Positions 1 through 64,000 of a stretch of 64,000 bases of DNA are shown in pieces (position 1 is the stretch's first letter; every line of letters starts with the position of its first letter). The position numbers and the translations under genes were made by a program. Origin of the DNA: Bacteroidales bacterium (GTDB lineage Bacteria > Bacteroidota > Bacteroidia > Bacteroidales > Muribaculaceae); assembly GCA_910575615.1 (NCBI GenBank), contig CAJTEX010000015.1, positions 1 to 64,000 of the forward strand, given 5' to 3'. The notes below the pieces were generated by a model. It was given only the letters and a program-made list of their open reading frames with translations. It was not told the DNA's origin and ran no database searches.

Positions 1-4
1 CATA

Positions 5-23
5 ACAGTCTGATTCAGACTGT
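5..23. repeat. Short perfect inverted repeat
   Basis: Positions 5-23 read acagtctgattcagactgt, a perfect dyad that folds into a compact hairpin. An A-rich stretch follows, so it could end a minus-strand transcript. No gene to its left is visible. Confidence 0.4.
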
Positions 24-138
24 AAAAATAAATTCAAATCGTTGCGCCCGCAAATCAGCCGTAACAATCAGAATATCAATAATTTCAAAGGCCTATTATG
101 ATTTTTTAGTGGACACTAATGTGAGGCAAAACAAAATT

Positions 139-175
139 AGGACTGGCACCTATTGCAGGAGTCAGTCCTTTTAGT
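139..175 (+). terminator. Hairpin terminator upstream of the IS4 transposase
   Basis: Positions 139-151 pair with 157-169 over 13 bp, with one mismatch and one G-T pair and a 5-nt loop. TTTTAGTTTAG follows. It lies between the left end of the IS and the transposase start. In that place it would block read-through transcription from outside the element, a common arrangement in insertion sequences. Confidence 0.6.
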
Positions 176-208
176 TTAGTTTGTGTTCGCCAAAACCTTT
201 TCTAAACT

Positions 209-1438
209 ATGCCCAAAAGTAGTCATTTTAGCGGACAGCCGCTCTATGGTCAGGTAATAAAATTGCTAGACAAGTCGAAAATTCTTCAGTTTAGCCACGA
301 ATACGGAGGAGAGAGATATACCAAACGGTTTAACTGCTGGATTCATCTGGTGGTAATGCTCTATGCCGTGATAATGCGATTCGACTCATTGCGTGAGATA
401 ACAGCCAGTTTGCTTGCCGAGACGCGTAAACTGTCTCATATAGGTATTACTTTCAAAATCGGGCGCAGCACACTCGCGGATGCCAACAAGAGGCGCCCCG
501 AAGCTATATTTGAGGCTATATATCGCGATTTATATGCCACTTACCGCCACGTTCTTTCCTCGGACAGCCACAGCCGCAAGACTCCAAAATGGATGAAACG
601 ACTGCAGATTATCGACTCCACGACTATTACTCTGTTCTCCAACCTGCTGTTCAAGGGAGTCGGACGCCATCCAAAGACCGGAAAAAAGAAAGGCGGAATC
701 AAGGTTCATACCGTCATACATGCCAACGAAGGTGTGCCGTCGGATATAAAGTTCACATCAGCGGCTACAAACGACTCATTCATGCTCAAGCCAACAACAT
801 TGAGTAAAGGCGACATAATGGCAATGGACCGCGCATACATCGACTATGAGAAGTTCCAACAACTGACGGAGCGTGGCGTAACATACGTGACCAAGATGAA
901 GAAGAACCTGAAATACAGCACATTGTCGGACACTATGTATCAGACTCCTGACGGACTGATGGAGGTCAGGATACAGCAAGTGGAGTTTGTAAAGCAGGTT
1001 AAAGGCGGAGAGGTCATTCGACATAAATCACGCATAATCACTTATGTGGATGTCAAGAAGCGCAAACTGATATCGCTGCTGACCAACGATATGGAGTCCG
1101 ACCCGGAGGAAATCATCGCGATATACCGACAGAGATGGGAAATTGAGCTGCTGTTCAAGCAGATGAAACAAAACTTTCCACTTAAATACTTCTATGGCGA
1201 GAGCGCCAATGCCATCAATATCCAGATCTGGATCACACTAATCGCCAATCTACTGCTGATGGTGATGCAGAAGGGGCTGAAACGCCAGTGGAGCTTCTCC
1301 GGGCTGGCAACAATGGTCAGAATTACCCTGATGTACTACGTTGACTTCAAAAGCCTGTTTAACAACCCGGAAAAAGAGTGGGAAATCATCCTTTCCGAGG
1401 CCTCCGGAGCGCCTCCCGAACCGTCACTGTTTGACTGA
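209..1438 (+). CDS. IS4-family transposase with N-terminal DUF4372-type domain
   Basis: This 409-residue protein looks like the DDE transposase of an IS4-family insertion sequence common in Bacteroidetes. The N-terminal third resembles the DUF4372 DNA-binding region. The DDE core shows IIDSTTITLF (first Asp), MAMDRAYIDY (second Asp) and YRQRWEIELLFKQMKQNF, which matches the Y-x2-R-x3-E-x6-K signature of the family. The frame is intact, so the enzyme may be active. A hairpin at 139-175 insulates it on the 5' side. Clear terminal inverted repeats were not found. TTTTAGTGGACA (106-117) and TTTTATCGGACA (near 1517) resemble each other in direct orientation only, so the exact ends stay open. Confidence 0.9.
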   Translation: MPKSSHFSGQPLYGQVIKLLDKSKILQFSHEYGGERYTKRFNCWIHLVVMLYAVIMRFDSLREITASLLAETRKLSHIGITFKIGRSTLADANKRRPEAIFEAIYRDLYATYRHVLSSDSHSRKTPKWMKRLQIIDSTTITLFSNLLFKGVGRHPKTGKKKGGIKVHTVIHANEGVPSDIKFTSAATNDSFMLKPTTLSKGDIMAMDRAYIDYEKFQQLTERGVTYVTKMKKNLKYSTLSDTMYQTPDGLMEVRIQQVEFVKQVKGGEVIRHKSRIITYVDVKKRKLISLLTNDMESDPEEIIAIYRQRWEIELLFKQMKQNFPLKYFYGESANAINIQIWITLIANLLLMVMQKGLKRQWSFSGLATMVRITLMYYVDFKSLFNNPEKEWEIILSEASGAPPEPSLFD

Positions 1439-1956
1439 GGGGGCTTGTAAAGTAAAAAAGAAGACTCGAACACCGTAAAATCAGCGTTCGAGCCATACTT
1501 TATTGCGCTATTTGAGTTTTATCGGACAGCAATAATTGATGATATGCCTTACGAATGCCGCCTCAACGATTGTGTTGATATTTGTCATAAACATTGGGGG
1601 TTAGGGCTTGTTATGAAATTCTTTTAACGAAAGCATAACTTCTGGGCATAAATTTGGTTCTCGAAAAGATAAAGGTTTTTGTAAACTACTGTATGTCTGC
1701 GGCATATGCAAACATATGCGATGCAAATTGTGTTAAAACATAAAGTGTAAACATAAATAGGCTTTATATTTCCCTCTCATAATTTTATGTTTTTGTGCAA
1801 AATGCGGCTTGTTTGTTATACTTTTTGCAAACATTACAAGGTTAGAATCTGTTTTATAGCGTAAAACGGCTTTTCATACACGGGTTGTTGCGGCTTACAG
1901 CATCATCCTCCGTAGCTGTTATTGCCAAACTTCAAAAACATCATATTCATTAGTAT
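1439..1956. other. Intergenic region with two small dyads
   Basis: No gene is seen here. A 7-bp stem, ctcgaac (1465-1471) with gttcgag (1486-1492), lies just after the transposase and may end its transcript. A perfect dyad, gcatatg-caaa-catatgc (1702-1719), lies 240 bp before the regulator gene and could be an operator. The stretch is AT-rich. No convincing sigma-54 (GG-N10-GC) promoter was found before the regulator. Confidence 0.45.
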
Positions 1957-3273
1957 ATGAAGATTCTACTCTATGAACCCGACCAACGTACCGGAGAACC
2001 GATTTATCATGCCCTCCGCAGAGAAGGACATGATGTGATATGGATTCAGGAATATATGGATGCAAGAACAAAAATCCTTGACGAAAAATTCGATGCTTCC
2101 CTCATTGAGATTGATGATTATGAAGGACTCCGGCTTATAGAGTCATGGGTGGAACAGTCTCCGAAGTTATTGTGTGTAGCCATATACAAGGAGCAGGATG
2201 CAGGTGTCGGTTTCAAGGCGAGTAAACTGGGATCGCAGGAAATATATGAGATTGAACACGGAAGCATATCCGAACTTGACAGAATTCTTAAGCAATACAA
2301 GATACTTGCAAGATTGCCACAAGTCTATCGTCACAAATCGGTGGAATACAATAAGGCAGTAAGCGACCTCCGGAATCTCGTCAACCATCATAAGCCGGTG
2401 ATCATAACGGGTGAGGTTGGAACAGGCAAAAGCTATCTTGCAGAACACGTCCACCGTGATGACTCAGACACTGTCTTCCGTCTGGAGGAGATACAATGCT
2501 CTACATTGAATGTGGAAAATGCGATGGAGCTGTTTCTTGGTGTCGTCCGAGGTTTCAGGCCGGAAATAAAACAGCACAGGAAAGGGCTTATTGACAAGTC
2601 TAATGAGAAGGGACTGCTTTATCTGAAAGATATTGCAGACTTTCCTGCAAATTTACAGGAAGTCCTTCTGGATATTCTTGAAAGAGGCGAGTATCGTCGT
2701 GTGGGATCGGAGATATGGGAACCATTCACGGCACATTTGATTGTATCCTGTAAAGACATATCTGAAATCCGCACAGACAGGTTTGACCGCAGACTGTATG
2801 ATTTGCTGAGTCATAATATTGTGCGAATCCCACCACTCAGAGAGTGTCCGGCAGATATTGTATCTAATGCAGAGCAGATGGCAGAAGATTATTGCAGGTC
2901 GAAAGGGATAGTTGCAATACCTGTATTCAATGCAGACGCCATGATAAAGCTGATGGCGCACGACTGGCTTGGCAATTATCGAGAATTGAAGAGCTGTGTT
3001 GAAAATGCTGTTGTATGTTGCGCCGGAAACACAATCACCGCCTCGGATCTCCATATCACACCTGTTGAATCGGACACTCCTCCTGAGGACGATAAAGGTA
3101 AACTGATATTCTACCTTGATAAATTCTGTGGGAAGAAAGTAGATATCATGAAGGCTCTCGGCATCACGGCGCCGACCCTTGATAAGAGATTGAAGAAATA
3201 CGAAATCGACTACAAACTCTTTAAGAAAAAGAAGGAGCGCAAGCCTCGTAGGAAGGCTACCGCATCCAAATAA
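1957..3273 (+). CDS. NtrC-like regulator with degenerate receiver and AAA+ domain
   Basis: This 438-residue protein has the NtrC layout: receiver-like domain (about 1-120), AAA+ domain (about 130-350) and a C-terminal Fis-type helix-turn-helix with a basic tail (about 385-438). The family remodels sigma-54 RNA polymerase. Key positions are altered. The phosphoacceptor region reads SLIEIDDYEG, with Glu where Asp is expected, and the conserved receiver Lys is missing. Walker A is good (GEVGTGKS, 152-159). Walker B reads LYLKDI instead of LFLDEI. The sigma-54-contacting GAFTGA loop reads GFRPEI (199-204). The arginine-finger region and WLGNYREL are kept. It is therefore probably phosphorylation-independent and may not activate sigma-54. 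It sits alone between an IS and the island C end. Confidence 0.8.
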   Translation: MKILLYEPDQRTGEPIYHALRREGHDVIWIQEYMDARTKILDEKFDASLIEIDDYEGLRLIESWVEQSPKLLCVAIYKEQDAGVGFKASKLGSQEIYEIEHGSISELDRILKQYKILARLPQVYRHKSVEYNKAVSDLRNLVNHHKPVIITGEVGTGKSYLAEHVHRDDSDTVFRLEEIQCSTLNVENAMELFLGVVRGFRPEIKQHRKGLIDKSNEKGLLYLKDIADFPANLQEVLLDILERGEYRRVGSEIWEPFTAHLIVSCKDISEIRTDRFDRRLYDLLSHNIVRIPPLRECPADIVSNAEQMAEDYCRSKGIVAIPVFNADAMIKLMAHDWLGNYRELKSCVENAVVCCAGNTITASDLHITPVESDTPPEDDKGKLIFYLDKFCGKKVDIMKALGITAPTLDKRLKKYEIDYKLFKKKKERKPRRKATASK

Positions 3274-3294
3274 AATGCTATTCCTTTCCCCAGA

Positions 3295-3332
3295 AAAACG
3301 AGACATTCGCCAATTACGGATGTCTCATTTTG
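3295..3332 (+). terminator. Terminator after the NtrC-like regulator
   Basis: gagacat (3300-3306) pairs with atgtctc (3320-3326). The stem is extended by AAAA/TTTT flanks and followed by ATTTTGTTTG. It lies about 25 bp after the stop codon. Confidence 0.65.
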
Positions 3333-3465
3333 TTTGTATGGTGCAGACAACTTCAAAAGGCTCGAATCGGACCTCATTAAAAAGAGTTAAAAAATATAAA
3401 AGCGGACAGCGCAACAAAATTCAGCCCGATTCAAGAGGGTAAAAAATCAAATTTTTTCGACCTTC

Positions 3466-3484
3466 GCTGACAATTTGCTGACAA
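3466..3484 (+). repeat. Island C right-end repeat pair (candidate recombinase arm sites)
   Basis: gctgacaa occurs at 3466-3473 and 3477-3484, start to start 11 bp. The first copy begins 74 bp before the core site at 3540. Islands A and B have an equivalent pair at nearly the same distance. Confidence 0.5.
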
Positions 3485-3502
3485 AAATTGGCATGAAAAA
3501 AC

Positions 3503-3530
3503 CGTAAGCGTTGAAAATCAATTACTTACG
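3503..3530. terminator. Hairpin next to the left core site
   Basis: cgtaag (3503-3508) pairs with cttacg (3525-3530), with a further ttg/caa pairing inside. It stands directly before the core copy at 3540. The position matches the stronger hairpins at 21030 and 36862, which would terminate leftward tRNA transcription. Confidence 0.45.
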
Positions 3531-3539
3531 ATTGATATT

Positions 3540-3555
3540 GGTGCCCAGAACAGGA
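3540..3555. other. Attachment-site core copy 1 (island A left end)
   Basis: ggtgcccagaacagga is identical to the 3' end of tRNA-Leu at 36909-36924, read on the plus strand. It is adjacent to the integrase gene at 3788 and to integrase-proximal repeats at 3702-3724. This marks the junction between island C (or host flank) and island A. Confidence 0.8.
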
Positions 3556-3701
3556 ACACGAATATTAGATTGTAATGGACTAACATAGAATTTGGTTAAA
3601 TTCTTGATATTATCGTATAATGCTGTATTTAACTATATTAGCGCAATTTGGATGATTTTGAATAATTCGGAAAATCTATCCTGATTTAGTTAAATCCAAT
3701 C

Positions 3702-3724
3702 TTGGTTGACACGGCGTTGACACG
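3702..3724 (+). repeat. Island A left-end repeat pair (candidate integrase arm sites)
   Basis: gttgacac occurs at 3705-3712 and 3716-3723, 11 bp apart. A partial inverted copy (atgtcaac) lies at 3738-3745 between the integrase promoter elements. The 23-bp segment repeats at 20995-21017 with a single mismatch. Tyrosine recombinases of this type use such arm sites around the core; binding here is inferred. Confidence 0.6.
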
Positions 3725-3731
3725 AAAGCTA

Positions 3732-3762
3732 TTGTGTATGTCAACCGTATTGACTAATTTTG
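3732..3762 (+). promoter_or_regulatory. Promoter of the island A integrase
   Basis: A TTG at 3732-3734 and TAATTTTG at 3755-3762, 20 bp apart, fit the Bacteroidetes -33/-7 pattern. The ATG follows 26 bp later. The inverted arm-like motif lies between the two boxes, so the integrase could repress its own promoter. Confidence 0.6.
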
Positions 3763-3787
3763 TGTTGGAAATAATAATCACTCTCCT

Positions 3788-5143
3788 ATGGCAACACTCA
3801 CTCGTAATATCACGAAGGGTACCAACCCTATGGGGAAGGCGGAGCTTCTGCTGCGTCTTTCCGTATCGCGTAATCTTGTAGTCCGCCTGAAGACTGGACT
3901 TTGGATGGATCCCTCGCGCTTTGACAAGGGGATATTCTCTTTACCCAAAGACCCGACGGCACGTGCCGAGATTCGCGCGATAGAGGACAGGCTTATCGAC
4001 ATTGAACGATTTCTTATCAATCTCTGCGAGAAAACGCCGTCAGACACGCTGACAAAGGATTTCGTTGTTGCTCAGTATGATTTGTTTCTGCATCCAAAAC
4101 CGGAAAAGCAGAAACGGCAACCGCGTAATCCAAATTTCTTCGACATATTTGAGGATTACATCGAAAAGAAAAATATTTCGGAATGGCGCATCAAGCATCT
4201 GCGAGTCCTGAAACGCGCATTAATGCGATATGAGCTGTATGTCCGCGCAAACGGTCGCGGCCGCTATAAAATCAAGCTTGATGATTTTACAGTCGATGAT
4301 GTCAACAGTTTCGAGAAGTTCCTGCGCTCAGAGCATGAAATCCACGAGAAATATCCGGAAATATATAAGGCTGTTCCGGCAGACACACATACAACGAGAA
4401 AGAAACCGAAGCCCCAACCCAAAGGCGACAATACCATCATCGGTTTGTTTGGTCTGATGCGGGCTTTCTATCGCTGGTGCCGAGACCAAGAGTTGACAAC
4501 CAATGACCCGTTTGCAAAATACAACGGCAAGACAACCGAAGTGTATGGCACCCCCTATTACATTACTCTTGAAGAACGCGACAGGATTGCAGACTACGAC
4601 CTTTCTGCGAATCCGTCATTAGAGGCACAACGCGATATTTTCATCTTTCAGTGCCTCATCGGATGCCGCGTGTCTGACCTCATGGCAATGACTCCGGCAA
4701 GTATCATCAATGGAGCCATCGAGTATATGCCTCAGAAGACAAAGGGCGAACGTCCGCAGGTTGTCAGAGTGCCTCTAAATGCAAGAGCCCAAGCCCTCGT
4801 TGCCAAGTATGCCGGACGCGATGACTTGAACGGCAAACTGTTTCCCTTCATCTGTTCGCAGAAATATAACGTGGCCATCAAAAAGATATTCACGACCTGC
4901 GGAGTCAATCGCATAGTCACCGTTCTCAATCCTACAACCGGGGCAGAAGAGAAACGTCCGCTGAATGAAATAGCCAGCAGCCACTTGGCACGACGCACCT
5001 TCATCGGGAACCTCTACAAGAAAGTCAAAGACCCTAATCTCGTCGGCTCACTCAGCGGCCACAAGGAAGGCAGCAAAGCCTTCGCCCGCTACCGAGACAT
5101 TGATGAGGACATGAAGAAAGAACTTGTCAACCTCCTCGACTGA
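3788..5143 (+). CDS. Tyrosine recombinase (island A integrase)
   Basis: This 451-residue phage-type integrase would catalyse excision and insertion of island A at the tRNA-Leu core. It has an N-terminal arm-binding region, a SAM-like core-binding domain (about 110-240) and a catalytic domain. Catalytic residues are visible: Arg in IGCRVSDLMAM, His and Arg in SSHLARRTF, His in LSGHKEG, and the tyrosine nucleophile in FARYRDID near residue 435. The start at 3788 is preceded by a good -7 box. It lies about 230 bp from the core copy at 3540, as expected for an island integrase. Confidence 0.92.
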   Translation: MATLTRNITKGTNPMGKAELLLRLSVSRNLVVRLKTGLWMDPSRFDKGIFSLPKDPTARAEIRAIEDRLIDIERFLINLCEKTPSDTLTKDFVVAQYDLFLHPKPEKQKRQPRNPNFFDIFEDYIEKKNISEWRIKHLRVLKRALMRYELYVRANGRGRYKIKLDDFTVDDVNSFEKFLRSEHEIHEKYPEIYKAVPADTHTTRKKPKPQPKGDNTIIGLFGLMRAFYRWCRDQELTTNDPFAKYNGKTTEVYGTPYYITLEERDRIADYDLSANPSLEAQRDIFIFQCLIGCRVSDLMAMTPASIINGAIEYMPQKTKGERPQVVRVPLNARAQALVAKYAGRDDLNGKLFPFICSQKYNVAIKKIFTTCGVNRIVTVLNPTTGAEEKRPLNEIASSHLARRTFIGNLYKKVKDPNLVGSLSGHKEGSKAFARYRDIDEDMKKELVNLLD

Positions 5144-5171
5144 TTTTTCTTTTCCTCAGCCCCTATACATC

Positions 5172-5215
5172 GGTTTAGTTCATCGGGCATATATAGTGCC
5201 CGAACTGAACTAACC
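5172..5215. terminator. Bidirectional terminator between integrase and UvrD-like helicase
   Basis: A two-part hairpin: tcgggca (5183-5189) with tgcccga (5197-5203), and an outer arm ggtttagttca (5172-5182) with tgaactaacc (5206-5215). It separates two convergent genes. Confidence 0.6.
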
Positions 5216-5220
5216 TTATG

Positions 5221-7059
5221 TTATATGTTTATGATTTCGTTTTCATCAAACCATCCCTTATCAATAGCCTCTTTCTTCACATTTTCAGGGGCATATGTAT
5301 ACATCACGACTGCTAGTGCATTCTTTGCCCTAGTACATGTGACATAAAACAATCTTTGAGTACGTTCGATAGAAGTTTCTTTACCTTCCATTAAATTCCT
5401 TTTGTCTGCATCTGATAAACCTTTTACTCCAAAAAGTTTGTCATAACTAAATAGAAAACCCTTTGCCTCAGAATCATCAATAATAACCATTACACGATCA
5501 AATTCAAGACCTTTAACGCCTTGGTGTGTATCGAATTGTGACTTCTGATTTACATAATCATCATATTTATGTATCATAGAAATTGGCAAATCCATTACTT
5601 CTACCCAAGCGCGAATGTCCTCTGCTACGGTTTCATCTAACTCGGATAATTTCAGTGTATACGCTTGCTTGACAACATCCGGCACTTTTAACAATTGAGA
5701 TTTTATGATTTCTTCTGTAACTACTCGTATGGTTTTATTTCCATTTACAAAATCTGTCAAGCGTGTAGCTGCATCTCTACATCTTAAATAGAGTTCGTAT
5801 GGCTTGTCCTTATTCTGTCTGCTCAATAGTGGTGAGTATTCTTTCAATATTTCTAAGGCTTGTCGTCCCCCGTCATTTATTGATTTTACTATGGGAAGAA
5901 CTTCTTTAGTAAAAAATTCTAATTCAGGTACAGTACCTTGAAGAAAGGTCATCTGGTATTTTGAGACTTTGCTAAATGGTGCAAAAAATTCAGCAAATCC
6001 TAATCTTCGAACAGCCATCATATGTTCCAGAGTTAGAGACTTGACATCGGTGTCTTCTCCGACCCATTTTTCATCATTTGTTTGCTCGAACATGATATGT
6101 CTAATATTTTTCTCCACCTCATCTTTGTTTTGGTCATCACGTTGTTTGACGATAAATAGCCTTACAAAGCCATCATTAGCATCTTCTCGTGGATTCTGTT
6201 CAGCATGAATATCTATATCCTTGCCAATACTGTTGGCCAAACGAATTATTCGTCGACCACTGCGATAGTTCATTCTTTTAATTGGTTTTTCCCATCCGGC
6301 AGGAATTATGCTTTCGATATTTTCCTTGCCATCAGTATAGATGCGTTGCTTCTGATCACCAAGTAAACCCAATGTGAAAATACTAGCGAAGTTTTTTTGA
6401 ATTTCAAAGAAAGCATCGACTAGTTCCTTTTTTGTATCTTGGCTTTCGTCAATCAGAAGAATCGGATATTTTTGGGCAATGATTCTTTGTAACAATGGTA
6501 TGTCCTTAATCATCTGGGCAGAGATTTTAATAACTTCTGCGTGTTTTAATGCATTATATTCTGGATTACTTCCATTGGGATTATATATAAAACGCTCAAT
6601 GGTCTTTGCTTTTTCGAATCGTTCATTTAGGTCATTAAGTTTTTCTTTATTAGATAGATATGTTTTAGTCGTCTTGTTGTTCGTGTCATTTAACTTCTTC
6701 CTTAAAGTTGTCATTTCTTCACTGAGATGTTGACAATATAAAGATCTAATATCCGTTTGATAATGTTTGATAACATCCCAAACAAAACTGTGAATCGTTG
6801 AGATGCGGAAAATCGAACTGTAATCCAAACGATTTATTATTTCATCGGTCGCGGCATTAGTATATGTAATGACTGCTACATTTTTGCCCTGTAATAACAA
6901 ATCTTTTCCAATGCGATCGCGAATTTTTCTCAGTAATAGAACTAAAGAGAACGTCTTTCCAGAGCCAGCCCCAGCAAAAAGAAAGAAGCTTTTGCGAGGA
7001 GTTGAAAAAATACATTTCTCTAGCATTTCATCTACTTGCGTATCGATACTATTTCCCAT
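5221..7059 (-). CDS. gajB: UvrD/Rep-like helicase, Gabija GajB-like
   Basis: This 612-residue superfamily 1A helicase shows motif I AGAGSGKTFSL, motif II LLIDESQDT, motif V QGVKGLEFDRVMV and motif VI RLFYVTCTRAKNALA. In Gabija systems GajB is a UvrD-like partner of the OLD-type nuclease GajA and helps degrade or nick phage DNA. Its gene here overlaps the end of the upstream OLD-nuclease gene by 11 bp, which fits translational coupling and the known gajA-gajB order. The protein is longer than the roughly 500 residues of the studied GajB. It is the last gene of a five-gene minus-strand operon. A generic repair helicase is the alternative, but the neighbourhood argues for defence. Confidence 0.8.
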   Translation of the reverse strand: MGNSIDTQVDEMLEKCIFSTPRKSFFLFAGAGSGKTFSLVLLLRKIRDRIGKDLLLQGKNVAVITYTNAATDEIINRLDYSSIFRISTIHSFVWDVIKHYQTDIRSLYCQHLSEEMTTLRKKLNDTNNKTTKTYLSNKEKLNDLNERFEKAKTIERFIYNPNGSNPEYNALKHAEVIKISAQMIKDIPLLQRIIAQKYPILLIDESQDTKKELVDAFFEIQKNFASIFTLGLLGDQKQRIYTDGKENIESIIPAGWEKPIKRMNYRSGRRIIRLANSIGKDIDIHAEQNPREDANDGFVRLFIVKQRDDQNKDEVEKNIRHIMFEQTNDEKWVGEDTDVKSLTLEHMMAVRRLGFAEFFAPFSKVSKYQMTFLQGTVPELEFFTKEVLPIVKSINDGGRQALEILKEYSPLLSRQNKDKPYELYLRCRDAATRLTDFVNGNKTIRVVTEEIIKSQLLKVPDVVKQAYTLKLSELDETVAEDIRAWVEVMDLPISMIHKYDDYVNQKSQFDTHQGVKGLEFDRVMVIIDDSEAKGFLFSYDKLFGVKGLSDADKRNLMEGKETSIERTQRLFYVTCTRAKNALAVVMYTYAPENVKKEAIDKGWFDENEIINI

Positions 7060-9253
7060 TTTTGTTCTCTTTAGAATCCAAATAAGACTTTATCCAATCA
7101 AGTCCTTCCTGGATATACTTTGGAGGGATTAGATTGTCAATTAATTTGTCGTTATATAGCAGAGAAATGGCAAAGTCAGCTTTTGAGAAACCTCCTTTAA
7201 TTTCCAACTTCTTAAATATTTTTTCTTGAAGTTCTTTAGCGGAATTACTATTCTTCAGTAGATTTGCTACGGTAGTAATTGTTCCCATTTTTTTGAGTCC
7301 TTCTGTACGGAATAATTCAAGGTTCGTAAAGATCAATGCGTCCTCAAACGTATAAGGACATATTTCTGTTTCGGTATCATCATCTTTATTCCACTTGACC
7401 TTCACTGGAGTTTGGTAGGCAATCCTTACATTATTGATCAATTTCTCTTTATCATCAAGCACTAACAAATCGTCAATCTGCTCCTTTTCTGGAAGCCAAT
7501 CTAATATTGAAGGATTTCCTGTGTTATATCCACTCCCTTTAGCTGTAATTACAGCCGGATGGGTCTCTTTCCCATCGACTCCTATTTTTGTTTCAGTCGC
7601 ATCTATATCAGTCACAATTAGAGTCGCGATTCCAAGTCGTTCAATAAGTTTTCGGAACCTATGGGCATGTCGCCCATTCACCTCTATGACTGAAATATAA
7701 TGCGAGTCCATTCCAACTTTCGATAGGAATCCAGGTACAAGTATTTTTTCAGCGGGACCTTCAACTAATATTGTCGCATCAGAGAAGAATATATCGTAAT
7801 GAGTCAGACGAATATATCGTGTTACAAATTGTTGCGTTTCCTTATCGGGCCCAAATGTACTTGAAAGATTAACTACTTTTGAAATAGGAAGTTTATCGTC
7901 AGCATCCATAACTCGTCTGAAATAACGCATACAGTTTAAATCAAGTTCGTTTACAACATGATTTGAATGGGTGCTTAATACAAGTTGTGTACATAGCCAA
8001 GGATTATCCTCAATGAGTTTATTGTTGCATAGGGCTTCAAAAGCCTTTTTTACAAATACTTGTTGAGCCTGAGCGTGAAGATGCGCCTCAGGTTCCTCTA
8101 CAAATACCACATGAATTGGCTCAATTTTCTCATCTTCGCTTAATTCTCTTAACCATCGATCTCGAAAATCTATAAGTTTTAGATAAATCGAGATAAGATT
8201 TCTATATCCTAGACCATTATATTTTTCGGGAAGTGTAAGACCTTCCAGTCCGTGTATGGCAAATTGGACTGCTGAATCATGCTTGATGGCTTCTTCTATC
8301 TGAATCTTGCTACTTATTCTTATCATTGGATTTTGAAATCCAGGATAATTGATATTCTTCAATTCACCAACAGGATCCTTAAAAGTCCTTCTTAGTTTTT
8401 CGTCATATGTCTCATTGGCCTTTGTTATACCTCCAATAAGAACCAGGTCATCCGAAGTTAAATCATCTTCTTCGAGACATCTGCTTTTATAGTATTGTTG
8501 GAACTGCCGTGATAACGTATCAATATCATTGTCAGTTTGTCCTTCTGGATCAGAAAAATCGCGTGATGCTAGAATCGTATCAACTCTGATTAGCTTATCT
8601 AATGGATTGAATCCAAGTTCATCATCGGGAGTACTCTGAACTCTTTCTTCATCATCTGGATCAAGGGCATAGTCTATGATATAATATTTAACATCAAAGT
8701 ATTTTCTAAGATTTGCCCCTTTCCCTAAGAAATCACATAAATTTCTTGGATATAATTCCGGAGAGTACGCTTTCGCGTACTCCTCAGTCGACTCTAAAAA
8801 ATTAGCTTTTATCTTGGCTTTTTTGTAATCGGTGTATAACGTTGTAACATCCTTGGGTACATATTGTCCACGTACTCCTACTACTTTACCGTCCCATGTG
8901 CTAAGTGAAGGTATCAGGTGGTTTACACGATACTGTTCTCCATCGTTCACTTGTATCCAAACATCCATTGATGGCACAATGTCATCCCATTTATGAGAGT
9001 CTAATAATGCCTCATCAACAGTGTCATTTTCCAACCAATTTTCGCCTATTGCATCAATTAATGCCCAATTAGTGGCTGTAAATTCCTTAAGTGTGAATTT
9101 TTCAGTATTTTTAAGGAACCAAACAATAGCACTAATGGCAGAAGTTTTTCCACTGTTATTAGCACCAACAAATACCGTCTCTCTTTCTCCAAAGTCTATA
9201 TGGCAATTCTTTAATTTACGGAAATTCCGGATATGAACTGATTGTATTCTCAT
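7049..9253 (-). CDS. gajA: OLD-family ATP-dependent endonuclease, Gabija GajA-like
   Basis: This 734-residue protein has an ABC-type ATPase domain followed by a TOPRIM nuclease domain, the class 2 OLD layout. Walker A reads GANNSGKTS near residue 30, Walker B VVFVEEPEAHLHAQ, and the switch region LSTHSNHVV. The TOPRIM glutamate is in ILVEGPAEKIL and the DxD in LIVTDIDAT. GajA cuts DNA and is restrained by nucleotides until phage replication depletes them; that role is family knowledge. It overlaps the preceding methyltransferase gene by 4 bp (ATGA type) and the helicase gene by 11 bp. The linkage to a UvrD helicase supports Gabija over a stand-alone OLD protein. Confidence 0.82.
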   Translation of the reverse strand: MRIQSVHIRNFRKLKNCHIDFGERETVFVGANNSGKTSAISAIVWFLKNTEKFTLKEFTATNWALIDAIGENWLENDTVDEALLDSHKWDDIVPSMDVWIQVNDGEQYRVNHLIPSLSTWDGKVVGVRGQYVPKDVTTLYTDYKKAKIKANFLESTEEYAKAYSPELYPRNLCDFLGKGANLRKYFDVKYYIIDYALDPDDEERVQSTPDDELGFNPLDKLIRVDTILASRDFSDPEGQTDNDIDTLSRQFQQYYKSRCLEEDDLTSDDLVLIGGITKANETYDEKLRRTFKDPVGELKNINYPGFQNPMIRISSKIQIEEAIKHDSAVQFAIHGLEGLTLPEKYNGLGYRNLISIYLKLIDFRDRWLRELSEDEKIEPIHVVFVEEPEAHLHAQAQQVFVKKAFEALCNNKLIEDNPWLCTQLVLSTHSNHVVNELDLNCMRYFRRVMDADDKLPISKVVNLSSTFGPDKETQQFVTRYIRLTHYDIFFSDATILVEGPAEKILVPGFLSKVGMDSHYISVIEVNGRHAHRFRKLIERLGIATLIVTDIDATETKIGVDGKETHPAVITAKGSGYNTGNPSILDWLPEKEQIDDLLVLDDKEKLINNVRIAYQTPVKVKWNKDDDTETEICPYTFEDALIFTNLELFRTEGLKKMGTITTVANLLKNSNSAKELQEKIFKKLEIKGGFSKADFAISLLYNDKLIDNLIPPKYIQEGLDWIKSYLDSKENKNGK

Positions 9254-10863
9254 ATGTTAGTTCTCCCTTTCTTTAGTCTTCTGGAAGACAATTTTTCCCA
9301 GATGGTACGCCCTAATTTAACTTCTTCTGACGAATAACCGCATTTCTCAATGAGTATTTTTTGGTCTGTAAAATCAAGAATTTTGTCAATAGATTCTCCT
9401 TTACGAAGCATTGCATCTATCTCATCAAAAATCATATCATTGTCTTCATTATAAGGTAGATATATGGACTCTACCTCGCTGGGCATCAGTTCCAATACGC
9501 CACCTCCAAAGTTCCTGCCTACTATTTCGGCATGAGCAAAAGAGAGTGAATTATAGTAGCTCGCTACAAATGCCTTGTGATTAGTGCCTAGCTTAAAGAA
9601 TACACGATGCATTGTATCTGTGGTATAAGCTTGAGCACTGTTTAATACAAGACGAGGGAATAGATGATTTCTTCGTAGGAACAGAGCGTCTGAGAGTTTA
9701 ACCGAAGGGATTACAAACCAGTCATCGCGGATGCTGGTCTTGTATCCTTTATTAATCCCATCTGCCTCGCCGGAGGCTATATATTCTTTTGCGCCGTCAT
9801 GATTAGCAATTTCCTCTTTTGATCTAAACACAAGTAAGTGTGCACGACTACCTTTATTCACATTTTTCTGCCAGTCGTGCGCTGTGAAATCAAGACTTGA
9901 CACTTGCACGCTTCTTCCGACCATGGGTTTTGCAAAATCATCTAATCCATAGAAATCAACAATCGATTTCGGTACTGTAAAATACTGATTGGCACCTGTC
10001 GTAATGCCGACTTCTACAGAAGCATAGTCTCCAATATGGTGTTCCGCATTTGATGACAAATTCTCAATGAAAGAGATTTCCTCTTCTGATAGAAAATAAT
10101 ATGACCACTTATCGGAATCCTTATTGACTGTTTTTGTGTTGAAATGCAGTCCTCCATTAAGCAGGAATTGTAAAGCTGGAATATCCTTGACATCAACATG
10201 GTCAATATTATGTCTTCCACTTCCATCTTTTTCACAAAGCAGCAAAACCACTTCTTGTTGAATGTCATCAAATACAAGCTGCTCAAATGAAATGATATTC
10301 ACTTGGTTAAAGGCCTTGATAAGATAATTTCTAAGTTGCTTGGCATAGGATACTTGTAGTATATCTGCTGGCACAACAAAAGCAATTTTTCCTCGCTCCT
10401 TCAACAATAAAGAGCTACCTACTATGAAGGTTACCCAAGCATTTGTCAATTTTGAGTACTTCAATTTAGCCTTCTTAAAAATATCAGCAGCTAAAGATTG
10501 CAGCGATTGGTCATAATATTGGTAACGAATAAACGGAGGATTCCCAACCACAAGATCAAAACGTTGATTTGTCGTCAAGCAAAATTCATGAAAATCACGA
10601 TTTTGAATCTCTGCGTCAGGAAGATCAATCGCCAATGCCTTATTAGCCTCTTCCTCATCTAATTCTATGCCAAGAAATGATGTAAAATCCATATTGAGAT
10701 TTTGCATCTGCTCAAAGAATACACCATCTCCACAACTGGGTTCCAAAATATCAGGATGCGTCAAGCCTGACATTCCCCATTGTAACAGGAATGCGGCTAT
10801 CTGCGGAGGTGTATAATATCCCCCTCTCAATTTCTGCTCGGTTGCATTTTCAAATAGTTGCAT
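9250..10863 (-). CDS. N6-adenine DNA methyltransferase (TaqI/Eco57I-like class)
   Basis: This 537-residue gamma-class adenine methyltransferase shows the N-terminal GGYYTPPQIA segment, the AdoMet motif ILEPSCGDGVF and the catalytic NPPFIRYQYY. The C-terminal half would hold the target-recognition region. No nuclease motif is evident. It starts 14 bp inside the end of the type IIG gene and ends overlapping the OLD nuclease gene, so all would be made from one message. It may methylate the second strand or half-site of the type IIG target, since some such enzymes need a partner methyltransferase. It could instead supply self-marking for the whole cluster. Confidence 0.85.
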   Translation of the reverse strand: MQLFENATEQKLRGGYYTPPQIAAFLLQWGMSGLTHPDILEPSCGDGVFFEQMQNLNMDFTSFLGIELDEEEANKALAIDLPDAEIQNRDFHEFCLTTNQRFDLVVGNPPFIRYQYYDQSLQSLAADIFKKAKLKYSKLTNAWVTFIVGSSLLLKERGKIAFVVPADILQVSYAKQLRNYLIKAFNQVNIISFEQLVFDDIQQEVVLLLCEKDGSGRHNIDHVDVKDIPALQFLLNGGLHFNTKTVNKDSDKWSYYFLSEEEISFIENLSSNAEHHIGDYASVEVGITTGANQYFTVPKSIVDFYGLDDFAKPMVGRSVQVSSLDFTAHDWQKNVNKGSRAHLLVFRSKEEIANHDGAKEYIASGEADGINKGYKTSIRDDWFVIPSVKLSDALFLRRNHLFPRLVLNSAQAYTTDTMHRVFFKLGTNHKAFVASYYNSLSFAHAEIVGRNFGGGVLELMPSEVESIYLPYNEDNDMIFDEIDAMLRKGESIDKILDFTDQKILIEKCGYSSEEVKLGRTIWEKLSSRRLKKGRTNI

Positions 10864-13846
10864 ATATCTCTGATATTTTGGGTATTTGATAATATTCTTC
10901 CTCTATCAGACAGAAGAGCTTTTGAATAAGAACCTCCATTTCATTCTTCTTAATGGAGAAATTTCTTTTCAAGGGTGTAAGGATTCGGTTGTTGTTCCCG
11001 GCATTGACAATTCTATCCCCAATTGAGATAAGTTCTTGTTGTAGAGCAGATATGTCATCATGCAATTGTTTATCAACCGGATTGGTAAAATCAATTGACC
11101 TAAAAGGTAATTGCTTGAGGACTTTAGTACCTCTTGCAATGAAACCACCCCGAAATATCTCACCATACAAAGATGAGACCCATTCAAGAGGTCTTGATGT
11201 GAGTAGTGCTTGGAGGTAATAAATTGAGTATGGAGAGTTCTCCGGCAAACTGATAATACAATATCCTGCGGTCCCTCCAGATGAAACCAAAGTGCCATAA
11301 ATATCTACGGCATACTTTTCTCCTTGAGAGAGCACTCCTACAATTAGTTTGCATGGTAGTTCGCATGCTTCAAGACTCTGATGCCTTCCGTATCTATGCC
11401 ATTCATTGTCATTGTCCGGGGTGGGCTTAATGTCACGAGTCTTTCTGTCCAGTTCGTGCTTAAAAGCCATTATGTAGGAATATCCTAAAGGATATTTTTC
11501 AGCCAATTCCTCCAGTGATACTATCTGCAACTTCCCATTGCCGTCTTTAATATAGGGGAAAATTACACGAGCATTCGGTCTGAATGAATTATAGGAGCTC
11601 AGACCATCCTTGACAGTCTTAAAATAAGGCTTGGTAAGACTCTTTTCTATTTCCCATGTGGAGTTACCTCTCAAAAATGAATAAGTGGTTGCAGTCTCGG
11701 CGATAGGCTGAAAAATATAGGTCTTATTAGCACTTGTCTGAATACCGTTAAAGATATTATCGCTTCCAACTGCATCTGACAAGGTATAGCCATCTCTTTG
11801 AATCTTTTCAAAAAGTTGGTCGAATTCCATTGGTAATAATGCCCATGTATCAGAACTGATATAATCTGATGAGCGTTCAGTTATGTCATTAACGTCATGT
11901 CTGGTTCTCCAAAGAGAAAGATCACGAACTTCTTCATACTTGAAGTTGGGATTGTTTTCCTTGGTTAAAATCAGCAGACACGTATATGTGGTTTTGCCAT
12001 TGAATACTTGGTTTGCACCAAAGGAGATGAGTTCTGCGAGATGATGATTTATGGCAATTAAGTCTCTCAGTTTAAGAGCTGCACCTACTTTCATGAATTT
12101 GCTAGGTATGATATACCCAAGAGCTCCATCATCTTTTAAGAGTTGAAGCCCACGTTCTATAAACAGGAAGTACTTGTCATACTGTTTATAGGCCGAATTG
12201 TATTTTGACGGATATAATGGATGCTCTAATGGAGTAAGATTCTTCATATCCTCCGATGACATATATGGAGGATTCCCAATAACGACATCAAATTTCAATT
12301 CTCCGAAATCGTACGTGTTAATAGACTCTCTGAGGTTTGTGTTTTTTACATCATCAGGCCCCAAAAGGCTGTTCCCGAAAAATATATTTTGAGATAAACT
12401 TGGCAATATCGGCTTATGACCGGATAAAGAGTTTACATTCTCATCCTCCAGCACCTTAAGCAATAGCCCAAACTTAGTCGCTTCTGTCGCATTGTAATCT
12501 TTATCTACTCCAAAAATACAGTTAGTAAGTATTTTAACCTTCATAGAGTAGGGCAAACGAAAACCGTCTATACCAGTGCGGCAGAGTTCTTCCGGATTAT
12601 TATGAATATAGTAATCCAATGTAACGTCACTCAATAATTGGAATAGTTCCAGTAAAAATGCACCAGAACCGCATGCGATATCAGCAAATTTCATCTCGCA
12701 TAGTTGGCCCAGATTTTTACCTACGGCTCTAGGGAGTACGGCACGCCTAAGTATCTCTTGGATTATATATGTCGGTGTGGTAACAACGTCTCTATCGACA
12801 TTTTCCGGCTTATCAACTAGCGCCAACGAACCATCGACATCTGCAATCCGTTTAGAGAGGAATATTTCATAAATCCGACCAAGAATATCTGATGACAAAA
12901 CGGCAAAAGAATATGGAGTTTCAGGATAATACAACTGCCTTACAATATCCCAGAAAGTCGAAGATATATTGCCGATTAATTGTGGTGCCAGAAACTCATC
13001 AAAGAGACCGGAATTATACTTTAGGTCGGCCTTATGGAATAAAGATACTAATTCAGTAGCATCTCCTTTTTCTGCAATATACAGTAATTCTTGATAAGTC
13101 TCAATGTTGCGATCCTCACATACACGTAGAAATAGGAGTTTATTAATATAGCTTTGCACGATGTCCGATAATTGGTCGAGCGGCATCTCTGGACTCTCTC
13201 GATGTATTTCATTCGCTAACGCAAGTCTCCAATTATTTATCTGCTCAAGAAATAACTTATCTATTGGCTTGTAATCGATATTGCGTTCAATATGCGCCCA
13301 GTTCTTATCAAAATCACCATTATATACACTGTCCTGACTCAGCAAGGAAGAAATCTCATCAAATTTTTCCGCATATTCAGTATAATGATAGCTCTTGATG
13401 AGACACTTTTTTCTACTATCGTCACCATTTACAGGTATGGTTGTATCGTAGATGTACAAATACTCAAAATTAGAAAGCACAGAAATATTAAGTCCTGCAG
13501 TATAACCATATCTGCGCACTTGTCTAGCTGGACCATCTTCCACCTCAATTTTGACATGCGGTTTCTTGGCTTCCAAAAAGAATTTTCTTTCTGAAAACAG
13601 TCTAAAAGTGTAATCTGGTTTCTTAGTATTAGTATGGGCATTAGCTTTTAAGGGTTCTTCCAAAAGAACCTCCCTCTCATTAGTGCTCTTACCCTGAACG
13701 TTTTTAATATCCCAACCCAACAATTCAAACAGAGGGTCGAGGAAATCGCTCCGTAATAAGGTTTCGTTATATCGTTCTGATTTGTAATAGTCAAAATCTT
13801 GTCGAAATCTTGATACCAGATCAGCAACTTTTATTTTCTTTTCCAT
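10850..13846 (-). CDS. Type IIG restriction enzyme with fused N6-adenine methyltransferase
   Basis: This 998-residue protein combines cleavage and modification. Near the N-terminus, PDYTFRL followed by FFLEAKKP fits a PD-(D/E)xK nuclease core. A helical connector follows, then the methyltransferase core with DIACGSGAFLLELF (motif I) and VVIGNPPYMS (motif IV), and a C-terminal target-recognition region. The length fits Eco57I-like type IIG enzymes. The gene follows a small HTH gene and overlaps the next methyltransferase gene by 14 bp. Codon use is AT-rich compared with the backbone, which fits horizontal transfer. The recognition sequence cannot be read from sequence alone. Confidence 0.85.
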   Translation of the reverse strand: MEKKIKVADLVSRFRQDFDYYKSERYNETLLRSDFLDPLFELLGWDIKNVQGKSTNEREVLLEEPLKANAHTNTKKPDYTFRLFSERKFFLEAKKPHVKIEVEDGPARQVRRYGYTAGLNISVLSNFEYLYIYDTTIPVNGDDSRKKCLIKSYHYTEYAEKFDEISSLLSQDSVYNGDFDKNWAHIERNIDYKPIDKLFLEQINNWRLALANEIHRESPEMPLDQLSDIVQSYINKLLFLRVCEDRNIETYQELLYIAEKGDATELVSLFHKADLKYNSGLFDEFLAPQLIGNISSTFWDIVRQLYYPETPYSFAVLSSDILGRIYEIFLSKRIADVDGSLALVDKPENVDRDVVTTPTYIIQEILRRAVLPRAVGKNLGQLCEMKFADIACGSGAFLLELFQLLSDVTLDYYIHNNPEELCRTGIDGFRLPYSMKVKILTNCIFGVDKDYNATEATKFGLLLKVLEDENVNSLSGHKPILPSLSQNIFFGNSLLGPDDVKNTNLRESINTYDFGELKFDVVIGNPPYMSSEDMKNLTPLEHPLYPSKYNSAYKQYDKYFLFIERGLQLLKDDGALGYIIPSKFMKVGAALKLRDLIAINHHLAELISFGANQVFNGKTTYTCLLILTKENNPNFKYEEVRDLSLWRTRHDVNDITERSSDYISSDTWALLPMEFDQLFEKIQRDGYTLSDAVGSDNIFNGIQTSANKTYIFQPIAETATTYSFLRGNSTWEIEKSLTKPYFKTVKDGLSSYNSFRPNARVIFPYIKDGNGKLQIVSLEELAEKYPLGYSYIMAFKHELDRKTRDIKPTPDNDNEWHRYGRHQSLEACELPCKLIVGVLSQGEKYAVDIYGTLVSSGGTAGYCIISLPENSPYSIYYLQALLTSRPLEWVSSLYGEIFRGGFIARGTKVLKQLPFRSIDFTNPVDKQLHDDISALQQELISIGDRIVNAGNNNRILTPLKRNFSIKKNEMEVLIQKLFCLIEEEYYQIPKISEIYATI

Positions 13847-14126
13847 ATTCAGCTATACTTTCTGAAACAATAGATAAAACATCATTTGCTGATGACTCAC
13901 CAGCGATTACATCATATACTTTGTCTGCTAACCATAATTGTCGTAATTCGCTTTCATCTATATTGTAGTATTTGGCCAATATGGGTATATGCTCTTCTTT
14001 TGCAAATCTTTCTCCTCGCTCAATGCGGCTATACATAGGTGTATCTATGTCGAGCAGTGCCGCTATCTGTCTTTGTAGATAGTGATTCTCTTCTCTCAAC
14101 GACTTTAATTTCTGTGCGAAATACAT
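13821..14126 (-). CDS. XRE-type HTH controller protein
   Basis: This 101-residue protein has an N-terminal Cro/C1-type helix-turn-helix (about 5-60: FAQKLKSLREEN, then RQIAALLDIDTPMYSRIERG). It resembles restriction-modification controller (C) proteins, which time expression of the restriction gene. I chose the ATG at 14126; a longer reading from a TTG at 14150 exists but would run through the operator. The stop overlaps the type IIG start by 26 bp. A perfect inverted repeat at 14143-14161 covers the -7 box and is a likely binding site for autoregulation. Confidence 0.8.
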   Translation of the reverse strand: MYFAQKLKSLREENHYLQRQIAALLDIDTPMYSRIERGERFAKEEHIPILAKYYNIDESELRQLWLADKVYDVIAGESSANDVLSIVSESIAEYGKENKSC

Positions 14127-14142
14127 TGTTGTCAAATTTTGA

Positions 14143-14165
14143 TTTGTCAATTTATGACAAAATTA
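14143..14165 (-). promoter_or_regulatory. Promoter and candidate operator of the RM/Gabija operon
   Basis: On the minus strand a -7 box TAATTTTG occupies 14158-14165. A perfect inverted repeat tttgtca-attta-tgacaaa spans 14143-14161 and overlaps that box. A further ttgtcaa lies near 14129. This fits a controller-protein box; binding is inferred. Confidence 0.55.
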
Positions 14166-14289
14166 ATGATTATTTTTGATGCAACCAAATTTCCTCAACA
14201 TTTTCTGTCAAGTAGAAGCTGATGGAAGGTATAAGAAAGTGCCACCGGCAACTGCGTGAGCTGTCGATGGCATTAAATTGGGATTAATG

Positions 14290-15486
14290 TCACATATGGA
14301 AGCCTCCGTTGATGTGCTTGCCTCGGCGTTTGGCGCGCCATGCGTCGAGGGCTTGCTTAGGAGTAAGCTCCGGATGTCTTGCCTTGAACTCAGGGAATGT
14401 CTCGGCATCGCCTCCGGATACTGAACAGCCTCCATCATCGGGGGCAGGCGGTTGCTGAGTATGACTGAACGATGAGGCAAAGGAAGAAGTCGCAGACTGC
14501 TTAGGCTCGTCTGGATTTGATGAAAATACTTTGGGGACTTTGACTTCCGGTACGAATTTCAAATAGACGGTAGAGTATTCTCCCTTACATCCATCGACAC
14601 GGATTGCTTTACCGGCAACGTAGTCATTAATCTGCTGTCCCGAAAATTTCACTCCTCGGAAATTGGTTATCGGGACAATAGAGCCGTCGGCATACATCCA
14701 TTTTGAGTCGGGATGCAATGGTCGATTCTCTGAAAGATGCTTTCGAATATTACTGTAACTGAAACGCCGGTCAATCTTCGATGCAGAAAACCGTTTCCCT
14801 TTTCGGGTGTACCACAGGCCTTGCACCTCATTGGTGCCACGCCTGTATTTGTATTCTATACCGACACCTGACGCTTTGAGTTTAGCCTTGAATTTGTCAA
14901 AATCGCAGATGCTACGATCTTCCCATGCATCATTTACTGCATTGAAAATCTCATATCTGATTTTCTCGACACCACGAAGTTGGTCCACATTCGTATGCTG
15001 CTTACCTTCGGAAATATGCAGCCCATACTCCTCAGTCAAGGAACGACAAGCGTCTTTATTGCGGCTATAATCATTACTGTCGGAGATAGTATCACCGAAA
15101 TTATTGATGCGGCTATACACCAAATGGCAGTGCGGATAATCCTTGTCGAAATGTCTGACCAATATATAAGGAGTGTCTTTTATGTCCATTCTCTCCATAT
15201 ATTTTCCAGCGATTTCAACCATCATTTCCTCTGTCACCTTGTCCTTATCCAAGGCGTGAAAGTTGAGAGAAATGTGTCCGACCGGGTCTTTGACATTCGG
15301 ATTCATAGATATGTTATCCTGTAAAGAGGCGGTGATTTCCGCTCGCCCACCTGACAGAAATACATCTTTAGAGTCGATGATTTTCCATTCATCACAGGGC
15401 GAACCATCCGGTTTGTCCTTCTTCTTTCGGGTGACATAATCAATGCAACCTCCGGCACTTCCGCCGTTGCTTATCTTGCCCATCAT
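14290..15486 (-). CDS. Relaxase / mobilization nuclease (MobA-like)
   Basis: This 398-residue protein has a relaxase domain of the PF03432 type. The metal-binding three-His pattern is visible in RHFDKDYPHCHLVYSRIN near residue 110, and an upstream tyrosine in GGCIDYVTRKKK is the candidate nucleophile. It would nick oriT and pilot the single strand during mobilisation by a co-resident conjugative element. It overlaps the MobC-like gene by 4 bp. A candidate oriT lies at 15911-16040. Confidence 0.88.
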   Translation of the reverse strand: MMGKISNGGSAGGCIDYVTRKKKDKPDGSPCDEWKIIDSKDVFLSGGRAEITASLQDNISMNPNVKDPVGHISLNFHALDKDKVTEEMMVEIAGKYMERMDIKDTPYILVRHFDKDYPHCHLVYSRINNFGDTISDSNDYSRNKDACRSLTEEYGLHISEGKQHTNVDQLRGVEKIRYEIFNAVNDAWEDRSICDFDKFKAKLKASGVGIEYKYRRGTNEVQGLWYTRKGKRFSASKIDRRFSYSNIRKHLSENRPLHPDSKWMYADGSIVPITNFRGVKFSGQQINDYVAGKAIRVDGCKGEYSTVYLKFVPEVKVPKVFSSNPDEPKQSATSSFASSFSHTQQPPAPDDGGCSVSGGDAETFPEFKARHPELTPKQALDAWRAKRRGKHINGGFHM

Positions 15487-15878
15487 ACGCTGTCGGGAGT
15501 ATTACGATAGGTTTTGATAAGCGACAAAATAAAGTCCCGGCATTCGTACATGTCCCGAAAAAGTTGGACAAGGTTCTCATTTGTTGAACCTCTGTTTAGA
15601 ATAGATGAACAGAATTTGGCGATGCGATTGAGATTCTCGGCTATGCCCTGGAGATCTCTAATCGCCTTTACGTCTTTGGGTTTTAGACGCTCCGTCACCG
15701 TACAATGGATTGATGCCTGACGGATATATTCCGAACGGTTCAATCCAGCAACAATTGCCTTGTTCATCATTATCTCATATTTGTCGAGGTCGTATTTCAC
15801 CGGAACAACGATTGATTTTCGTTCCTCGGCGGGTAGTTTGGGTCGACCTTTGGAAGGTCGGGAATTGTATCTTCTCAT
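15483..15878 (-). CDS. MobC-like mobilization accessory protein
   Basis: This 131-residue basic protein has a ribbon-helix-helix-like N-terminal half (IVVPVKYDLDKYEIMMNKA, then LNRSEYIRQAS) and a MobC-type C-terminal region (LQGIAENLNRIAKF). Such proteins bind oriT next to the nick site and help the relaxase form the relaxosome. It lies directly upstream of the relaxase gene and overlaps it by 4 bp. The structured stretch on its other side is the likely oriT. Confidence 0.82.
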   Translation of the reverse strand: MRRYNSRPSKGRPKLPAEERKSIVVPVKYDLDKYEIMMNKAIVAGLNRSEYIRQASIHCTVTERLKPKDVKAIRDLQGIAENLNRIAKFCSSILNRGSTNENLVQLFRDMYECRDFILSLIKTYRNTPDSV

Positions 15879-15910
15879 AATAGCAGTGTGTTTAGAAGTC
15901 TGTGACCATC

Positions 15911-16045
15911 GGGAGCGGTTGGGCGAGTCGTTTTCGGATTACTTGTAATACGAAAACATAAACTCGCTCCAACCCCAACCGAACACTGACGATAGTTTCG
16001 AGCTGCGCGAAACTAAAGCCCGCTTTTAGTGGTCATGATTAATCA
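15911..16045. other. Candidate oriT: nested inverted repeats beside the mobilization genes
   Basis: ggttgggcgagt (15917-15928) pairs with actcgctccaacc (15962-15974), with one bulged base. Inside it, gttttcg (15930-15936) pairs with cgaaaac (15951-15957). Two smaller dyads follow: agtttcg with cgaaact (15994-16014), and actaaag with cttttagt (16012-16030). No gene covers this gap between the MobC-like gene and the DUF3408-like gene. The position and nested dyads are typical of oriT. The nick site is not identified. Confidence 0.55.
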
Positions 16046-16070
16046 TTTTTAGACAGTTGCAATCAAACAA

Positions 16071-16481
16071 TCAGAGTTTGCGCCAGATTTCGTGGTCGGC
16101 GGCGTAGTCGTCCATGTGGCGAAGAAGCACCGAGTCGATGAAGCCGGAGATGGTGGTGTCGATGCCTCCGAGACGGCGAACCATCAACGCGATGCGGTTG
16201 TATAGTTCCTTGCTGATGCTTGTCTGCTTTCGCTGTTCAATTATCTTCGGGGCGAGGTAAGCTGACTTGTATTCATCGTACTCCAACTTGCGCTGTCTGA
16301 TGCCGATGCGCTGTTGTTTCGGCTCAGTTGCCGACAGTGGTGCAACTGTTGTGTCGTTCTCGGCGGTTACGGTGTCCGCAATGTTGACAGAGGTGTCACT
16401 GATGACTTCGACACTGTTATTGAAGATGTTTTCAGTCATTTCGGATGACTGAGTTTCTGTAAAATTCTTTTTATTACTCAT
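16071..16481 (-). CDS. DUF3408-like protein of mobilizable elements
   Basis: This 136-residue protein has a low-complexity N-terminal half rich in Thr, Asn and Glu. Its C-terminal half resembles a ribbon-helix-helix region (TSISKELYNRIALMVRRLG, then TISGFIDSVLLRHM), as in the DUF3408 family found in Bacteroidetes conjugative and mobilizable elements. A DNA-binding or partition role is likely but unproven. Its start overlaps the end of the primase gene by 4 bp. The candidate oriT lies just downstream. Confidence 0.65.
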   Translation of the reverse strand: MSNKKNFTETQSSEMTENIFNNSVEVISDTSVNIADTVTAENDTTVAPLSATEPKQQRIGIRQRKLEYDEYKSAYLAPKIIEQRKQTSISKELYNRIALMVRRLGGIDTTISGFIDSVLLRHMDDYAADHEIWRKL

Positions 16482-17350
16482 AATTGTAAATTTTGATTGT
16501 TTGTAAAACTTGTTGTCAGATACTCGTTCAGGTCATTGCAACCTGAGTAGAGTGTGGAGCGGTCAAACACCTTTGTTCCGAATCGCTCTGTCAACTGAGT
16601 CAATGCTGTTTTACCTGCAACATCGTTGTCAAGATAGCAATGGATAGTGTTGTAGTCCCGCAGATAGGGGATTGCCTTGTTGACATTGCTGACCGAGTTG
16701 AGAATGATTGCGTCCGCTCCGGTGATTCCGAGTGTCAGTGCCGACAGATAATCAATGAACCCTTCAAACACTGCGCACTCCGTTGACGGGCCATCGCGTA
16801 TGCGCCGTATCGAGATGTCTTTCGGCGATATACAACCTTTGAAATATCGGTTGCGTATCTCACAGCCATCTGACTCGTTGGCAAAGGCAACAGAATAATA
16901 TTGTTTGCCTCGGCAACTGTAATGCATCTGTTGACAGTGTGCCTTTGAAATCTCCGGTGGAATGCCGCGCTCTTGGAGGTATGCGACAAGTGCGTGGCTC
17001 TCCAATGGTACAACCCGAATGTCCTCAAAACTCGGGGCAGAGTGTCGCGGAGCAAAAGAGGAAGCGACTGTCTGCACCGATGGCACCGGACAACTGTCGG
17101 CGATGCAACGCATGAGATGGCTTAGGTCTGTTGAATGATATAACTCGGCTGCGAGGTCGATGATATTGCCACCTTTGCCGAGTCCGAAATCATACCAGCA
17201 GTTGAACGTGGTCTCCACCTTGAACGATGGCGTATGCTCCTGTCTCAGCGGCGACTTATACCAAAGTTTGTCTCCACACCGTCTTACCGGCTCATGTCCG
17301 AGTCGGGACATGAAGATGGCTAAAGGGATAGATTTTATCTCTTTGAACAT
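16478..17350 (-). CDS. Toprim/CHC2-type DNA primase
   Basis: A primase-like protein of about 290 residues. The N-terminal region (KLWYKSPLRQEHTPSF, then CWYDFGLGKGGNIIDL) matches a CHC2 zinc-finger fold with few zinc ligands left. The central part has the Toprim motifs VFEGFIDYLSAL and HCYLDNDVAGK. I chose the ATG at 17350, directly before KEIKSIPLAIFM, instead of the upstream in-frame start at 17404. Such primases start synthesis on the element's single strand after transfer or during replication. It follows the AAA ATPase gene in one operon. Confidence 0.82.
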   Translation of the reverse strand: MFKEIKSIPLAIFMSRLGHEPVRRCGDKLWYKSPLRQEHTPSFKVETTFNCWYDFGLGKGGNIIDLAAELYHSTDLSHLMRCIADSCPVPSVQTVASSFAPRHSAPSFEDIRVVPLESHALVAYLQERGIPPEISKAHCQQMHYSCRGKQYYSVAFANESDGCEIRNRYFKGCISPKDISIRRIRDGPSTECAVFEGFIDYLSALTLGITGADAIILNSVSNVNKAIPYLRDYNTIHCYLDNDVAGKTALTQLTERFGTKVFDRSTLYSGCNDLNEYLTTSFTNNQNLQL

Positions 17351-17423
17351 GGTGGTAAAATATTTAGGGGTGGCAGTTCGAGTTCGGCTCACATATATAC
17401 ACACCGTACCGAACTAAACTCGA

Positions 17424-18458
17424 TTAGTAGTAGAAGTCGCGGTTAAACTGATAAGCTCCGTTCTCCTTGACAATCATCCGCTTGTTCATCAGGAAGGTCT
17501 TCAGTTTGGTGACCTTGCCGTCGCCATACGGATAGCCGCAAGATGCGTATGCCGCCTTGATTTTGTCCTCGCAGTTCTGACAGCCTTTGATGGCTCCGTC
17601 GGCGAAGGCGAGTTCAAGAGCCTCACGGTGCTGGTCGGGCGACAGCTCATTGTAGGAGAACACCTGTTGCTTGGATGATTTGCCGAAGGTGTGGTTCTCG
17701 ACAATCTCCGGCAGACCGTAGTCGTTGACCCTGAAAGCGAATGGCGCGAAGTCCATTGACCGGATACATGATGCCGACACCTCGGTCACTTCATCATCTG
17801 TCTTGCTTTTGGAAACCTGCAATACGGTCTCGGCTTTGTTGTTCAGCTCCGTGCCGACATGACCGCGCACGTTGTCATCGCTCTTGTTAAGGTGCAGGAC
17901 GGTGTGGATGTGTATCTGATACTTGTCCGTCCACTCCATCAGCTTGTTGATGAGCCTTGACGATTCGGTGGCGTTGTTGATGTCAAACATCAGGTCGCGT
18001 ACACCGTCTATGATTACCAGTCCGACATTCGGTGTTGTGGCAATCGCCCGGTCGATAATCTCCAGTCTTATGTCAGGCACCTGTGCCCTAAGCTGGGCAA
18101 AAATAAGATTGTCGGGATGACGGTCGAGCGGCAGACCGGCAAGTTGCAATGCCCGGCGAATCACCTTCTGACAATGATAGGGACTCTGCTCGGTGTCGAA
18201 GTAGAGGACAGTCCGCTTGTTGTCGGGAAATTCGGCTACATACCGCAGCACCTCCCCGTTCATCAGCGCAGCCGCAACGATGGCACTGACATTAAAAGTC
18301 TTCTTGCTCTTCGCTTTCCCGGTCGATGCCGAGAAGTTGCCGAGGGTGCCGATAACGGAGCCGTTGCAAAAGAGAACCTCCGGTGCCACGGCAATCTCGT
18401 CCGTCACTCTGATTTGCGAAGTATGCCACAGTACATCCAATTCGTTGGCATCCATCAT
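17424..18458 (-). CDS. RepA-like AAA ATPase of mobile elements
   Basis: This 344-residue protein resembles the RecA-fold AAA_25/RepA helicases of Bacteroidetes mobile elements. Walker A is unusual (GNFSASTGKAKSKKT). Walker B reads VGLVIIDGVRDL, preceded by VLYFDTEQSPYH. HTVLHLNKSD matches the sensor segment. It would unwind or load at the element's origin together with the primase. Its start overlaps the HTH gene by 4 bp. A winged-helix-like tail (about 290-344) may contact DNA. Confidence 0.78.
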   Translation of the reverse strand: MMDANELDVLWHTSQIRVTDEIAVAPEVLFCNGSVIGTLGNFSASTGKAKSKKTFNVSAIVAAALMNGEVLRYVAEFPDNKRTVLYFDTEQSPYHCQKVIRRALQLAGLPLDRHPDNLIFAQLRAQVPDIRLEIIDRAIATTPNVGLVIIDGVRDLMFDINNATESSRLINKLMEWTDKYQIHIHTVLHLNKSDDNVRGHVGTELNNKAETVLQVSKSKTDDEVTEVSASCIRSMDFAPFAFRVNDYGLPEIVENHTFGKSSKQQVFSYNELSPDQHREALELAFADGAIKGCQNCEDKIKAAYASCGYPYGDGKVTKLKTFLMNKRMIVKENGAYQFNRDFYY

Positions 18459-18766
18459 CGTTTGCCGCGCTCAATGATGAGACATTCCACATCTGCCTGA
18501 CGGTAATAGACCTTGCGGCCGATTTTTACAGGCTCGATGTATTTCTTCCTCTCCCAGTTCCAGAGCGTGGTGGGGCAGATGTTGAATTTTTCCAGCACCT
18601 CCGCTTTGGGCAGAAGTTTTTCCTGCGACTGTTTCACCATCGGCGAGAGCAGTGCCTCCTTCGCCTCGCTGATAAAATGGTCGGCAAACTCCACAAGGTC
18701 TTCGATTTTTATGTTGAGGGTAAGACCGGTAACCCCACTCTTGACGAGTTCAATAATGTTATTCAT
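18455..18766 (-). CDS. Helix-turn-helix (HTH_17/excisionase-like) protein
   Basis: This 103-residue protein has a C-terminal MerR/Xis-type winged helix (AEVLEKFNICPTTLWNWERK, then VKIGRKVYYRQADVECLI). It is the first gene of the replication/mobilisation operon and overlaps the ATPase gene. In this family such proteins act as excisionases or as regulators of the rep/mob genes. It may help the integrase at 3788 excise island A, but that is inference. Confidence 0.75.
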   Translation of the reverse strand: MNNIIELVKSGVTGLTLNIKIEDLVEFADHFISEAKEALLSPMVKQSQEKLLPKAEVLEKFNICPTTLWNWERKKYIEPVKIGRKVYYRQADVECLIIERGKR

Positions 18767-20045
18767 ACAAGTTTTTGTTCCGCCGGATGATGGAAGGCAT
18801 GGAGCGATGGCGGATTTAGGTCATCCCATACCTTTCGTCACGATTGACGTGGATTCGTGGTCTTTCCAATTTGAAAACAGGCATGGCGATAGCGTTCTCG
18901 ACTCACTTGGGTCAAGGCAAATGACATGACAATATCAAATATGGAAGTGGGAAGTGGCCATTAAAACGATATACATTCCGTGGGCTCTCTGGCTCTCCCA
19001 AAGCCTCAAGCATTACTGGGAACAAAATTTACGGCTTCTTCTTTGCCAAAGGAAGAAGGCTGGCGCTTAACCCTGCGCGGGTCATGAAAAGTCGGTCATC
19101 TGCCTTCGGTCTCCGGATACCGTCAACATTCTGACCATTGGTTGGTCGCAGAGGTGCCGGATTGTGAATCCGTTTCTCCCTGCATTTACTCGACAAATGT
19201 ACCGCCATGTGAGATTGTTTCGCCTCTTGATACCGGTTTCCCGATATTTCCGAGATTTTGCTCAACATTGCCCAACTTTTTTATTTCTGGCGATTTTCAA
19301 TGAGAATAATCTCATCAGCGGATTGTCTGCCAGTCTATCATTATAACTACCAAATTTGCATTTTGTTCACGCAAACAATTGATATATTGGTAGTTGTCTG
19401 CCGTTGTCCGGCTTTTGTCCGCTGTTGGGTCAGGCCTTGCGACAAGATTAGACCAGATTATCAGATACGATAGAATCTCAAAACGAGCAAATGTTAAAAT
19501 TCAAATGTCCGATAATTTTTTTCGTTGAGACACCCTTTTTGACCATGATAACGGGTACAACTCCGTTATCAGCATCCCACCTCTGAATCCCAACGATAGC
19601 GTCTTTGGCAACACCACCATCATCAGACTGCACCAAAACAGTATTCAGAGGCAGTCAGTATCAGGTGTCACGCATCTGGTTGACCTGCGTCTGATATTGC
19701 AACATTGGCAATTTACAGATAGTTTACAGCAAATCAGACACTTCCCCAACATGCCCTAATCTTTCCCCAACATGTCCCAACAAATTTTTCATGCGAGAAC
19801 CATAGAGTATGATTGAGTGTTGACTGATTCATCCTGAATCCGGACTCTCAGTCGGAATAATCAGCTTTGGCGAGACCTCCGTCTCAGCGACCATTCATCA
19901 GACAAACACCCGTTCCGGCAGATTTGCTCACGCCATTTCGCCAAGTAATCAATATGAAACAACTTTAATACAAACTTGAACAACAAAAGCCCCGACCGCA
20001 ACGTCAAATCGACGCAGCAGCCGGGGCATAACCTTTTAGAAAATG
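18767..20045. other. 1.3-kb intergenic region with dyads and short direct repeats
   Basis: No convincing gene is seen. A minus-strand frame at 19029-19268 (79 codons) is possible but weak. Structural signals are a dyad aactaccaa (19345-19353) with ttggtagtt (19387-19395); a hairpin tgataacgg (19545-19553) with ccgttatca (19562-19570); and two copies of ttccccaacatg (19742-19753 and 19763-19774) two helical turns apart. The location upstream of the HTH-ATPase-primase genes fits a control region or origin. Function is unknown. Confidence 0.45.
19989..20036 (-). terminator. Terminator after the lipoprotein operon
   Basis: gccccg (19989-19994) pairs with cggggc (20022-20027), with an inner cgtc/gacg stem. 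It stands directly downstream of the minus-strand gene ending at 20046. Confidence 0.6.
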
Positions 20046-20399
20046 TTATAATAATCCTCGGTATTTTTCTAGGATATCTCTGTTCTTATGAAGTGTGCAG
20101 TGATGCCGTTCTTCATCATACATAATAGTTTGTTCAAAAGCAATCAACGCATTTCGTTTTATTTTCTCATCGTATTTGCTGAAAATCCGTGAAAGAAAAT
20201 ATTCTCTAACTTCTGTGCCGATGCTACCTGTATGCCTTGTGCCATTCATCATGTGTTTGAATGATGTGCAGTAATAATTTATGGAATTGGGAGAGATGCC
20301 AGATTCGGCTCCCAGTTCTTTTGCCTCTTTCAATGTCTTATTGTCGTTATATACATCCTCTGCCAAATTGTAGGATATTTTAATTTGTTCAGTCGTCAT
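20046..20399 (-). CDS. Unrecognised cytosolic protein
   Basis: A 117-residue protein from the ATG at 20399, which lies just after the stop of the lipoprotein gene; a longer reading to 20453 would overlap that gene. It has no signal peptide or membrane segment. It looks helical, with a segment ESGISPNSINYYCTSFKHM followed by basic residues. This faintly recalls the N-terminal helical domain found before HNH nucleases, but no nuclease motif is present. Co-transcribed with the lipoprotein gene at the right end of island A. Function unknown. Confidence 0.5.
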   Translation of the reverse strand: MTTEQIKISYNLAEDVYNDNKTLKEAKELGAESGISPNSINYYCTSFKHMMNGTRHTGSIGTEVREYFLSRIFSKYDEKIKRNALIAFEQTIMYDEERHHCTLHKNRDILEKYRGLL

Positions 20400-20403
20400 A
20401 ATT

Positions 20404-20898
20404 TTATTCTGAATAACGAAGTTCGTATGCTTTTTGATAATTCTCCTCTGCAAGTTCTCTAGCTGCTCGAACTTTAAGTTTTAGCTCCATAGCTTTCATA
20501 AATTCTTCGGGATGTGTCACAAATAAATTTTCTGCTTTAGATATAGTGCTAATATCCACATCAAATTCCAATCCAACTTCATACTCATGATCAGCGATAA
20601 ATTTTCTTCTCTCTTTATTGGATTTACATGCGGTCCATTCAGAACAAAGCATTTTAAATTGAACCTTTTGCTTTGCATAAATCGGAGCTAGTTCTCTCAT
20701 TTTGGTCTTAAATTCTTTGGAATTTAATAGTTCCTCCTCTGTCATTTCTGAAATCGGTTTATCGTTTTCTTCTATAATTTCAGAACTGTCTGACACAGTA
20801 TTTTTATTTGAGACACTGCCAGAATTTGTACATGCAACTAATGGTATAAGCCCCATGGCAAATACAAGGATAGAGATAGAAATGAGTTTTAACTGCAT
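20404..20898 (-). CDS. Small lipoprotein of unknown function
   Basis: A 164-residue protein with a lipoprotein signal: a basic start, a hydrophobic core (ISILVFAMGLIPL) and a lipobox LVAC with Cys near residue 23. The mature part is charged and helical (KTKMRELAPIYAKQKV, KAMELKLKVRAARELAEEN). It would be anchored in a membrane with its body outside the cytoplasm. It is the first gene of a two-gene operon next to the island A right end. No family was recognised. Surface exclusion or entry blocking would be a guess only. Confidence 0.65.
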   Translation of the reverse strand: MQLKLISISILVFAMGLIPLVACTNSGSVSNKNTVSDSSEIIEENDKPISEMTEEELLNSKEFKTKMRELAPIYAKQKVQFKMLCSEWTACKSNKERRKFIADHEYEVGLEFDVDISTISKAENLFVTHPEEFMKAMELKLKVRAARELAEENYQKAYELRYSE

Positions 20899-20994
20899 GT
20901 TGGTAAATTAAAAGATGTTAAAGAATTTAATTTCGGTTTGTTTAAGTTGCACTGACCCGATTTATTTCAGTTGAAATCGGGGGTTGCGCGGAGG

Positions 20995-21017
20995 TTGGTT
21001 GACACTGCGTTGACACG
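20995..21017 (+). repeat. Island A right-end repeat pair
   Basis: gttgacac occurs at 20998-21005 and 21009-21016, 11 bp apart. The first copy starts 74 bp before the core at 21072. The surrounding 23 bp match 3702-3724 with one difference, which ties the two ends to one element. Confidence 0.65.
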
Positions 21018-21029
21018 GAGTGAAATTAA

Positions 21030-21066
21030 AAATCGCAAGTGATTGAGAATCAATCACTTGCGATTT
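21030..21066. terminator. Long perfect hairpin at the island A right end
   Basis: A perfect 16-bp stem with a 5-nt loop: aaatcgcaagtgattg (21030-21045) with its complement at 21051-21066. When island A alone sat next to the tRNA, this hairpin would have followed the tRNA 3' end and could serve as its terminator. Confidence 0.7.
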
Positions 21067-21071
21067 ACTGT

Positions 21072-21085
21072 GGTGCCCAGAACAG
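21072..21085. other. Attachment-site core copy 2 (island A/B junction)
   Basis: ggtgcccagaacag matches the tRNA-Leu 3' end over 14 bp. It then diverges (aactaatg instead of gactcgaa). It separates islands A and B. Confidence 0.8.
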
Positions 21086-21203
21086 AACTAATGTAACTAC
21101 ATTCTATTACATTGAAATGCCGCTTATATTACACTGATATAGTGAATTATACAAAAATTACTTTTTCTTTCAGAGCTTTTATAAGTGTTAAAAATAAGGA
21201 ATT

Positions 21204-21273
21204 TTGCACGTAAATTTGCACGTAAAGCGTGTTTGAGTTATCTTTGCGATGGAATTACGTGCTGCTACGTGCA
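21204..21273. repeat. Island B left-end repeats (candidate integrase arm sites)
   Basis: tgcacgta occurs directly at 21205-21212 and 21217-21224. It occurs inverted (tacgtgca) at 21266-21273, with a 7/8 inverted copy at 21256. The same motif is paired at the right end (36834, 36845). The inverted copies lie in the leader between the integrase promoter and its ATG. Confidence 0.55.
21239..21246 (+). promoter_or_regulatory. -7 box of the island B integrase promoter
   Basis: TATCTTTG fits the Bacteroidetes TAnnTTTG box. It places transcription start near 21250 and supports the ATG at 21319 over the upstream in-frame Met at 21229. Confidence 0.5.
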
Positions 21274-21318
21274 CTGGCTGTGATTCCATCTGATTTTAAC
21301 CCTTTAATTCTCTCCGAT

Positions 21319-22713
21319 ATGGCTACATTCCGATTTGAGCTTGACCATCGTCCGACACGAAACAAGACCTACAACCTTTACCTGATGGTGACGGTGGGTA
21401 AGAAGCGCACCAAGAAGAAAACCGGCATCCAACTGAAACACATTGACGATTTCAATCCGTCATGCAAGGGAAACAACTGGATTCGCGCGAATGTGCTCGA
21501 TGCGAAATCCCTCAATGAGCAGTTGCGGCTTATGCTGGTCAAGGCACAGGAAACCTACAATGAGCTTGAAGATGACGGCGAAGTATCGTCGGCCCGTATC
21601 ATCAAGACGATGGACAAGGAGATTGTCTCTCCCTCTTTTCTTGCTTTTGCTCGTGAACGTGCGAAAGAGATTGAGGAGGAGGGCGGTTTCAGAAACATGC
21701 GCAAGTATGTGGGGCTTTGCAATAAGCTCGATGCGTTCCGTAAGAAGATGCGTATGCACGACATTACGATGGAAGACCTGACCGTGGAGCTCCTGACTAA
21801 ATTCAATAATTTCCTCCACAAGTGGAAGAATGAAAAGAATCCCGAAAAGCTGCTTCACCCGAATACCATAGAGGTACAGCTCAACATCTTCAAGACACTC
21901 GTCAATCGCGCCATCAATCTCGGCTATATGTCGGCCGACAAGAATCCTTTCTTGAAATTCTCTTACAAGGGGGTGCCTACGATGAAAGAGAAATTGGAAA
22001 TGGCGGAGATTCAGCGTATCATCAATCTTGATTTACCGAAAGACTCGCTGATATGGAACGTGAGGAATTATTTCCTTTTCAGTTTTTACTGTGCCGGAAT
22101 ACGGGCCGCCGACTTCATTCAATTGCGCTGGCGCAATGTGTCTTCCGAGGGCCGTTTGACTTATTCAATGGATAAGAACGGTAAATTCCGCGATATTGTC
22201 CTCGTGCAGCAGGCGTTGGAGATTCTGAAACATTATTTTCGACCGGATGCCAACCCCGATGATTATATCTTCCCGTTGCTTGACAATTCCGCTCCGTATG
22301 CGAAATATGTAACCATTGCCGACAAGAGGACAATTACACCGGATATGCGCAAGACACTCTATGCCGCCGTTTCCGCCAAGAACGCCCTCATCAACAAATA
22401 TCTGAAAAAGATTGCAGAGAAGGCTGAAATCAGTAAGAATGTGTCATTTCATATCTCACGTCATTCATTCGCCAAGGTCGCAAAGGAGACCGGGCTTGAC
22501 AGCGGTATCGTTAAAGAGCTGTTGGCCCATAGCAATCTCGCCACCACCGAGCGTTACATGGGCAACTTCGACACGCAGAAAACCGACAACGCCCTCATCA
22601 ACCTTTTCGGCGTCGTTGAGAAGCCCAAGGATAAGAAAGAGGAGGTAATCGAGGCGCTGAAAGGAATGTCGCCCGAAGAGATTGCAGCAATCTTATCCGC
22701 GATCAAAAAATAA
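21319..22713 (+). CDS. Tyrosine recombinase (island B integrase)
   Basis: A 464-residue integrase from the ATG at 21319 (MATFRFELDHRP); the longer frame from 21229 would start inside the promoter. It has an N-terminal arm-binding region, a SAM-like core-binding domain and a catalytic domain. The first Arg is in CAGIRAADFIQLRW, His-x-x-Arg in FHISRHSF, the second His in LLAHSNLATT, and the Tyr nucleophile in TERYMGNFD. It differs clearly from the island A integrase although both use the same tRNA core. It is followed 20 bp later by the YhcG nuclease gene. Confidence 0.92.
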   Translation: MATFRFELDHRPTRNKTYNLYLMVTVGKKRTKKKTGIQLKHIDDFNPSCKGNNWIRANVLDAKSLNEQLRLMLVKAQETYNELEDDGEVSSARIIKTMDKEIVSPSFLAFARERAKEIEEEGGFRNMRKYVGLCNKLDAFRKKMRMHDITMEDLTVELLTKFNNFLHKWKNEKNPEKLLHPNTIEVQLNIFKTLVNRAINLGYMSADKNPFLKFSYKGVPTMKEKLEMAEIQRIINLDLPKDSLIWNVRNYFLFSFYCAGIRAADFIQLRWRNVSSEGRLTYSMDKNGKFRDIVLVQQALEILKHYFRPDANPDDYIFPLLDNSAPYAKYVTIADKRTITPDMRKTLYAAVSAKNALINKYLKKIAEKAEISKNVSFHISRHSFAKVAKETGLDSGIVKELLAHSNLATTERYMGNFDTQKTDNALINLFGVVEKPKDKKEEVIEALKGMSPEEIAAILSAIKK

Positions 22714-22733
22714 TTCGTAAATTCGCAATCACC

Positions 22734-23870
22734 ATGAAGATAGAAAAATTATCATCGAAATCGACAACCGATTATAGCGTTGCGGTCAATACCATAAAAG
22801 AGGCCATTCTTCGCAGCCAGTATCAAGCGGCGAAGTTGGTCAACCGAGAAATGCTGTCGCTGTACTACGGCATTGGACGATACATCTCTGCCAATTCCCG
22901 CGAAGGATTCTGGGGCACCGGAGCTATCAAGACCATCTCTGAACGACTGCGCAAGGAAATGCCCGGACTGAAAGGGTTTTCGGAAAGCAGTCTCAAGAAT
23001 ATGAGAATGTTCTATGAAGAATGGTCACTGGTCTTTGAATCCAAGGACACGTTGACTATTTCGCCAATCATGATTGGCGAAATAGAGACATCTCTATTGC
23101 TTTCACCCAAATCGTCAATCATGATTGACGATTTGGACTTATTTGGCAATTTAAGCTTTACTCACCATGTCAGGATCTTGAATGGCGAAAAAGATATTAC
23201 CAAACGCTGGAAATACATTAAACTGGCTCTTGAAAACAAGTGGGACACACGTTTCCTTCAGCAGCAAATCAAGGAAAATGTCGCCGACCATTACGGTGTG
23301 ATGCCATCCAATTTCGGAGTGACCATCAAGGACAGTCGCGATGCACTCAAGGCTCTCAATATGTTTAAGGATGAATATCTCCTCGACTTCATCAATACCG
23401 AAGAAATCGGGATCCGCGACTATCAGGATATTGACGAGCGGGTGGTAGAGAAAGAGATTGTCCACAACATCAAGAAATTCATTATGACCTTCGGGCGGGA
23501 TTTTGCTTTCGTCGGCAATCAATATCATCTTGAGGTTTTCTCTCACGACTTCTTTCCCGACTTGCTCTTCTTCAATCGCGAGTTGAACTGTCTCGTGGTC
23601 GTGGAATTGAAAACCGGCGATTTTAAAACCAGCTATCTCGCCCAGCTGATGACATATCTGCGTATTCTCGATGATAAGGTAAAGAAGCCACATGAGAATC
23701 CATCAATCGGCATCGTGCTGTGCAAGACCGCCGACAAAGACTTCGTGGAATACGTAATTCAGGACTACGCTAAGCCGATGGGCGTTGCCACCTATCGCAT
23801 GAACTCAGATATGCCTGAGAAACTACGCGAGGCATTGCCAGATGTGGAAGACCTAAAAAAATTGTTGTAA
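22734..23870 (+). CDS. YhcG-type PDDEXK nuclease (DUF1016)
   Basis: This 378-residue protein has the DUF1016 N-terminal domain (LYYGIGRYIS, then WGTGAIKTISERLRKE, GFSESSLKNMR) and a C-terminal PDDEXK nuclease core (FFPDLLFFNRELN, VVVELKTGDFK). The family is frequent in defence islands and beside type I RM genes. Its exact substrate is not established. Codons about 108-135, in the linker between domains, contain two 30-bp perfect palindromes (23056-23085 and 23107-23136). It is probably co-transcribed with the integrase. Confidence 0.88.
   Translation: MKIEKLSSKSTTDYSVAVNTIKEAILRSQYQAAKLVNREMLSLYYGIGRYISANSREGFWGTGAIKTISERLRKEMPGLKGFSESSLKNMRMFYEEWSLVFESKDTLTISPIMIGEIETSLLLSPKSSIMIDDLDLFGNLSFTHHVRILNGEKDITKRWKYIKLALENKWDTRFLQQQIKENVADHYGVMPSNFGVTIKDSRDALKALNMFKDEYLLDFINTEEIGIRDYQDIDERVVEKEIVHNIKKFIMTFGRDFAFVGNQYHLEVFSHDFFPDLLFFNRELNCLVVVELKTGDFKTSYLAQLMTYLRILDDKVKKPHENPSIGIVLCKTADKDFVEYVIQDYAKPMGVATYRMNSDMPEKLREALPDVEDLKKLL
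23056..23136. repeat. Twin 30-bp perfect palindromes inside the YhcG gene
   Basis: 23056-23085 is a perfect palindrome with centre caatcatgattg and arms ctatttcgc. 23107-23136 is a second perfect palindrome with the same 12-bp centre but arms ccaaatcgt. They are 21 bp apart and code for the interdomain linker, giving two related segments, PIMIGEI and SIMIDDL. Confidence 0.85.
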
Positions 23871-25142
23871 CCAAGTCTCGGCAACGGAATCTTAAATTTC
23901 AACGCAGTTTGAATATGCAATCGCTGCCTTCAGCGGAACGGAAAATGGGGAGTGCGACTTCGGAGTACTCCCTTTACATTGCAAGGTTGTTTTGTGGGGC
24001 CTCGGTTCCCCAAAACCTTTTGAGTTACTCAAAAGACACCTTGCTATGTTCATGTGAACATCCTACATATTATAACTGATTGTTTGCTATGCTGAATAGG
24101 TTTTTTGCCACAAAAATTATGAGATTCATCTGCTCTACACCAAAACAGAAGAAGGAAAACAAGCGGAAATATGCGGAAATATAGGTACTTTATGCGGTCG
24201 AGCGATGCAAACATTTGGAAATCTGAATGATTGGATTATATATTTGCAAAGAATTTGATTGACAAACCTGCAATTAAGGCGTTCAATATACTAATCTTCG
24301 GAACAACACTTCTATTGTAATGTTTGTCTACTGAATTATCTATAATCCAATGTATTAGCAATCTTGTTGAGCTATCAACTGATTGAAAAGTCAATTTATT
24401 GAACAATAGATTCCTAAGTTCCTCAATTCCTAAGGTACTTATGTACAGATACCCATTGCCGAAGTGGATTCGCTCCCGTATAATGGGTGAAAATTCGGCC
24501 ATATCCATACATTTTGCGGTCACGCGCTGACAAATATATCAATGTAGAGTAGTGTTGATACTAATATTTAAATGCGTCTTTATGAATACTAAGAAGATGA
24601 TATGTATTTCTATAAATGCCCATTGATATTGAAATCCATATACTGTTTTTGCCATACAGATTTTTATAAATCGTTGGCTACTGAGATGTTTCTACATCAA
24701 TACGGATACTAAAATACAATTATAGTTCTTACTATTCAGACAGCGATATATAAACATATTTATCTTAATATTTTGGATATAGGTCTATATGTCTATAAGG
24801 ACTTATGGACACATGGGCTATCCGTTGCAACGCGAGAAGTGGCAGATAATTATCGGTAAAATATCGGTTGTATATTGGCTGCTTCAAGTGGCCAAATACG
24901 GCCATAGCCATACTTTGTGCGTCCAAGGGGTACAAATATTTGGAAATCCGCACCTCCCGATATTATTTTTGCATTGCGACAAAGATTCCATGAGGAACAA
25001 CTAAGTTCTTTCAATACCAAACAGCATCCGTTCTTATGTTGGATGCCAAACCTTGATACACCGGCAACTTCACCCTCCGATTGTTTTTTCATTGGAGTAG
25101 AAGTTGAAATTAGCAGTCTTGACTGCTGAAACATAAACACGA
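23871..25142. other. 1.27-kb AT-rich intergenic region of island B
   Basis: After the nuclease gene, gggagt (about 23948) pairs with actccc (about 23967) and is followed by TTT, a possible terminator. A three-way-junction repeat follows at 23981-24044. A minus-strand frame of 95 codons at 24236-24523 has no recognisable features and is not called as a gene. Around 24187, 24505 and 24911 three diverged copies of a roughly 40-bp segment (containing tgcggtc or tgcgtcc, then acaaatat or aaacattt) occur. Confidence 0.45.
23981..24044. repeat. Three-way-junction-forming repeat
   Basis: Outer stem gcaaggt (23981-23987) with accttgc (24038-24044). It encloses hairpin 1 (gtttt and gggg at 23989-23999 with cccc and aaaac at 24008-24016) and hairpin 2 (cttttgag at 24017-24024, loop tta, ctcaaaag at 24028-24035). 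Only three bases lie unpaired at the junction. It could act as RNA or as folded single-stranded DNA. No known family was recognised. Confidence 0.65.
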
Positions 25143-25457
25143 ATGAGCAAAAGCTCGCAACCTTCAACAATCTCACCCATCACAATGGTCATGCTTCCGC
25201 AGGAAGAATGGCAATCACTCAACGACAAGCTCGACCGCCTCGCGGAGATGATTGAAAACCGCAACGCCTCCGACCGCGACACCGAGTGGCTGGAATCAGA
25301 AGCCGCTCGGAAACTGCTCGGAGTCTCGACCAAGACATGGCAGAACTACCGTGACCAGCGCGTCATCCCTTTCTCCCAAATCGACCGCAAAATCTACGTC
25401 AACCGCGCCGACCTCGACGCTTTCCTTCGCCGCTACCGTATCGGCGATTTGAAATGA
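25143..25457 (+). CDS. Excisionase-like HTH_17 protein
   Basis: A 104-residue protein with a short coiled-coil-like stretch (QSLNDKLDRLAEMIEN) and a C-terminal winged helix (AARKLLGVSTKTWQNYRDQ, then IDRKIYVNRADLDAFLRR). The family supplies excisionases and regulators on Bacteroidetes mobile elements. It stands alone with a terminator behind it. It is the best candidate for the island B excisionase or for a regulator of the downstream operon. The codon use is more GC-rich than the stretch before it. Confidence 0.75.
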   Translation: MSKSSQPSTISPITMVMLPQEEWQSLNDKLDRLAEMIENRNASDRDTEWLESEAARKLLGVSTKTWQNYRDQRVIPFSQIDRKIYVNRADLDAFLRRYRIGDLK

Positions 25458-25494
25458 GCCTAAATTTTGAGGGACAAGGCATTTAGCCCCAAAT

Positions 25495-25530
25495 AACAAT
25501 CGGTTATGTTTTCCGGCATAACCGATTGTT
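25495..25530 (+). terminator. Terminator after the HTH gene
   Basis: acaatcggttatg (25496-25508) pairs perfectly with cataaccgattgt (25517-25529) over 13 bp. An outer tttgag/ctcaaa pairing is also possible. Confidence 0.65.
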
Positions 25531-25547
25531 GTCTCAAAAATTCTTTG

Positions 25548-25555
25548 TAACTTTG
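25548..25555 (+). promoter_or_regulatory. -7 box of the dnaB-hsd operon promoter
   Basis: TAACTTTG fits the Bacteroidetes consensus. A TTG about 20 bp upstream could be the -33 element. It implies a leader of about 150 nt before the ATG at 25708. Confidence 0.55.
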
Positions 25556-25559
25556 TAAT

Positions 25560-25701
25560 TAGGAATAGTAACGTCTATCTGAAAATGACCAACTGATAAC
25601 AAAAGACCTACGGCGCGAGCCGAAAACACTTTGAAAACTCCCGAGTAGTCGTTACAGGCTTTGGTCGGCCTTCAGATGCCACGCGGGAGTTTCCCTTTTT
25701 T
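25560..25701 (+). ncRNA. Candidate structured leader RNA with terminal attenuator
   Basis: The leader between the promoter and the DnaB-like gene can form several helices. A GNRA hairpin cggc-gcga-gccg spans 25611-25622. A long-range arm joins atctgaa (25577-25583) with ttcagat (25671-25677) and gaccaa (25587-25592) with ttggtc (25661-25666). gtaacg (25568-25573) can pair with cgttac (25650-25655). A terminator stem aaactcccg (25635-25643) with cgggagttt (25684-25692) is followed by six T (25696-25701). The terminator and long-range arm interlock as a pseudoknot. The U-run ends 6 nt before the ATG. It is either an attenuating leader or a separate small RNA of about 140 nt. Confidence 0.6.
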
Positions 25702-25707
25702 GAAATT

Positions 25708-26676
25708 ATGACAATTAACTTTAACGACATATTACAAGAATCGTTACTTTCGATTCAAAATGCCTCCAACAGTCCATACGGTTTTGTTGGCTTACCGTCC
25801 GGCCTTAAAGATTTAGATAAAGCCATTTGCGGCTTTGATAACTCGGATTTAATCGTAGTCGGCGCACGTCCAGCTATGGGCAAAACTGGATTCCTTCTTA
25901 CTCTTGCCATCAACATGGTGGAAAGGGAAATTCCTGTGCTGTTCTACTCTTTGGAAATGAGCAATCTACAAATAGTTAACCGTATGCTCTCCAACATAAC
26001 CGGAATCGAGGGCAATAAACTATCTTCCGGTCGTATGTCGGAAGAAGAATGGGAAAACATTATAAAAGTTGGAAAGGAAATGGGAAAATTTCCCCTTTAC
26101 CTCACTGACAAGTGCGACTGGAAAATCGAAAATTTCTGTAAGAAAGTAAGAGAGGATGTCGAAGAAACTGGGGCTAAGATAATCTTCATTGACTATCTGC
26201 AACTCTTTTCGACTCGAGAGAGACTACAGAACCGATATGAGGAAGTTGCTCTCTGTACCCGAGAATTGAAACTATTGGCAAGAGAATTAAACTTGCCTGT
26301 AATTGTTGCTTCGCAACTCAACCGCAATGTCGAGAACCGCACGACTGGAATATTCCGCGAAAAGATGCCTCAAATGTTTGACTTGCGCGACAGCGGCACC
26401 ATTTGCGACGATGCTAATGTCGTAATGTTACTTTACAGACCCGAGTATTATACCCGTAGCTCCGAGGATGAGAATGGCAATGACATCAGAGGACTTGCTG
26501 AGGTTATTATCGCAAAAAATCATATGGGTAGAGAAGATACTATAAGACTTAAATTCTCTCCAGAAACCGGCAAATTCGAGGATTGGGAACCATATGAGCC
26601 GGAAATTCCTTTCCTCAATCGTCCGAATTATGAAGAGACTCTTGACAATTTTGATTCTTTATCTTCACCTTTCTGA
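25708..26676 (+). CDS. DnaB-like replicative helicase, C-terminal domain only
   Basis: A 322-residue RecA-fold helicase matching the C-terminal part of DnaB. Walker A reads GARPAMGKTGF, Walker B AKIIFIDYLQLF, and the later motifs VIVASQLNRNVENR and LRDSGTICDDANVVMLL are kept. The N-terminal primase-binding domain of DnaB (about 150 residues) is missing. The gene is first in the hsd operon, with only 6 bp before hsdM. It may be an element replication helicase or a helper for the RM proteins. Co-transcription with hsdMSR is unusual. Confidence 0.85.
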   Translation: MTINFNDILQESLLSIQNASNSPYGFVGLPSGLKDLDKAICGFDNSDLIVVGARPAMGKTGFLLTLAINMVEREIPVLFYSLEMSNLQIVNRMLSNITGIEGNKLSSGRMSEEEWENIIKVGKEMGKFPLYLTDKCDWKIENFCKKVREDVEETGAKIIFIDYLQLFSTRERLQNRYEEVALCTRELKLLARELNLPVIVASQLNRNVENRTTGIFREKMPQMFDLRDSGTICDDANVVMLLYRPEYYTRSSEDENGNDIRGLAEVIIAKNHMGREDTIRLKFSPETGKFEDWEPYEPEIPFLNRPNYEETLDNFDSLSSPF

Positions 26677-26682
26677 TTCAAT

Positions 26683-28506
26683 ATGGCTGATGAGCTGAAA
26701 CAATTTGAGGATAGACTGTGGGAAGCAGCCGACAAGCTGCGTTCTGAGAGCGGTCTCAAATCAACGCAATATTCAACCCCATTATTGGGGCTGATATTCC
26801 TACGTTTTGCATCCAACAAATACGATAAGTTCAAAGATGAAATTGAAGCCGAGTATTCCGCTTCGCAGAATACCCGTAACCCGAAAACACGTGAGGAAAT
26901 CGCTTTGAGCAAATGCGGATATTATCTGCCGGAGAAATCTCATTTTGACTATCTGCTCAGTTTGAGTGAGCAAGAGGATATTCCGCTTGCAATCAAACAG
27001 GCGATGGAGGGTATCGAGCAGCACAAGCCCGAACTTGTAGGCTCGCTCCCCAAAGATGAATATTTTAATCTTGAACCTAAGGAAGACGGCGAGAACATAC
27101 GCGACTACTCGCTCACTGCCTCGCTTCTGAAAATCATAAATTCCATTCCTCGCGATTTGGAGGGGGATGTATTCGGAAAGGTTTATGAATACTTCCTCGG
27201 CAAGTTCGCAAGCAGTGAGGGGAAAGGTGGCGGTGAATATTACACCCCGACTTCCGTTGTCCGTCTTATGGTTGAAATGATTGAGCCGTATCAAGGACGC
27301 ATCCTCGACCCGGCTTGTGGTTCGGGCGGTATGTTTGTGCAGAGTGCCGACTTCGTTCAACGTAGCAACGATCGCCCCGACCGTATCAGTGTTTACGGTA
27401 TCGAGAAAGAGAACGAAACAGTAAAGCTCGCGCGAATGAATATGTTCCTTCACGGCTTGAACGGAAACATAGTTCAAGCCAATAGCTATTACAGCGACCC
27501 ACACAATTCATTCGGCACGTTTGATTTTGTAATGGCAAATCCTCCTTTCAATGTCGATGATGTCAGCTACGACAAAGTAAAGGACGACCCCCGATTCAAC
27601 ACTTTCGGAATACCTAAAAACAAGACCAAATCTAAGAGCAAGGATGGCGAAACCGTGCCAAACGCGAATTATCTATGGATAAATCAATTCGCCACGGCAC
27701 TCAATGACACCGGGCGAGCCGCCCTCGTCATGGCTTCTATTGCCACTGATGCCGGAAAGTCAGAGGCCGAGATACGCGCCCGTTTGGTTGAGGATGGCAT
27801 TGTGAGCGCAATGCTTTCACTGCCGAGCAATATGTTCTTTTCGGTTACTCTCCCGGCCACTCTTTGGTTCTTCGACAAAGCACGACGCGAGGATAAACGA
27901 GTACTTTTCATCAATGCCCGCAATTTCTATAAGCAGGTTGACCGCGCACATCGAGAATTTACCGATGAACATATAGCCAACCTCGCTTGCATCCGTCACC
28001 TATTCCAAGGCGATGAAGCCCATTGGCACTTGCTAATGTCGCATTACGACAACCGCATCCACGATTTGACTGCTAAATATGAGAGTTGCGTTGAAGAAAG
28101 AAATGCAGCAACCCTTGAAGCCGAAACTTTCCTTTCGGAGAATCCCGGCAAAAATCTTAAAACCGACATCAAGCGCCGCATAGATGCCGCCGAGGCCGCT
28201 CTTGCTGAGGCCGAAAAAGAGTTAAACCATATAACTTCTATGCGCCAATGGCTTATAGACAACTTCCCCGGCGGCAAGTATCGCGATGTTATCGGTCTTT
28301 GCAAGGCCGCATCCATTGAAGAAATTCGTGAACAAGACTACTCGCTCAACCCCGGTCGTTATGTCGGCGTCAGCTTTGACGTAGAAGACCTAAACGATTT
28401 CCGCGAGAGTATGACCTCGCTAAAATCAGAACTATCCGATCTGAATGATAGTGGTAAAGAGCTGATGAGCAGAATTTTGTCTAATCTAAGTCAATTGGGG
28501 ATATGA
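26683..28506 (+). CDS. hsdM: Type I restriction-modification methyltransferase subunit
   Basis: A 607-residue HsdM. It has the N-terminal helical domain (about 1-140), the adenine methyltransferase core with LDPACGSGGMF (motif I) and MANPPFNVDD (motif IV), and a C-terminal coiled-coil-rich extension (about 450-540) longer than in typical 500-residue HsdM. With HsdS it methylates N6-adenine at the split target. The stop overlaps the hsdS start by 4 bp. Confidence 0.94.
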   Translation: MADELKQFEDRLWEAADKLRSESGLKSTQYSTPLLGLIFLRFASNKYDKFKDEIEAEYSASQNTRNPKTREEIALSKCGYYLPEKSHFDYLLSLSEQEDIPLAIKQAMEGIEQHKPELVGSLPKDEYFNLEPKEDGENIRDYSLTASLLKIINSIPRDLEGDVFGKVYEYFLGKFASSEGKGGGEYYTPTSVVRLMVEMIEPYQGRILDPACGSGGMFVQSADFVQRSNDRPDRISVYGIEKENETVKLARMNMFLHGLNGNIVQANSYYSDPHNSFGTFDFVMANPPFNVDDVSYDKVKDDPRFNTFGIPKNKTKSKSKDGETVPNANYLWINQFATALNDTGRAALVMASIATDAGKSEAEIRARLVEDGIVSAMLSLPSNMFFSVTLPATLWFFDKARREDKRVLFINARNFYKQVDRAHREFTDEHIANLACIRHLFQGDEAHWHLLMSHYDNRIHDLTAKYESCVEERNAATLEAETFLSENPGKNLKTDIKRRIDAAEAALAEAEKELNHITSMRQWLIDNFPGGKYRDVIGLCKAASIEEIREQDYSLNPGRYVGVSFDVEDLNDFRESMTSLKSELSDLNDSGKELMSRILSNLSQLGI

Positions 28507-29639
28507 AACTTGGTGACATATGTACTATTACATCAAGTAAACGTATATTCGCTTCGGATTATGTTGATGTCGGTATTCCTTTTTATAGGTCTAAGGAAAT
28601 AATTGAAAAAAATCGTGGAGAAGAAGTATCCTCTCCATTATATATCAGCGAAGAAAAATTTGATGTAATAAAGAGTAAATTTGGAGTGCCAAGCAAAGAT
28701 GATATTTTATTGACCTCTGTCGGGACTATTGGTATTCCATATCAAGTTCAAAGTTCAGACAAATTTTATTTTAAGGATGGAAATTTGACTTGGCTTAAAG
28801 ATTTTACGAAATCTATAAACCCTCGTTTTATTTATTACTTTATATCAAATTCCTTTTTCAGAACCTATCTTAATTCAATATGTATAGGGTCATCACAGGC
28901 AGCTTTAACTATTGAAAAATTAAAGAATATTGAGATTTCTGTTCCAACAAAAAATATTCAAAACAGAGTAGCTGATATTCTTACCCTTTTTGATGACCTT
29001 ATTACACTCAACAATCGTCGCATTGCTATTTTGGAAGAAATGGCTGTGCGTACATATCGTGAGTGGTTTGTGTTTTTCCGTTTCCCCGGCCACGAATCCA
29101 CCGAGTTTGTCAATGGTTTACCTAAAGGATGGGAATATCGCTCTGTTACAGATATTTTGCAGATTCTTTATGGCAAAGACCATAAGTTGGTTTATGATGG
29201 ATTGTTTCCTATATATGGCTCCGGGGGAATAATGCGTTATGGAAACGAATATTTATATGAAGGAGAATCTGTTTTAATACCTAGAAAAGGTACTCTTAAT
29301 AACATAATATTAGCGGATGGCAAGTTTTGGTGTATTGATACAATGTTTTATTCAATACCTAAAATTCCTAAAATCTGCAAACTTGCTTTTTTTCAACTTA
29401 AAGCTTTTGATATGGAAGTGTTTAATTCTGGGACAGCTCTTCCGAGCATGACTATTAAAATTCTATCATGTCTTAAATTGCTTGTTCCGGATGAAAAATA
29501 CAGAACGCTTTTTGAGCAATCCATATCAGATATTTTTAATGAGGTAACACACTTTAAGAAGTTAAATGCTACGCTTCAGCAGATGCGCGACCGCTTGCTG
29601 CCTCAACTTATGAGTGGCCAGCTTGAAGTAGCACCTTAA
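28503..29639 (+). CDS. hsdS: Type I restriction-modification specificity subunit
   Basis: A 378-residue HsdS with two target-recognition domains (about 1-140 and 205-340) separated by conserved helical spacers (QNRVADILTLFDDLITLNNR, then LEEMAVRTYREWF; final LQQMRDRLLPQLMSGQLEV). The TRDs set the bipartite target; their sequence is AT-rich and unlike the flanks, as usual for exchanged TRDs. No inverted partner hsdS gene for phase variation is seen nearby. Confidence 0.93.
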   Translation: MKLGDICTITSSKRIFASDYVDVGIPFYRSKEIIEKNRGEEVSSPLYISEEKFDVIKSKFGVPSKDDILLTSVGTIGIPYQVQSSDKFYFKDGNLTWLKDFTKSINPRFIYYFISNSFFRTYLNSICIGSSQAALTIEKLKNIEISVPTKNIQNRVADILTLFDDLITLNNRRIAILEEMAVRTYREWFVFFRFPGHESTEFVNGLPKGWEYRSVTDILQILYGKDHKLVYDGLFPIYGSGGIMRYGNEYLYEGESVLIPRKGTLNNIILADGKFWCIDTMFYSIPKIPKICKLAFFQLKAFDMEVFNSGTALPSMTIKILSCLKLLVPDEKYRTLFEQSISDIFNEVTHFKKLNATLQQMRDRLLPQLMSGQLEVAP

Positions 29640-29652
29640 ATCTTTGTAGGCA

Positions 29653-32600
29653 ATGAGATACTTTATTAAGGAAGATGATATAGAGCGAGAACTCATTGAT
29701 GTTTGCCTCAATGAATTGGGCTACAACAATCATTTCAATTGCTATGTGACCGACCATTTACATCGCAGCTCGGAGCGCGGTGTGCTTAACCTCGACGTAC
29801 TCCGCCGCGAGGTCAAGCGCATAAACGCATCGGCCACCGACCGCCTGCAAGGCTTCGATGATGCAGATGTCAATACCGCAATATCAGCACTCAATGATAT
29901 AGACCTGCACTCCGACCCTGCTTCGCTCAATGCCACTATTCTTACACGGATTATGAGCGGCTTTAAGATGCCGGTGCTTCAATCGAATGGCAAGCGTGAG
30001 CCTCGTACCGTGCAATTCATTGATTGGGAGAATCCTACAAGCAACCAATTTGACGTTGTCAACCAACTTTGGATTCAAGGCGATGTTTACCGTCTGCGAC
30101 CTGATGTCATTATATATGTCAATGGACTACCGCTCATAACTATTGAGTTAAAAGACAGCAACATTCCTGTCAAGGAGGCTTTCTCCAACAACTTGGCAAG
30201 ATACAAAGATGCCATTCCTCAACTTATGGCCTATAACGCTGTGCTCGTTGCGAGCAATGGGTTGCATACCCGAGTAGGTGCGACTTATGCCGACTGGGCT
30301 TTTTTCGCTCCTTGGTTCAGAGCATCTGAGAAGGATAAAATCAACAAAGATGAAATCGAAAGCGAAAAAATCAGTCTTGATGTAATGGCTCGCTCGTTGT
30401 TGAAAAAGGAAAATTTGCTTGATTACGTTCACAATTATATCCTTTTCTACAACGGCACCAAAAAGATATGTGCCAAAAACCATCAATTCCTCGGAGTGAG
30501 CAGAGCCGTCGAGCGATATAAATATCTCTGTGGCTCACCTCGCGAAGAAGACCGCGGAAAGATGGGTGTGTTCTGGCATACACAGGGAAGCGGCAAAAGT
30601 TTTTCAATGGTGTATCTTGCACGCTTGCTTAAAAACCGTTTTCCGGGTAATTTCACGTTCCTTATCATAACCGACCGCGAAGACCTCGACAGTCAGATTT
30701 ACCGCAACTTCTTACATAGCGGCTTTATGAGTGCCGACGAAGACTGCCAACCTAAAACAAGCGACCGTCTCCGCACAATGCTTGAAAAGGAAGACCACCG
30801 CATACTTTTTACGCTTATTCAGAAATTCCGTTACGATAAACGCAAGAAATATCCCATTCTCTCTGAACGAGATGATATCATTGTTTTTATCGACGAGGCT
30901 CACCGCACACAATATAAATCGCTTGCCGAAAATCTCAGGGCAGGTCTGCCTAACGCCAAGTATATGGCGTTTACCGGCACACCGCTTTTTGGAAGTAAAA
31001 AACTCACCAATAAATGGTTTGGCGAAACGGTCAGCGAGTATAATTTCAGTCAGGCTGTGCAAGATGAGGCCACCGTGCGCCTCACTTATCGCAACCACCT
31101 GCTTGAGGTGCAGAATGAAAATCCGACCTTCAGTGCCGACTTTATCAATATTCTTCAAGATGAAGAACTTGATGATGACAGTCGCCAACGTCTTGAACGC
31201 GAGTATGCCAAAGAACTTGAAATACTTCGCCGTCCGGCGCGTCTTAACAAGATAGCCGATGATATAGTAAATCATATCATCAACCGTGGCTATCTCGGCA
31301 AGGCAATGGTGGTTAGTGTTGACCGCTTTACCGCCGTCAGAATGTATGACCTTGTCACCGCTAAATGGCAGCAAAAGATTGCCAAAATCAACCACGAACT
31401 GATGTCGCTCAATCCTACATCTGCGGAGTATCAGACCAAACTGAAAATCCGTGAGTGGATGCGCTCTACCGATATGGCTGTCGTAATAAGCGAAAGCCAA
31501 GGCGATGATGAACGCTTTGCTGCCGAAGGTCTAAACCTTCGTCCTCATCGTGAGCGTATGAACGATGTTAACGAAGAAGGACAGGAATTGCAAGACCTGT
31601 TCCGAGATGAAAACAACCCTCTACGGATTGTTTTTGTATGCTCCATGTGGCTCACCGGCTTCGACTCTCCAATGGTGTCAACTCTTTATATGGATAAGCC
31701 TCTTGCAGGGCAAAATCTTATGCAGACTATTGCGCGTGCCAATCGTCGATGCTCGACACTTGACGTGCTTGGACGAGAAAAATCGTGCGGTCAGATTATC
31801 TCTTACTGCAATATCTTCGGCAGTCTGAAAAAAGCTTTTGCCACCTATGGAGATGCGCAAGGAGGCGGTGACGATGCGGATACCGATAATCCCGGAACTG
31901 ACACCCCCGCAGGCAATACTCCTGCGGCTATGACACTTGATGAGCTTTACACACATCTTCGTGCTGCCATTTCTCAGTGCGTGGAATGGTGTCGAGGTCT
32001 TGGTGTCGATTTGCAGAAAATTCTCGACCTCAATAAAGCTTTCAACCAGATTTCTCTCTTTGACCAATACGCTAACATTCTCATAAATCCTGTTGAGCGC
32101 AAGGCTCAATTTGCTGTGTTTGATAACACTATTTCACAGATTTATGATGAATGTTTGCCCGATATTATCAGCATCAAAGAGGAATTTGTAATGGCCGAGG
32201 TAATCCATTATCTCAGACAGGTTATGGATAACTCAGTTGACCGAGGCAATCTTGATTCAGCTCGCCGCCGCATCAAGGATTTGCTCAATCAGAGCATTGT
32301 GCTGAAAGGTGACGGCCCGGCTGAAAATAGAGAGTACACTATCAAGGAGTTTGGAGAATTTGACCTTAGCCGTCTTGATATTGACAAACTCCGGGAGCAA
32401 TACAGCGAATCTAAGTGCAAAGCACTTGAAATCGCTGAACTTGAAGATTTCATCTCGCAAAAACTCGATACAATGCTCAATCAAAACAGCGAGCGCCGTA
32501 CTTTTGCTGAGGAATTTCAACGCATTATCGACCGTTATAATGCCGGAAGCACAGAATCTGAGCAAGCGATTCGCGAACTCATAGACTTGCTTAGCCGTAT

Positions 32601-32949
32601 GACGGCAGAGCAACGCCGCGCTTCTGAGGAGGGGCTTACAGAGGAAGAACTCGAAGTGTTCGATATACTCCGCAAGGAAAATCTCTCAAAAGATGATACC
32701 ATAAAGGTCAAAGCTGCCGCCCGTGATTTGCTTTCAAAATTGAAATCAAATCAAGACCAGCTGTTTACCACTGATTGGTATAAAGATAGTTCTAAGAAAA
32801 GCTCCTTCATCCTGTTCGTTAGAGATACTCTTGACAGGACGTTGCCGGACTGCTACGACCGGACAACATTCAGAGAGAAAAATGAGCTCCTATGTAATCA
32901 ATTCATTGTCCGTGCATCTCAAAATGGCGGATACCTTTTCGCAAGTTAA
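29653..32949 (+). CDS. hsdR: Type I restriction enzyme R subunit
   Basis: A 1098-residue HsdR. The N-terminal nuclease domain shows RPDVIIYV and LITIELKD (PD-ExK). The translocase domains have Walker A TQGSGKSFSMV, the DEAH box FIDEAHRTQ, and a later helicase motif QTIARANRR. The C-terminal part is helical, for binding the M2S core. A Gly/Asp/Pro-rich loop (about 736-757) is inserted before the C-terminal domain. It starts 13 bp after hsdS. It would cut unmodified DNA far from the target after ATP-driven translocation. Confidence 0.94.
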   Translation: MRYFIKEDDIERELIDVCLNELGYNNHFNCYVTDHLHRSSERGVLNLDVLRREVKRINASATDRLQGFDDADVNTAISALNDIDLHSDPASLNATILTRIMSGFKMPVLQSNGKREPRTVQFIDWENPTSNQFDVVNQLWIQGDVYRLRPDVIIYVNGLPLITIELKDSNIPVKEAFSNNLARYKDAIPQLMAYNAVLVASNGLHTRVGATYADWAFFAPWFRASEKDKINKDEIESEKISLDVMARSLLKKENLLDYVHNYILFYNGTKKICAKNHQFLGVSRAVERYKYLCGSPREEDRGKMGVFWHTQGSGKSFSMVYLARLLKNRFPGNFTFLIITDREDLDSQIYRNFLHSGFMSADEDCQPKTSDRLRTMLEKEDHRILFTLIQKFRYDKRKKYPILSERDDIIVFIDEAHRTQYKSLAENLRAGLPNAKYMAFTGTPLFGSKKLTNKWFGETVSEYNFSQAVQDEATVRLTYRNHLLEVQNENPTFSADFINILQDEELDDDSRQRLEREYAKELEILRRPARLNKIADDIVNHIINRGYLGKAMVVSVDRFTAVRMYDLVTAKWQQKIAKINHELMSLNPTSAEYQTKLKIREWMRSTDMAVVISESQGDDERFAAEGLNLRPHRERMNDVNEEGQELQDLFRDENNPLRIVFVCSMWLTGFDSPMVSTLYMDKPLAGQNLMQTIARANRRCSTLDVLGREKSCGQIISYCNIFGSLKKAFATYGDAQGGGDDADTDNPGTDTPAGNTPAAMTLDELYTHLRAAISQCVEWCRGLGVDLQKILDLNKAFNQISLFDQYANILINPVERKAQFAVFDNTISQIYDECLPDIISIKEEFVMAEVIHYLRQVMDNSVDRGNLDSARRRIKDLLNQSIVLKGDGPAENREYTIKEFGEFDLSRLDIDKLREQYSESKCKALEIAELEDFISQKLDTMLNQNSERRTFAEEFQRIIDRYNAGSTESEQAIRELIDLLSRMTAEQRRASEEGLTEEELEVFDILRKENLSKDDTIKVKAAARDLLSKLKSNQDQLFTTDWYKDSSKKSSFILFVRDTLDRTLPDCYDRTTFREKNELLCNQFIVRASQNGGYLFAS

Positions 32950-32973
32950 TACATTAATAACGGAAGAAACCTA

Positions 32974-35679
32974 ATGAAAACAGAGTGGATTAAAGCCATA
33001 ATAACTCAACTTGCTGCATTATTTTTGTTCATAGCATTAAATGCAGAAATAATGGGTTGGTTTGATGAATATATTTTACCAACTCTTTCAAGGATGAACG
33101 AAGGATCTATCTCATCAATAATTTTCGGTGTGATGTGTTTATCTACGATAGTCTTTTGGGTTAATAGATTTCGGTATCATTATTATGTAAAGCCCATATA
33201 TGTCTTGAGTAGTATCAGCCTATCATCTGTTTACTGGTTTTACAGACTCTTTACAGATGAATATATTGTAACAGAATCAGATATTTTTCATATAGGTTTT
33301 TCAGATGTCATTTTTGGTGGTTTATTCCTATTTGGTATAATCTCTCTTTTAGTTGATTTCATTGAATTAGATGAGCCCACTTCAAACGAATCACAAAATG
33401 AAGATAAGGCTCTTTTGTTAGAGGATAAGCCTATTACTAAAAGAGAGCAAGATAGACTTGGATTCGGTGATGAAGTCGATACGTTGTATCAACGTATTAT
33501 AGAACGAGAGACAACATCAGCATTAAGCATTGGCATAAATGCAAGATGGGGAGATGGGAAGTCCTCATTTATTAATCTTATGGAGGAAAAATTCCTTCAG
33601 AATAAAGATCTGTTTATCGTAATTCGATTTAATCCTCGCTATTCAACCAATGACAAAATTCAGTCTGCGTTCTTTGAGGAATTATACTCTGAATTAAGTA
33701 AATATGATTCAAGATTTAAGAGTTCATTCAATGATTATCTTAGGGTAATTGATGTAATGACTGATAACAAATACTTATCGGCGTTGTTTCAGTCATCCAC
33801 GTTATTTAACCGAGTCAATGAAAAATCAAGGATTAATGGAGCAATAAGGCGTTTAAAAAAACGAGTTATTGTTATTATCGAAGATTTGGATCGTTTGACG
33901 GGAGATGAAATTGTTGAAGTCTTCAAATTAATTGATGGTAATGCGGCCTTCGATAATCTAATCTTTATCAGTGCTTATGACAAGGGGCGTATAAATTCAC
34001 TTTTAGAATCAAAGGACGAATGGGCTGCATTCTCCGATAAATTCTTCACATGGGAACGCCCTCTTCCATTGCGATCATCACAACTATTATTAGATTTCCT
34101 AATTCCAAACTTAACAAGCGGTCTTTCATTTAATGATGAGGAGATAGAAGATGTCAAGAGCTCAATAATAGCAAACTCCTCATTCTTTACATTCTATCTT
34201 AAAAATTTAAGAGATGTCAAGCGGTATATTAACTTAGTTAAACCATCTCTCAAGAGAATCTATAAAGAAGTAAAACTAAGGGATTTCTTGCTTATAGAAT
34301 TAGTTAGATATAGGTATCCAGATGAGCATAGAGTTTTGTATGAACAGAATTCCCATAAAGACAGCGAAACAAATTTTGAACGAAAAATAACCATTGACGG
34401 ACTTGAAGACCAATATAACTCAAAGGATATTCTGAAAGTTTTATTCCCTGCTGATGGGAACAATTCCTATCGATCCATTAATTCGGTAGGTGGCTTCTCG
34501 ATATACTTTCAAGAGCATTTATTTGAGCGTATCAGCAATGAAAAATTAAGCTCAATGTTAAAAAAGGAGCAAGATTATAGAGCGATTATCAATGAAGTAT
34601 TAAACAATCAAGGGTGGAATCAGCTTAGAGAGTATCTGGGATCTCTCAATACCCTTGCTTTGCCGAGTTGGGAAGCTGTAGTTAGATATATTGATATTTA
34701 TATATATCTTAGTGCACATTATAGCGAAACGTTATACTCAATTCTCAATGTAGGTATTCTCCTTGAAAAAAAGGTTGTAGAGAGACTATGTATAAAATTG
34801 GGGATTTCAATAGATGATTATAAATCTACACTATATGACAAGCTGATAGGCGGTAATAATGAGTATCCCTATGAAATAGTTAAGCAACAACTATGGGCGT
34901 ATAAGAGTGGTGAATTAAGACATGAACTGGTTTTCTCTGAAGATCAATTGCTAATTATACTTAAAAAATCACTTAAGAATTTGATTAAAAATAATCCCGG
35001 TTATACCCCATTGCATAATAATATTCTTAGAGCTTGTATCGCATTTATTGACCCAACGAGTAAAAAGGTTACCCTTGATGTTGAAGCATGTGAAATGGTC
35101 TTGCATTCGATTGAAAGTAACCCGAATGAATATATCAATGATTTTGTTTATTTGGCAGGTGTTTCGTCTTCTCCTGATTGGAATAGTATTACCTGTGATC
35201 CATTCTGGAGGCAAATATTCCTAAGTGCAGAAAATTTAAAGGACTTTATTTTCAATGAAAAGCTGGATGCCTTACCCAATATCAAGAGAGTGCGTAACTT
35301 TTGGTCAATTTACGAAGCGAACAGCTATGAACCCATCGAATTCCAAGAGCAGGGCCCTGTTCAAGCAAAGATTGATTCAGACCTTGTAGCCGAGCGTAAA
35401 CTTTTAGACGAGATTTTAGAGATTGAAACTCTTGTAAATTCAATAGCTATTTCACCGGATAGTTTTGTGGCTGCATACAAAGTTCTCAAAGACTCTTTAG
35501 AACGTCTGTCTTCCAATACTCTTTACATAAAGAAAAATGGTGACGTAAGAAAATCCATTCTGAAAAAAAGAGACGAATTAAAACTTTATAGAGAATCTGA
35601 ACCCTTGAAAATTACACCAGAGATTATTGATAAAATTAAATCTTATGAAGATTATCTTGATGAACGTTTAAGACACTGA
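32974..35679 (+). CDS. Membrane-anchored KAP-family P-loop NTPase
   Basis: A 901-residue protein. Four probable membrane helices fill the N-terminal 130 residues (near 8-28, 45-63, 75-93 and 110-128). A KAP NTPase domain follows, with Walker A INARWGDGKSSF and Walker B VIVIIEDLDRL. The C-terminal 450 residues are helical without a recognised domain. KAP ATPases are membrane-associated, and several occur in defence loci. The gene starts 25 bp after hsdR, so it is probably in the same transcript. A role as a membrane effector linked to the RM system is inference. Confidence 0.82.
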   Translation: MKTEWIKAIITQLAALFLFIALNAEIMGWFDEYILPTLSRMNEGSISSIIFGVMCLSTIVFWVNRFRYHYYVKPIYVLSSISLSSVYWFYRLFTDEYIVTESDIFHIGFSDVIFGGLFLFGIISLLVDFIELDEPTSNESQNEDKALLLEDKPITKREQDRLGFGDEVDTLYQRIIERETTSALSIGINARWGDGKSSFINLMEEKFLQNKDLFIVIRFNPRYSTNDKIQSAFFEELYSELSKYDSRFKSSFNDYLRVIDVMTDNKYLSALFQSSTLFNRVNEKSRINGAIRRLKKRVIVIIEDLDRLTGDEIVEVFKLIDGNAAFDNLIFISAYDKGRINSLLESKDEWAAFSDKFFTWERPLPLRSSQLLLDFLIPNLTSGLSFNDEEIEDVKSSIIANSSFFTFYLKNLRDVKRYINLVKPSLKRIYKEVKLRDFLLIELVRYRYPDEHRVLYEQNSHKDSETNFERKITIDGLEDQYNSKDILKVLFPADGNNSYRSINSVGGFSIYFQEHLFERISNEKLSSMLKKEQDYRAIINEVLNNQGWNQLREYLGSLNTLALPSWEAVVRYIDIYIYLSAHYSETLYSILNVGILLEKKVVERLCIKLGISIDDYKSTLYDKLIGGNNEYPYEIVKQQLWAYKSGELRHELVFSEDQLLIILKKSLKNLIKNNPGYTPLHNNILRACIAFIDPTSKKVTLDVEACEMVLHSIESNPNEYINDFVYLAGVSSSPDWNSITCDPFWRQIFLSAENLKDFIFNEKLDALPNIKRVRNFWSIYEANSYEPIEFQEQGPVQAKIDSDLVAERKLLDEILEIETLVNSIAISPDSFVAAYKVLKDSLERLSSNTLYIKKNGDVRKSILKKRDELKLYRESEPLKITPEIIDKIKSYEDYLDERLRH

Positions 35680-35765
35680 ATATGTAGGATTATTTATGGA
35701 TAGAGGACAGATAACACTCTTTAAACGCAGGAAGGCGAAACGAAGATATACATTTTTTAGACGAT

Positions 35766-36770
35766 ATGGATTCAGACAATAATATAATCATATATCAGGG
35801 TGAGGACGGCGAGACTCGCATTGAGGTGAAGTTTACTGGGGAGACGGTTTGGCTGTCTCAGCAGCAGCTTTGCGAGTTGTATCAGACAAGTAAGGCTAAT
35901 GTCAGCGAGCATATCAAACATATATTTGAGGACGGTGAGCTTGATGAGGATTCAGTTGTTCGGAAATTCCGAACAACTGCCGCCGATGGTAAGTCGTACA
36001 ACGTGACCTACTACAATCTCGACATGATTATTTCGTTGGGGTATAGGATTCGGTCGGTTATCGCTACGCATTTCCGCAGGTGGGCTACTGAGCGGTTGAA
36101 GGAGTATATCATCAAGGGGTTCACAATGGACGATGAACGGTTGAAAGGAAATGGCGGTGGTGCTTACTGGCGTGAGCTGCTTGACCGTATTCGTGACATC
36201 CGTTCATCGGAGAAGGTGATGTACCGTCAGGTACTCGACCTTTATGCTACTGCCGTGGATTATGACCCTCGCAGTGACATCTCAGTGGAGTTCTTTAAGA
36301 TTGTGCAGAACAAGTTGCACTTTGCCGCTCATGGTCATACTGCCGCCGAAGTTATCTTTCATCGGGCCAATGCTGAGTCTCCGATGATGGGGCTTACTTC
36401 TTTCAAGGGCGACCATCCGACCTTGCGCGATGCAAAGATTGCCAAGAACTATCTCAGCGAGGATGAGTTGAAGATTCTGAACAATCTTGTGTCGGGATAC
36501 TTTGACTTCGCCGAGATTCAGGCGATGAAACGACGCCCGATGTATATGAGCGACTATGTGCAGCAGCTCGACAATATTCTGTCTTCGACAGGCGAGGCTT
36601 TACTCAACGGCCCCGGCACAGTCAGCCATCAGCAAGCTATGGAAAAAGCCGAGCAGGAATATCGTCTGTTCCAAGTGCGCGAACTATCCCCCGTGGAACG
36701 AGCATATCTCGATACTATAAAAGCCCTCAATGCAAAAGCGAAAGGGAAAGGCAATAGTTCCGAAAAATAA
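35766..36770 (+). CDS. rhuM: RhuM-family protein
   Basis: A 334-residue RhuM-family protein, previously named after a Salmonella virulence locus. It has the typical opening (VWLSQQQLCELYQTSKANVS, a helix-turn-helix-like segment), the NLDMIISLGYRIRS core and the C-terminal LTSFKGDHP and DYVQQLDNIL segments. RhuM genes often lie inside type I RM loci; their role is unknown. The gene is more GC-rich than the KAP gene before it, which suggests separate acquisition. It is the last gene of island B. Confidence 0.88.
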   Translation: MDSDNNIIIYQGEDGETRIEVKFTGETVWLSQQQLCELYQTSKANVSEHIKHIFEDGELDEDSVVRKFRTTAADGKSYNVTYYNLDMIISLGYRIRSVIATHFRRWATERLKEYIIKGFTMDDERLKGNGGGAYWRELLDRIRDIRSSEKVMYRQVLDLYATAVDYDPRSDISVEFFKIVQNKLHFAAHGHTAAEVIFHRANAESPMMGLTSFKGDHPTLRDAKIAKNYLSEDELKILNNLVSGYFDFAEIQAMKRRPMYMSDYVQQLDNILSSTGEALLNGPGTVSHQQAMEKAEQEYRLFQVRELSPVERAYLDTIKALNAKAKGKGNSSEK

Positions 36771-36821
36771 TGGGCGGAGCCGCCTGTTGAGGTTCGAGGG
36801 GAGGGTGAACGGCGGACTTCG

Positions 36822-36852
36822 GTTGACACCATTTGCACGTAATATGCACGTA
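36822..36852 (+). repeat. Island B right-end repeats
   Basis: tgcacgta occurs at 36834-36841 and 36845-36852, 11 bp apart; the first starts 75 bp before the core at 36909. One gttgacac, the island A motif, lies at 36822-36829. The pair matches the tgcacgta pair at the island B left end (21205, 21217). Confidence 0.6.
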
Positions 36853-36861
36853 GAATAAAAT

Positions 36862-36906
36862 AAAAGCGAGATAACTGTTGATGTTTCAATGAGTTATCTC
36901 GCTTTT
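36862..36906 (-). terminator. Hairpin following tRNA-Leu (island B right end)
   Basis: aaaagcgagataact (36862-36876) pairs over 15 bp with its complement at 36892-36906. In the direction of tRNA transcription (leftward) it comes directly after the tRNA 3' end, and the far arm ends in TTTT. It belongs to island B, so the island supplies the tRNA's present terminator. Confidence 0.7.
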
Positions 36907-36908
36907 GG

Positions 36909-36924
36909 GGTGCCCAGAACAGGA
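36909..36924. other. Attachment-site core copy 3, within tRNA-Leu 3' end
   Basis: ggtgcccagaacagga covers the acceptor 3' strand, discriminator and part of the T arm of tRNA-Leu. Integration here keeps the tRNA sequence intact. This is the original site for the island stack. Confidence 0.82.
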
Positions 36925-36991
36925 CTCGAACCTGCACGCCTCTCGGCACGCGCACCTGAAACGCGCGCGTCTACCATTCCGCCACCTGGGC
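36911..36991 (-). tRNA. tRNA-Leu (anticodon CAG)
   Basis: The minus strand folds as a class II tRNA. The acceptor GCCCAGG pairs with TCTGGGC and the discriminator is A. The anticodon loop is TTCAGGT on a CGCGT/GCGCG stem. The long variable arm is TGCCGAGAGGCGT. The T arm is GCAGG-TTCGAGT-CCTGT. CCA is not encoded. A -7 box TAACTTTG lies upstream at 37009-37016. Its 3' end is the island attachment core. Confidence 0.95.
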
Positions 36992-37008
36992 ATCGCGTTT
37001 TGGTAGTG

Positions 37009-37016
37009 CAAAGTTA
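37009..37016 (-). promoter_or_regulatory. -7 box of tRNA-Leu
   Basis: Minus-strand TAACTTTG stands 18 bp before the tRNA 5' end and fits the Bacteroidetes promoter consensus. Confidence 0.55.
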
Positions 37017-37116
37017 CGAAAGGTTTTTGGAAATGCAAAATTTTTGTCGCCTTTTTTCGGGCGGATGTGGATTTTTATCGAATTTTTATTGAAGCCCAGC
37101 TCTCAATCTGTTCTAT

Positions 37117-37166
37117 ATCCTACGCAATTCACTTTAAATAAATCCTACGCAATCCATTCTAAATTC
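37117..37166 (+). repeat. Two imperfect 25-bp tandem repeats
   Basis: 37117-37141 and 37142-37166 both begin atcctacgcaat and stay similar through the following AT-rich part. They lie between tRNA-Leu and the left inverted repeat of the IS. Confidence 0.5.
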
Positions 37167-37179
37167 AGCGTTTTTATTG

Positions 37180-38549
37180 CAATGATTCGGTAAAAATCGC
37201 GGAAGTGATTGAAAATTAAGCGGATGGGATAATGTCATAGATACAAATGAATCGCCAAAACGTTCAATATAAAAACATTAGACAATATGAACGTATTGAC
37301 GATTCTCAAAGACTTCACCTATCGGTGCGAGTCTATATTTGAAAATACTACAACCTCAATGAGCAAAAGGTTTCTCAGCTGGCTGATTTTAACAATACGC
37401 ACGGTCGCGTTGCTCCCTGGCAAGATAAACTTCACCCGGCTGTCGCGCTATGGTGGACGCACGGCCAAGACCTTTGCATCCAATTTCAAGGCTTCCGTGG
37501 ACTGGATTAAAGTCAATACAGGCATCGCAAGAGAAAATTTCGGTTGCGGTGATGACGTAGCCATTGCAATTGATCCGTCGTTTATCTCCACATCCGGCAG
37601 ACTGACGTATGGCATGGGGCGTTTCTGGTCCGGGGTGGCGCAACGGGTAAAACGCGGTCTGGAGATAATGGCAATCGGGGCCATCAGTCTGAGCAGGCAC
37701 ACCTGCGTCATGCTCGGTGCAATCCAGTCTCCTGACTTCAGGACTCTGGAGTCCGAGCAGAACATGTCAATGCTTGACTGGTATATTTTCCTTGTCAGGT
37801 CAAAGGCCTCCGAGTTGCTGTCTCTGACCGACATACTGGTGGCCGATGCCTTCTTTTCCAAGTACAAGTTTGTGAATGAAACGGTTGCAATGGGGTTCCG
37901 GTTTGTCGGGAGATTACGGGCCAATTCATATCTCAGGTATTTGGCCATACCGGATCCCTCTGCCCCGCGCAGACGTGGCAGAAAGAAAAAGTATGGGGAG
38001 AATGTGGATTTCTCCAGCCTTGATATGTCCGTGTTCACTTCATTCATATATGAGGATTCAAAAGGAATCAAAACCCGATGTCTCACAGCGGTCGTACATT
38101 CGAGGGCATTGAAACGCGACATCCGTATCTTGGTCTGTCCGGTTGAAAACGGAGGGCTTCTTCTTTACTTCTCTACCGACACCGACATGAGACCTGAAAA
38201 GATCATCGGTTTCTACCGCACCCGCTTCCAGATCTAGTTCGGCATACGCGATGCCAAACAGTTCACCGGACTTCAGTCGCAACAGACCCGCGACAAAGCC
38301 CGGCTTGACTTCGCATTCAATCTTTCCTTCACTGCACTCAATGTCTGCAAAGAGGTCATAAGGAAAGATTATCCGGATCTTTCGTTAGCACAGTTCAAAC
38401 GGCTTATGTTTGAATCTTACCTCGCCTCTACAATTATTTCGACTTGCGGAAAATCTCCGCATCTAAAAATAATTCAGAAAATAAATCATCGGTTGGCTCA
38501 GTTAGCGGCTTAGCCTAGGATGAACAACCTCAATTTTACCGAATCATTG
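37180..38549 (+). mobile_element. Insertion sequence with 16-bp terminal inverted repeats
   Basis: caatgattcggtaaaa at 37180-37195 is exactly repeated in inverse orientation at 38534-38549. The pair encloses the disrupted transposase reading frame 37287-38513. The IS ends may extend a little further out; no clear target duplication was found. The family is probably IS4-like by the transposase signature. Confidence 0.75.
37287..38513 (+). pseudogene. IS4-like transposase broken by an amber codon at the catalytic Glu
   Basis: The frame runs 408 codons from 37287 to the stop at 38511-38513 if the TAG at 38235-38237 (codon 317) is read through. Around that TAG the sequence is FYRTRFQI-stop-FGIRDAKQF, which matches Y-x2-R-x3-E-x6-K with the Glu replaced by TAG (GAG to TAG, one base). 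The rest reads on without frameshift and ends HRLAQLAA. First-Asp (AIAIDPSF) and second-Asp (ILVADAFF) regions are kept. The element is therefore probably recently inactivated but may still move with a helper transposase. Confidence 0.85.
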
Positions 38550-38832
38550 TTATTGGATTCGCAGGTTTTTATTAGGTTTTGTCGGGGGTGTTGGGTGGCG
38601 ATTGAGGTTTCTGAAGAAATGGGGATGGATGATTGGTTGTGAAGGGAAGGGAAAGGAAGTGAAGAGGGGGAGAGATAAGGAGAGAAGAAAGAGGCTGGAG
38701 GAGGGATAGGATAGGGGCGGGTGAGGAATAAGAGAGGGGAGAAGGGTGGAGAAAGAGAGATAGGAAGAGAGATAGGAAGAGAGAGGAGAAGGGATGAGGG
38801 AGAAGGGGATGAGGGGGAGGGATGGGGCGGGG
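38514..38832. other. Intergenic region with long polypurine tract
   Basis: From about 38640 to 38830 the plus strand is almost only A and G, with few pyrimidines. It contains short tandem repeats of agagagatagga near 38755-38785. It lies just after the 3' end of the minus-strand SIMPL gene. No gene is called here. Mirror-repeat polypurine DNA can form triplexes; whether it does here is unknown. Confidence 0.7.
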
Positions 38833-39540
38833 TTAGTCTTCGAGGTAGAAGACGATGGTGGAGACGACCCTGACGTTTTTCATGAAGGGGGTGGAGGAGC
38901 TGGTGTCCTCGATGGAGAACTGGCCCTGGGAGGCGGTCTTCATTTTGCCGACTTTGGAGTCGCTGTCTTTGGCGAACTGCTGGGCGGCTTCGCGGGCGTT
39001 TTTGGTTGCTTCGGCGATCATGTCGGGCTTGATGTCGTTGAGGGCGCGGAACTCATAATTAATATAGGAGTTGGAATAGGGGACGCCTTCTTTGAGCAGG
39101 TCGGTCTGGCGGTCGAGGAGTTCTCTTACTTTGTCGACTTTGTTTGTGGCTACGGTGATGTTGCAGCTCAGGGAGTATTTGTATCTGAATGTGCTTGAGC
39201 CATATTGGTTGGCGGTCGCGTTGTATGTGTCGGGCGGGTTGACCGAGATTTCAGATTTGTCGATGCCGTTGGAGGTCAGGAAGTTCACTATGATGCCGTT
39301 GTATTGGGTGATTTGGTCGTAAAGGGCCATGAGGTTGTCGCCGGCGACGTTGTAGGTTATTGGCCATGTGACGAAGTCGGCCTGCACTTGTCTTTCGGCA
39401 AGGCCGCGCACGGTGACATTGCGGTCGCGGTATGCGATGTTGTCTATGCCTGATTTGATGAATAATCCGAGAAAGAAGATGCCTGCCGCGACGAGGGCCA
39501 TCCCTGCGAGGCGCATCCAGCCTGTTTTCTTGTCGTTCAT
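38833..39540 (-). CDS. SIMPL-domain (DUF541) protein
   Basis: A 235-residue protein with one N-terminal membrane segment (MALVAAGIFFLGLFI, about 13-28), followed by a periplasmic SIMPL/DUF541 domain with the usual opening (DRNVTVRGLAERQVQAD) and a conserved C-terminal beta strand (VRVVSTIVFYLED). Family members are periplasmic or cell-surface; a chaperone or stress role has been suggested. It is transcribed alone and ends at the polypurine tract. Confidence 0.88.
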   Translation of the reverse strand: MNDKKTGWMRLAGMALVAAGIFFLGLFIKSGIDNIAYRDRNVTVRGLAERQVQADFVTWPITYNVAGDNLMALYDQITQYNGIIVNFLTSNGIDKSEISVNPPDTYNATANQYGSSTFRYKYSLSCNITVATNKVDKVRELLDRQTDLLKEGVPYSNSYINYEFRALNDIKPDMIAEATKNAREAAQQFAKDSDSKVGKMKTASQGQFSIEDTSSSTPFMKNVRVVSTIVFYLED

Positions 39541-39699
39541 AAGTAATGATGGAATAAGTAGTGAATAATATGAGAGGATAGGATTGTGTAGTTGCCGGAC
39601 AGTGTGTCCGTATGTTTATGTAGACAAACGGCGGAGGGTAAAGTTTAATGTATTGTTGAAAAATCCACTTGTCGGATTTCATCAACTCAAAAATAATCC

Positions 39700-39707
39700 T
39701 TAACTTT
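39700..39707 (+). promoter_or_regulatory. -7 box of tRNA-Arg
   Basis: TAACTTTG stands 23 bp before the tRNA-Arg gene and fits the Bacteroidetes consensus. queC, 100 bp after the tRNA, may share this promoter. Confidence 0.5.
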
Positions 39708-39730
39708 GCGCTGTAGTTCGCGACAAGGTC

Positions 39731-39804
39731 GGTTTGGTAGCTCAGCTGGATAGAGCAACTGCCTTCTAAGCAGTCGGTCGGGGGTTCGAGTCCCCCCCAA
39801 ATCA
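39731..39804 (+). tRNA. tRNA-Arg (anticodon TCT)
   Basis: A 74-nt cloverleaf. Acceptor GGTTTGG pairs with CCAAATC (one G-T), the D arm is GCTCAGCTGGATAGAGC, the anticodon loop is CTTCTAA with TCT, and the T arm has GGGGGTTCGAGTCCCCC. CCA is not encoded. There is no sign of an integrated element at its 3' end. Confidence 0.95.
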
Positions 39805-39903
39805 CTCAAAGGGATTGCCGTCAGGCTGTCCCTTTTGTGTTAATGCCCCCGTGTCCGTCAGGCTTGGCTCTGATGGGGTCGTAAAACAAACAACTCAGGA
39901 TTT

Positions 39904-40560
39904 ATGGAAAAAGACAGTGTGATAGTGCTTTCCGGAGGTATGGACTCCGTCTCGCTCCTTTATGATTACAAAGAGAGGATTGCCCTTGCTGTGACATTTG
40001 ATTATGGCAGCAACCATAATGCAAGGGAAATCGCGTGTGCCCGCGAGAACTGCCGCAGGCTCGGCGTGGAGCATCTTGTGATACCACTGGAATTCATGGG
40101 GCGTTACTTCAACTCTTCATTGTTGAGCGGGGGCGACGCGATTCCCGAAGGGCATTACACCTCAGAGAACATGAAATCCACCGTGGTGCCTTTCCGCAAC
40201 GGCATTATGCTGGCTGTGGCGTGTGGCCTGGCCGAAAGCCGTGGACTCAAAAAGGTAATGCTCGCAAATCATTCTGGCGACCATGCGATATATCCCGACT
40301 GCCGCCAGGGGTTTGTCGACGCGATGTCGGAGGCCATGCGCCAGGGCACTTATGACGGTATCGGCATATTCGCCCCCTACACCTCTCTCACCAAGGATGA
40401 AATCGCAGCCCGCGGGGCCGCCGCCGGAGTTGACTTCTCATTGACATATTCCTGTTACAAGGGTGGGGAACGCCATTGCGGACGATGTGGCACATGTGTT
40501 GAGCGCCGGGAGGCTTTCGAGCTGGCGGGTGTGGCCGATCCTACGCTCTACGAGGAATGA
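39904..40560 (+). CDS. queC: 7-cyano-7-deazaguanine synthase
   Basis: A 218-residue QueC. It converts 7-carboxy-7-deazaguanine with ammonia and ATP to preQ0 in queuosine synthesis. The N-terminal ATP-pyrophosphatase loop is VLSGGMDSVSLL. The C-terminal zinc site is CYKGGERHCGRCGTC (four Cys). The length is normal. It follows tRNA-Arg by 100 bp. No other queuosine genes are in the window. Confidence 0.95.
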   Translation: MEKDSVIVLSGGMDSVSLLYDYKERIALAVTFDYGSNHNAREIACARENCRRLGVEHLVIPLEFMGRYFNSSLLSGGDAIPEGHYTSENMKSTVVPFRNGIMLAVACGLAESRGLKKVMLANHSGDHAIYPDCRQGFVDAMSEAMRQGTYDGIGIFAPYTSLTKDEIAARGAAAGVDFSLTYSCYKGGERHCGRCGTCVERREAFELAGVADPTLYEE

Positions 40561-40565
40561 GTGTT

Positions 40566-41450
40566 TCAGCCCAGGGCCTGCAGCGCGTCGCGCAGCTGCC
40601 TGCGGGTGTTTTCTGAGACCGGGGTGAGGGGCAGTCTGAGTATGTCCTCGGCCATGCCGCGTATCGCCAGCAGGGCCTTTATCCCCGAGGGATTGCCATC
40701 GGCGAACAGCGAGCGGTAGAATGGCTGCAGCGGACGGTCGAGCGCCGAGGCTTCGGCGAATTTCCCCTCCTGGCATAGATGCACCACCCGGCCGAATTCG
40801 GCGGGCAACGCATTGCCAATCACAGAGATGACCCCTCTTGCGCCCATCGCCATCAATGGGAGTGTGAGGGCATCGTCGCCCGAAAGCACCGCGAAATCGG
40901 CAGGCTTCTTCTCCAGTATTTCCCTGATTTGCCCCATTCGGCCTGAAGCCTCCTTGATTGCCACGATTTTTTCGGGATGCTCTGCCGCCAGGCGCAATGT
41001 AGTCGCCGCGTCGAGGTTGGCCCCCGTTCGTCCGGGCACATTGTACAGCACCACGGGAAGAGGCGAGGCTTTGGCCACTGCCTCGAAATGCAGCCGCATG
41101 CCTTCCTGAGACGGCTTGTTGTAGAACGGCACCACCGACAGTATCGCGTCATAGCCCGAGAAATCGGTACGGGCTATGGCCTTGGTCAGGTGGCTGGTTG
41201 AATTGCCGCTCATCCCCAGCACGAGCGGGACGCGCCCGGACACGCGCTCTGCCACGAAGCGGGCAAGCTCATGGCGTTCGGAGTCGGTCAGTGTGACAGC
41301 CTCGCCTGTCGTGCCAAGCACCACAAGGTAGTCGACCCCGTTCTCCACCTGGAAATCTATCAGCCGCCCGAGCGACTGGTAATCAATCGAAAAATCATTC
41401 TTGAAAGGTGTTGCCAGGGCAACGCCGAGGCCATCCAAACTTATTGACAT
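40566..41450 (-). CDS. dapA: 4-hydroxy-tetrahydrodipicolinate synthase
   Basis: A 294-residue TIM-barrel DapA that condenses pyruvate with aspartate semialdehyde in lysine and diaminopimelate synthesis. Visible residues are GTTGEAVTL, Tyr in VVLYNVPGRTGAN and the Schiff-base Lys in IVAIKEASG. It is convergent with queC, 5 bp between stops. A minus-strand -7 box TACTTTTG lies at 41475-41482. Confidence 0.95.
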   Translation of the reverse strand: MSISLDGLGVALATPFKNDFSIDYQSLGRLIDFQVENGVDYLVVLGTTGEAVTLTDSERHELARFVAERVSGRVPLVLGMSGNSTSHLTKAIARTDFSGYDAILSVVPFYNKPSQEGMRLHFEAVAKASPLPVVLYNVPGRTGANLDAATTLRLAAEHPEKIVAIKEASGRMGQIREILEKKPADFAVLSGDDALTLPLMAMGARGVISVIGNALPAEFGRVVHLCQEGKFAEASALDRPLQPFYRSLFADGNPSGIKALLAIRGMAEDILRLPLTPVSENTRRQLRDALQALG

Positions 41451-41474
41451 CGTGACAGGAAGTGTTTAATGGCG

Positions 41475-41512
41475 CAAAAGTAATGCTTTTTTCCCAACTT
41501 TCCGTAACTTTG
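41475..41512. promoter_or_regulatory. Divergent promoters of dapA and the DUF3109 gene
   Basis: TACTTTTG on the minus strand (41475-41482) faces dapA. TAACTTTG on the plus strand (41505-41512) faces the DUF3109 gene. Both fit the -7 consensus, so the two genes share a short divergent control region. Confidence 0.55.
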
Positions 41513-41577
41513 CGGAAATTTAACCGCGCCGTGGCGCAAATTTATATCTTCTTTCATATCTTCTGACATTTCGCGTT

Positions 41578-42165
41578 ATGATGCTTGAAATCCAGGACAC
41601 CCTTGTGACCCTCGACCTTGCCGAGGAATATTTCTGTTGCGACCTCGACAAATGCCTCGGTGCGTGCTGCATCGAGGGGGATGCCGGCGCGCCGATCAGC
41701 CTTGAGGAAATCGGCAAGCTCGAGGAGGTGTTCCCCGAAGTGAAAGCCGACATGCTTCCCCGCGCGGTGGAGGAGGTGGAGGAGAACGGTGTGGCCTATG
41801 CCGACGCCGACGGCGAGATGGTGACAACCCTTCTTGACGGGGCCAATTGCGCTTTCTGCACATTCGCCAAAGGGGGCGTGTGTCTCTGCGCCATCGACAA
41901 GGCATACCGTGAGGGGCGAGTGGCATGGCGCAAGCCGTCATCCTGTGCCCTATATCCGGTGAGAATCAAGCAATACCCGACATTCACCGCTGTCAATTAC
42001 CACCGTTGGTCAATCTGCCGCGACGCGGTCGCGAATGGGCGCAAGCTTGGTATACGCCTCTACCAGTTTCTCGAAGGCCCGCTGACCGAGCGGTTCGGCC
42101 AGGAATGGTACGCCGAACTTAAAGTCGCCTGTGAGGAATGGCTCAGGCAGAATCCCGGCAAATGA
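41578..42165 (+). CDS. DUF3109-family protein with Cys clusters
   Basis: A 195-residue member of the DUF3109 family, common in Bacteroidetes. It has cysteine-rich segments: FCCDLDKCLGACC near the N-terminus, CAFCTFAKGGVCLCA in the middle and SSCALYP, with SICRDAV later. The pattern suggests metal or iron-sulfur binding, as in the zinc- and iron-chelating YkgJ-like proteins. No signal peptide. The biological role is unknown. Confidence 0.85.
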   Translation: MMLEIQDTLVTLDLAEEYFCCDLDKCLGACCIEGDAGAPISLEEIGKLEEVFPEVKADMLPRAVEEVEENGVAYADADGEMVTTLLDGANCAFCTFAKGGVCLCAIDKAYREGRVAWRKPSSCALYPVRIKQYPTFTAVNYHRWSICRDAVANGRKLGIRLYQFLEGPLTERFGQEWYAELKVACEEWLRQNPGK

Positions 42166-42534
42166 CCTGGACTGCCAGCCACGCGCCGGACTGCGTTGTC
42201 ATCTTACCCGGACGCGCACCGGAACCGGCTGCAGCCGTGGAGCCTCGCTCCCTCTGAGCAACTCCTTGAGTTTGTTTATCAAAGCATTCATAATCGTTGT
42301 TTTTTGAGTAAAACCCCCGGCGCGACTCTTTGGTTCGCAACCAGGACAATATTGCCACGCGGAAAGCTCGGAGCGACAATGCCGCTGGTGCGCGACGACT
42401 CGACGTGTGTGGCTTTTTAACACAAATTTGTTAACAGGCGAGGAAAAAAATCGTAACTTTGCGCGTGGCTGGCTTCCGGTCGGAAGGCTGATTAGCCTCC
42501 ATTTCACCTACATACCTAATAAACACCTTGGAAA
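42166..42534. other. Intergenic region before pepT
   Basis: It holds the pepT promoter (-7 box TAACTTTG at 42454-42461) and a possible minus-strand 30-codon gene at 42199-42291. Nothing else is seen. Confidence 0.5.
42199..42291 (-). CDS. Possible 30-residue small protein
   Basis: A minus-strand frame opening MNALINKLKELLRG and ending PRLQPVPVRVRVR. The first half would form an amphipathic helix and the second is proline/arginine-rich. It starts with ATG after an A-rich stretch. There is no family match from memory and no clear promoter. It may equally be chance. Confidence 0.3.
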   Translation of the reverse strand: MNALINKLKELLRGSEAPRLQPVPVRVRVR

Positions 42535-43761
42535 ATGAATGTTACTGACCGCTTCCTAAGATATGTCAAGTATGACACCCAGAGCGATGAACTGACCAAT
42601 CTCACCCCCTCGACCCCCGGGCAGTTCGCGTTCGCGCAAATCCTCGAAAAAGAGCTGCGCGAGCTCGGCCTTGAGGAAATATTTCTTGATGAGAACGGTT
42701 ACCTGATGGCCACCCTTCCCGCCAACACTGACAAGAAGGGTGTACCCACAGTCGGATTCATCGCCCACCTCGACACCTCCCCTGACATGTCGGGTCGCAA
42801 CGTCAACCCCCGTATCGTGAAAGCATATGAAGGGGGCGACATCACCCTCAACGAAGCAGACAACATCATACTCTCCCCCTCGCAGTTCCCTGAACTGCTC
42901 AATTACCTGGGCCAGGACCTCATCGTGACAGACGGCACGACCCTCCTCGGGGCCGACGACAAAGCCGGCATAGCCGAAATCATCTCGGCTGTGGTATACC
43001 TGCAGAAGCATCCCGAAATCAAGCACGGGAAAATACGCGTGGCTTTCAACCCCGACGAGGAAATCGGCCAGGGGGCACACAAGTTTGATGTCGAAAGATT
43101 CGGCGCCGAGTGGGCTTACACCATGGATGGCGGAGAAATAGGCGAACTTGAATATGAGAACTTCAACGCCGCCGTCGCAAAAGTCACCTTCAAGGGCCGC
43201 AACGTCCATCCCGGCTACGCCAAGCACAAGATGGTCAACTCCATCCGCATGGCCAACCAGTTTATCCTCATGCTCCCCCGCTGGGAGACCCCCGAGCATA
43301 CCGAGGGATACGAAGGATTCTACCATCTGGTGCAGATCGAGGGGGATGTGGAGAAGACCACGCTCACATACATCATACGCGACCATGACCGCGACCGCTT
43401 CGAGCGCCGCAAAAAGGAACTTGAGCACTTGGTGCGCAAGACCAACAACGAGTTCCCCGAATGCTGCGCGATAGAAATCAAAGACCAGTATTACAACATG
43501 CGTGAGAAAATCGAGCCGGTCATGCACATCATCGAGATTGCCAAGCAAGCGATGAAGGATGCCGGGGTAACCCCGAAAGTGCAGCCCATCCGCGGCGGCA
43601 CAGACGGCGCGCAGCTCTCGTTCAAAGGCCTGCCCTGTCCCAACATCTTCGCCGGAGGGCTCAACTTCCATGGCCGTTTCGAGTTCGTGCCGGTGCCCTC
43701 TATGGAGAAGGCCCGCGACGTGATTGTCGAAATCGCCCGCATCGTCAACGAAAAAGCGTGA
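42535..43761 (+). CDS. pepT: Peptidase T (tripeptide aminopeptidase)
   Basis: A 408-residue M20-family zinc peptidase that removes N-terminal residues from tripeptides. Metal ligands and catalytic residues are visible in [41 protein letters not shown] and [11 protein letters not shown]. The length is normal. It overlaps the miaA GTG start by 3 bp, so the two are probably translated together. Confidence 0.95.
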
Positions 43762-44669
43762 ACAGACTTGTCGTAGTGACCGGCCCGACCGCATCGGGCA
43801 AGACAACACTCGCCATACAGCTGGCGCGGGTTCTCGGGACGGAAGTCGTCTCCGCTGACTCGCGTCAGCTTTTTCGTGACATCCCTGTCGGCACCGCCAC
43901 CCCCGCCCCCGATGAGCTGGCGGCGGTACGCCATCATTTCATCGCCGAGCTTGGTCTGGAGGAATATTACTCCGCCGCGCAATACGAAGAGGATGTTGTC
44001 AGGCTGCTGCCCGACATCTTCAGCCGTTGTGGCGGCAACGCCGTGATGTGTGGCGGCTCAATGATGTATGTCGACGCGGTGTGCAACGGCATAGACCGTC
44101 TGCCTACGGTGTCTGCCGACAACAGGCGCCGGGCATATGGACTATATGATGAGGGAGGTCTCTCTGCCGTGGTGAGTGAGCTTGAGCGCGTTGACCCCGC
44201 CTATCTCCGGAGCGCGCCCGACCTTATGAACCACAAGCGCCTCATCCATGCCCTGGAGATCAGTCTGGAGGCCGGGGTGCCATATTCCAGCCTGCTGACC
44301 GGCGAGAAGAAACCACGTCCGTTTGAAATTGTAAAATTCGCAATCGACTATCCGCGTGAAGAACTTTTTTCACGCATAAACCGGCGCGTGGAGGAAATGA
44401 TGGACAACGGTCTCATCGAAGAGGCCCGAAAAGTTTATCCGCGCCGCCATCTCAATTCCCTCAACACCGTCGGCTACAAAGAGCTGTTTGTCTATTTCGA
44501 CGGGGAATGGGATTTGCCCACAGCAGTGGCGCGCATACAGAAAAACACACGCGTCTACGCCAAAAAGCAACTGACATGGCTGCGTCGCGACCCCTCGGTC
44601 ATATGGCTTGATCCATCACGGCCCATGCTGCCCCAGGTTATGGCGCGGCTAAGCCAGGATAAGCCATAA
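43758..44669 (+). CDS. miaA: tRNA dimethylallyltransferase
   Basis: A 303-residue MiaA that adds a dimethylallyl group to A37 of tRNAs reading UNN codons. The P-loop is [31 protein letters not shown] carries the catalytic Asp region, and [10 protein letters not shown] and TWLRRDP are conserved C-terminal segments. It starts with GTG overlapping the pepT stop. It is convergent with the LytTR regulator. Confidence 0.95.
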
Positions 44670-44684
44670 TTCGCCCCGCGCAGG

Positions 44685-45482
44685 TCAGTCGGCCTGTCCG
44701 ACCGACCGTGAAGCCACATATGTCGCCAGCGCCTGCCGGTAAGAGTCTCCCACAGGAATCTCATGGGTAGCTGCCGGAGAGGCCTGCCTGTCAGATATGA
44801 TGATACGGCTGCGCTCTATGGTGTGTATCTTGGCAAGATTGACGATGAAACTGCGGTGGACGCGCATGAAGTCAGCCACAGGCAATGTGTGTTCAAGGGC
44901 CTTCATGCTCAGCAGGGTCATCACAGACCTCGGTTCCCCCTCGACGAATATCCTCACATAATCCTTCAGCCCCTCGATGAACAGTATGTCAGACTTGCGT
45001 ATCTGGCGGTGACGGTATTCCGACTTGACGATTATATGGTCTGAGTCATTCTCTGCCCTTGCTCCTGCGGTCTCTCCATCTTCGGCCTGTGGCCGGCTTG
45101 CGACATCTGAAATCACGCCCCGTCTCGCGAGCGCACGGTTGACTGCGCCCAGGAATTCCCCGTAACTCACCGGTTTCAGCAGGTAATCGACGGCGTTGGC
45201 CTTTATGCCGTCAATGGCGTAATTCTCGTAAGCGGTGACAAACACCACCATTGTGGTGGAAGGCAGCAATCCTACAAACTCCATGCCCGACAGCTGCGGC
45301 ATCTGTATGTCGAGAAACACAAGGTCGATTTCCCCCGACGCGATAGCCGGGTAAGCCTCTTGCGCGGAAGTGAAAACCCCGGCCAGCGACAGGGCTGGGG
45401 TGCGTTCGGCATAACTGCCGATGAGGTTCCCGGCGAGAGGTTCGTCGTCAATGACGCAGCATCTGAGTCTTTCGTTAGTCAT
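44685..45482 (-). CDS. LytTR-type response regulator
   Basis: A 265-residue response regulator. The receiver (about 5-125) has acidic CVIDDEP, the phosphoacceptor Asp in LVFLDIQMPQLSG and Lys in YLLKPV. The C-terminal LytTR DNA-binding domain has IIVKSEYRHRQI, DFMRVHRSFIVNL and IPVGDSYRQAL. It is downstream of and co-transcribed with the LytS-like kinase (12-bp gap), forming a two-component pair of unknown signal. Confidence 0.92.
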   Translation of the reverse strand: MTNERLRCCVIDDEPLAGNLIGSYAERTPALSLAGVFTSAQEAYPAIASGEIDLVFLDIQMPQLSGMEFVGLLPSTTMVVFVTAYENYAIDGIKANAVDYLLKPVSYGEFLGAVNRALARRGVISDVASRPQAEDGETAGARAENDSDHIIVKSEYRHRQIRKSDILFIEGLKDYVRIFVEGEPRSVMTLLSMKALEHTLPVADFMRVHRSFIVNLAKIHTIERSRIIISDRQASPAATHEIPVGDSYRQALATYVASRSVGQAD

Positions 45483-45494
45483 ATCGGGTTGAGG

Positions 45495-46664
45495 CTATGT
45501 TACGGGGCAGTTTGTGTCAAGAGGTATTGATAGTGTGGCCTTGAACAGGTCCTCCTCCCTGTATGTCTCCATGGAGGCGAGATTGCCATATATGAGCTGC
45601 AGCCGCCGGCGCAGGTTGTGCAGCCCGATACCTCCGCTTTTGGCAGTCTTGCCGCTTCGCGGCGAATCACCATCCGTCCGTCGGAAACTGTTGACGGTCG
45701 TGCAGTTAAGCCGCTGCCCGTCTGCCTTGATTTCTATCTTGATTATCGCTCCGGCCTCGCCGGTGTTGCCATGCTTGAAGGCGTTTTCCACCAACGGGAT
45801 AAACAGCAGCGGGGGCACAGGCGCGTTTGCCGTCGAGCCGGCATCCACATCGCATTCGAGCCGCGTCGACGCCGGCAGGCGCAGCCCCATCAGTTTGACA
45901 TAGTTCTCAATGAAAGATAGCTCGCGGCTTAGCTCCACAACCTGACGGTCGTCGTAAAGTACATACCGCAACATCCCGCTGAGTTTATGTACCGCATCCT
46001 GGGCTTTGGGAGGGGAGACGGCAATCAGGGCATAGATTGAGTTGAGGGTGTTGAAAAGGAAATGCGGGTTGAGCTGGCTTTTGAGGTTCTGCAGCTCCTC
46101 CTGACGGCGCGCGGCCACAAGCTGCTCCGACCTGCGCGACAGCCTGAGCCAGGTGTCGCTGAGTTTCAGCGCGATGCTCAGTCCGATTGTCAGCACCAGC
46201 ATCACCACGTCGCGGGCATAGAAGTTCAGCCAGTGCAGCAACCCAGGGGGATGAGGCTTCGGCCTGGAGGCCTCAACGATTCCTTTCGCTGCCTGCCTGA
46301 TGCGCCAGGCCTCCTCCCAGTATGGTTCCATCCAGATGCTTATCAGCCTGAACAGCACCATCGAGGCCGCTATCACGACAAGATTATAGCCTATCAGGCG
46401 CCAGGCGAATCGCTTGCGCTCAAACGACCGGCCGATTATGAAGCAGTAGTTGACATAGAAGACGGCTATGAACACCAACGCCTTGGCGTAGACCCCGATT
46501 TTCAACTCGGGCACGCTGCGAAACGGTTTCCCCATCGAGTTTAGAATCTCAGGGAGGATAAACAGCATCCCCAGGCAAATCAGATGGGTCAGAAACCTGA
46601 CAGCTTTCTCCCGGCGCGTCTGCGAGCCAGGCGATGGCTGTAATATGTTTTCAGAGGCGTGCAT
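45495..46664 (-). CDS. LytS/YehU-like membrane histidine kinase
   Basis: A 389-residue sensor kinase of the His_kinase (PF06580) class. Several membrane helices fill residues 25-170. The phosphorylated His is in LNPHFLFNTLNSIYALI near residue 200. The ATP-binding N box is PLLFIPLVENAFKHGN and the G box GGIGLHNLRRRL. It has no periplasmic sensor domain, as usual for this class. It signals to the LytTR regulator encoded just downstream. Confidence 0.92.
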   Translation of the reverse strand: MHASENILQPSPGSQTRREKAVRFLTHLICLGMLFILPEILNSMGKPFRSVPELKIGVYAKALVFIAVFYVNYCFIIGRSFERKRFAWRLIGYNLVVIAASMVLFRLISIWMEPYWEEAWRIRQAAKGIVEASRPKPHPPGLLHWLNFYARDVVMLVLTIGLSIALKLSDTWLRLSRRSEQLVAARRQEELQNLKSQLNPHFLFNTLNSIYALIAVSPPKAQDAVHKLSGMLRYVLYDDRQVVELSRELSFIENYVKLMGLRLPASTRLECDVDAGSTANAPVPPLLFIPLVENAFKHGNTGEAGAIIKIEIKADGQRLNCTTVNSFRRTDGDSPRSGKTAKSGGIGLHNLRRRLQLIYGNLASMETYREEDLFKATLSIPLDTNCPVT

Positions 46665-46751
46665 ACATATGACAGAGTATTAATCTTCTGCAAATATACA
46701 CCTAAAACTTCACTCAGACAAATCCGATTTGGTGTTGCCGTGGATTTTTCT

Positions 46752-46759
46752 TAACTTCG
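46752..46759 (+). promoter_or_regulatory. -7 box close to the folP start
   Basis: TAACTTCG ends only 4 bp before the folP ATG, so the message would have almost no leader. A true start further in is unlikely because the N-terminal sequence is conserved in character. Confidence 0.35.
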
Positions 46760-46763
46760 TGGT

Positions 46764-47651
46764 ATGAAACAGTTCTCGCTCAACATACGCGGTTCGCTCA
46801 GGGAGTTTTCCCGGCCTCTGGTCATGGGGATTCTCAACGTCACGCCAGACTCCTTTTATTCCGGTTCGCGGGCGCTCGAATCCGGTTCGGCCAGCCCATG
46901 CGGCGTGTCAGCCGTGGAGGAGATGGCAGCGCGCCTGCTTGCCGAAGGGGCAGACATCATCGATGTCGGGGGATGCTCCACCCGTCCCGGTTCCGCGTCT
47001 GTCGGCGAAGAGGAGGAATCGCGCCGCGTAAGACTCGGAGTGGAGGCCGTCAGGAGGCTTTCGTCTCAGGTGATGGTGTCTGTCGATACATTCCGCTCTG
47101 GGGTGGCCCGCCGCTCCGTGCTTGAATGGGGCGCTGACATGATCAATGACATATCGGCCGGACTTATGGACCGGGAGATGATCGTGTCCGTGGCTGACCT
47201 CAAGGTGCCATACATAATGATGCACACAAGAGGCACGCCTGACACCATGGGAAGCCTGACCGATTATCCCCTCGGAGTGGTCGCGGGTGTGGCCTCCGAG
47301 TTGCGCCAACGAGTCGTGGAGGCCACGATGGCCGGTGTCGCCGACATAATCGTCGACCCGGGCTTCGGATTTGCCAAGACAGTGAGCCAGAACTATGAGC
47401 TTATGGCTGGCCTGGATGAGCTGGATGCTTTGCTTGACCATAAGCCGATGCTCGTCGGCATATCGCGCAAATCCATGGTATACAAGCCGCTGGGCCTTAC
47501 TCCAGCCGACTCGCTCCCCGGCACGATGGCTCTTGACACGGTCGCCATACATAAGGGGGCCGCGGTACTCAGGGTTCACGATGTCGCGGCCTGCCGCCAG
47601 GCGGTCGATGTCATGGAGTTGCTGATGGAAAACAAAACATCCCGGTCATGA
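46764..47651 (+). CDS. folP: Dihydropteroate synthase
   Basis: A 295-residue TIM-barrel FolP that joins p-aminobenzoate to dihydropterin pyrophosphate; it is the sulfonamide target. Visible motifs are MGILNVTPDSFYSGS, IDVGGCSTRPGS, MHTRGTPDTMG, IVDPGFGFAKT and GISRKSM. It overlaps cdaA by 4 bp, a pairing of folate and c-di-AMP genes I have seen in Bacteroidetes-like gene orders. Confidence 0.95.
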   Translation: MKQFSLNIRGSLREFSRPLVMGILNVTPDSFYSGSRALESGSASPCGVSAVEEMAARLLAEGADIIDVGGCSTRPGSASVGEEEESRRVRLGVEAVRRLSSQVMVSVDTFRSGVARRSVLEWGADMINDISAGLMDREMIVSVADLKVPYIMMHTRGTPDTMGSLTDYPLGVVAGVASELRQRVVEATMAGVADIIVDPGFGFAKTVSQNYELMAGLDELDALLDHKPMLVGISRKSMVYKPLGLTPADSLPGTMALDTVAIHKGAAVLRVHDVAACRQAVDVMELLMENKTSRS

Positions 47652-48433
47652 TAGAATCGTTCGGACTGAAAGACATACTCGACATCACCATTGTCGCCAT
47701 GATGCTCTACTACCTCTACAAGATAATGAGGGAGTCGGGCACAATCAACATCTTCTACGGAGTGCTTGCGTTCATCGTGGTGTGGGTCGTTGCTTCGGAG
47801 ATACTTGAGATGAAGCTGATAGGGTCGATTCTCGACAAATTCATGAGCATCGGCCTGTTGATTCTCGTGATCATATTCCAGGACCAGATCAAACGTTTCC
47901 TTGTCGAACTCGGATCCAAGAAACGGTGGAAATTCCTCACCTCGATTTTCCATCACAAAAAAGACCGTGCCGGAGATGGCGTAGACCTCCATACACGCGT
48001 GATGCCCATCGTCTACTCTTGTATGTCGATGGCCAAGAGCAAGACAGGGGCATTGATTGTCATCGAGCAGGATGTGCCGCTTGAGAATTACGAGAAGACC
48101 GGAGACAAAATCGATGCCGAGATAAACTCGCGTCTGATAGAGAACATCTTTTTCAAGAATTCCCCCCTGCATGACGGGGCGCTCATAATCGCCGGAGGGA
48201 GAATGAAAGCCGCCGGATGCATTCTTCCCGTTAGCCACGACACGGATGTGCCCCGCTCGCTGGGTCTTCGCCACAGGTCTGCCCTGGGCATATCGCAGGC
48301 CACCGACGCGTTTGCCATTGTGGTGTCCGAAGAGACCGGAAACATTTCGGTGGCCTATCGCGGCCGCTTGTCTACCCGCCTTTCATCAACCGAGCTTGAG
48401 AAACGCCTCTCGGCCCTGCCCGTGCCGGTCTGA
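47648..48433 (+). CDS. cdaA: Membrane diadenylate cyclase (c-di-AMP synthase)
   Basis: A 261-residue CdaA/DacA-type enzyme. Three membrane helices fill residues 10-85, followed by the DisA_N cyclase domain with NSPLHDGALIIAGG (DGA motif) and LRHRSALGISQATDA (RHR motif). It makes c-di-AMP from two ATP at the membrane. It is translationally coupled to folP. Confidence 0.94.
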   Translation: MIESFGLKDILDITIVAMMLYYLYKIMRESGTINIFYGVLAFIVVWVVASEILEMKLIGSILDKFMSIGLLILVIIFQDQIKRFLVELGSKKRWKFLTSIFHHKKDRAGDGVDLHTRVMPIVYSCMSMAKSKTGALIVIEQDVPLENYEKTGDKIDAEINSRLIENIFFKNSPLHDGALIIAGGRMKAAGCILPVSHDTDVPRSLGLRHRSALGISQATDAFAIVVSEETGNISVAYRGRLSTRLSSTELEKRLSALPVPV

Positions 48434-48492
48434 GCGACTTTTGCGGTTTTTGGTGGCCCTCCCGGAAACGATAGCCGCCCCGCTGATGTTAT

Positions 48493-48518
48493 AAAAGCGT
48501 AAAACCATACGCTTTTTA
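48493..48518 (+). terminator. Terminator after folP-cdaA
   Basis: aaaagcgta (48493-48501) pairs with tacgctttt (48508-48516) and is followed by T and A. It lies 19 bp before the acyl-CoA synthetase ATG and separates the two units. Confidence 0.6.
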
Positions 48519-48536
48519 ATTCAACCATAGACAAAT

Positions 48537-50210
48537 ATGAAGCTTTCGCAGTATCCCGACAACATACTTGAGATATACCAGGACTCCTTCCGCGAGTCAT
48601 GGGATTTGCCCGCGCTGACCGATTTCGGTTCTGACGAGGTGATGACTTATGGCGACCTTGCCCGGCGTATCGCCCGGGTTCACCTGTTTTACAAGCAGAT
48701 GGGAATTTCACCGGGCGACAAGGTGGCATTGCTTGGAAAGAACTCCTCCACATGGGTGATGTTCTTTATGGCCACTGTCACCTACGGGGCTACGATTGTG
48801 CCAATCCTCGCCGATTTCAACTCCCATGACAGCCAGCATATCATAAACCACTCGGAGGCCACATTGCTGATTGTCAGCCAGTCGGCCTGGGAAACTTATG
48901 ATTTTGACCAGATGCCGATGCTCCGGGCCGTCTTGTCATTGGAGACCCGGCAGGTGCTGGCCGAAAGGCCCGGCGAGGGTGAGCCATCGCCCCGGCGCGT
49001 TATACGCAACCTGACGCGAAAGTTCCGCGGTGTGTATCCCGATGGGTTTTCAAGAAAGGATGTGGTATATCCAGAGGTGGACAAGGACGCGACGGCGATA
49101 CTCAACTACACCTCAGGCACTACCGGTTTCTCCAAAGGGGTAATGCTCACCTATGGCAACATCGCCGGCAATGTGGGGTTCGGCATACAGTCGCGCCTCC
49201 ACTATCAGGGCTCGCGCGCGTTGTCGTTCCTGCCCCTTGCCCATGCCTACGGATGTGCTTTCGACATGCTTGTCCCCCTGGCCACCGGTTCATTCATCAC
49301 AGTCTTCGGCAAGACCCCTACACCAAAACTGTTGCTGAAGGCGCTCGCCCAGGTCAGGCCCAATCTCGTGATTTGTGTGCCGTTGATTCTCGAGAAAATC
49401 TACCGCAAGCAGATTGTGCCGATGATAACCAGCCGTGCCATGCGCTGGGTGCTTGCCGTACCCCTGGTCGACAGGGCCATATACGCCAAGATTCGCAACA
49501 AGCTTGTCGAGGCGTTTGGCGGTGAATTCGAGGAGGTGATTATCGGGGGTGCCCCGCTCAACAGCGAGGTGGAGGAGTTCCTGCATAAAATCAAGTTCCC
49601 GTTCACGGTCGGCTATGGCATGACCGAGTGCGGCCCTCTTATCAGCTACACCCCGTGGAGGCAATTCATCCCCACCTCCTGTGGCCGTGTGCTGCCCAAC
49701 ATGGAGGCCAAGATTGTGAGCGACGATCCGGCCAACATACCGGGCGAGATATGCGTGCGCGGCCAGAACCGTATGAAGGGATATTACAAGAATCCCGATG
49801 TCACCGCCGCGACAATCGACGAGGAGGGATGGCTTCACACCGGCGATATGGGGACATTGAGCGACGGCACTCTCTTCATCCGCGGACGTTACAAGACGAT
49901 GATTCTCTCGGCTTCTGGCCAGAACATCTATCCCGAGGAGATTGAGGCGAAACTCAACAATATGCCATATGTCGGCGAGAGCCTTGTGGTGGAGCGAGGC
50001 AAAGGCCTGACGGCGATTGTCTATCCTGACTATGAACGTATGGATTCCGACCATATCGACAGCTCCCGACTGCCGGAATTGATGGAACAGAACCGGCTGG
50101 AGCTCAACACGCTTGTCGCGCCATACGAGAAAATCGACCATGTGCAGCTCATTCCGTATGAGTTTGAGAAGACACCGAAGAAATCCATAAAACGTTACCT
50201 TTACAGCTGA
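48537..50210 (+). CDS. Long-chain fatty acid-CoA ligase (AMP-binding)
   Basis: A 557-residue adenylate-forming enzyme. The AMP-binding motif is YTSGTTGFSKGV, followed by GYGMTECGPLISY, HTGDMGTLSDGTLFIRGR and a C-terminal Lys region TPKKSIKRYL. It most likely activates fatty acids to acyl-CoA. No thiolation domain is fused. Its stop overlaps the next ATG by one base, suggesting co-transcription. Confidence 0.9.
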   Translation: MKLSQYPDNILEIYQDSFRESWDLPALTDFGSDEVMTYGDLARRIARVHLFYKQMGISPGDKVALLGKNSSTWVMFFMATVTYGATIVPILADFNSHDSQHIINHSEATLLIVSQSAWETYDFDQMPMLRAVLSLETRQVLAERPGEGEPSPRRVIRNLTRKFRGVYPDGFSRKDVVYPEVDKDATAILNYTSGTTGFSKGVMLTYGNIAGNVGFGIQSRLHYQGSRALSFLPLAHAYGCAFDMLVPLATGSFITVFGKTPTPKLLLKALAQVRPNLVICVPLILEKIYRKQIVPMITSRAMRWVLAVPLVDRAIYAKIRNKLVEAFGGEFEEVIIGGAPLNSEVEEFLHKIKFPFTVGYGMTECGPLISYTPWRQFIPTSCGRVLPNMEAKIVSDDPANIPGEICVRGQNRMKGYYKNPDVTAATIDEEGWLHTGDMGTLSDGTLFIRGRYKTMILSASGQNIYPEEIEAKLNNMPYVGESLVVERGKGLTAIVYPDYERMDSDHIDSSRLPELMEQNRLELNTLVAPYEKIDHVQLIPYEFEKTPKKSIKRYLYS

Positions 50211-50764
50211 TGGAGAAAGCAATGCCGGTCTATCCGAGGCTGTCACTGCCTGCTGCCGCGTTGCGTGTCAAGCGTTGCGACGACGGTTTGTGGCGCGTCT
50301 ATGACAGGCTGCGCGACAAGTTCGTGGCGCTCACACCTGAGGAGTGGGTCAGGCAGCATTTCGTCGGATACCTTGTCGACTCGCTTGGCTATCCGCCGGG
50401 TATGCTGGCCAATGAGGTGTCACTCTCGCTTAATGCCACCCGCCGACGTTGCGACACGGTGTTGTTCGCTCCTCCGGGACATTTGTCTTATGACGGGTCC
50501 GATGGCTTCTCGCTGGGCAATCTGCGCCCGCTTATGATTGTCGAGTACAAGGCTCCTGAGGTGGAAATCACCCAGAAGGTCTTTGACCAGATAGCACGTT
50601 ACAACCTTGTGATGGGGGCGCGTCTGCTTGTGGTGAGCAACGGGATGCGCCATTTCTGCTGCCTTATGTTGCCTGGGGGGTGTCGTTTCTTGCGTGAGAT
50701 TCCGGTGTATGCCGACCTGTTGCGGCTCACCTCCAGCGATGTGAACCCTGTATGCGGAAAGTGA
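50210..50764 (+). CDS. HsdR N-terminal-domain (PDDEXK-like) protein
   Basis: A 184-residue protein similar to the N-terminal nuclease domain of type I HsdR. Visible are RRRCDTVLFAP and LMIVEYKAPE, a (D)-ExK pattern. Stand-alone proteins of this type are widespread in Bacteroidetes chromosomes next to housekeeping genes and are not part of an RM system. Function unknown. Confidence 0.85.
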   Translation: MEKAMPVYPRLSLPAAALRVKRCDDGLWRVYDRLRDKFVALTPEEWVRQHFVGYLVDSLGYPPGMLANEVSLSLNATRRRCDTVLFAPPGHLSYDGSDGFSLGNLRPLMIVEYKAPEVEITQKVFDQIARYNLVMGARLLVVSNGMRHFCCLMLPGGCRFLREIPVYADLLRLTSSDVNPVCGK

Positions 50765-50765
50765 T

Positions 50766-52373
50766 ATGATGAGGCATGCGACGATAGCCATACTGTTGAT
50801 TCTCCTCTCCTTTGGATGGGTAGTGAGCTCGTGCGGCCAGACTGGTGCGCTGCCTGCCCCTCAGACCGAGGAGGTGTTGTCGCGGCTTGATTCGGTCATC
50901 GGGTGTCGCGATATGTATGTCAGGGAGAAAGAGCGCAGGCTTGACTCTTTGAGGTCGATAGTGGCAACTGCCGGGAACGGAGACCGTTATCGTTTGTATG
51001 ACAGGATTTTCACGGAATATTATTCTTATGACCTCGATTCGGCGGTCGTGTATGCCTCACGCAAGGCTGAGGCGGCCGAAGCCTCCGGCGGAGGGCTACG
51101 CCTGTCGGTGGCGAGGCTCAACCTCGCCAGGGTGCTTCTCTCCCAGGGGCATACCTACGAGGCTATGAGAGAGCTACAAGAGGTGTTGCCCGACACGGTG
51201 TTTCCGGTGGTGAAATCCATGTGGTATGATTTCATGGCTGTGTATGACGGGATTAGGGGGCGCGGTTCTCTGCAATGGCACAGGCGTATGAGCGCGGTGC
51301 TTGACACGGCATCCCCGGGATGGATATACAACGAAAGCAACCTGCGACGGCTTAGTGGCAACCTTGACGGCGCGGCCGATGTGCTTGTGGCCAACCGTGA
51401 CAAATTGCCTGACACCCCTCACAATCAGGCCATAACTAATTACCTCCTTGGGAAGGTGTGCCTCCAGCGGCGCGACACCGTCGGGGCAATAAGGCATATA
51501 GCGGCCAGCGCGGTCAACGATATCATGACTCCGGTACGTGATTATAAGTCGTTGTATGAGCTTGCCTCTTTGTTGCTCGCTACCGGAGATGTCGACAGGG
51601 CTTACCGCTACATAGACCTGGCAGTGGAGGATGCCAATTCCACAAAGGTACTCGACAATATGGTTGCTGTCAACAGCATAATGCCGCAGATAGTCAGGGC
51701 GCGTGAACAGCAGTTGAAGCGGGAGCAGACCGTCCAGCATTGGTATGCGGCGGGCATATCCATCCTCGCGATTTGCCTGGTGGCTGCGCTCGTGGTGACG
51801 ATGCGTTCACGCGATGCAGTGGGCCGGGCGGCTGTCAGGGAGAAGAAGCTTAACATCAGGCTCCGTGAAATCAACCGGGCGCTTGAGGCGATGAATGGCC
51901 GTATATCAGAGAGCAACAAGGTCAAGGACGCATACCTTGTGCAATACTTCAACCTCTGCTCATATTTTGTGGGCCGTTTCGAGGAGTTCAGGGGGAATAT
52001 CTCCACCGCCGCACGAACAAAGGGGCTGGCCGCCGTGGAGAAGCTGCTCGCCTCAGCCGACGATGACCGAGAGCTGAAAAAGTTCTACTCCAATTTCGAC
52101 TCCACTTTCCTCTCGCTCTTCCCGGGATTCGTCGAGAGTCTCAACCGTCTGCTGGTTGCCGACAGGCAGGTTGCGCTCAACCGCGACGGCTCTATGTCAA
52201 ATGAACTGCGCACTATCGCTTTGATACGTCTGGGCCTTGCCGACTCAGAACAGATTGCCGGTTTCCTGCGCCGGTCGGTGTCGACGATTTACAATTACAG
52301 GGTCAAAATGCGCAATGCCGCCATATGCCCAAGGGAGGAATTCGAGGCTAAAGTAATGGAGATAAAGCCTTGA
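50766..52373 (+). CDS. DUF6377-type membrane transcription regulator with TPR-like region
   Basis: A 535-residue protein. It has a signal with a lipobox-like SSC near residue 23 and a periplasmic helical TPR-like region (about 60-310). One membrane helix (WYAAGISILAICLVAALVV, about 326-345) is followed by a coiled coil and a cytoplasmic DUF6377 region ending in a LuxR-like helix-turn-helix (LADSEQIAGFLRRSVSTIYN). It resembles one-component regulators that sense outside and act on DNA. It starts right after the HsdR_N gene. Confidence 0.82.
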   Translation: MMRHATIAILLILLSFGWVVSSCGQTGALPAPQTEEVLSRLDSVIGCRDMYVREKERRLDSLRSIVATAGNGDRYRLYDRIFTEYYSYDLDSAVVYASRKAEAAEASGGGLRLSVARLNLARVLLSQGHTYEAMRELQEVLPDTVFPVVKSMWYDFMAVYDGIRGRGSLQWHRRMSAVLDTASPGWIYNESNLRRLSGNLDGAADVLVANRDKLPDTPHNQAITNYLLGKVCLQRRDTVGAIRHIAASAVNDIMTPVRDYKSLYELASLLLATGDVDRAYRYIDLAVEDANSTKVLDNMVAVNSIMPQIVRAREQQLKREQTVQHWYAAGISILAICLVAALVVTMRSRDAVGRAAVREKKLNIRLREINRALEAMNGRISESNKVKDAYLVQYFNLCSYFVGRFEEFRGNISTAARTKGLAAVEKLLASADDDRELKKFYSNFDSTFLSLFPGFVESLNRLLVADRQVALNRDGSMSNELRTIALIRLGLADSEQIAGFLRRSVSTIYNYRVKMRNAAICPREEFEAKVMEIKP

Positions 52374-52488
52374 ATTTACTACTGTTTCTGATGGTGATGT
52401 AGCTGGTAATGTATTTATATATAATGAGTTGGCTATTTGGTGTTGCTACTGTTTCACTCCCATTCGCACCAGTCGCCATCTTGTGATG

Positions 52489-52496
52489 TAATTTTG
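52489..52496 (+). promoter_or_regulatory. -7 box of the GH97 gene
   Basis: TAATTTTG fits the consensus and lies 26 bp before the ATG. Confidence 0.5.
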
Positions 52497-52521
52497 TGGT
52501 GAAACAACCATAATTGACATC

Positions 52522-54624
52522 ATGAAAAAACTTGCCTTGACTCTGTCTCTGCTGATATCAGGTGCTAACCTGACAGCAGGAGAAAAAGTCGCCTCCCCGG
52601 ATGGCGGCATCATCGTTGACTTCAACCTGTCTCCCTCGGGCCGTCCCACCTATTCGGTGTCATTCCAGGGGGAGGAGATTGTGAGACCTTCAGGATTGGG
52701 TTTCCTCCTGAAAGACGCAACTCCTATGATTGACGGATTTCGTGTCGACAGCATCACACGCGCGTCTGTGGATGACATATGGAAACCTGTATGGGGAGAG
52801 AATACCGAGATAGCCGACAGCTATCGCTCGATGACAGTGCATATGACTCAGCCGCTGTCCTCAGGTGAGGCCCGCAGGCTTGATGTGGAATTCCGGGCCT
52901 ATGACGACGGCGCGGCCTTACGTTACATATTCCCCTCTCAGGCAGCCTCAGAACTGGTCATTGCCGACGAGCTGACCGAGATGGCGATGGGTGGGGACTA
53001 CACAGCCTGGTGGATTCCGGGTGACTATGACACCCAGGAGTATGAGTACACCCGTTCGCACCTGAGTGAGATAAGGGCGCATTCCGACAAACGACATATG
53101 GCCAATGTCTCGCAGTCGATTTTCTCACCCACGGGGGTGCAGACATCATTGATGCTCAAGACCCCTTCGGGCAAATATCTCAATCTACATGAGGCAGCTC
53201 TTGTCGACTATCCGGCGATGCACCTCAACCTCAATGACTCGACGATGACGTTTGTCTCGTGGCTGACACCATCCCCTGATGGCACAAAGGCTGTGGTGAA
53301 GACACCGTTCCGCACCCCGTGGCGAGTCGTGATGGCCTCGGAGAAGGCTACCGGAATCCTCGCCTCGAACATCATCTACAACCTTAACGACCCCTGTGCC
53401 ATCGACGACACATCCTGGATAAAGCCTGTGAAGTATATGGGTGTCTGGTGGGAGATGATAACCGGGAAAAGCACCTGGTCATACTGCGACGCCGAGAATT
53501 TCGACCTCGCGACTTTCGACTATTCCAAGGCTGTGCCCCATGGCCGTCATGGCGCCAACAATGAAAATGTGCGCCGCTACATCGATTTCGCATCGGAGAA
53601 TGGGATGGACCAGCTTCTGATCGAGGGATGGAATATCGGTTGGGAAGATTGGTTTGGCAAACAGAAGGATTATGTGTTTGACTTCGTGACCCCATACCCC
53701 GACTTCGACATCGAGGGGCTTAATGAGTATGCTCATTCCAAGGGGATACGGCTGATGATGCACCATGAGACCTCTGGATCTGTCCCCAACTATGAGCGCC
53801 ATATCGACCGGGCTTATGACCTGATGAACCATCATGGCTACAATGCCGTCAAGAGCGGATATGTCGGCAAGTTCCTGCCGGATGGCCAGAACCATTACAG
53901 CCAGTGGGCGGTAAGGCATTATCTCGACGCGGTCAAAAGGGCCGCCGACAAGAAAATCATGGTGAACGCCCACGAGGCGGTGAGGCCGACGGGGCTTGCA
54001 CGCACTTATCCTAACCTTATCGGCAACGAGAGCGCGATGGGCACAGAATACCAGAACATGTCGCCGGCCCATGTCACAATACTTCCCTTCACCCGTCTGA
54101 AAGGTGGCCCGATGGACTTCACTCCGGGTATCTTCAAAATGGATTTCAGTACTTTCGCGCCTGGAAATCACGAGCATAAGCGAGCTACCGTGGCCAATCA
54201 GCTGGCTCTCTACCTTACGATGTATTCCCCTTTGCAGATGGCTGCTGACCTGCCCGAGCATTACGCCGAGAAGATGGATGCTTTCCAGTTCATCAAGGAT
54301 GTGCCTGTCGACTGGAGTGAGAGCCGCTACATAGATGCCGAGCCGGGTGAATTCATCATTGTGGCACGCAAGGACAAGAACAGCGACAACTGGTTTGCCG
54401 GAGGTGTCGCCAACGCCGACGGTCATTCAGCCGACCTCTCTTTAGGATTTCTTGACCCCGCCGCCGAATATGAGGCGACCATATATGCCGATGCCCCCGA
54501 CGCTCATTACGACTCCAACCCCGAGGCGTATGTGATAACCCGCCGGAAGGTGACACAGGCTGACACTATCCCCGTCTGTATGGCTCCGGGCGGAGGATTC
54601 GCGGTCTCGTTCCGCAAACTATGA
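52522..54624 (+). CDS. Glycoside hydrolase family 97 (SusB-like)
   Basis: A 700-residue secreted enzyme. A signal peptide (about 1-20, KLALTLSLLISGANLTA) is followed by the GH97 N-terminal beta-sandwich, the (beta/alpha)8 catalytic barrel (about 290-560) and a C-terminal beta domain. The segments VNAHEAVRPTG and NLIGNESAMGTEY carry the glutamates used by the inverting alpha-glucosidase SusB, which points to an alpha-glucosidase over a retaining alpha-galactosidase. It is not inside a polysaccharide-utilisation locus: no SusC/SusD neighbours. It acts in the periplasm. Confidence 0.92.
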   Translation: MKKLALTLSLLISGANLTAGEKVASPDGGIIVDFNLSPSGRPTYSVSFQGEEIVRPSGLGFLLKDATPMIDGFRVDSITRASVDDIWKPVWGENTEIADSYRSMTVHMTQPLSSGEARRLDVEFRAYDDGAALRYIFPSQAASELVIADELTEMAMGGDYTAWWIPGDYDTQEYEYTRSHLSEIRAHSDKRHMANVSQSIFSPTGVQTSLMLKTPSGKYLNLHEAALVDYPAMHLNLNDSTMTFVSWLTPSPDGTKAVVKTPFRTPWRVVMASEKATGILASNIIYNLNDPCAIDDTSWIKPVKYMGVWWEMITGKSTWSYCDAENFDLATFDYSKAVPHGRHGANNENVRRYIDFASENGMDQLLIEGWNIGWEDWFGKQKDYVFDFVTPYPDFDIEGLNEYAHSKGIRLMMHHETSGSVPNYERHIDRAYDLMNHHGYNAVKSGYVGKFLPDGQNHYSQWAVRHYLDAVKRAADKKIMVNAHEAVRPTGLARTYPNLIGNESAMGTEYQNMSPAHVTILPFTRLKGGPMDFTPGIFKMDFSTFAPGNHEHKRATVANQLALYLTMYSPLQMAADLPEHYAEKMDAFQFIKDVPVDWSESRYIDAEPGEFIIVARKDKNSDNWFAGGVANADGHSADLSLGFLDPAAEYEATIYADAPDAHYDSNPEAYVITRRKVTQADTIPVCMAPGGGFAVSFRKL

Positions 54625-54642
54625 TACGTCACTTCTGACAGG

Positions 54643-54678
54643 AAAGGTCTCGCCGGAAAACTTCCGCGAGACCTTTTT
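54643..54678 (+). terminator. Terminator after the GH97 gene
   Basis: aaaggtctcg (54643-54652) pairs over 10 bp with cgagaccttt (54667-54676), then T. It begins about 20 bp after the stop. Confidence 0.75.
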
Positions 54679-54808
54679 CGGCTTTAAGGGTGTTGTCAGA
54701 GCGGGCAAGGGCAACGCTCCTTGACTTCGGGATATGACCAAGATTAAATTTTTATTAAATATGACCAGACCCGGAGGAGAAATGCCTGAAATGGGATAAA
54801 TTTGTGAT

Positions 54809-55486
54809 ATGGAAACGAAAAAAGCAAGGATTCTTGTTGTCGACGACGAGGAGGCGCTCCGCGAGGGCCTCGGGATGTATCTTGAGTATGAAGGATATGA
54901 GGTCGACACCGCTTCAGGGTCAGCTGAGGCTCTGGCCCGTGACCTTTCGCGGTATGACTTGATGCTGCTTGACATAATGATGGATGGCATGGATGGCCTT
55001 GAGCTTGCCTCAGTGCTGAAAGGAAATCCCGCGACCGCCGGCATTCCGGTGATATTCCTTACCGCCCGGGATTCTGATGATGATGTGTTGAAAGGTCTGA
55101 AACTCGGGGCTGACGATTACATAGCCAAACCATACTCGGCCAAGGTGGTGGTGGCCCGCATTGAGGCTGTGTTGCGCCGTGCTGGGAAACACCGTGAGCC
55201 GATATCGGGCAGGGGAGTGGTGTGTGACCGCCGGTCGATGACATGCCTGGTCGACGGACAGCCCGTCAGACTTGCCCGCAAGGAGTTTGAGATTCTGGCT
55301 TTGATGCTCGACCATCCCTCGCGGGTGTTTTCCCGAGAGGAACTTCTCGGGAAAATATGGCCCGAGAAGGTTGTGGTGGTCGACAGGGCTGTGGATGTGC
55401 ATATAACCCGATTGCGGGGAAAAATCGCCCCGTATGGATCGCATATAGTAACTCGTTCGGGATATGGTTATGGCTGGCAGGATTAA
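54809..55486 (+). CDS. OmpR/PhoB-family response regulator
   Basis: A 225-residue regulator. The receiver has VVDDEEALREG, the phosphoacceptor Asp in LMLLDIMMDGMDG and Lys in DYIAKPYSAK. The C-terminal winged helix has LARKEFEILALML and VDVHITRLRGKI. It overlaps the kinase gene by 23 bp. With a phosphate transporter just downstream it may be a PhoB-like regulator, but that is context only. A box TAAATTTG (54797-54804) almost touches the ATG. Confidence 0.92.
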   Translation: METKKARILVVDDEEALREGLGMYLEYEGYEVDTASGSAEALARDLSRYDLMLLDIMMDGMDGLELASVLKGNPATAGIPVIFLTARDSDDDVLKGLKLGADDYIAKPYSAKVVVARIEAVLRRAGKHREPISGRGVVCDRRSMTCLVDGQPVRLARKEFEILALMLDHPSRVFSREELLGKIWPEKVVVVDRAVDVHITRLRGKIAPYGSHIVTRSGYGYGWQD

Positions 55487-56861
55487 GCTTTCGTTCCATT
55501 CCCGCGTGTTGCTGGCAGTGATGGCCTTCTGCTGGGTGCTGGTGGCCACATTCATGGTGTTCCAGTATCAGCGAGAGAAAGATTTCAAGAGGGCGCTTCT
55601 TGACACTGAGCTGCAGGCCAACAATCTGCGTGTCATCGAGGCATTGGCCGACGGAGAGTCGCCCGACAATGTTGTCAGGCGTATCGACGACCATAGCGGC
55701 GACATGCGGGTCACGGTGATTGCCGCTGACGGCGCAGTGGTGTATGACAACAACGACCTCACCCCTTTCCCCTCGGCCAACCACAACAGCCGCCCTGAGA
55801 TACGTCAGGCCAGGGAGTCAGGGAGGGGATTCACTGTCGGTCGCCATTCAGAGAGTGATGACATGGACTATTTCTATTCGGCACGGCTGGGAGATGACGG
55901 CATTGTGGTGAGGTCGGCCGTCCCCTATTCCCATACTATCCAGGAGTTCCTCAGGGCCGACCAGACCCTGCTATGGATTCTTGCCGCCATGACATTGCTG
56001 ATGAGCCTGGCCGGCTTCCTTGCCACGCGTCGCATTTCGCTCAGCGTAAGCCGCCTCGACAGGTTCGCCGCCAGGGCCGAGCGCGGAGAGCATATATTCG
56101 GCGACGAGGGGTTCCCGCGCGACGAGCTGGGTAGCATCGCCAGCCATATCGTCAGGTTGTATGTGCAGCGCGACAGGCAACACCGCGAGGCTCTGCGCCA
56201 GGAGAGGGAGAAAATCGAGCTGAAAAAGCAGCTGACCAGCAACATCAACCATGAGCTGAAAACCCCTGTGGCGTCGATGCTGGTATGCCTTGAGCTGTTG
56301 CGCGACCATCCCGAGATGACTCCCGGGGAAAAACAGGAGATGCTTGACCGTGTGATGGCCAACGCCTGCCGCCTCGATCGCCTGCTCAAGGATGTGTCGA
56401 CGATAACGAGGATGGATGAGGGCGCGGCGATGATTTCCAAAGAGAAGGTAGACCTCACGGCGCTGGTGGGAGAGGTTGTCGCGGATGAACGTCTGCTTAC
56501 CTCCATGGCCATAAATGTCGAGATGCCTCCGCTCTCGATTACCGGCAACCGTCAATTGCTGGAGTCTTTGTTCAGGAATCTTATCGACAATGCCATCGCT
56601 TACAGCGGCGGCACCCTGATTTCCATCAAGGCTGACGAGAGTTGCAGGTTTGTTTTCCGCGACAATGGGTGTGGCATACCCGAGGAGCATCTTCCTCATG
56701 TTTTCGGCCGGTTCTACCGTCTTGACAAAGGTCGTTCGAGAGCGGCAGGAGGGACCGGTCTCGGCCTGGCCATAGTACGCAACGCCGTGGCCATCCATGG
56801 AGGTGAGATTTCTGTCCGTAACGACAGCGGACTGCGGTTTGATTTCAATCTCCGTGGTTGA
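55464..56861 (+). CDS. Membrane sensor histidine kinase
   Basis: A 465-residue kinase. Two membrane helices (about 12-32 and 168-188) flank a periplasmic sensor region of about 130 residues. Then come a HAMP-like linker, HisKA with NINHELKTPVASMLV and the ATPase domain with FRNLIDNAIAYSGG, RDNGCGIPEEHL and GGTGLGLAIVRNAV. It pairs with the response regulator it overlaps. The layout resembles PhoR or other PhoB-partner kinases of Bacteroidetes. Confidence 0.92.
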   Translation: MVMAGRIKLSFHSRVLLAVMAFCWVLVATFMVFQYQREKDFKRALLDTELQANNLRVIEALADGESPDNVVRRIDDHSGDMRVTVIAADGAVVYDNNDLTPFPSANHNSRPEIRQARESGRGFTVGRHSESDDMDYFYSARLGDDGIVVRSAVPYSHTIQEFLRADQTLLWILAAMTLLMSLAGFLATRRISLSVSRLDRFAARAERGEHIFGDEGFPRDELGSIASHIVRLYVQRDRQHREALRQEREKIELKKQLTSNINHELKTPVASMLVCLELLRDHPEMTPGEKQEMLDRVMANACRLDRLLKDVSTITRMDEGAAMISKEKVDLTALVGEVVADERLLTSMAINVEMPPLSITGNRQLLESLFRNLIDNAIAYSGGTLISIKADESCRFVFRDNGCGIPEEHLPHVFGRFYRLDKGRSRAAGGTGLGLAIVRNAVAIHGGEISVRNDSGLRFDFNLRG

Positions 56862-56938
56862 TTACAAAGGCTGATCGTGAGTCCATAGCTTTAACAAAAA
56901 GTCAATTTAATCTTAATATTTATGAAACATGATGTCCC

Positions 56939-56946
56939 TAATTTTG
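56939..56946 (+). promoter_or_regulatory. -7 box of the phosphate transporter gene
   Basis: TAATTTTG fits the consensus, 36 bp before the ATG at 56982. No clear Pho-box was recognised. Confidence 0.45.
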
Positions 56947-56981
56947 TTCCGTAAATAAACAACGCAACAAGATACAGACAT

Positions 56982-59279
56982 ATGGACATACTGTTTCTGG
57001 GCATCGTGGTGTTTCTGTTTCTGCTGGCGGTCGTGGACCTGTCGGTAGGGGTGAGCAATGATGCCGTCAACTTCCTTTCTTCGGCTGTCGGCTCCAAAGC
57101 CGCCTCTTTCAAGAGGATAGTGTTTGTGGCTGCCATAGGTGTTTTCATCGGTGCGGCTATGAGCAACGGGATGATGGACATTGCCCGTCATGGCATATTC
57201 CGTCCGGAGAACCTCTCGTTTTATGATGTCATTGTTATATTCATGGCGGTGATGGTCACTGATGTGATTCTGCTTGATGTCTTCAACTCACTGGGCATGC
57301 CTACATCCACCACTGTCTCGATGGTCTTCGAGCTGTTGGGCGCGACTTTCGTCGTCGCCCTGTTCAAGACGGCTGCTCCGGAAAGCACCCTGTCGATGGG
57401 CGACCTGCTCAACACCGAGAAGGCCCTGTCGGTGATTCTCGGAATATTCCTGTCGGTTGCCATCGCGTTTGTCTTCGGATCGTTGGTGCAGTTTCTTACG
57501 CGCCTGATTTTTACATTCGAGTATAAAAGCAAGCTGAAATGGAAAGTCGCCTTGTTCGGCGGGGTGGCCTGCACGGCCATAATCTATTTCATGCTCATAA
57601 AGGGGATAAAAGACCTGACGGTTATGACCCCTGAGCTTAAGGCATGGATAAGCGCCAACACGGCGTTGATTCTGGTGGCATGTCTGGTGGTCTTCACCGT
57701 GATAATGCAGCTGTTGCATTGGATGAAAGTGAACGTCTTCAAGGTGGTGGTGTTGCTGGGCACATTCTCCCTCGCCATGGCTTTCGCGGGCAATGACCTG
57801 GTCAACTTCATCGGCATCCCCCTGACCTCGCTCGCCTCATACCAGGATTACATGGCCTCGGGGGGCGGCAACCTCCACGGATTCTCAATGGAGAGCCTCA
57901 ACGGGCCGGCCAACACCCCGTTCTATTTCCTGATAGGGGCCGGAATGATCATGGTGGTCTCGCTCGCCACATCCCGCAAGGCTCGTCAGGTTACCCAGAC
58001 CACCGTGGGCCTGAGCGCCCAGAGCCAGGGCGACGAGATGTTTGGCTCGTCGCGCATCGGCCGGTCGCTTGTCAGGGTTTCGCTCAACGCGTTCAACTGG
58101 GTCAATGACCATACCCCCGCCGGAGTGAAGCGCTGGATAGCCAGGCGTATGGACGCTACAAATCCTCAGCCCGAGGAGGGAGCGGCCTTTGACCTTGTGC
58201 GCGGGTCTGTCAACCTGATGCTCGCGGGCATACTCATCGCGTGGGGCACATCGATGAAGCTTCCGCTGTCGACCACATTCGTGACCTTCATGGTCGCCAT
58301 GGGAACCTCGCTGGCCGACCGCGCCTGGGGACGGGAGAGCGCTGTGTTCAGAATCACCGGTGTCATATCCGTGATTGGCGGTTGGTTCATAACCGCCGGG
58401 GTGGCCTTCATCGGGGCCGGAATGGTGGTATGCCTGATGCATCTCGGTGGAGTCCCGGTGATGATTGCCGGAGGTGTTATTGCCCTTGGCCTGCTCATCA
58501 GAAGCAACATCAGGTTCCGTAAGAAAAAGAAGGAGGTGGAGCATGACACCCTTTTCCAGACCATACTCTCCACAGAGGATTCCGCCGAGGTATGGCCCCT
58601 GCTGAGGATATACATCAATGAGAAGGCAAAGATGTTTTTCCATTTTGCCGCCACGGCCTATGATGATGTCTCCGGCGGATTCCTTGAGGACAACACCAAG
58701 ATGCTCTCGCGGGCGGAGAAGGCGCTGGTCGAGGAGAAGGATGTGTTGAAGTCGCAGCGCCGCAAGATGACACTTTGCCTGCGCCGGGTCGCTCCGGAGA
58801 CTGCGATTGAGAAAAGCACCTGGTTTCATCTCGAAAACAATATGGCCATGTCGATGACCTACAACCTCAGGCGCATGAATGAGGTCTGCAAGGAGCATGT
58901 CGACAATAATTTCAGGCCGCTCCCGAAGGTCTTCCATGACAATCTCGCCGCAATACGCCGTAATATAACCGCTGTGCTTCTCGACTCTGAGGTTGCCGTC
59001 GAAGAGAGCCGTCCGGAGGTCATCGACGGACTGCGGCGAAGGTGTGAGGACATCAAGAATGTTTTGACGGCGCGCTCGCGCGAGGTCTATGATTTCTTGC
59101 GTAAAGACAACGATGCGGATATGACCGTGGCCTATGTCTACCTCAACCTGCTTCAGGAGAGCCAGGAACTTGTCTCCTCATTGCGAAAGATGCTCCGCGC
59201 GTCGGGCAAACTCAACCTCGCCCCGTCTTCATACCGCAGCTTCACCCATCCTGACAGCCCAGAGGCGAAAGCTTCCTGA
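56982..59279 (+). CDS. pit: PiT-family phosphate transporter with DUF47 (PhoU-like) tail
   Basis: A 765-residue protein. The N-terminal 530 residues form a PiT (PHO4) carrier with about 11 membrane helices and the repeated family motifs SNDAVNFLSSAVGSKAAS and AGNDLVNFIGIPL. The C-terminal 230 residues are a soluble, helical DUF47/PhoU-like domain, which in other bacteria is a separate gene beside pit. It would import inorganic phosphate with built-in control. It lies just after a two-component pair. Confidence 0.92.
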   Translation: MDILFLGIVVFLFLLAVVDLSVGVSNDAVNFLSSAVGSKAASFKRIVFVAAIGVFIGAAMSNGMMDIARHGIFRPENLSFYDVIVIFMAVMVTDVILLDVFNSLGMPTSTTVSMVFELLGATFVVALFKTAAPESTLSMGDLLNTEKALSVILGIFLSVAIAFVFGSLVQFLTRLIFTFEYKSKLKWKVALFGGVACTAIIYFMLIKGIKDLTVMTPELKAWISANTALILVACLVVFTVIMQLLHWMKVNVFKVVVLLGTFSLAMAFAGNDLVNFIGIPLTSLASYQDYMASGGGNLHGFSMESLNGPANTPFYFLIGAGMIMVVSLATSRKARQVTQTTVGLSAQSQGDEMFGSSRIGRSLVRVSLNAFNWVNDHTPAGVKRWIARRMDATNPQPEEGAAFDLVRGSVNLMLAGILIAWGTSMKLPLSTTFVTFMVAMGTSLADRAWGRESAVFRITGVISVIGGWFITAGVAFIGAGMVVCLMHLGGVPVMIAGGVIALGLLIRSNIRFRKKKKEVEHDTLFQTILSTEDSAEVWPLLRIYINEKAKMFFHFAATAYDDVSGGFLEDNTKMLSRAEKALVEEKDVLKSQRRKMTLCLRRVAPETAIEKSTWFHLENNMAMSMTYNLRRMNEVCKEHVDNNFRPLPKVFHDNLAAIRRNITAVLLDSEVAVEESRPEVIDGLRRRCEDIKNVLTARSREVYDFLRKDNDADMTVAYVYLNLLQESQELVSSLRKMLRASGKLNLAPSSYRSFTHPDSPEAKAS

Positions 59280-59303
59280 CAGGGGCGACAAATCCGCTCA
59301 CAT

Positions 59304-60593
59304 ATGGATGACATCATTGTAATCGTCTTGCTCATATTGCTCAACGGGGTCTTCTCCATGTCTGAGATAGCTTTGATTTCCGCGAGGAAATCGCGCCTGT
59401 CCTCCGATGCCCGCAAGGGGAGTCGGGGGGCGGCAGCCGCGTTGCGGCTGGCGGAGGATCCCGACCGTTTCCTTTCTACCATCCAGATTGGCATAACGCT
59501 GATTGGCATTCTTACCGGCCTTTACTCAGGCGCGGCCTTGGCCGATGATGTCGGCGCGTTGCTGGAACGTATGGGGATAGGGCCTAAAGCGGCGCGCCCG
59601 ATAGGGCAGGTGTCCATTGTCGTTGTGGTTACATACCTGTCGATAGTTGTGGGGGAGCTGGTGCCGAAAAGAATCGGACTGGCGGCCGCCAACACTGTCG
59701 CCAAATTGATTTCCAGGCCAATGCGCCTGATGGCCACGGTGGCACTCCCTGCCGTGTGGCTGCTGTCTGTCTCCACCTCATTTCTGGTCAGGATCTTTGG
59801 ATTGAAAAACCGGGGCAACAATGTCACCGAGGATGAAATCAAGTCTCTAATCAAGGATGGCGCGGATGCCGGAGAGGTGAAAAAGGTGGAACAAGACATT
59901 ATGGAGAGGGCGCTTGTGCTGGGAGACTTGAGGGTGGCGTCGATAATGACCCCCAAAGTAGATGTCAAGTCGTTGAATCTTGATATGGATGTGGCCGAGA
60001 TAAAACACACTCTGTCTGATAATCTTCATAATTCTTATCCGGTTTACTGCAATTTGCGCCAGGATGCCGTATGCGGGATGGTCTCTTTGAAACAACTGAT
60101 ACTCACTATCGACAGGCCGGGATTCAGATTGCAGGACGTGGTCAGTGCGCCAGTCTATTTTCCCGAGACAATGAGTGTGTATGATGCCCTCGACACATTG
60201 AAAAGCAAACGGGTTCATTTCGCCTTGGTGTGTGATGAGTTTGGCGACATTTCAGGTGTGGTCACCCCCGGCGATGTGCTTGACGGTCTTGTCGGTGAGT
60301 TGCCGCAGGTCGGGGCCTCGGAGATGATATCCCCCTCCGGCGTGCCAGGTCGCTGGCTGGTCGATGCCGGCATATCCTTTTATGATTTTCTGACTCATTT
60401 CGAGTGTGAAGACCTCTATCATCCAGCCCCATATTCCACTCTGGGAGGGTTTATGCTTGAGGAACTGAAACACATCCCTGTGGCTGGCGAACAGTATGAG
60501 TGGAATGGCGTCATGTTTGAAATTGCCGAAATGACCGGAGCGAAAATCGGGAAAATTCTCGTCTCGTTCAATACCCAGGATGAGAGGTCATAG
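59304..60593 (+). CDS. CNNM/CorC-type membrane protein with CBS pair
   Basis: A 429-residue hemolysin-C/CNNM family protein. The N-terminal DUF21 domain has about four membrane helices and the segment VVGELVPKRIGL. A CBS pair follows (MTPKVDVKSLNLD, then LVCDEFGDISGVVTPGDVLD), then a C-terminal CorC_HlyC domain. Family members are linked to magnesium/cobalt efflux. It starts 24 bp after the pit stop. Confidence 0.92.
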   Translation: MDDIIVIVLLILLNGVFSMSEIALISARKSRLSSDARKGSRGAAAALRLAEDPDRFLSTIQIGITLIGILTGLYSGAALADDVGALLERMGIGPKAARPIGQVSIVVVVTYLSIVVGELVPKRIGLAAANTVAKLISRPMRLMATVALPAVWLLSVSTSFLVRIFGLKNRGNNVTEDEIKSLIKDGADAGEVKKVEQDIMERALVLGDLRVASIMTPKVDVKSLNLDMDVAEIKHTLSDNLHNSYPVYCNLRQDAVCGMVSLKQLILTIDRPGFRLQDVVSAPVYFPETMSVYDALDTLKSKRVHFALVCDEFGDISGVVTPGDVLDGLVGELPQVGASEMISPSGVPGRWLVDAGISFYDFLTHFECEDLYHPAPYSTLGGFMLEELKHIPVAGEQYEWNGVMFEIAEMTGAKIGKILVSFNTQDERS

Positions 60594-60643
60594 CTCTTCT
60601 GCCATTGTTTCTGTCGGCCTGCCGTGCCATACCGTTAAACAGG

Positions 60644-60689
60644 CGGATTCCACAGAAAAGCCGTCAAAATGACCTTCCTGTGGAATCCG
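60644..60689. terminator. Hairpin between convergent genes
   Basis: cggattccacag (60644-60655) pairs perfectly with ctgtggaatccg (60678-60689). There is no T-run, so it may stabilise 3' ends or end both converging transcripts weakly. Confidence 0.5.
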
Positions 60690-60722
60690 TGATGTCTGTT
60701 GTCAGTTGAAACCGAGGGGTGG

Positions 60723-62168
60723 TTATTCTTCTTCCTGGTGGTCGGCGCGGTAGGCCTCGTCGGGATGGCTGCCTGAGCCGTCGAAACAGTGGGTGCAGAC
60801 ACGGCATTTGGGCAGCCCGATGCTCTTCACCATGTCATCAAGCTTGCTGAAACGGAGGGTCGAAAGGCCCAGACGACGGGCGATTTCCTCCACCATGCGT
60901 TCATACTGCGGAGTGCCGGCGGTGGCGTAAAGTTCGAGGTTTGCCTTGTCGTCACCTTCGAAGTCTTTGATTATCTGGCGGGTGATAAGCTCCATATCGC
61001 TCTTTGAGGAGGTGAAGCCGATGAAGGGACAGCCGTAAACCAGAGGCGGACATGAGATGCGGGCGTGGACCTCTTTCGCGCCACAGCCGAAGAAGGTGCG
61101 CACATTGTCGCGCAGCTGGGTGCCGCGTACTATGGAGTCGTCACAGAACACCACTCGCTTGCCGTTGAGGATGGCGCGGTTGGGGATGAGCTTCATCTTG
61201 GCGACGAGGTCGCGGCGCGACTGGTTGCCGGGGGTGAACGAGCGGGGCCATGTGGGGGTGTATTTCAACACCGCGCGCTGGTAGGGGATGCCGCGCCCCT
61301 CGGCGTAACCAAGGGCGTGGCCCACGCCGGAGTCGGGGATGCCGCATACACAGTCGGCCTCCGTGGGGTCTTTCTCGCCCATCGTCTTGCCGCCGGCCTC
61401 GCGCATGGCCTCGGTGTTGATGCCGAGGTAGTCGCTCGCGGGGAACCCGTAATAGACCCATAGGAACGAGCATATCTGCTCGCGGTGTCCAGGGGCCTGC
61501 AGCTGCTCCAGTGAGTCGGGGCGCAGCCTGACGATTTCGCCGGGACCGAGGTCGCGCACCACCTCATAGTCGAGGTTGGGGAATGCCGAGGTCTCGGAGG
61601 TCGCGGCGTAGGCGCCCGGTTTGTGGCCTATTATTATAGGTGTGCGGCCAAGATAGTCGCGGGCGGCGATGATGCCGTCTTCGGTCAGGATTAACATCGA
61701 GCATGAGCCTTTGATTTTGCGGTAGACGAGGTTTATGCCGTCCACGAAATCCTTGCCCATGTTGATGAGCAGGGCCACAAGCTCGGTCTGGTTGATTTTG
61801 TTGGCCGACAGCTCGCTGAAATGATGCCCCTCGGCAATCAGCTCGTCGGCGATTTCACGCAGGTTGTTGATTTTAGCGACGGTGACCACGGCGTAACGCC
61901 CCAGATGGGAGTTGACGATGATCGGCTGCGGGTCGGTGTCGCTGATCACGCCGATACCCTGGTTCCCGACAAACGAATCGAGTTCATCCTCGAATTTCGA
62001 GCGGAAATAGTCGCGTTCAAGTTTGTGGATTTTGCGGTTGAAACCCTCCTCGGGGTCGAAAGTCACCATGCCGGCACGTTTGGTGCCGAGGTGTGAGTTG
62101 TAGTCAGTGCCGTAAAAAAGGTCATTGACACACGGCTTTGCCATTGCGGCACCGAAGAAACCTCCCAT
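60723..62168 (-). CDS. purF: PurF-like amidophosphoribosyltransferase without N-terminal Cys
   Basis: About 481 residues from the ATG at 62168 (MGGFFGAA); an in-frame upstream Met at 62201 would add 11 residues. The phosphoribosyltransferase half is intact: PRPP loop VVFCDDSIVRGTQLRDN, CGIPDSGVG and KYTPTWPRSFTPGNQ. The N-terminal Ntn-glutaminase half is present but starts MGGFFG where PurF has MCGIVG, so the catalytic Cys is replaced by Gly, and the HRGQ segment reads LGTKRAG. It may use free ammonia or a separate glutaminase, or have another role. Its -7 box is at 62272-62279. Confidence 0.85.
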   Translation of the reverse strand: MGGFFGAAMAKPCVNDLFYGTDYNSHLGTKRAGMVTFDPEEGFNRKIHKLERDYFRSKFEDELDSFVGNQGIGVISDTDPQPIIVNSHLGRYAVVTVAKINNLREIADELIAEGHHFSELSANKINQTELVALLINMGKDFVDGINLVYRKIKGSCSMLILTEDGIIAARDYLGRTPIIIGHKPGAYAATSETSAFPNLDYEVVRDLGPGEIVRLRPDSLEQLQAPGHREQICSFLWVYYGFPASDYLGINTEAMREAGGKTMGEKDPTEADCVCGIPDSGVGHALGYAEGRGIPYQRAVLKYTPTWPRSFTPGNQSRRDLVAKMKLIPNRAILNGKRVVFCDDSIVRGTQLRDNVRTFFGCGAKEVHARISCPPLVYGCPFIGFTSSKSDMELITRQIIKDFEGDDKANLELYATAGTPQYERMVEEIARRLGLSTLRFSKLDDMVKSIGLPKCRVCTHCFDGSGSHPDEAYRADHQEEE

Positions 62169-62271
62169 ATCGAAAACAAATAGTCTGTTGGCCGCTGGCA
62201 ACCAATGAGATAAGCATATGTGACAACCTTGTCTGCCTGTGGCCGTTAACTGTGAAACCTAAAAGATGGCG

Positions 62272-62321
62272 CAAAGTTACGAAAAATCCCGTTGCGGCCA
62301 ATGACCGCGACGGGATTTTTT
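62272..62321 (-). promoter_or_regulatory. Terminator of the PBP gene followed by the purF-like promoter
   Basis: An aaaatcccgt/acgggatttt stem with T-runs on both strands (62282-62321) ends the PBP transcript. Next to it is a minus-strand -7 box TAACTTTG (62272-62279) for the purF-like gene. Confidence 0.6.
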
Positions 62322-62372
62322 AATGGTTTTTTATGGGTGTCTCACATAGGCGAGAGCTATCTTCTGGCAATG

Positions 62373-64000
62373 TCAGTCGAAGATGTCTGAAATGGTCTCC
62401 TCTGCGTCATAAGACTCCTCCACATAGTCATAGAACTCCTTGTCGCAAACCTGCGAGAAGTCGGTCTCGAAACGTGTGTTCTGGCTGTAAGGCAGGCGGT
62501 TGTCGGCATAGACCTTGCGCAGGTATAGGCCCACAATCGGGAGGGCCGCCGCCGCGCCCTGGCCGCTGGCCATCGAGTTGAAGTGGATGAAGCGTTCCTC
62601 GCCACCTACCCACGCGCCGTTGACCAGCTCGGGAGAGAAGGCCATGAACCACGCGTCGGAGTTGTAGTTGGTGGTGCCGGTCTTGCCTCCCATCTCGGCA
62701 GTGATGTTGTAAGGGGGGCGGCGCAGGCGGTTGGCCGTTCCGGAGTCTACGACATTGAGCAGCATGGAGAGGATTTTGGCGTAGGCCGCCTCTGAAATCA
62801 CCTCGGTGTGGCGGGTGGAGAACTCGGATATGACATTGCCGTTGGCATCGGAAATCGATGTCACATACAGCGGATCTGCCCTCATGCCGTTGTTGGCATA
62901 TGCGGTGTAGGCCCCTACCATCTCGCGGATGGAGACCTCGCATGACCCGAGGCATATCGACATCACCGGGGTGAGGGTATTGGTGATGCCGAAGTTGTGC
63001 ATGTTTCTCACGAGTGTCTGCGGAGACAGCTGCTCCATGAGGCGCGCCGAAATCCAGTTGTTGGAGTAGGTGAGTGCCCATCTGAGGTCGACCATCTCCC
63101 CGACGCGCGCGTGGCCCGAGTTGCGCGGTGCCCAGGGGCGTCCGCTCTCGTCGATGATTACCGGCTGGGCGTTGAGCATGCGGTCACAGGGGGTGAATCC
63201 CTCCTCCATCGCGTATGTGTAGAGGAATGGTTTGATGGTCGAGCCAATCTGGCGTCGCCCGGTGGCGACCATGTCATACTGGAAGAAGGAGAAATTCGGG
63301 CCGCCTACATATGCCTTGACATAGCCGTTGCGGGGGTCCATCGACATGAAACCTGTGCGCAGGAAATGCTTCTGGTAGATAAGCGAGTCGCGCGGGGTCA
63401 TGACCGTGTCCACCACCCCGTGGTATGAGAAGACATTCATCTCGCGGGGGGTGTTGAACGCCTGCGAGATTTCCTCCTCCGAGGCTCCGGCCTTCTTCAT
63501 CACCCGGTATCGGTCGGTCTGCTTTATGGCCTTGTTGATGAGCGAAGCCACCGAGACCTTGCCAAGTTCCTCGCCGTTGGAGGTGTATGGGGCGTTGCGC
63601 GACCCGCGTTTCTCCCTGAAGAAAGCCGCCTGCAGCGACGACATGTGTTCCTGCACGGCCTCTTCGGCATAACGCTGCATACGGGAGTCTATCGTGGTGT
63701 GTATCTTCAGGCCGTCGGTGTACAGGTCATATTTGGTGCCGTCGGGCTTGGGGTTCTTCTCGATCCATCCGAAGAGGGGATTTGTCTCCCAGGCAATGGA
63801 GTCGTCGATGTATTTCTGTTTCTCCCACCCGCGGTAGTTGGCCAGTTCGGGCTTCTTGGCTGTCAGTATGCGGCGCAGCTCCTCGCGGAAATATGGCGCG
63901 AGACCCTCCTTGTGGTCTACGCGGTTGAAGTGGAGCGTCAGCGGCAGCTGCTTGAGTGAGTCAAGCTCGGCCTTGGTGATTTTGTCATTCTTGTACATCT
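62373..64000 (-). CDS. Class A penicillin-binding protein (PBP1A-like), partial
   Basis: The last 541 codons of a bifunctional peptidoglycan synthase; the 5' part, including the glycosyltransferase domain, lies beyond the window. The transpeptidase domain has the active-site Ser in RQIGSTIKPFLYTYA, SxN in YSNNWISARL and the KTG box in MGGKTGTTNY. The end is Asp/Glu-rich (EESYDAEETISDIFD). A beta-lactam target that cross-links the cell wall in the periplasm. Confidence 0.93.
   Translation of the reverse strand, partial: MYKNDKITKAELDSLKQLPLTLHFNRVDHKEGLAPYFREELRRILTAKKPELANYRGWEKQKYIDDSIAWETNPLFGWIEKNPKPDGTKYDLYTDGLKIHTTIDSRMQRYAEEAVQEHMSSLQAAFFREKRGSRNAPYTSNGEELGKVSVASLINKAIKQTDRYRVMKKAGASEEEISQAFNTPREMNVFSYHGVVDTVMTPRDSLIYQKHFLRTGFMSMDPRNGYVKAYVGGPNFSFFQYDMVATGRRQIGSTIKPFLYTYAMEEGFTPCDRMLNAQPVIIDESGRPWAPRNSGHARVGEMVDLRWALTYSNNWISARLMEQLSPQTLVRNMHNFGITNTLTPVMSICLGSCEVSIREMVGAYTAYANNGMRADPLYVTSISDANGNVISEFSTRHTEVISEAAYAKILSMLLNVVDSGTANRLRRPPYNITAEMGGKTGTTNYNSDAWFMAFSPELVNGAWVGGEERFIHFNSMASGQGAAAALPIVGLYLRKVYADNRLPYSQNTRFETDFSQVCDKEFYDYVEESYDAEETISDIFD

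Follow-up and report, generated by a model that had tools for sequence, protein, structure and literature searches.

In the stretch of DNA analysed here (the window, which is the first 64 kb of contig C15 from a genome of 3.13 Mb), two tandem islands lie to the left of tRNA-Leu(CAG), bounded by three copies of the core GGTGCCCAGAACAG. The left flanks of these cores bear pairs of short repeats that are placed alike and spelled differently. This raises the question of what reads the repeats, and how their sequence can change over a shared core. A scan of the window located the core copies at 3540, 21072 and 36909; no further match to GGTGCCCAGAACAG with up to two mismatches was found in the 64 kb, where 0.35 would be expected by chance. 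The units discussed below are as follows.

3540..3553, + strand: core copy 1, marking the left edge of element A (the stretch homologous to A in L384 begins at window base 3539)
21072..21085, + strand: core copy 2, junction of elements A and B
36909..36922, + strand: core copy 3, within the 3' end of tRNA-Leu
36908..36992, − strand: tRNA-Leu(CAG), the integration target, holding core 3
3540–21085: element A, integrase at 3788–5143
21072–36922: element B, integrase at 21319–22713

A second genome (L384) has 16.5 kb of DNA that matches element A at 98.3% identity, starting from window base 3539, at the core, and a piece from the right end (20917–21087, 96.5%) ends at the core; the left neighbour differs from that in the window. 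Because this match is bounded by cores, element A is a mobile unit that ends at a core on either side. One relative of A (L386) has 3518–5211 and 14226–20030 in common with it and not the cargo between, and a relative of B (L385) has 21071–25443 and 36791–37000 in common. The best named matches of integrase A were in Duncaniella muris and Muribaculaceae assemblies.

The cargo of element A comprises a relaxase with a NikA-like protein (PF03432 at 14290–15486, NikA-like at 15483–15878), a Gabija-like pair and a type IIG restriction system. The Gabija-type defence pair (5221–9253, − strand) is made up of a GajB-like UvrD helicase adjoining a GajA-like OLD/TOPRIM ATPase, and at 9250–13846 (− strand) a type IIG restriction enzyme-methyltransferase (best model 1106 bits) adjoins an Eco57I-type methyltransferase. 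Element B carries PDC-S02-like, type I restriction (M, S, R), PifA-like KAP NTPase and PDC-S05/RhuM-like genes (22734–36770, + strand), and none of the 8 scanned B proteins downstream of int matched a relaxase. Together with the defence genes of A, this cargo makes both stacked islands look like defence islands.

Paired repeats and hairpins at the island ends

The following repeats and promoter motifs were found at the element ends.

3466..3484, + strand: right arm pair GCTGACAA of 'element 0', a third element lying to the left of A, copies 3466 and 3477, period 11
3705..3723, + strand: left arm pair of element A, GTTGACAC, copies 3705 and 3716
3739..3745, − strand: inverted copy of the A word (TGTCAAC)
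3755..3762, + strand: TAnnTTTG box, int A promoter, a sequence motif
20998..21016, + strand: right arm pair of element A, GTTGACAC, copies 20998 and 21009
21205..21224, + strand: left arm pair of element B, TGCACGTA, copies 21205 and 21217, period 12
21239..21246, + strand: TAnnTTTG box, int B promoter, a sequence motif
21256..21272, − strand: B word twice in inverted orientation (TACGTGC, 21256 and 21266)
36822..36829, + strand: single GTTGACAC (A-type word) just outside the right arm pair of B
36834..36852, + strand: right arm pair of element B, TGCACGTA, copies 36834 and 36845

The sequence-only reading had the core-side repeats begin 74, 74 and 75 bp before the cores at 3540, 21072 and 36909, and had assigned a different repeat word to each of the three flanks (GCTGACAA, GTTGACAC and TGCACGTA); the coordinates and the difference in words were both confirmed. 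It had further described pairs spaced by 11 bp that recur at the integrase ends. Recurrence was found for A and B, but the spacing was not constant, as the left pair of B has a period of 12. On the + strand of the window, for which alone occurrences are listed, GTTGACAC occurs five times and TGCACGTA four times, all at element ends, and GCTGACAA occurs beyond its arm pair also at 4048 and 24526. The stray GTTGACAC at 36822 begins 12 bp before B's own right pair and is possibly a third arm position or a relic; GTTGACA was seen within –125 to –75 in 5 of 20 right ends bearing GCACGTA (the B word).

The left flank of core 1 (3466–3539) looks like the right end of a third element, since a relative (L013) has a near-identical copy of this end directly at the tRNA. 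When a second copy of the element 0 arm pair was sought in its own genome with up to two mismatches, only five other places were found, each with two mismatches.

Between arm pair and core, the sequence-only reading had placed a hairpin at all three cores, and this order was recovered by folding.

3500..3533, − strand: terminator-like hairpin, right end of element 0 (MFE –11.1, z –3.2)
21030..21066, − strand: terminator-like hairpin, right end of element A (MFE –23.5, z –7.9)
36862..36906, − strand: hairpin and T-rich tail, tRNA-Leu terminator supplied by element B as we read it (MFE –21.8, z –9.6)

When the tRNA strand was folded for distinct right ends (flanks under 70 bp were left out), z was below –2 in 123 of 128, with a median of –6.3. 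The hairpin begins about 3 nt (median) past the core in the tRNA direction and is followed by a T-rich tail, so that a stable hairpin and then a T-tract stand on the transcribed strand, as in intrinsic terminators. The simplest reading is that the hairpin would be an intrinsic tRNA-Leu terminator brought by every island. Insertion would displace the native terminator, which is why the island would supply one, and the terminator fits between arm pair and core, which accounts for the distance on the right side; a spacing of about 74 bp would just accommodate it. Alternatively, the hairpin might belong to the recombination site, for example as a folded strand or bend, and not be a terminator, and it is indeed present between arm pair and core also at inner junctions without a tRNA (38 inner ends, median z –5.1). 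However, these inner ends are presumably former tRNA-side ends, the hairpin keeps its position next to the core with 5.95 T in 10 positions of the tail on the tRNA strand (versus 36% overall), and the tRNA strand contains 97 G-U pairs versus 10 A-C mismatches, a count that the folding rules tilt towards G-U. We therefore consider a role in recombination unlikely and the terminator the better reading.

Generality of the end layout among relatives

The core KGTGYCCAGAACAG was present in at least 152 of the 397 genomes of the family. Among the places listed, 164 distinct core flanks were collected, 99 of them at a tRNA, and 8 of the 164 that were shorter than 100 bp were left out of the repeat count. 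An exact direct repeat of at least 8 bp with a period of 8–20, located –95 to –40 from the core, was found in 111 of 156 flanks, compared with 33 of 2230 control windows; pairs spaced by 11 bp about 75 bp from tRNA-Leu cores, expected from the window, are thus a feature of other islands as well. This layout was observed on the tRNA side (70/92) and in the other flanks (41/64) among the places listed. The period was 11, a spacing of one helical turn, in 103 of the 111 repeat-bearing flanks, and the starts in the flanks listed cluster at –74 to –78, with one group at –66/–67.

With a hand-made list, 13 words could be typed on the tRNA side in 72 of the 99 flanks listed; besides GTTGACAC and TGCACGTA, the arm-pair words named include TTGCTTATT and GGCTACC. 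The remaining 27 tRNA-side cores, 6 of which have a flank of 35 bp or less, bear no typed arm pair, although a pair may still be there, because detection requires exact repeats and misses degenerate pairs. Two places in one genome (L263 and L264, G092:C1:6371 and 586575) have an identical 220-bp island end and tRNA start at two tRNA-Leu sites.

On the integrase side, among proteins with a usable start, a pair with a period of 11 or 12 was found for 56 of 66 in clade A, 25 of 28 in clade B and all 30 in clade C. The period was 11 in 56/56 pairs of clade A and 12 in 20/25 of clade B. Among lower-scoring relatives of integrase A, mostly double integrases, any such repeat was found in 9 of 66, among them L329, a truncated protein of clade A. 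Two adjacent integrase genes (starts MKVTAFIRKT and MKVSVYLKK; L049–L078) are present in many Bacteroidales genomes, mostly without the arm-pair plan. In two loci with left ends of the GCCTGTA type (L125 and L127), a second pair of the same word lies nearer the start codon (–125 and –52 from the int start). In one clade A relative (L039), the integrase end lies beside what appears by eye to be the 3' part of another tRNA, in an orientation opposite to that of the window islands. A search of the whole order gave matches in 17 of 384 genomes and few new left ends; of the relative matches without a locus, 20 were retrieved, and the remainder, many of them partial or double integrases, were left out. 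Among viral contigs, one relative of integrase A (L353, unused) and none of integrase B were found.

In elements with both ends on one contig, the same word was found left and right in 21 of 21, and with shuffled words the left–right match averaged 3.4 of 21 and never exceeded 12. An element was here defined by two cores or junctions found in succession on a contig; 7 of the 21 had one word entered by hand from the integrase table, and several span more than 45 kb, so that a missed core between the ends is possible. The proposal of a fixed geometry with changing specificity, made from the window, is strongly supported by the 13 words, the single layout and these matched ends.

The left pair has a further neighbour. 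A TAnnTTTG box, which at 3755..3762 we take to be a promoter box of the Bacteroides –7 type, follows the arm pair within 75 bp on the downstream side in 84 of 87 left ends, compared with 16 of 87 upstream controls. Inverted copies of the word (7 of 8 positions or better) were seen in 19 of 87 left ends, compared with 6.2 for shuffled words. The left pair could accordingly be read as an operator that regulates int, bound by the integrase or another regulator, with the repeats having no role in recombination. Its place just upstream of the box in nearly all left ends fits such a view, as does KplE1 intS of E. coli, where integrase autoregulation acts through arm sites at the int end that overlap or adjoin the int promoter, as set out in the part of PMC2951348 available. 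Nevertheless, the word is paired again at the far end, at a near-fixed distance from the core, and tracks the integrase N-terminal domain, and operator use could be additional rather than alternative; as the sole function of the repeats it is very unlikely. Under the arm-site reading, the left pair, lying just upstream of the promoter box as in KplE1, may also serve autocontrol by letting the integrase act on its own promoter, an inference from position in our case, unlike in KplE1.

Word and integrase N-terminal domain

The two integrases of the window are as follows.

3788..5143, + strand: integrase A, 451 aa, tyrosine recombinase, clade A (PF13102, PF00589)
21319..22713, + strand: integrase B, 464 aa, clade B, with an arm DNA-binding domain (PF17293, PF13102, PF00589)

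Both contain the catalytic domain of the phage integrase family (PF00589), and the core-binding SAM-like domain PF13102 was found in both and in both clade C proteins tried. The N-terminal domain of integrase B matches PF17293 (E 2.2e-8, 34.9 bits versus a cut-off of 22.6), as do 8 of the 8 clade B members given. In clade A, 1 of 18 members matched Arm-DNA-bind_5 of Pfam, weakly (E 0.006), and an hhalign comparison of the clade A and clade B N-domain profiles was also weak (probability 28%). The predicted model of integrase A (mean pLDDT 81) shows strands at 3–12, 18–27 and 30–40 and then a helix at 56–82, and this three-stranded sheet with its helix (residues 3–82) has block pLDDT values of 87–93. 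The order strand-strand-strand-helix is typical of lambda-type arm-binding domains. Comparison of the whole model with the PDB barely probed this domain, because most matches span residues 113–439 only; full-length lambda integrase chains were the only ones to align from residue 3 or 4. A sequence search of the PDB gave no match at 1e-3.

The dependence of the word on the integrase had been set beforehand as the test on which the reading would stand or fall, and covariation was found in all three integrase clades. In partial Mantel tests of word against N-domain given catalytic (CAT) identity, the values were 0.54 in clade A (n = 56) and 0.73 in clade B (n = 24) (P = 0.001 each); pairs with CAT identity of at least 97% and the clade B protein L141 (under 390 aa) were omitted. 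The link between word and core-binding (CB) domain given CAT was weak (0.12, P = 0.012 in A; 0.25, P = 0.019 in B). In clade C (n = 30), a replicate collected after the idea had arisen from A and B, with 7 of its 30 proteins already in the set, the value for word against N-domain given CB+CAT was 0.78 (P = 0.001); the clade C sample consists of the best 30 loci and 7 earlier ones, weaker matches having been left out.

This tendency was also evident among pairs of integrases that are alike in the rest of the protein. In clade A pairs with CB+CAT identity of at least 85%, N-domain identity was 0.72–1.0 for the same word (68 pairs) and 0.44–0.52 for different words (19 pairs), without overlap. 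In clade B without L130, the ranges were 0.83–1.0 (27 pairs) and 0.51–0.67 (29 pairs), and they overlap once L130, whose left end looks rearranged, is included. In clade C (CB+CAT of at least 80%) the groups overlap, with a same-word minimum of 0.73 and a different-word maximum of 0.78. N-domain identity of at least 70% went with the same word in 85/85 pairs of A, 46/54 of B and 98/107 of C; all 8 exceptions in clade B involve L130. One pair (L104 and L316) has the same word with N-domains only 51% identical. The fewest word changes numbered 8 on the N-domain tree versus 13 on the CB+CAT tree in clade A, and 3 versus 7 in clade B, with some changes hidden because single linkage merged the three GGACA-type words GAGGACA, GGGGACA and GTGGACA into one state.

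It might be argued that the words differ merely because the islands are unrelated lineages, with no exchange of specificity, and in the tables examined clades A, B and C do have separate word sets. Within clades, however, the identities are crossed. L132 and L120 are 98% identical in CB+CAT and 53% in the N-domain, L132 and L125 are 96% identical in the N-domain and 88% in CB+CAT, and the word follows the N-domain, as it also does in L104/L108/L291/L299 and in L129/L124/L135. Moreover, the exchanged tracts are bounded on both sides by nearly identical DNA, which leaves unrelated descent without exchange an almost negligible explanation.

Such a tract is seen between L245 (word GTTGCTTATTGG) and L256 (word TTTGGCTACCC), for which identity per 30 bp is 87–100% at –210 to –90, 42–87% at –90 to +210 and 90–100% beyond; the 1 kb that follows int is 89.5% identical. 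The right end of the L245 element (L244) is 92% identical over 502 bp to a right end with the word GGCTACC in L256's genome (the left flank of L124), and the arm pair is different; this GGCTACC end probably belongs to L256's element, the two G292 contigs not being joined. In the right ends L193 and L243, the same two bases differ in both copies of the word (GCACGTA/GCCTGTA) within similar surrounding DNA. Since word and N-domain covary at a near-constant remainder, arm pair and N-domain behave as an exchangeable cassette. At the level of sequence comparison, this block exchange stands established beside the end geometry, the left–right word match and the N-domain covariation. The end of the exchanged part falls at the low-confidence linker (105–113) of the integrase A model.

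Short repeats near att sites are frequent targets of excision factors, and the repeats might instead bind a directionality factor (Xis) encoded by the element; small HTH_17 proteins are encoded at 18455–18766 and 25143–25457. Yet the word tracks the N-domain even at 97–99% identity in the rest of the integrase, and the exchanging domain is the annotated arm-DNA-binding domain in clade B, so that binding by Xis rather than integrase appears highly improbable.

These results argue that the paired repeats are very probably arm-type sites of the island's own tyrosine integrase, with a modular word/N-domain specificity over a shared core. The N-terminal arm-binding domain would read the word, and the core-binding and catalytic domains would read the shared tRNA-Leu core. 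Binding of these words by the N-domain is likely by analogy with integrases having an AB domain, which bind arm sites through the N-terminal domain as stated in the available part of PMC8138268. Along the excised circle, one would meet the right arm pair, the terminator, the core, the left arm pair, the int promoter and the N-domain in turn, with an arm pair on either side of the core, as in a lambda-like attP. Arm pair and N-domain (codons 1 to about 70–95) have been exchanged as a block that leaves the remainder of the integrase almost unchanged, and the right arm pair carries the word matching the exchanged block.

Stacked islands and known systems

Different words may lower cross-recombination between stacked islands, and it is a plausible hypothesis, as the sequence-only reading had supposed, that co-resident elements would not cross-react. 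We compared direct neighbours at 47 junctions (the core list gave 33 and the integrase table 14, with some lying at other cores), after removal of repeated identical junctions from 52. By an 8-mer rule the same word was found in 0 of 47, with 4.2 expected (P = 0.010, the lowest of three tries, as the looser rule and the typed list came first); by the hand-made type list in 0 of 33 (P = 0.028); and by a longest-common-substring rule in 1 of 47, the A-rich junction L325 (P = 0.052). With up to one mismatch the count was 0 of 47, versus 5.4 expected. The neighbour test is biased towards difference, because draft assemblies may lose tandem copies with identical ends. When all right ends of each genome were considered, 2 of 40 pairs had the same word versus 3.7 expected (P = 0.27), no significant deficit at this level; G292 and G397 each have the same word at two ends, and in the window the stray A-type word at 36822 sits at the right end of B, which also speaks against taking the absence of cross-reaction as established. 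We suggest tentatively, and with more doubt than confidence, that the cassette of arm word and arm domain is an incompatibility code that lets near-identical islands stack without mutual recombination, with exchange in the circular form. We place the exchange in the circle because in no other state do right arms, core, left arms and N-domain form one contiguous span, of about 0.7 kb.

Core 3, inside tRNA-Leu(CAG), places integration at the 3' end of tRNA-Leu as in NBU-like elements, and NBU1 itself integrates at the 3' end of a leucine tRNA according to the available text of PMC10865867. The Bacteroidota integrases of CTnDOT and NBU1, with the IntCTnDOT subgroup of tyrosine recombinases, likewise have arm-binding, core-binding and catalytic domains, with arm sites near the ends (PMC8138268, as far as its text was available). 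In contrast to CTnDOT/NBU1, the islands described here are stacked in tandem and show at least 13 arm words for a single core, and word and arm domain are exchanged as a cassette.

A close parallel is provided by the cluster K mycobacteriophages, in whose attP a tmRNA core stands between two pairs of 11-bp arm sites, with a putative terminator between the core and one pair. Arm words vary between relatives there too, N-terminal residues are named as candidates, and Tweety and Pixie use a common site with different arm sequences (these points from the sections of PMC3203893 available). Variation in arm words at one site, 11-bp arms in pairs and a terminator lying between the core and an arm have already been described in these phages (PMC3203893). 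The variation within subcluster K1 amounts to a few bases and two residues in four phages, and CrimD has one arm pair inverted, by the same partial source (PMC3203893), whereas in the present islands both pairs are direct and whole domains of about 70–95 residues are replaced, in three clades and in tandem arrays. The examined part of the KplE1 intS paper contains no arm-word diversity or cassette exchange (PMC2951348).

The exchange also recalls a restriction system. HsdS of type I restriction systems swaps its target-recognition domain while the catalytic machinery stays, and here too a DNA-recognition module is swapped and the catalytic part kept; unlike in HsdS exchange, the cognate DNA words travel with the domain, at both element ends. 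Among the literature matches listed, from a search outside which most subscription papers lie, we found no report of the exchange of an arm-domain and word cassette, nor of such a word series at one tRNA in Bacteroidota.

Arm-type sites have usually been studied one element at a time. The islands described here form a natural domain-swap series, with many words at one core, three clades, and pairs that differ almost solely in word and N-domain, which makes the arm-recognition code of tyrosine integrases directly testable. The series yields candidate orthogonal integration modules for gut Bacteroidota, and island boundaries may become easier to call from a matching arm-word pair at both ends. 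It also offers a route for several defence islands to share one tRNA site.
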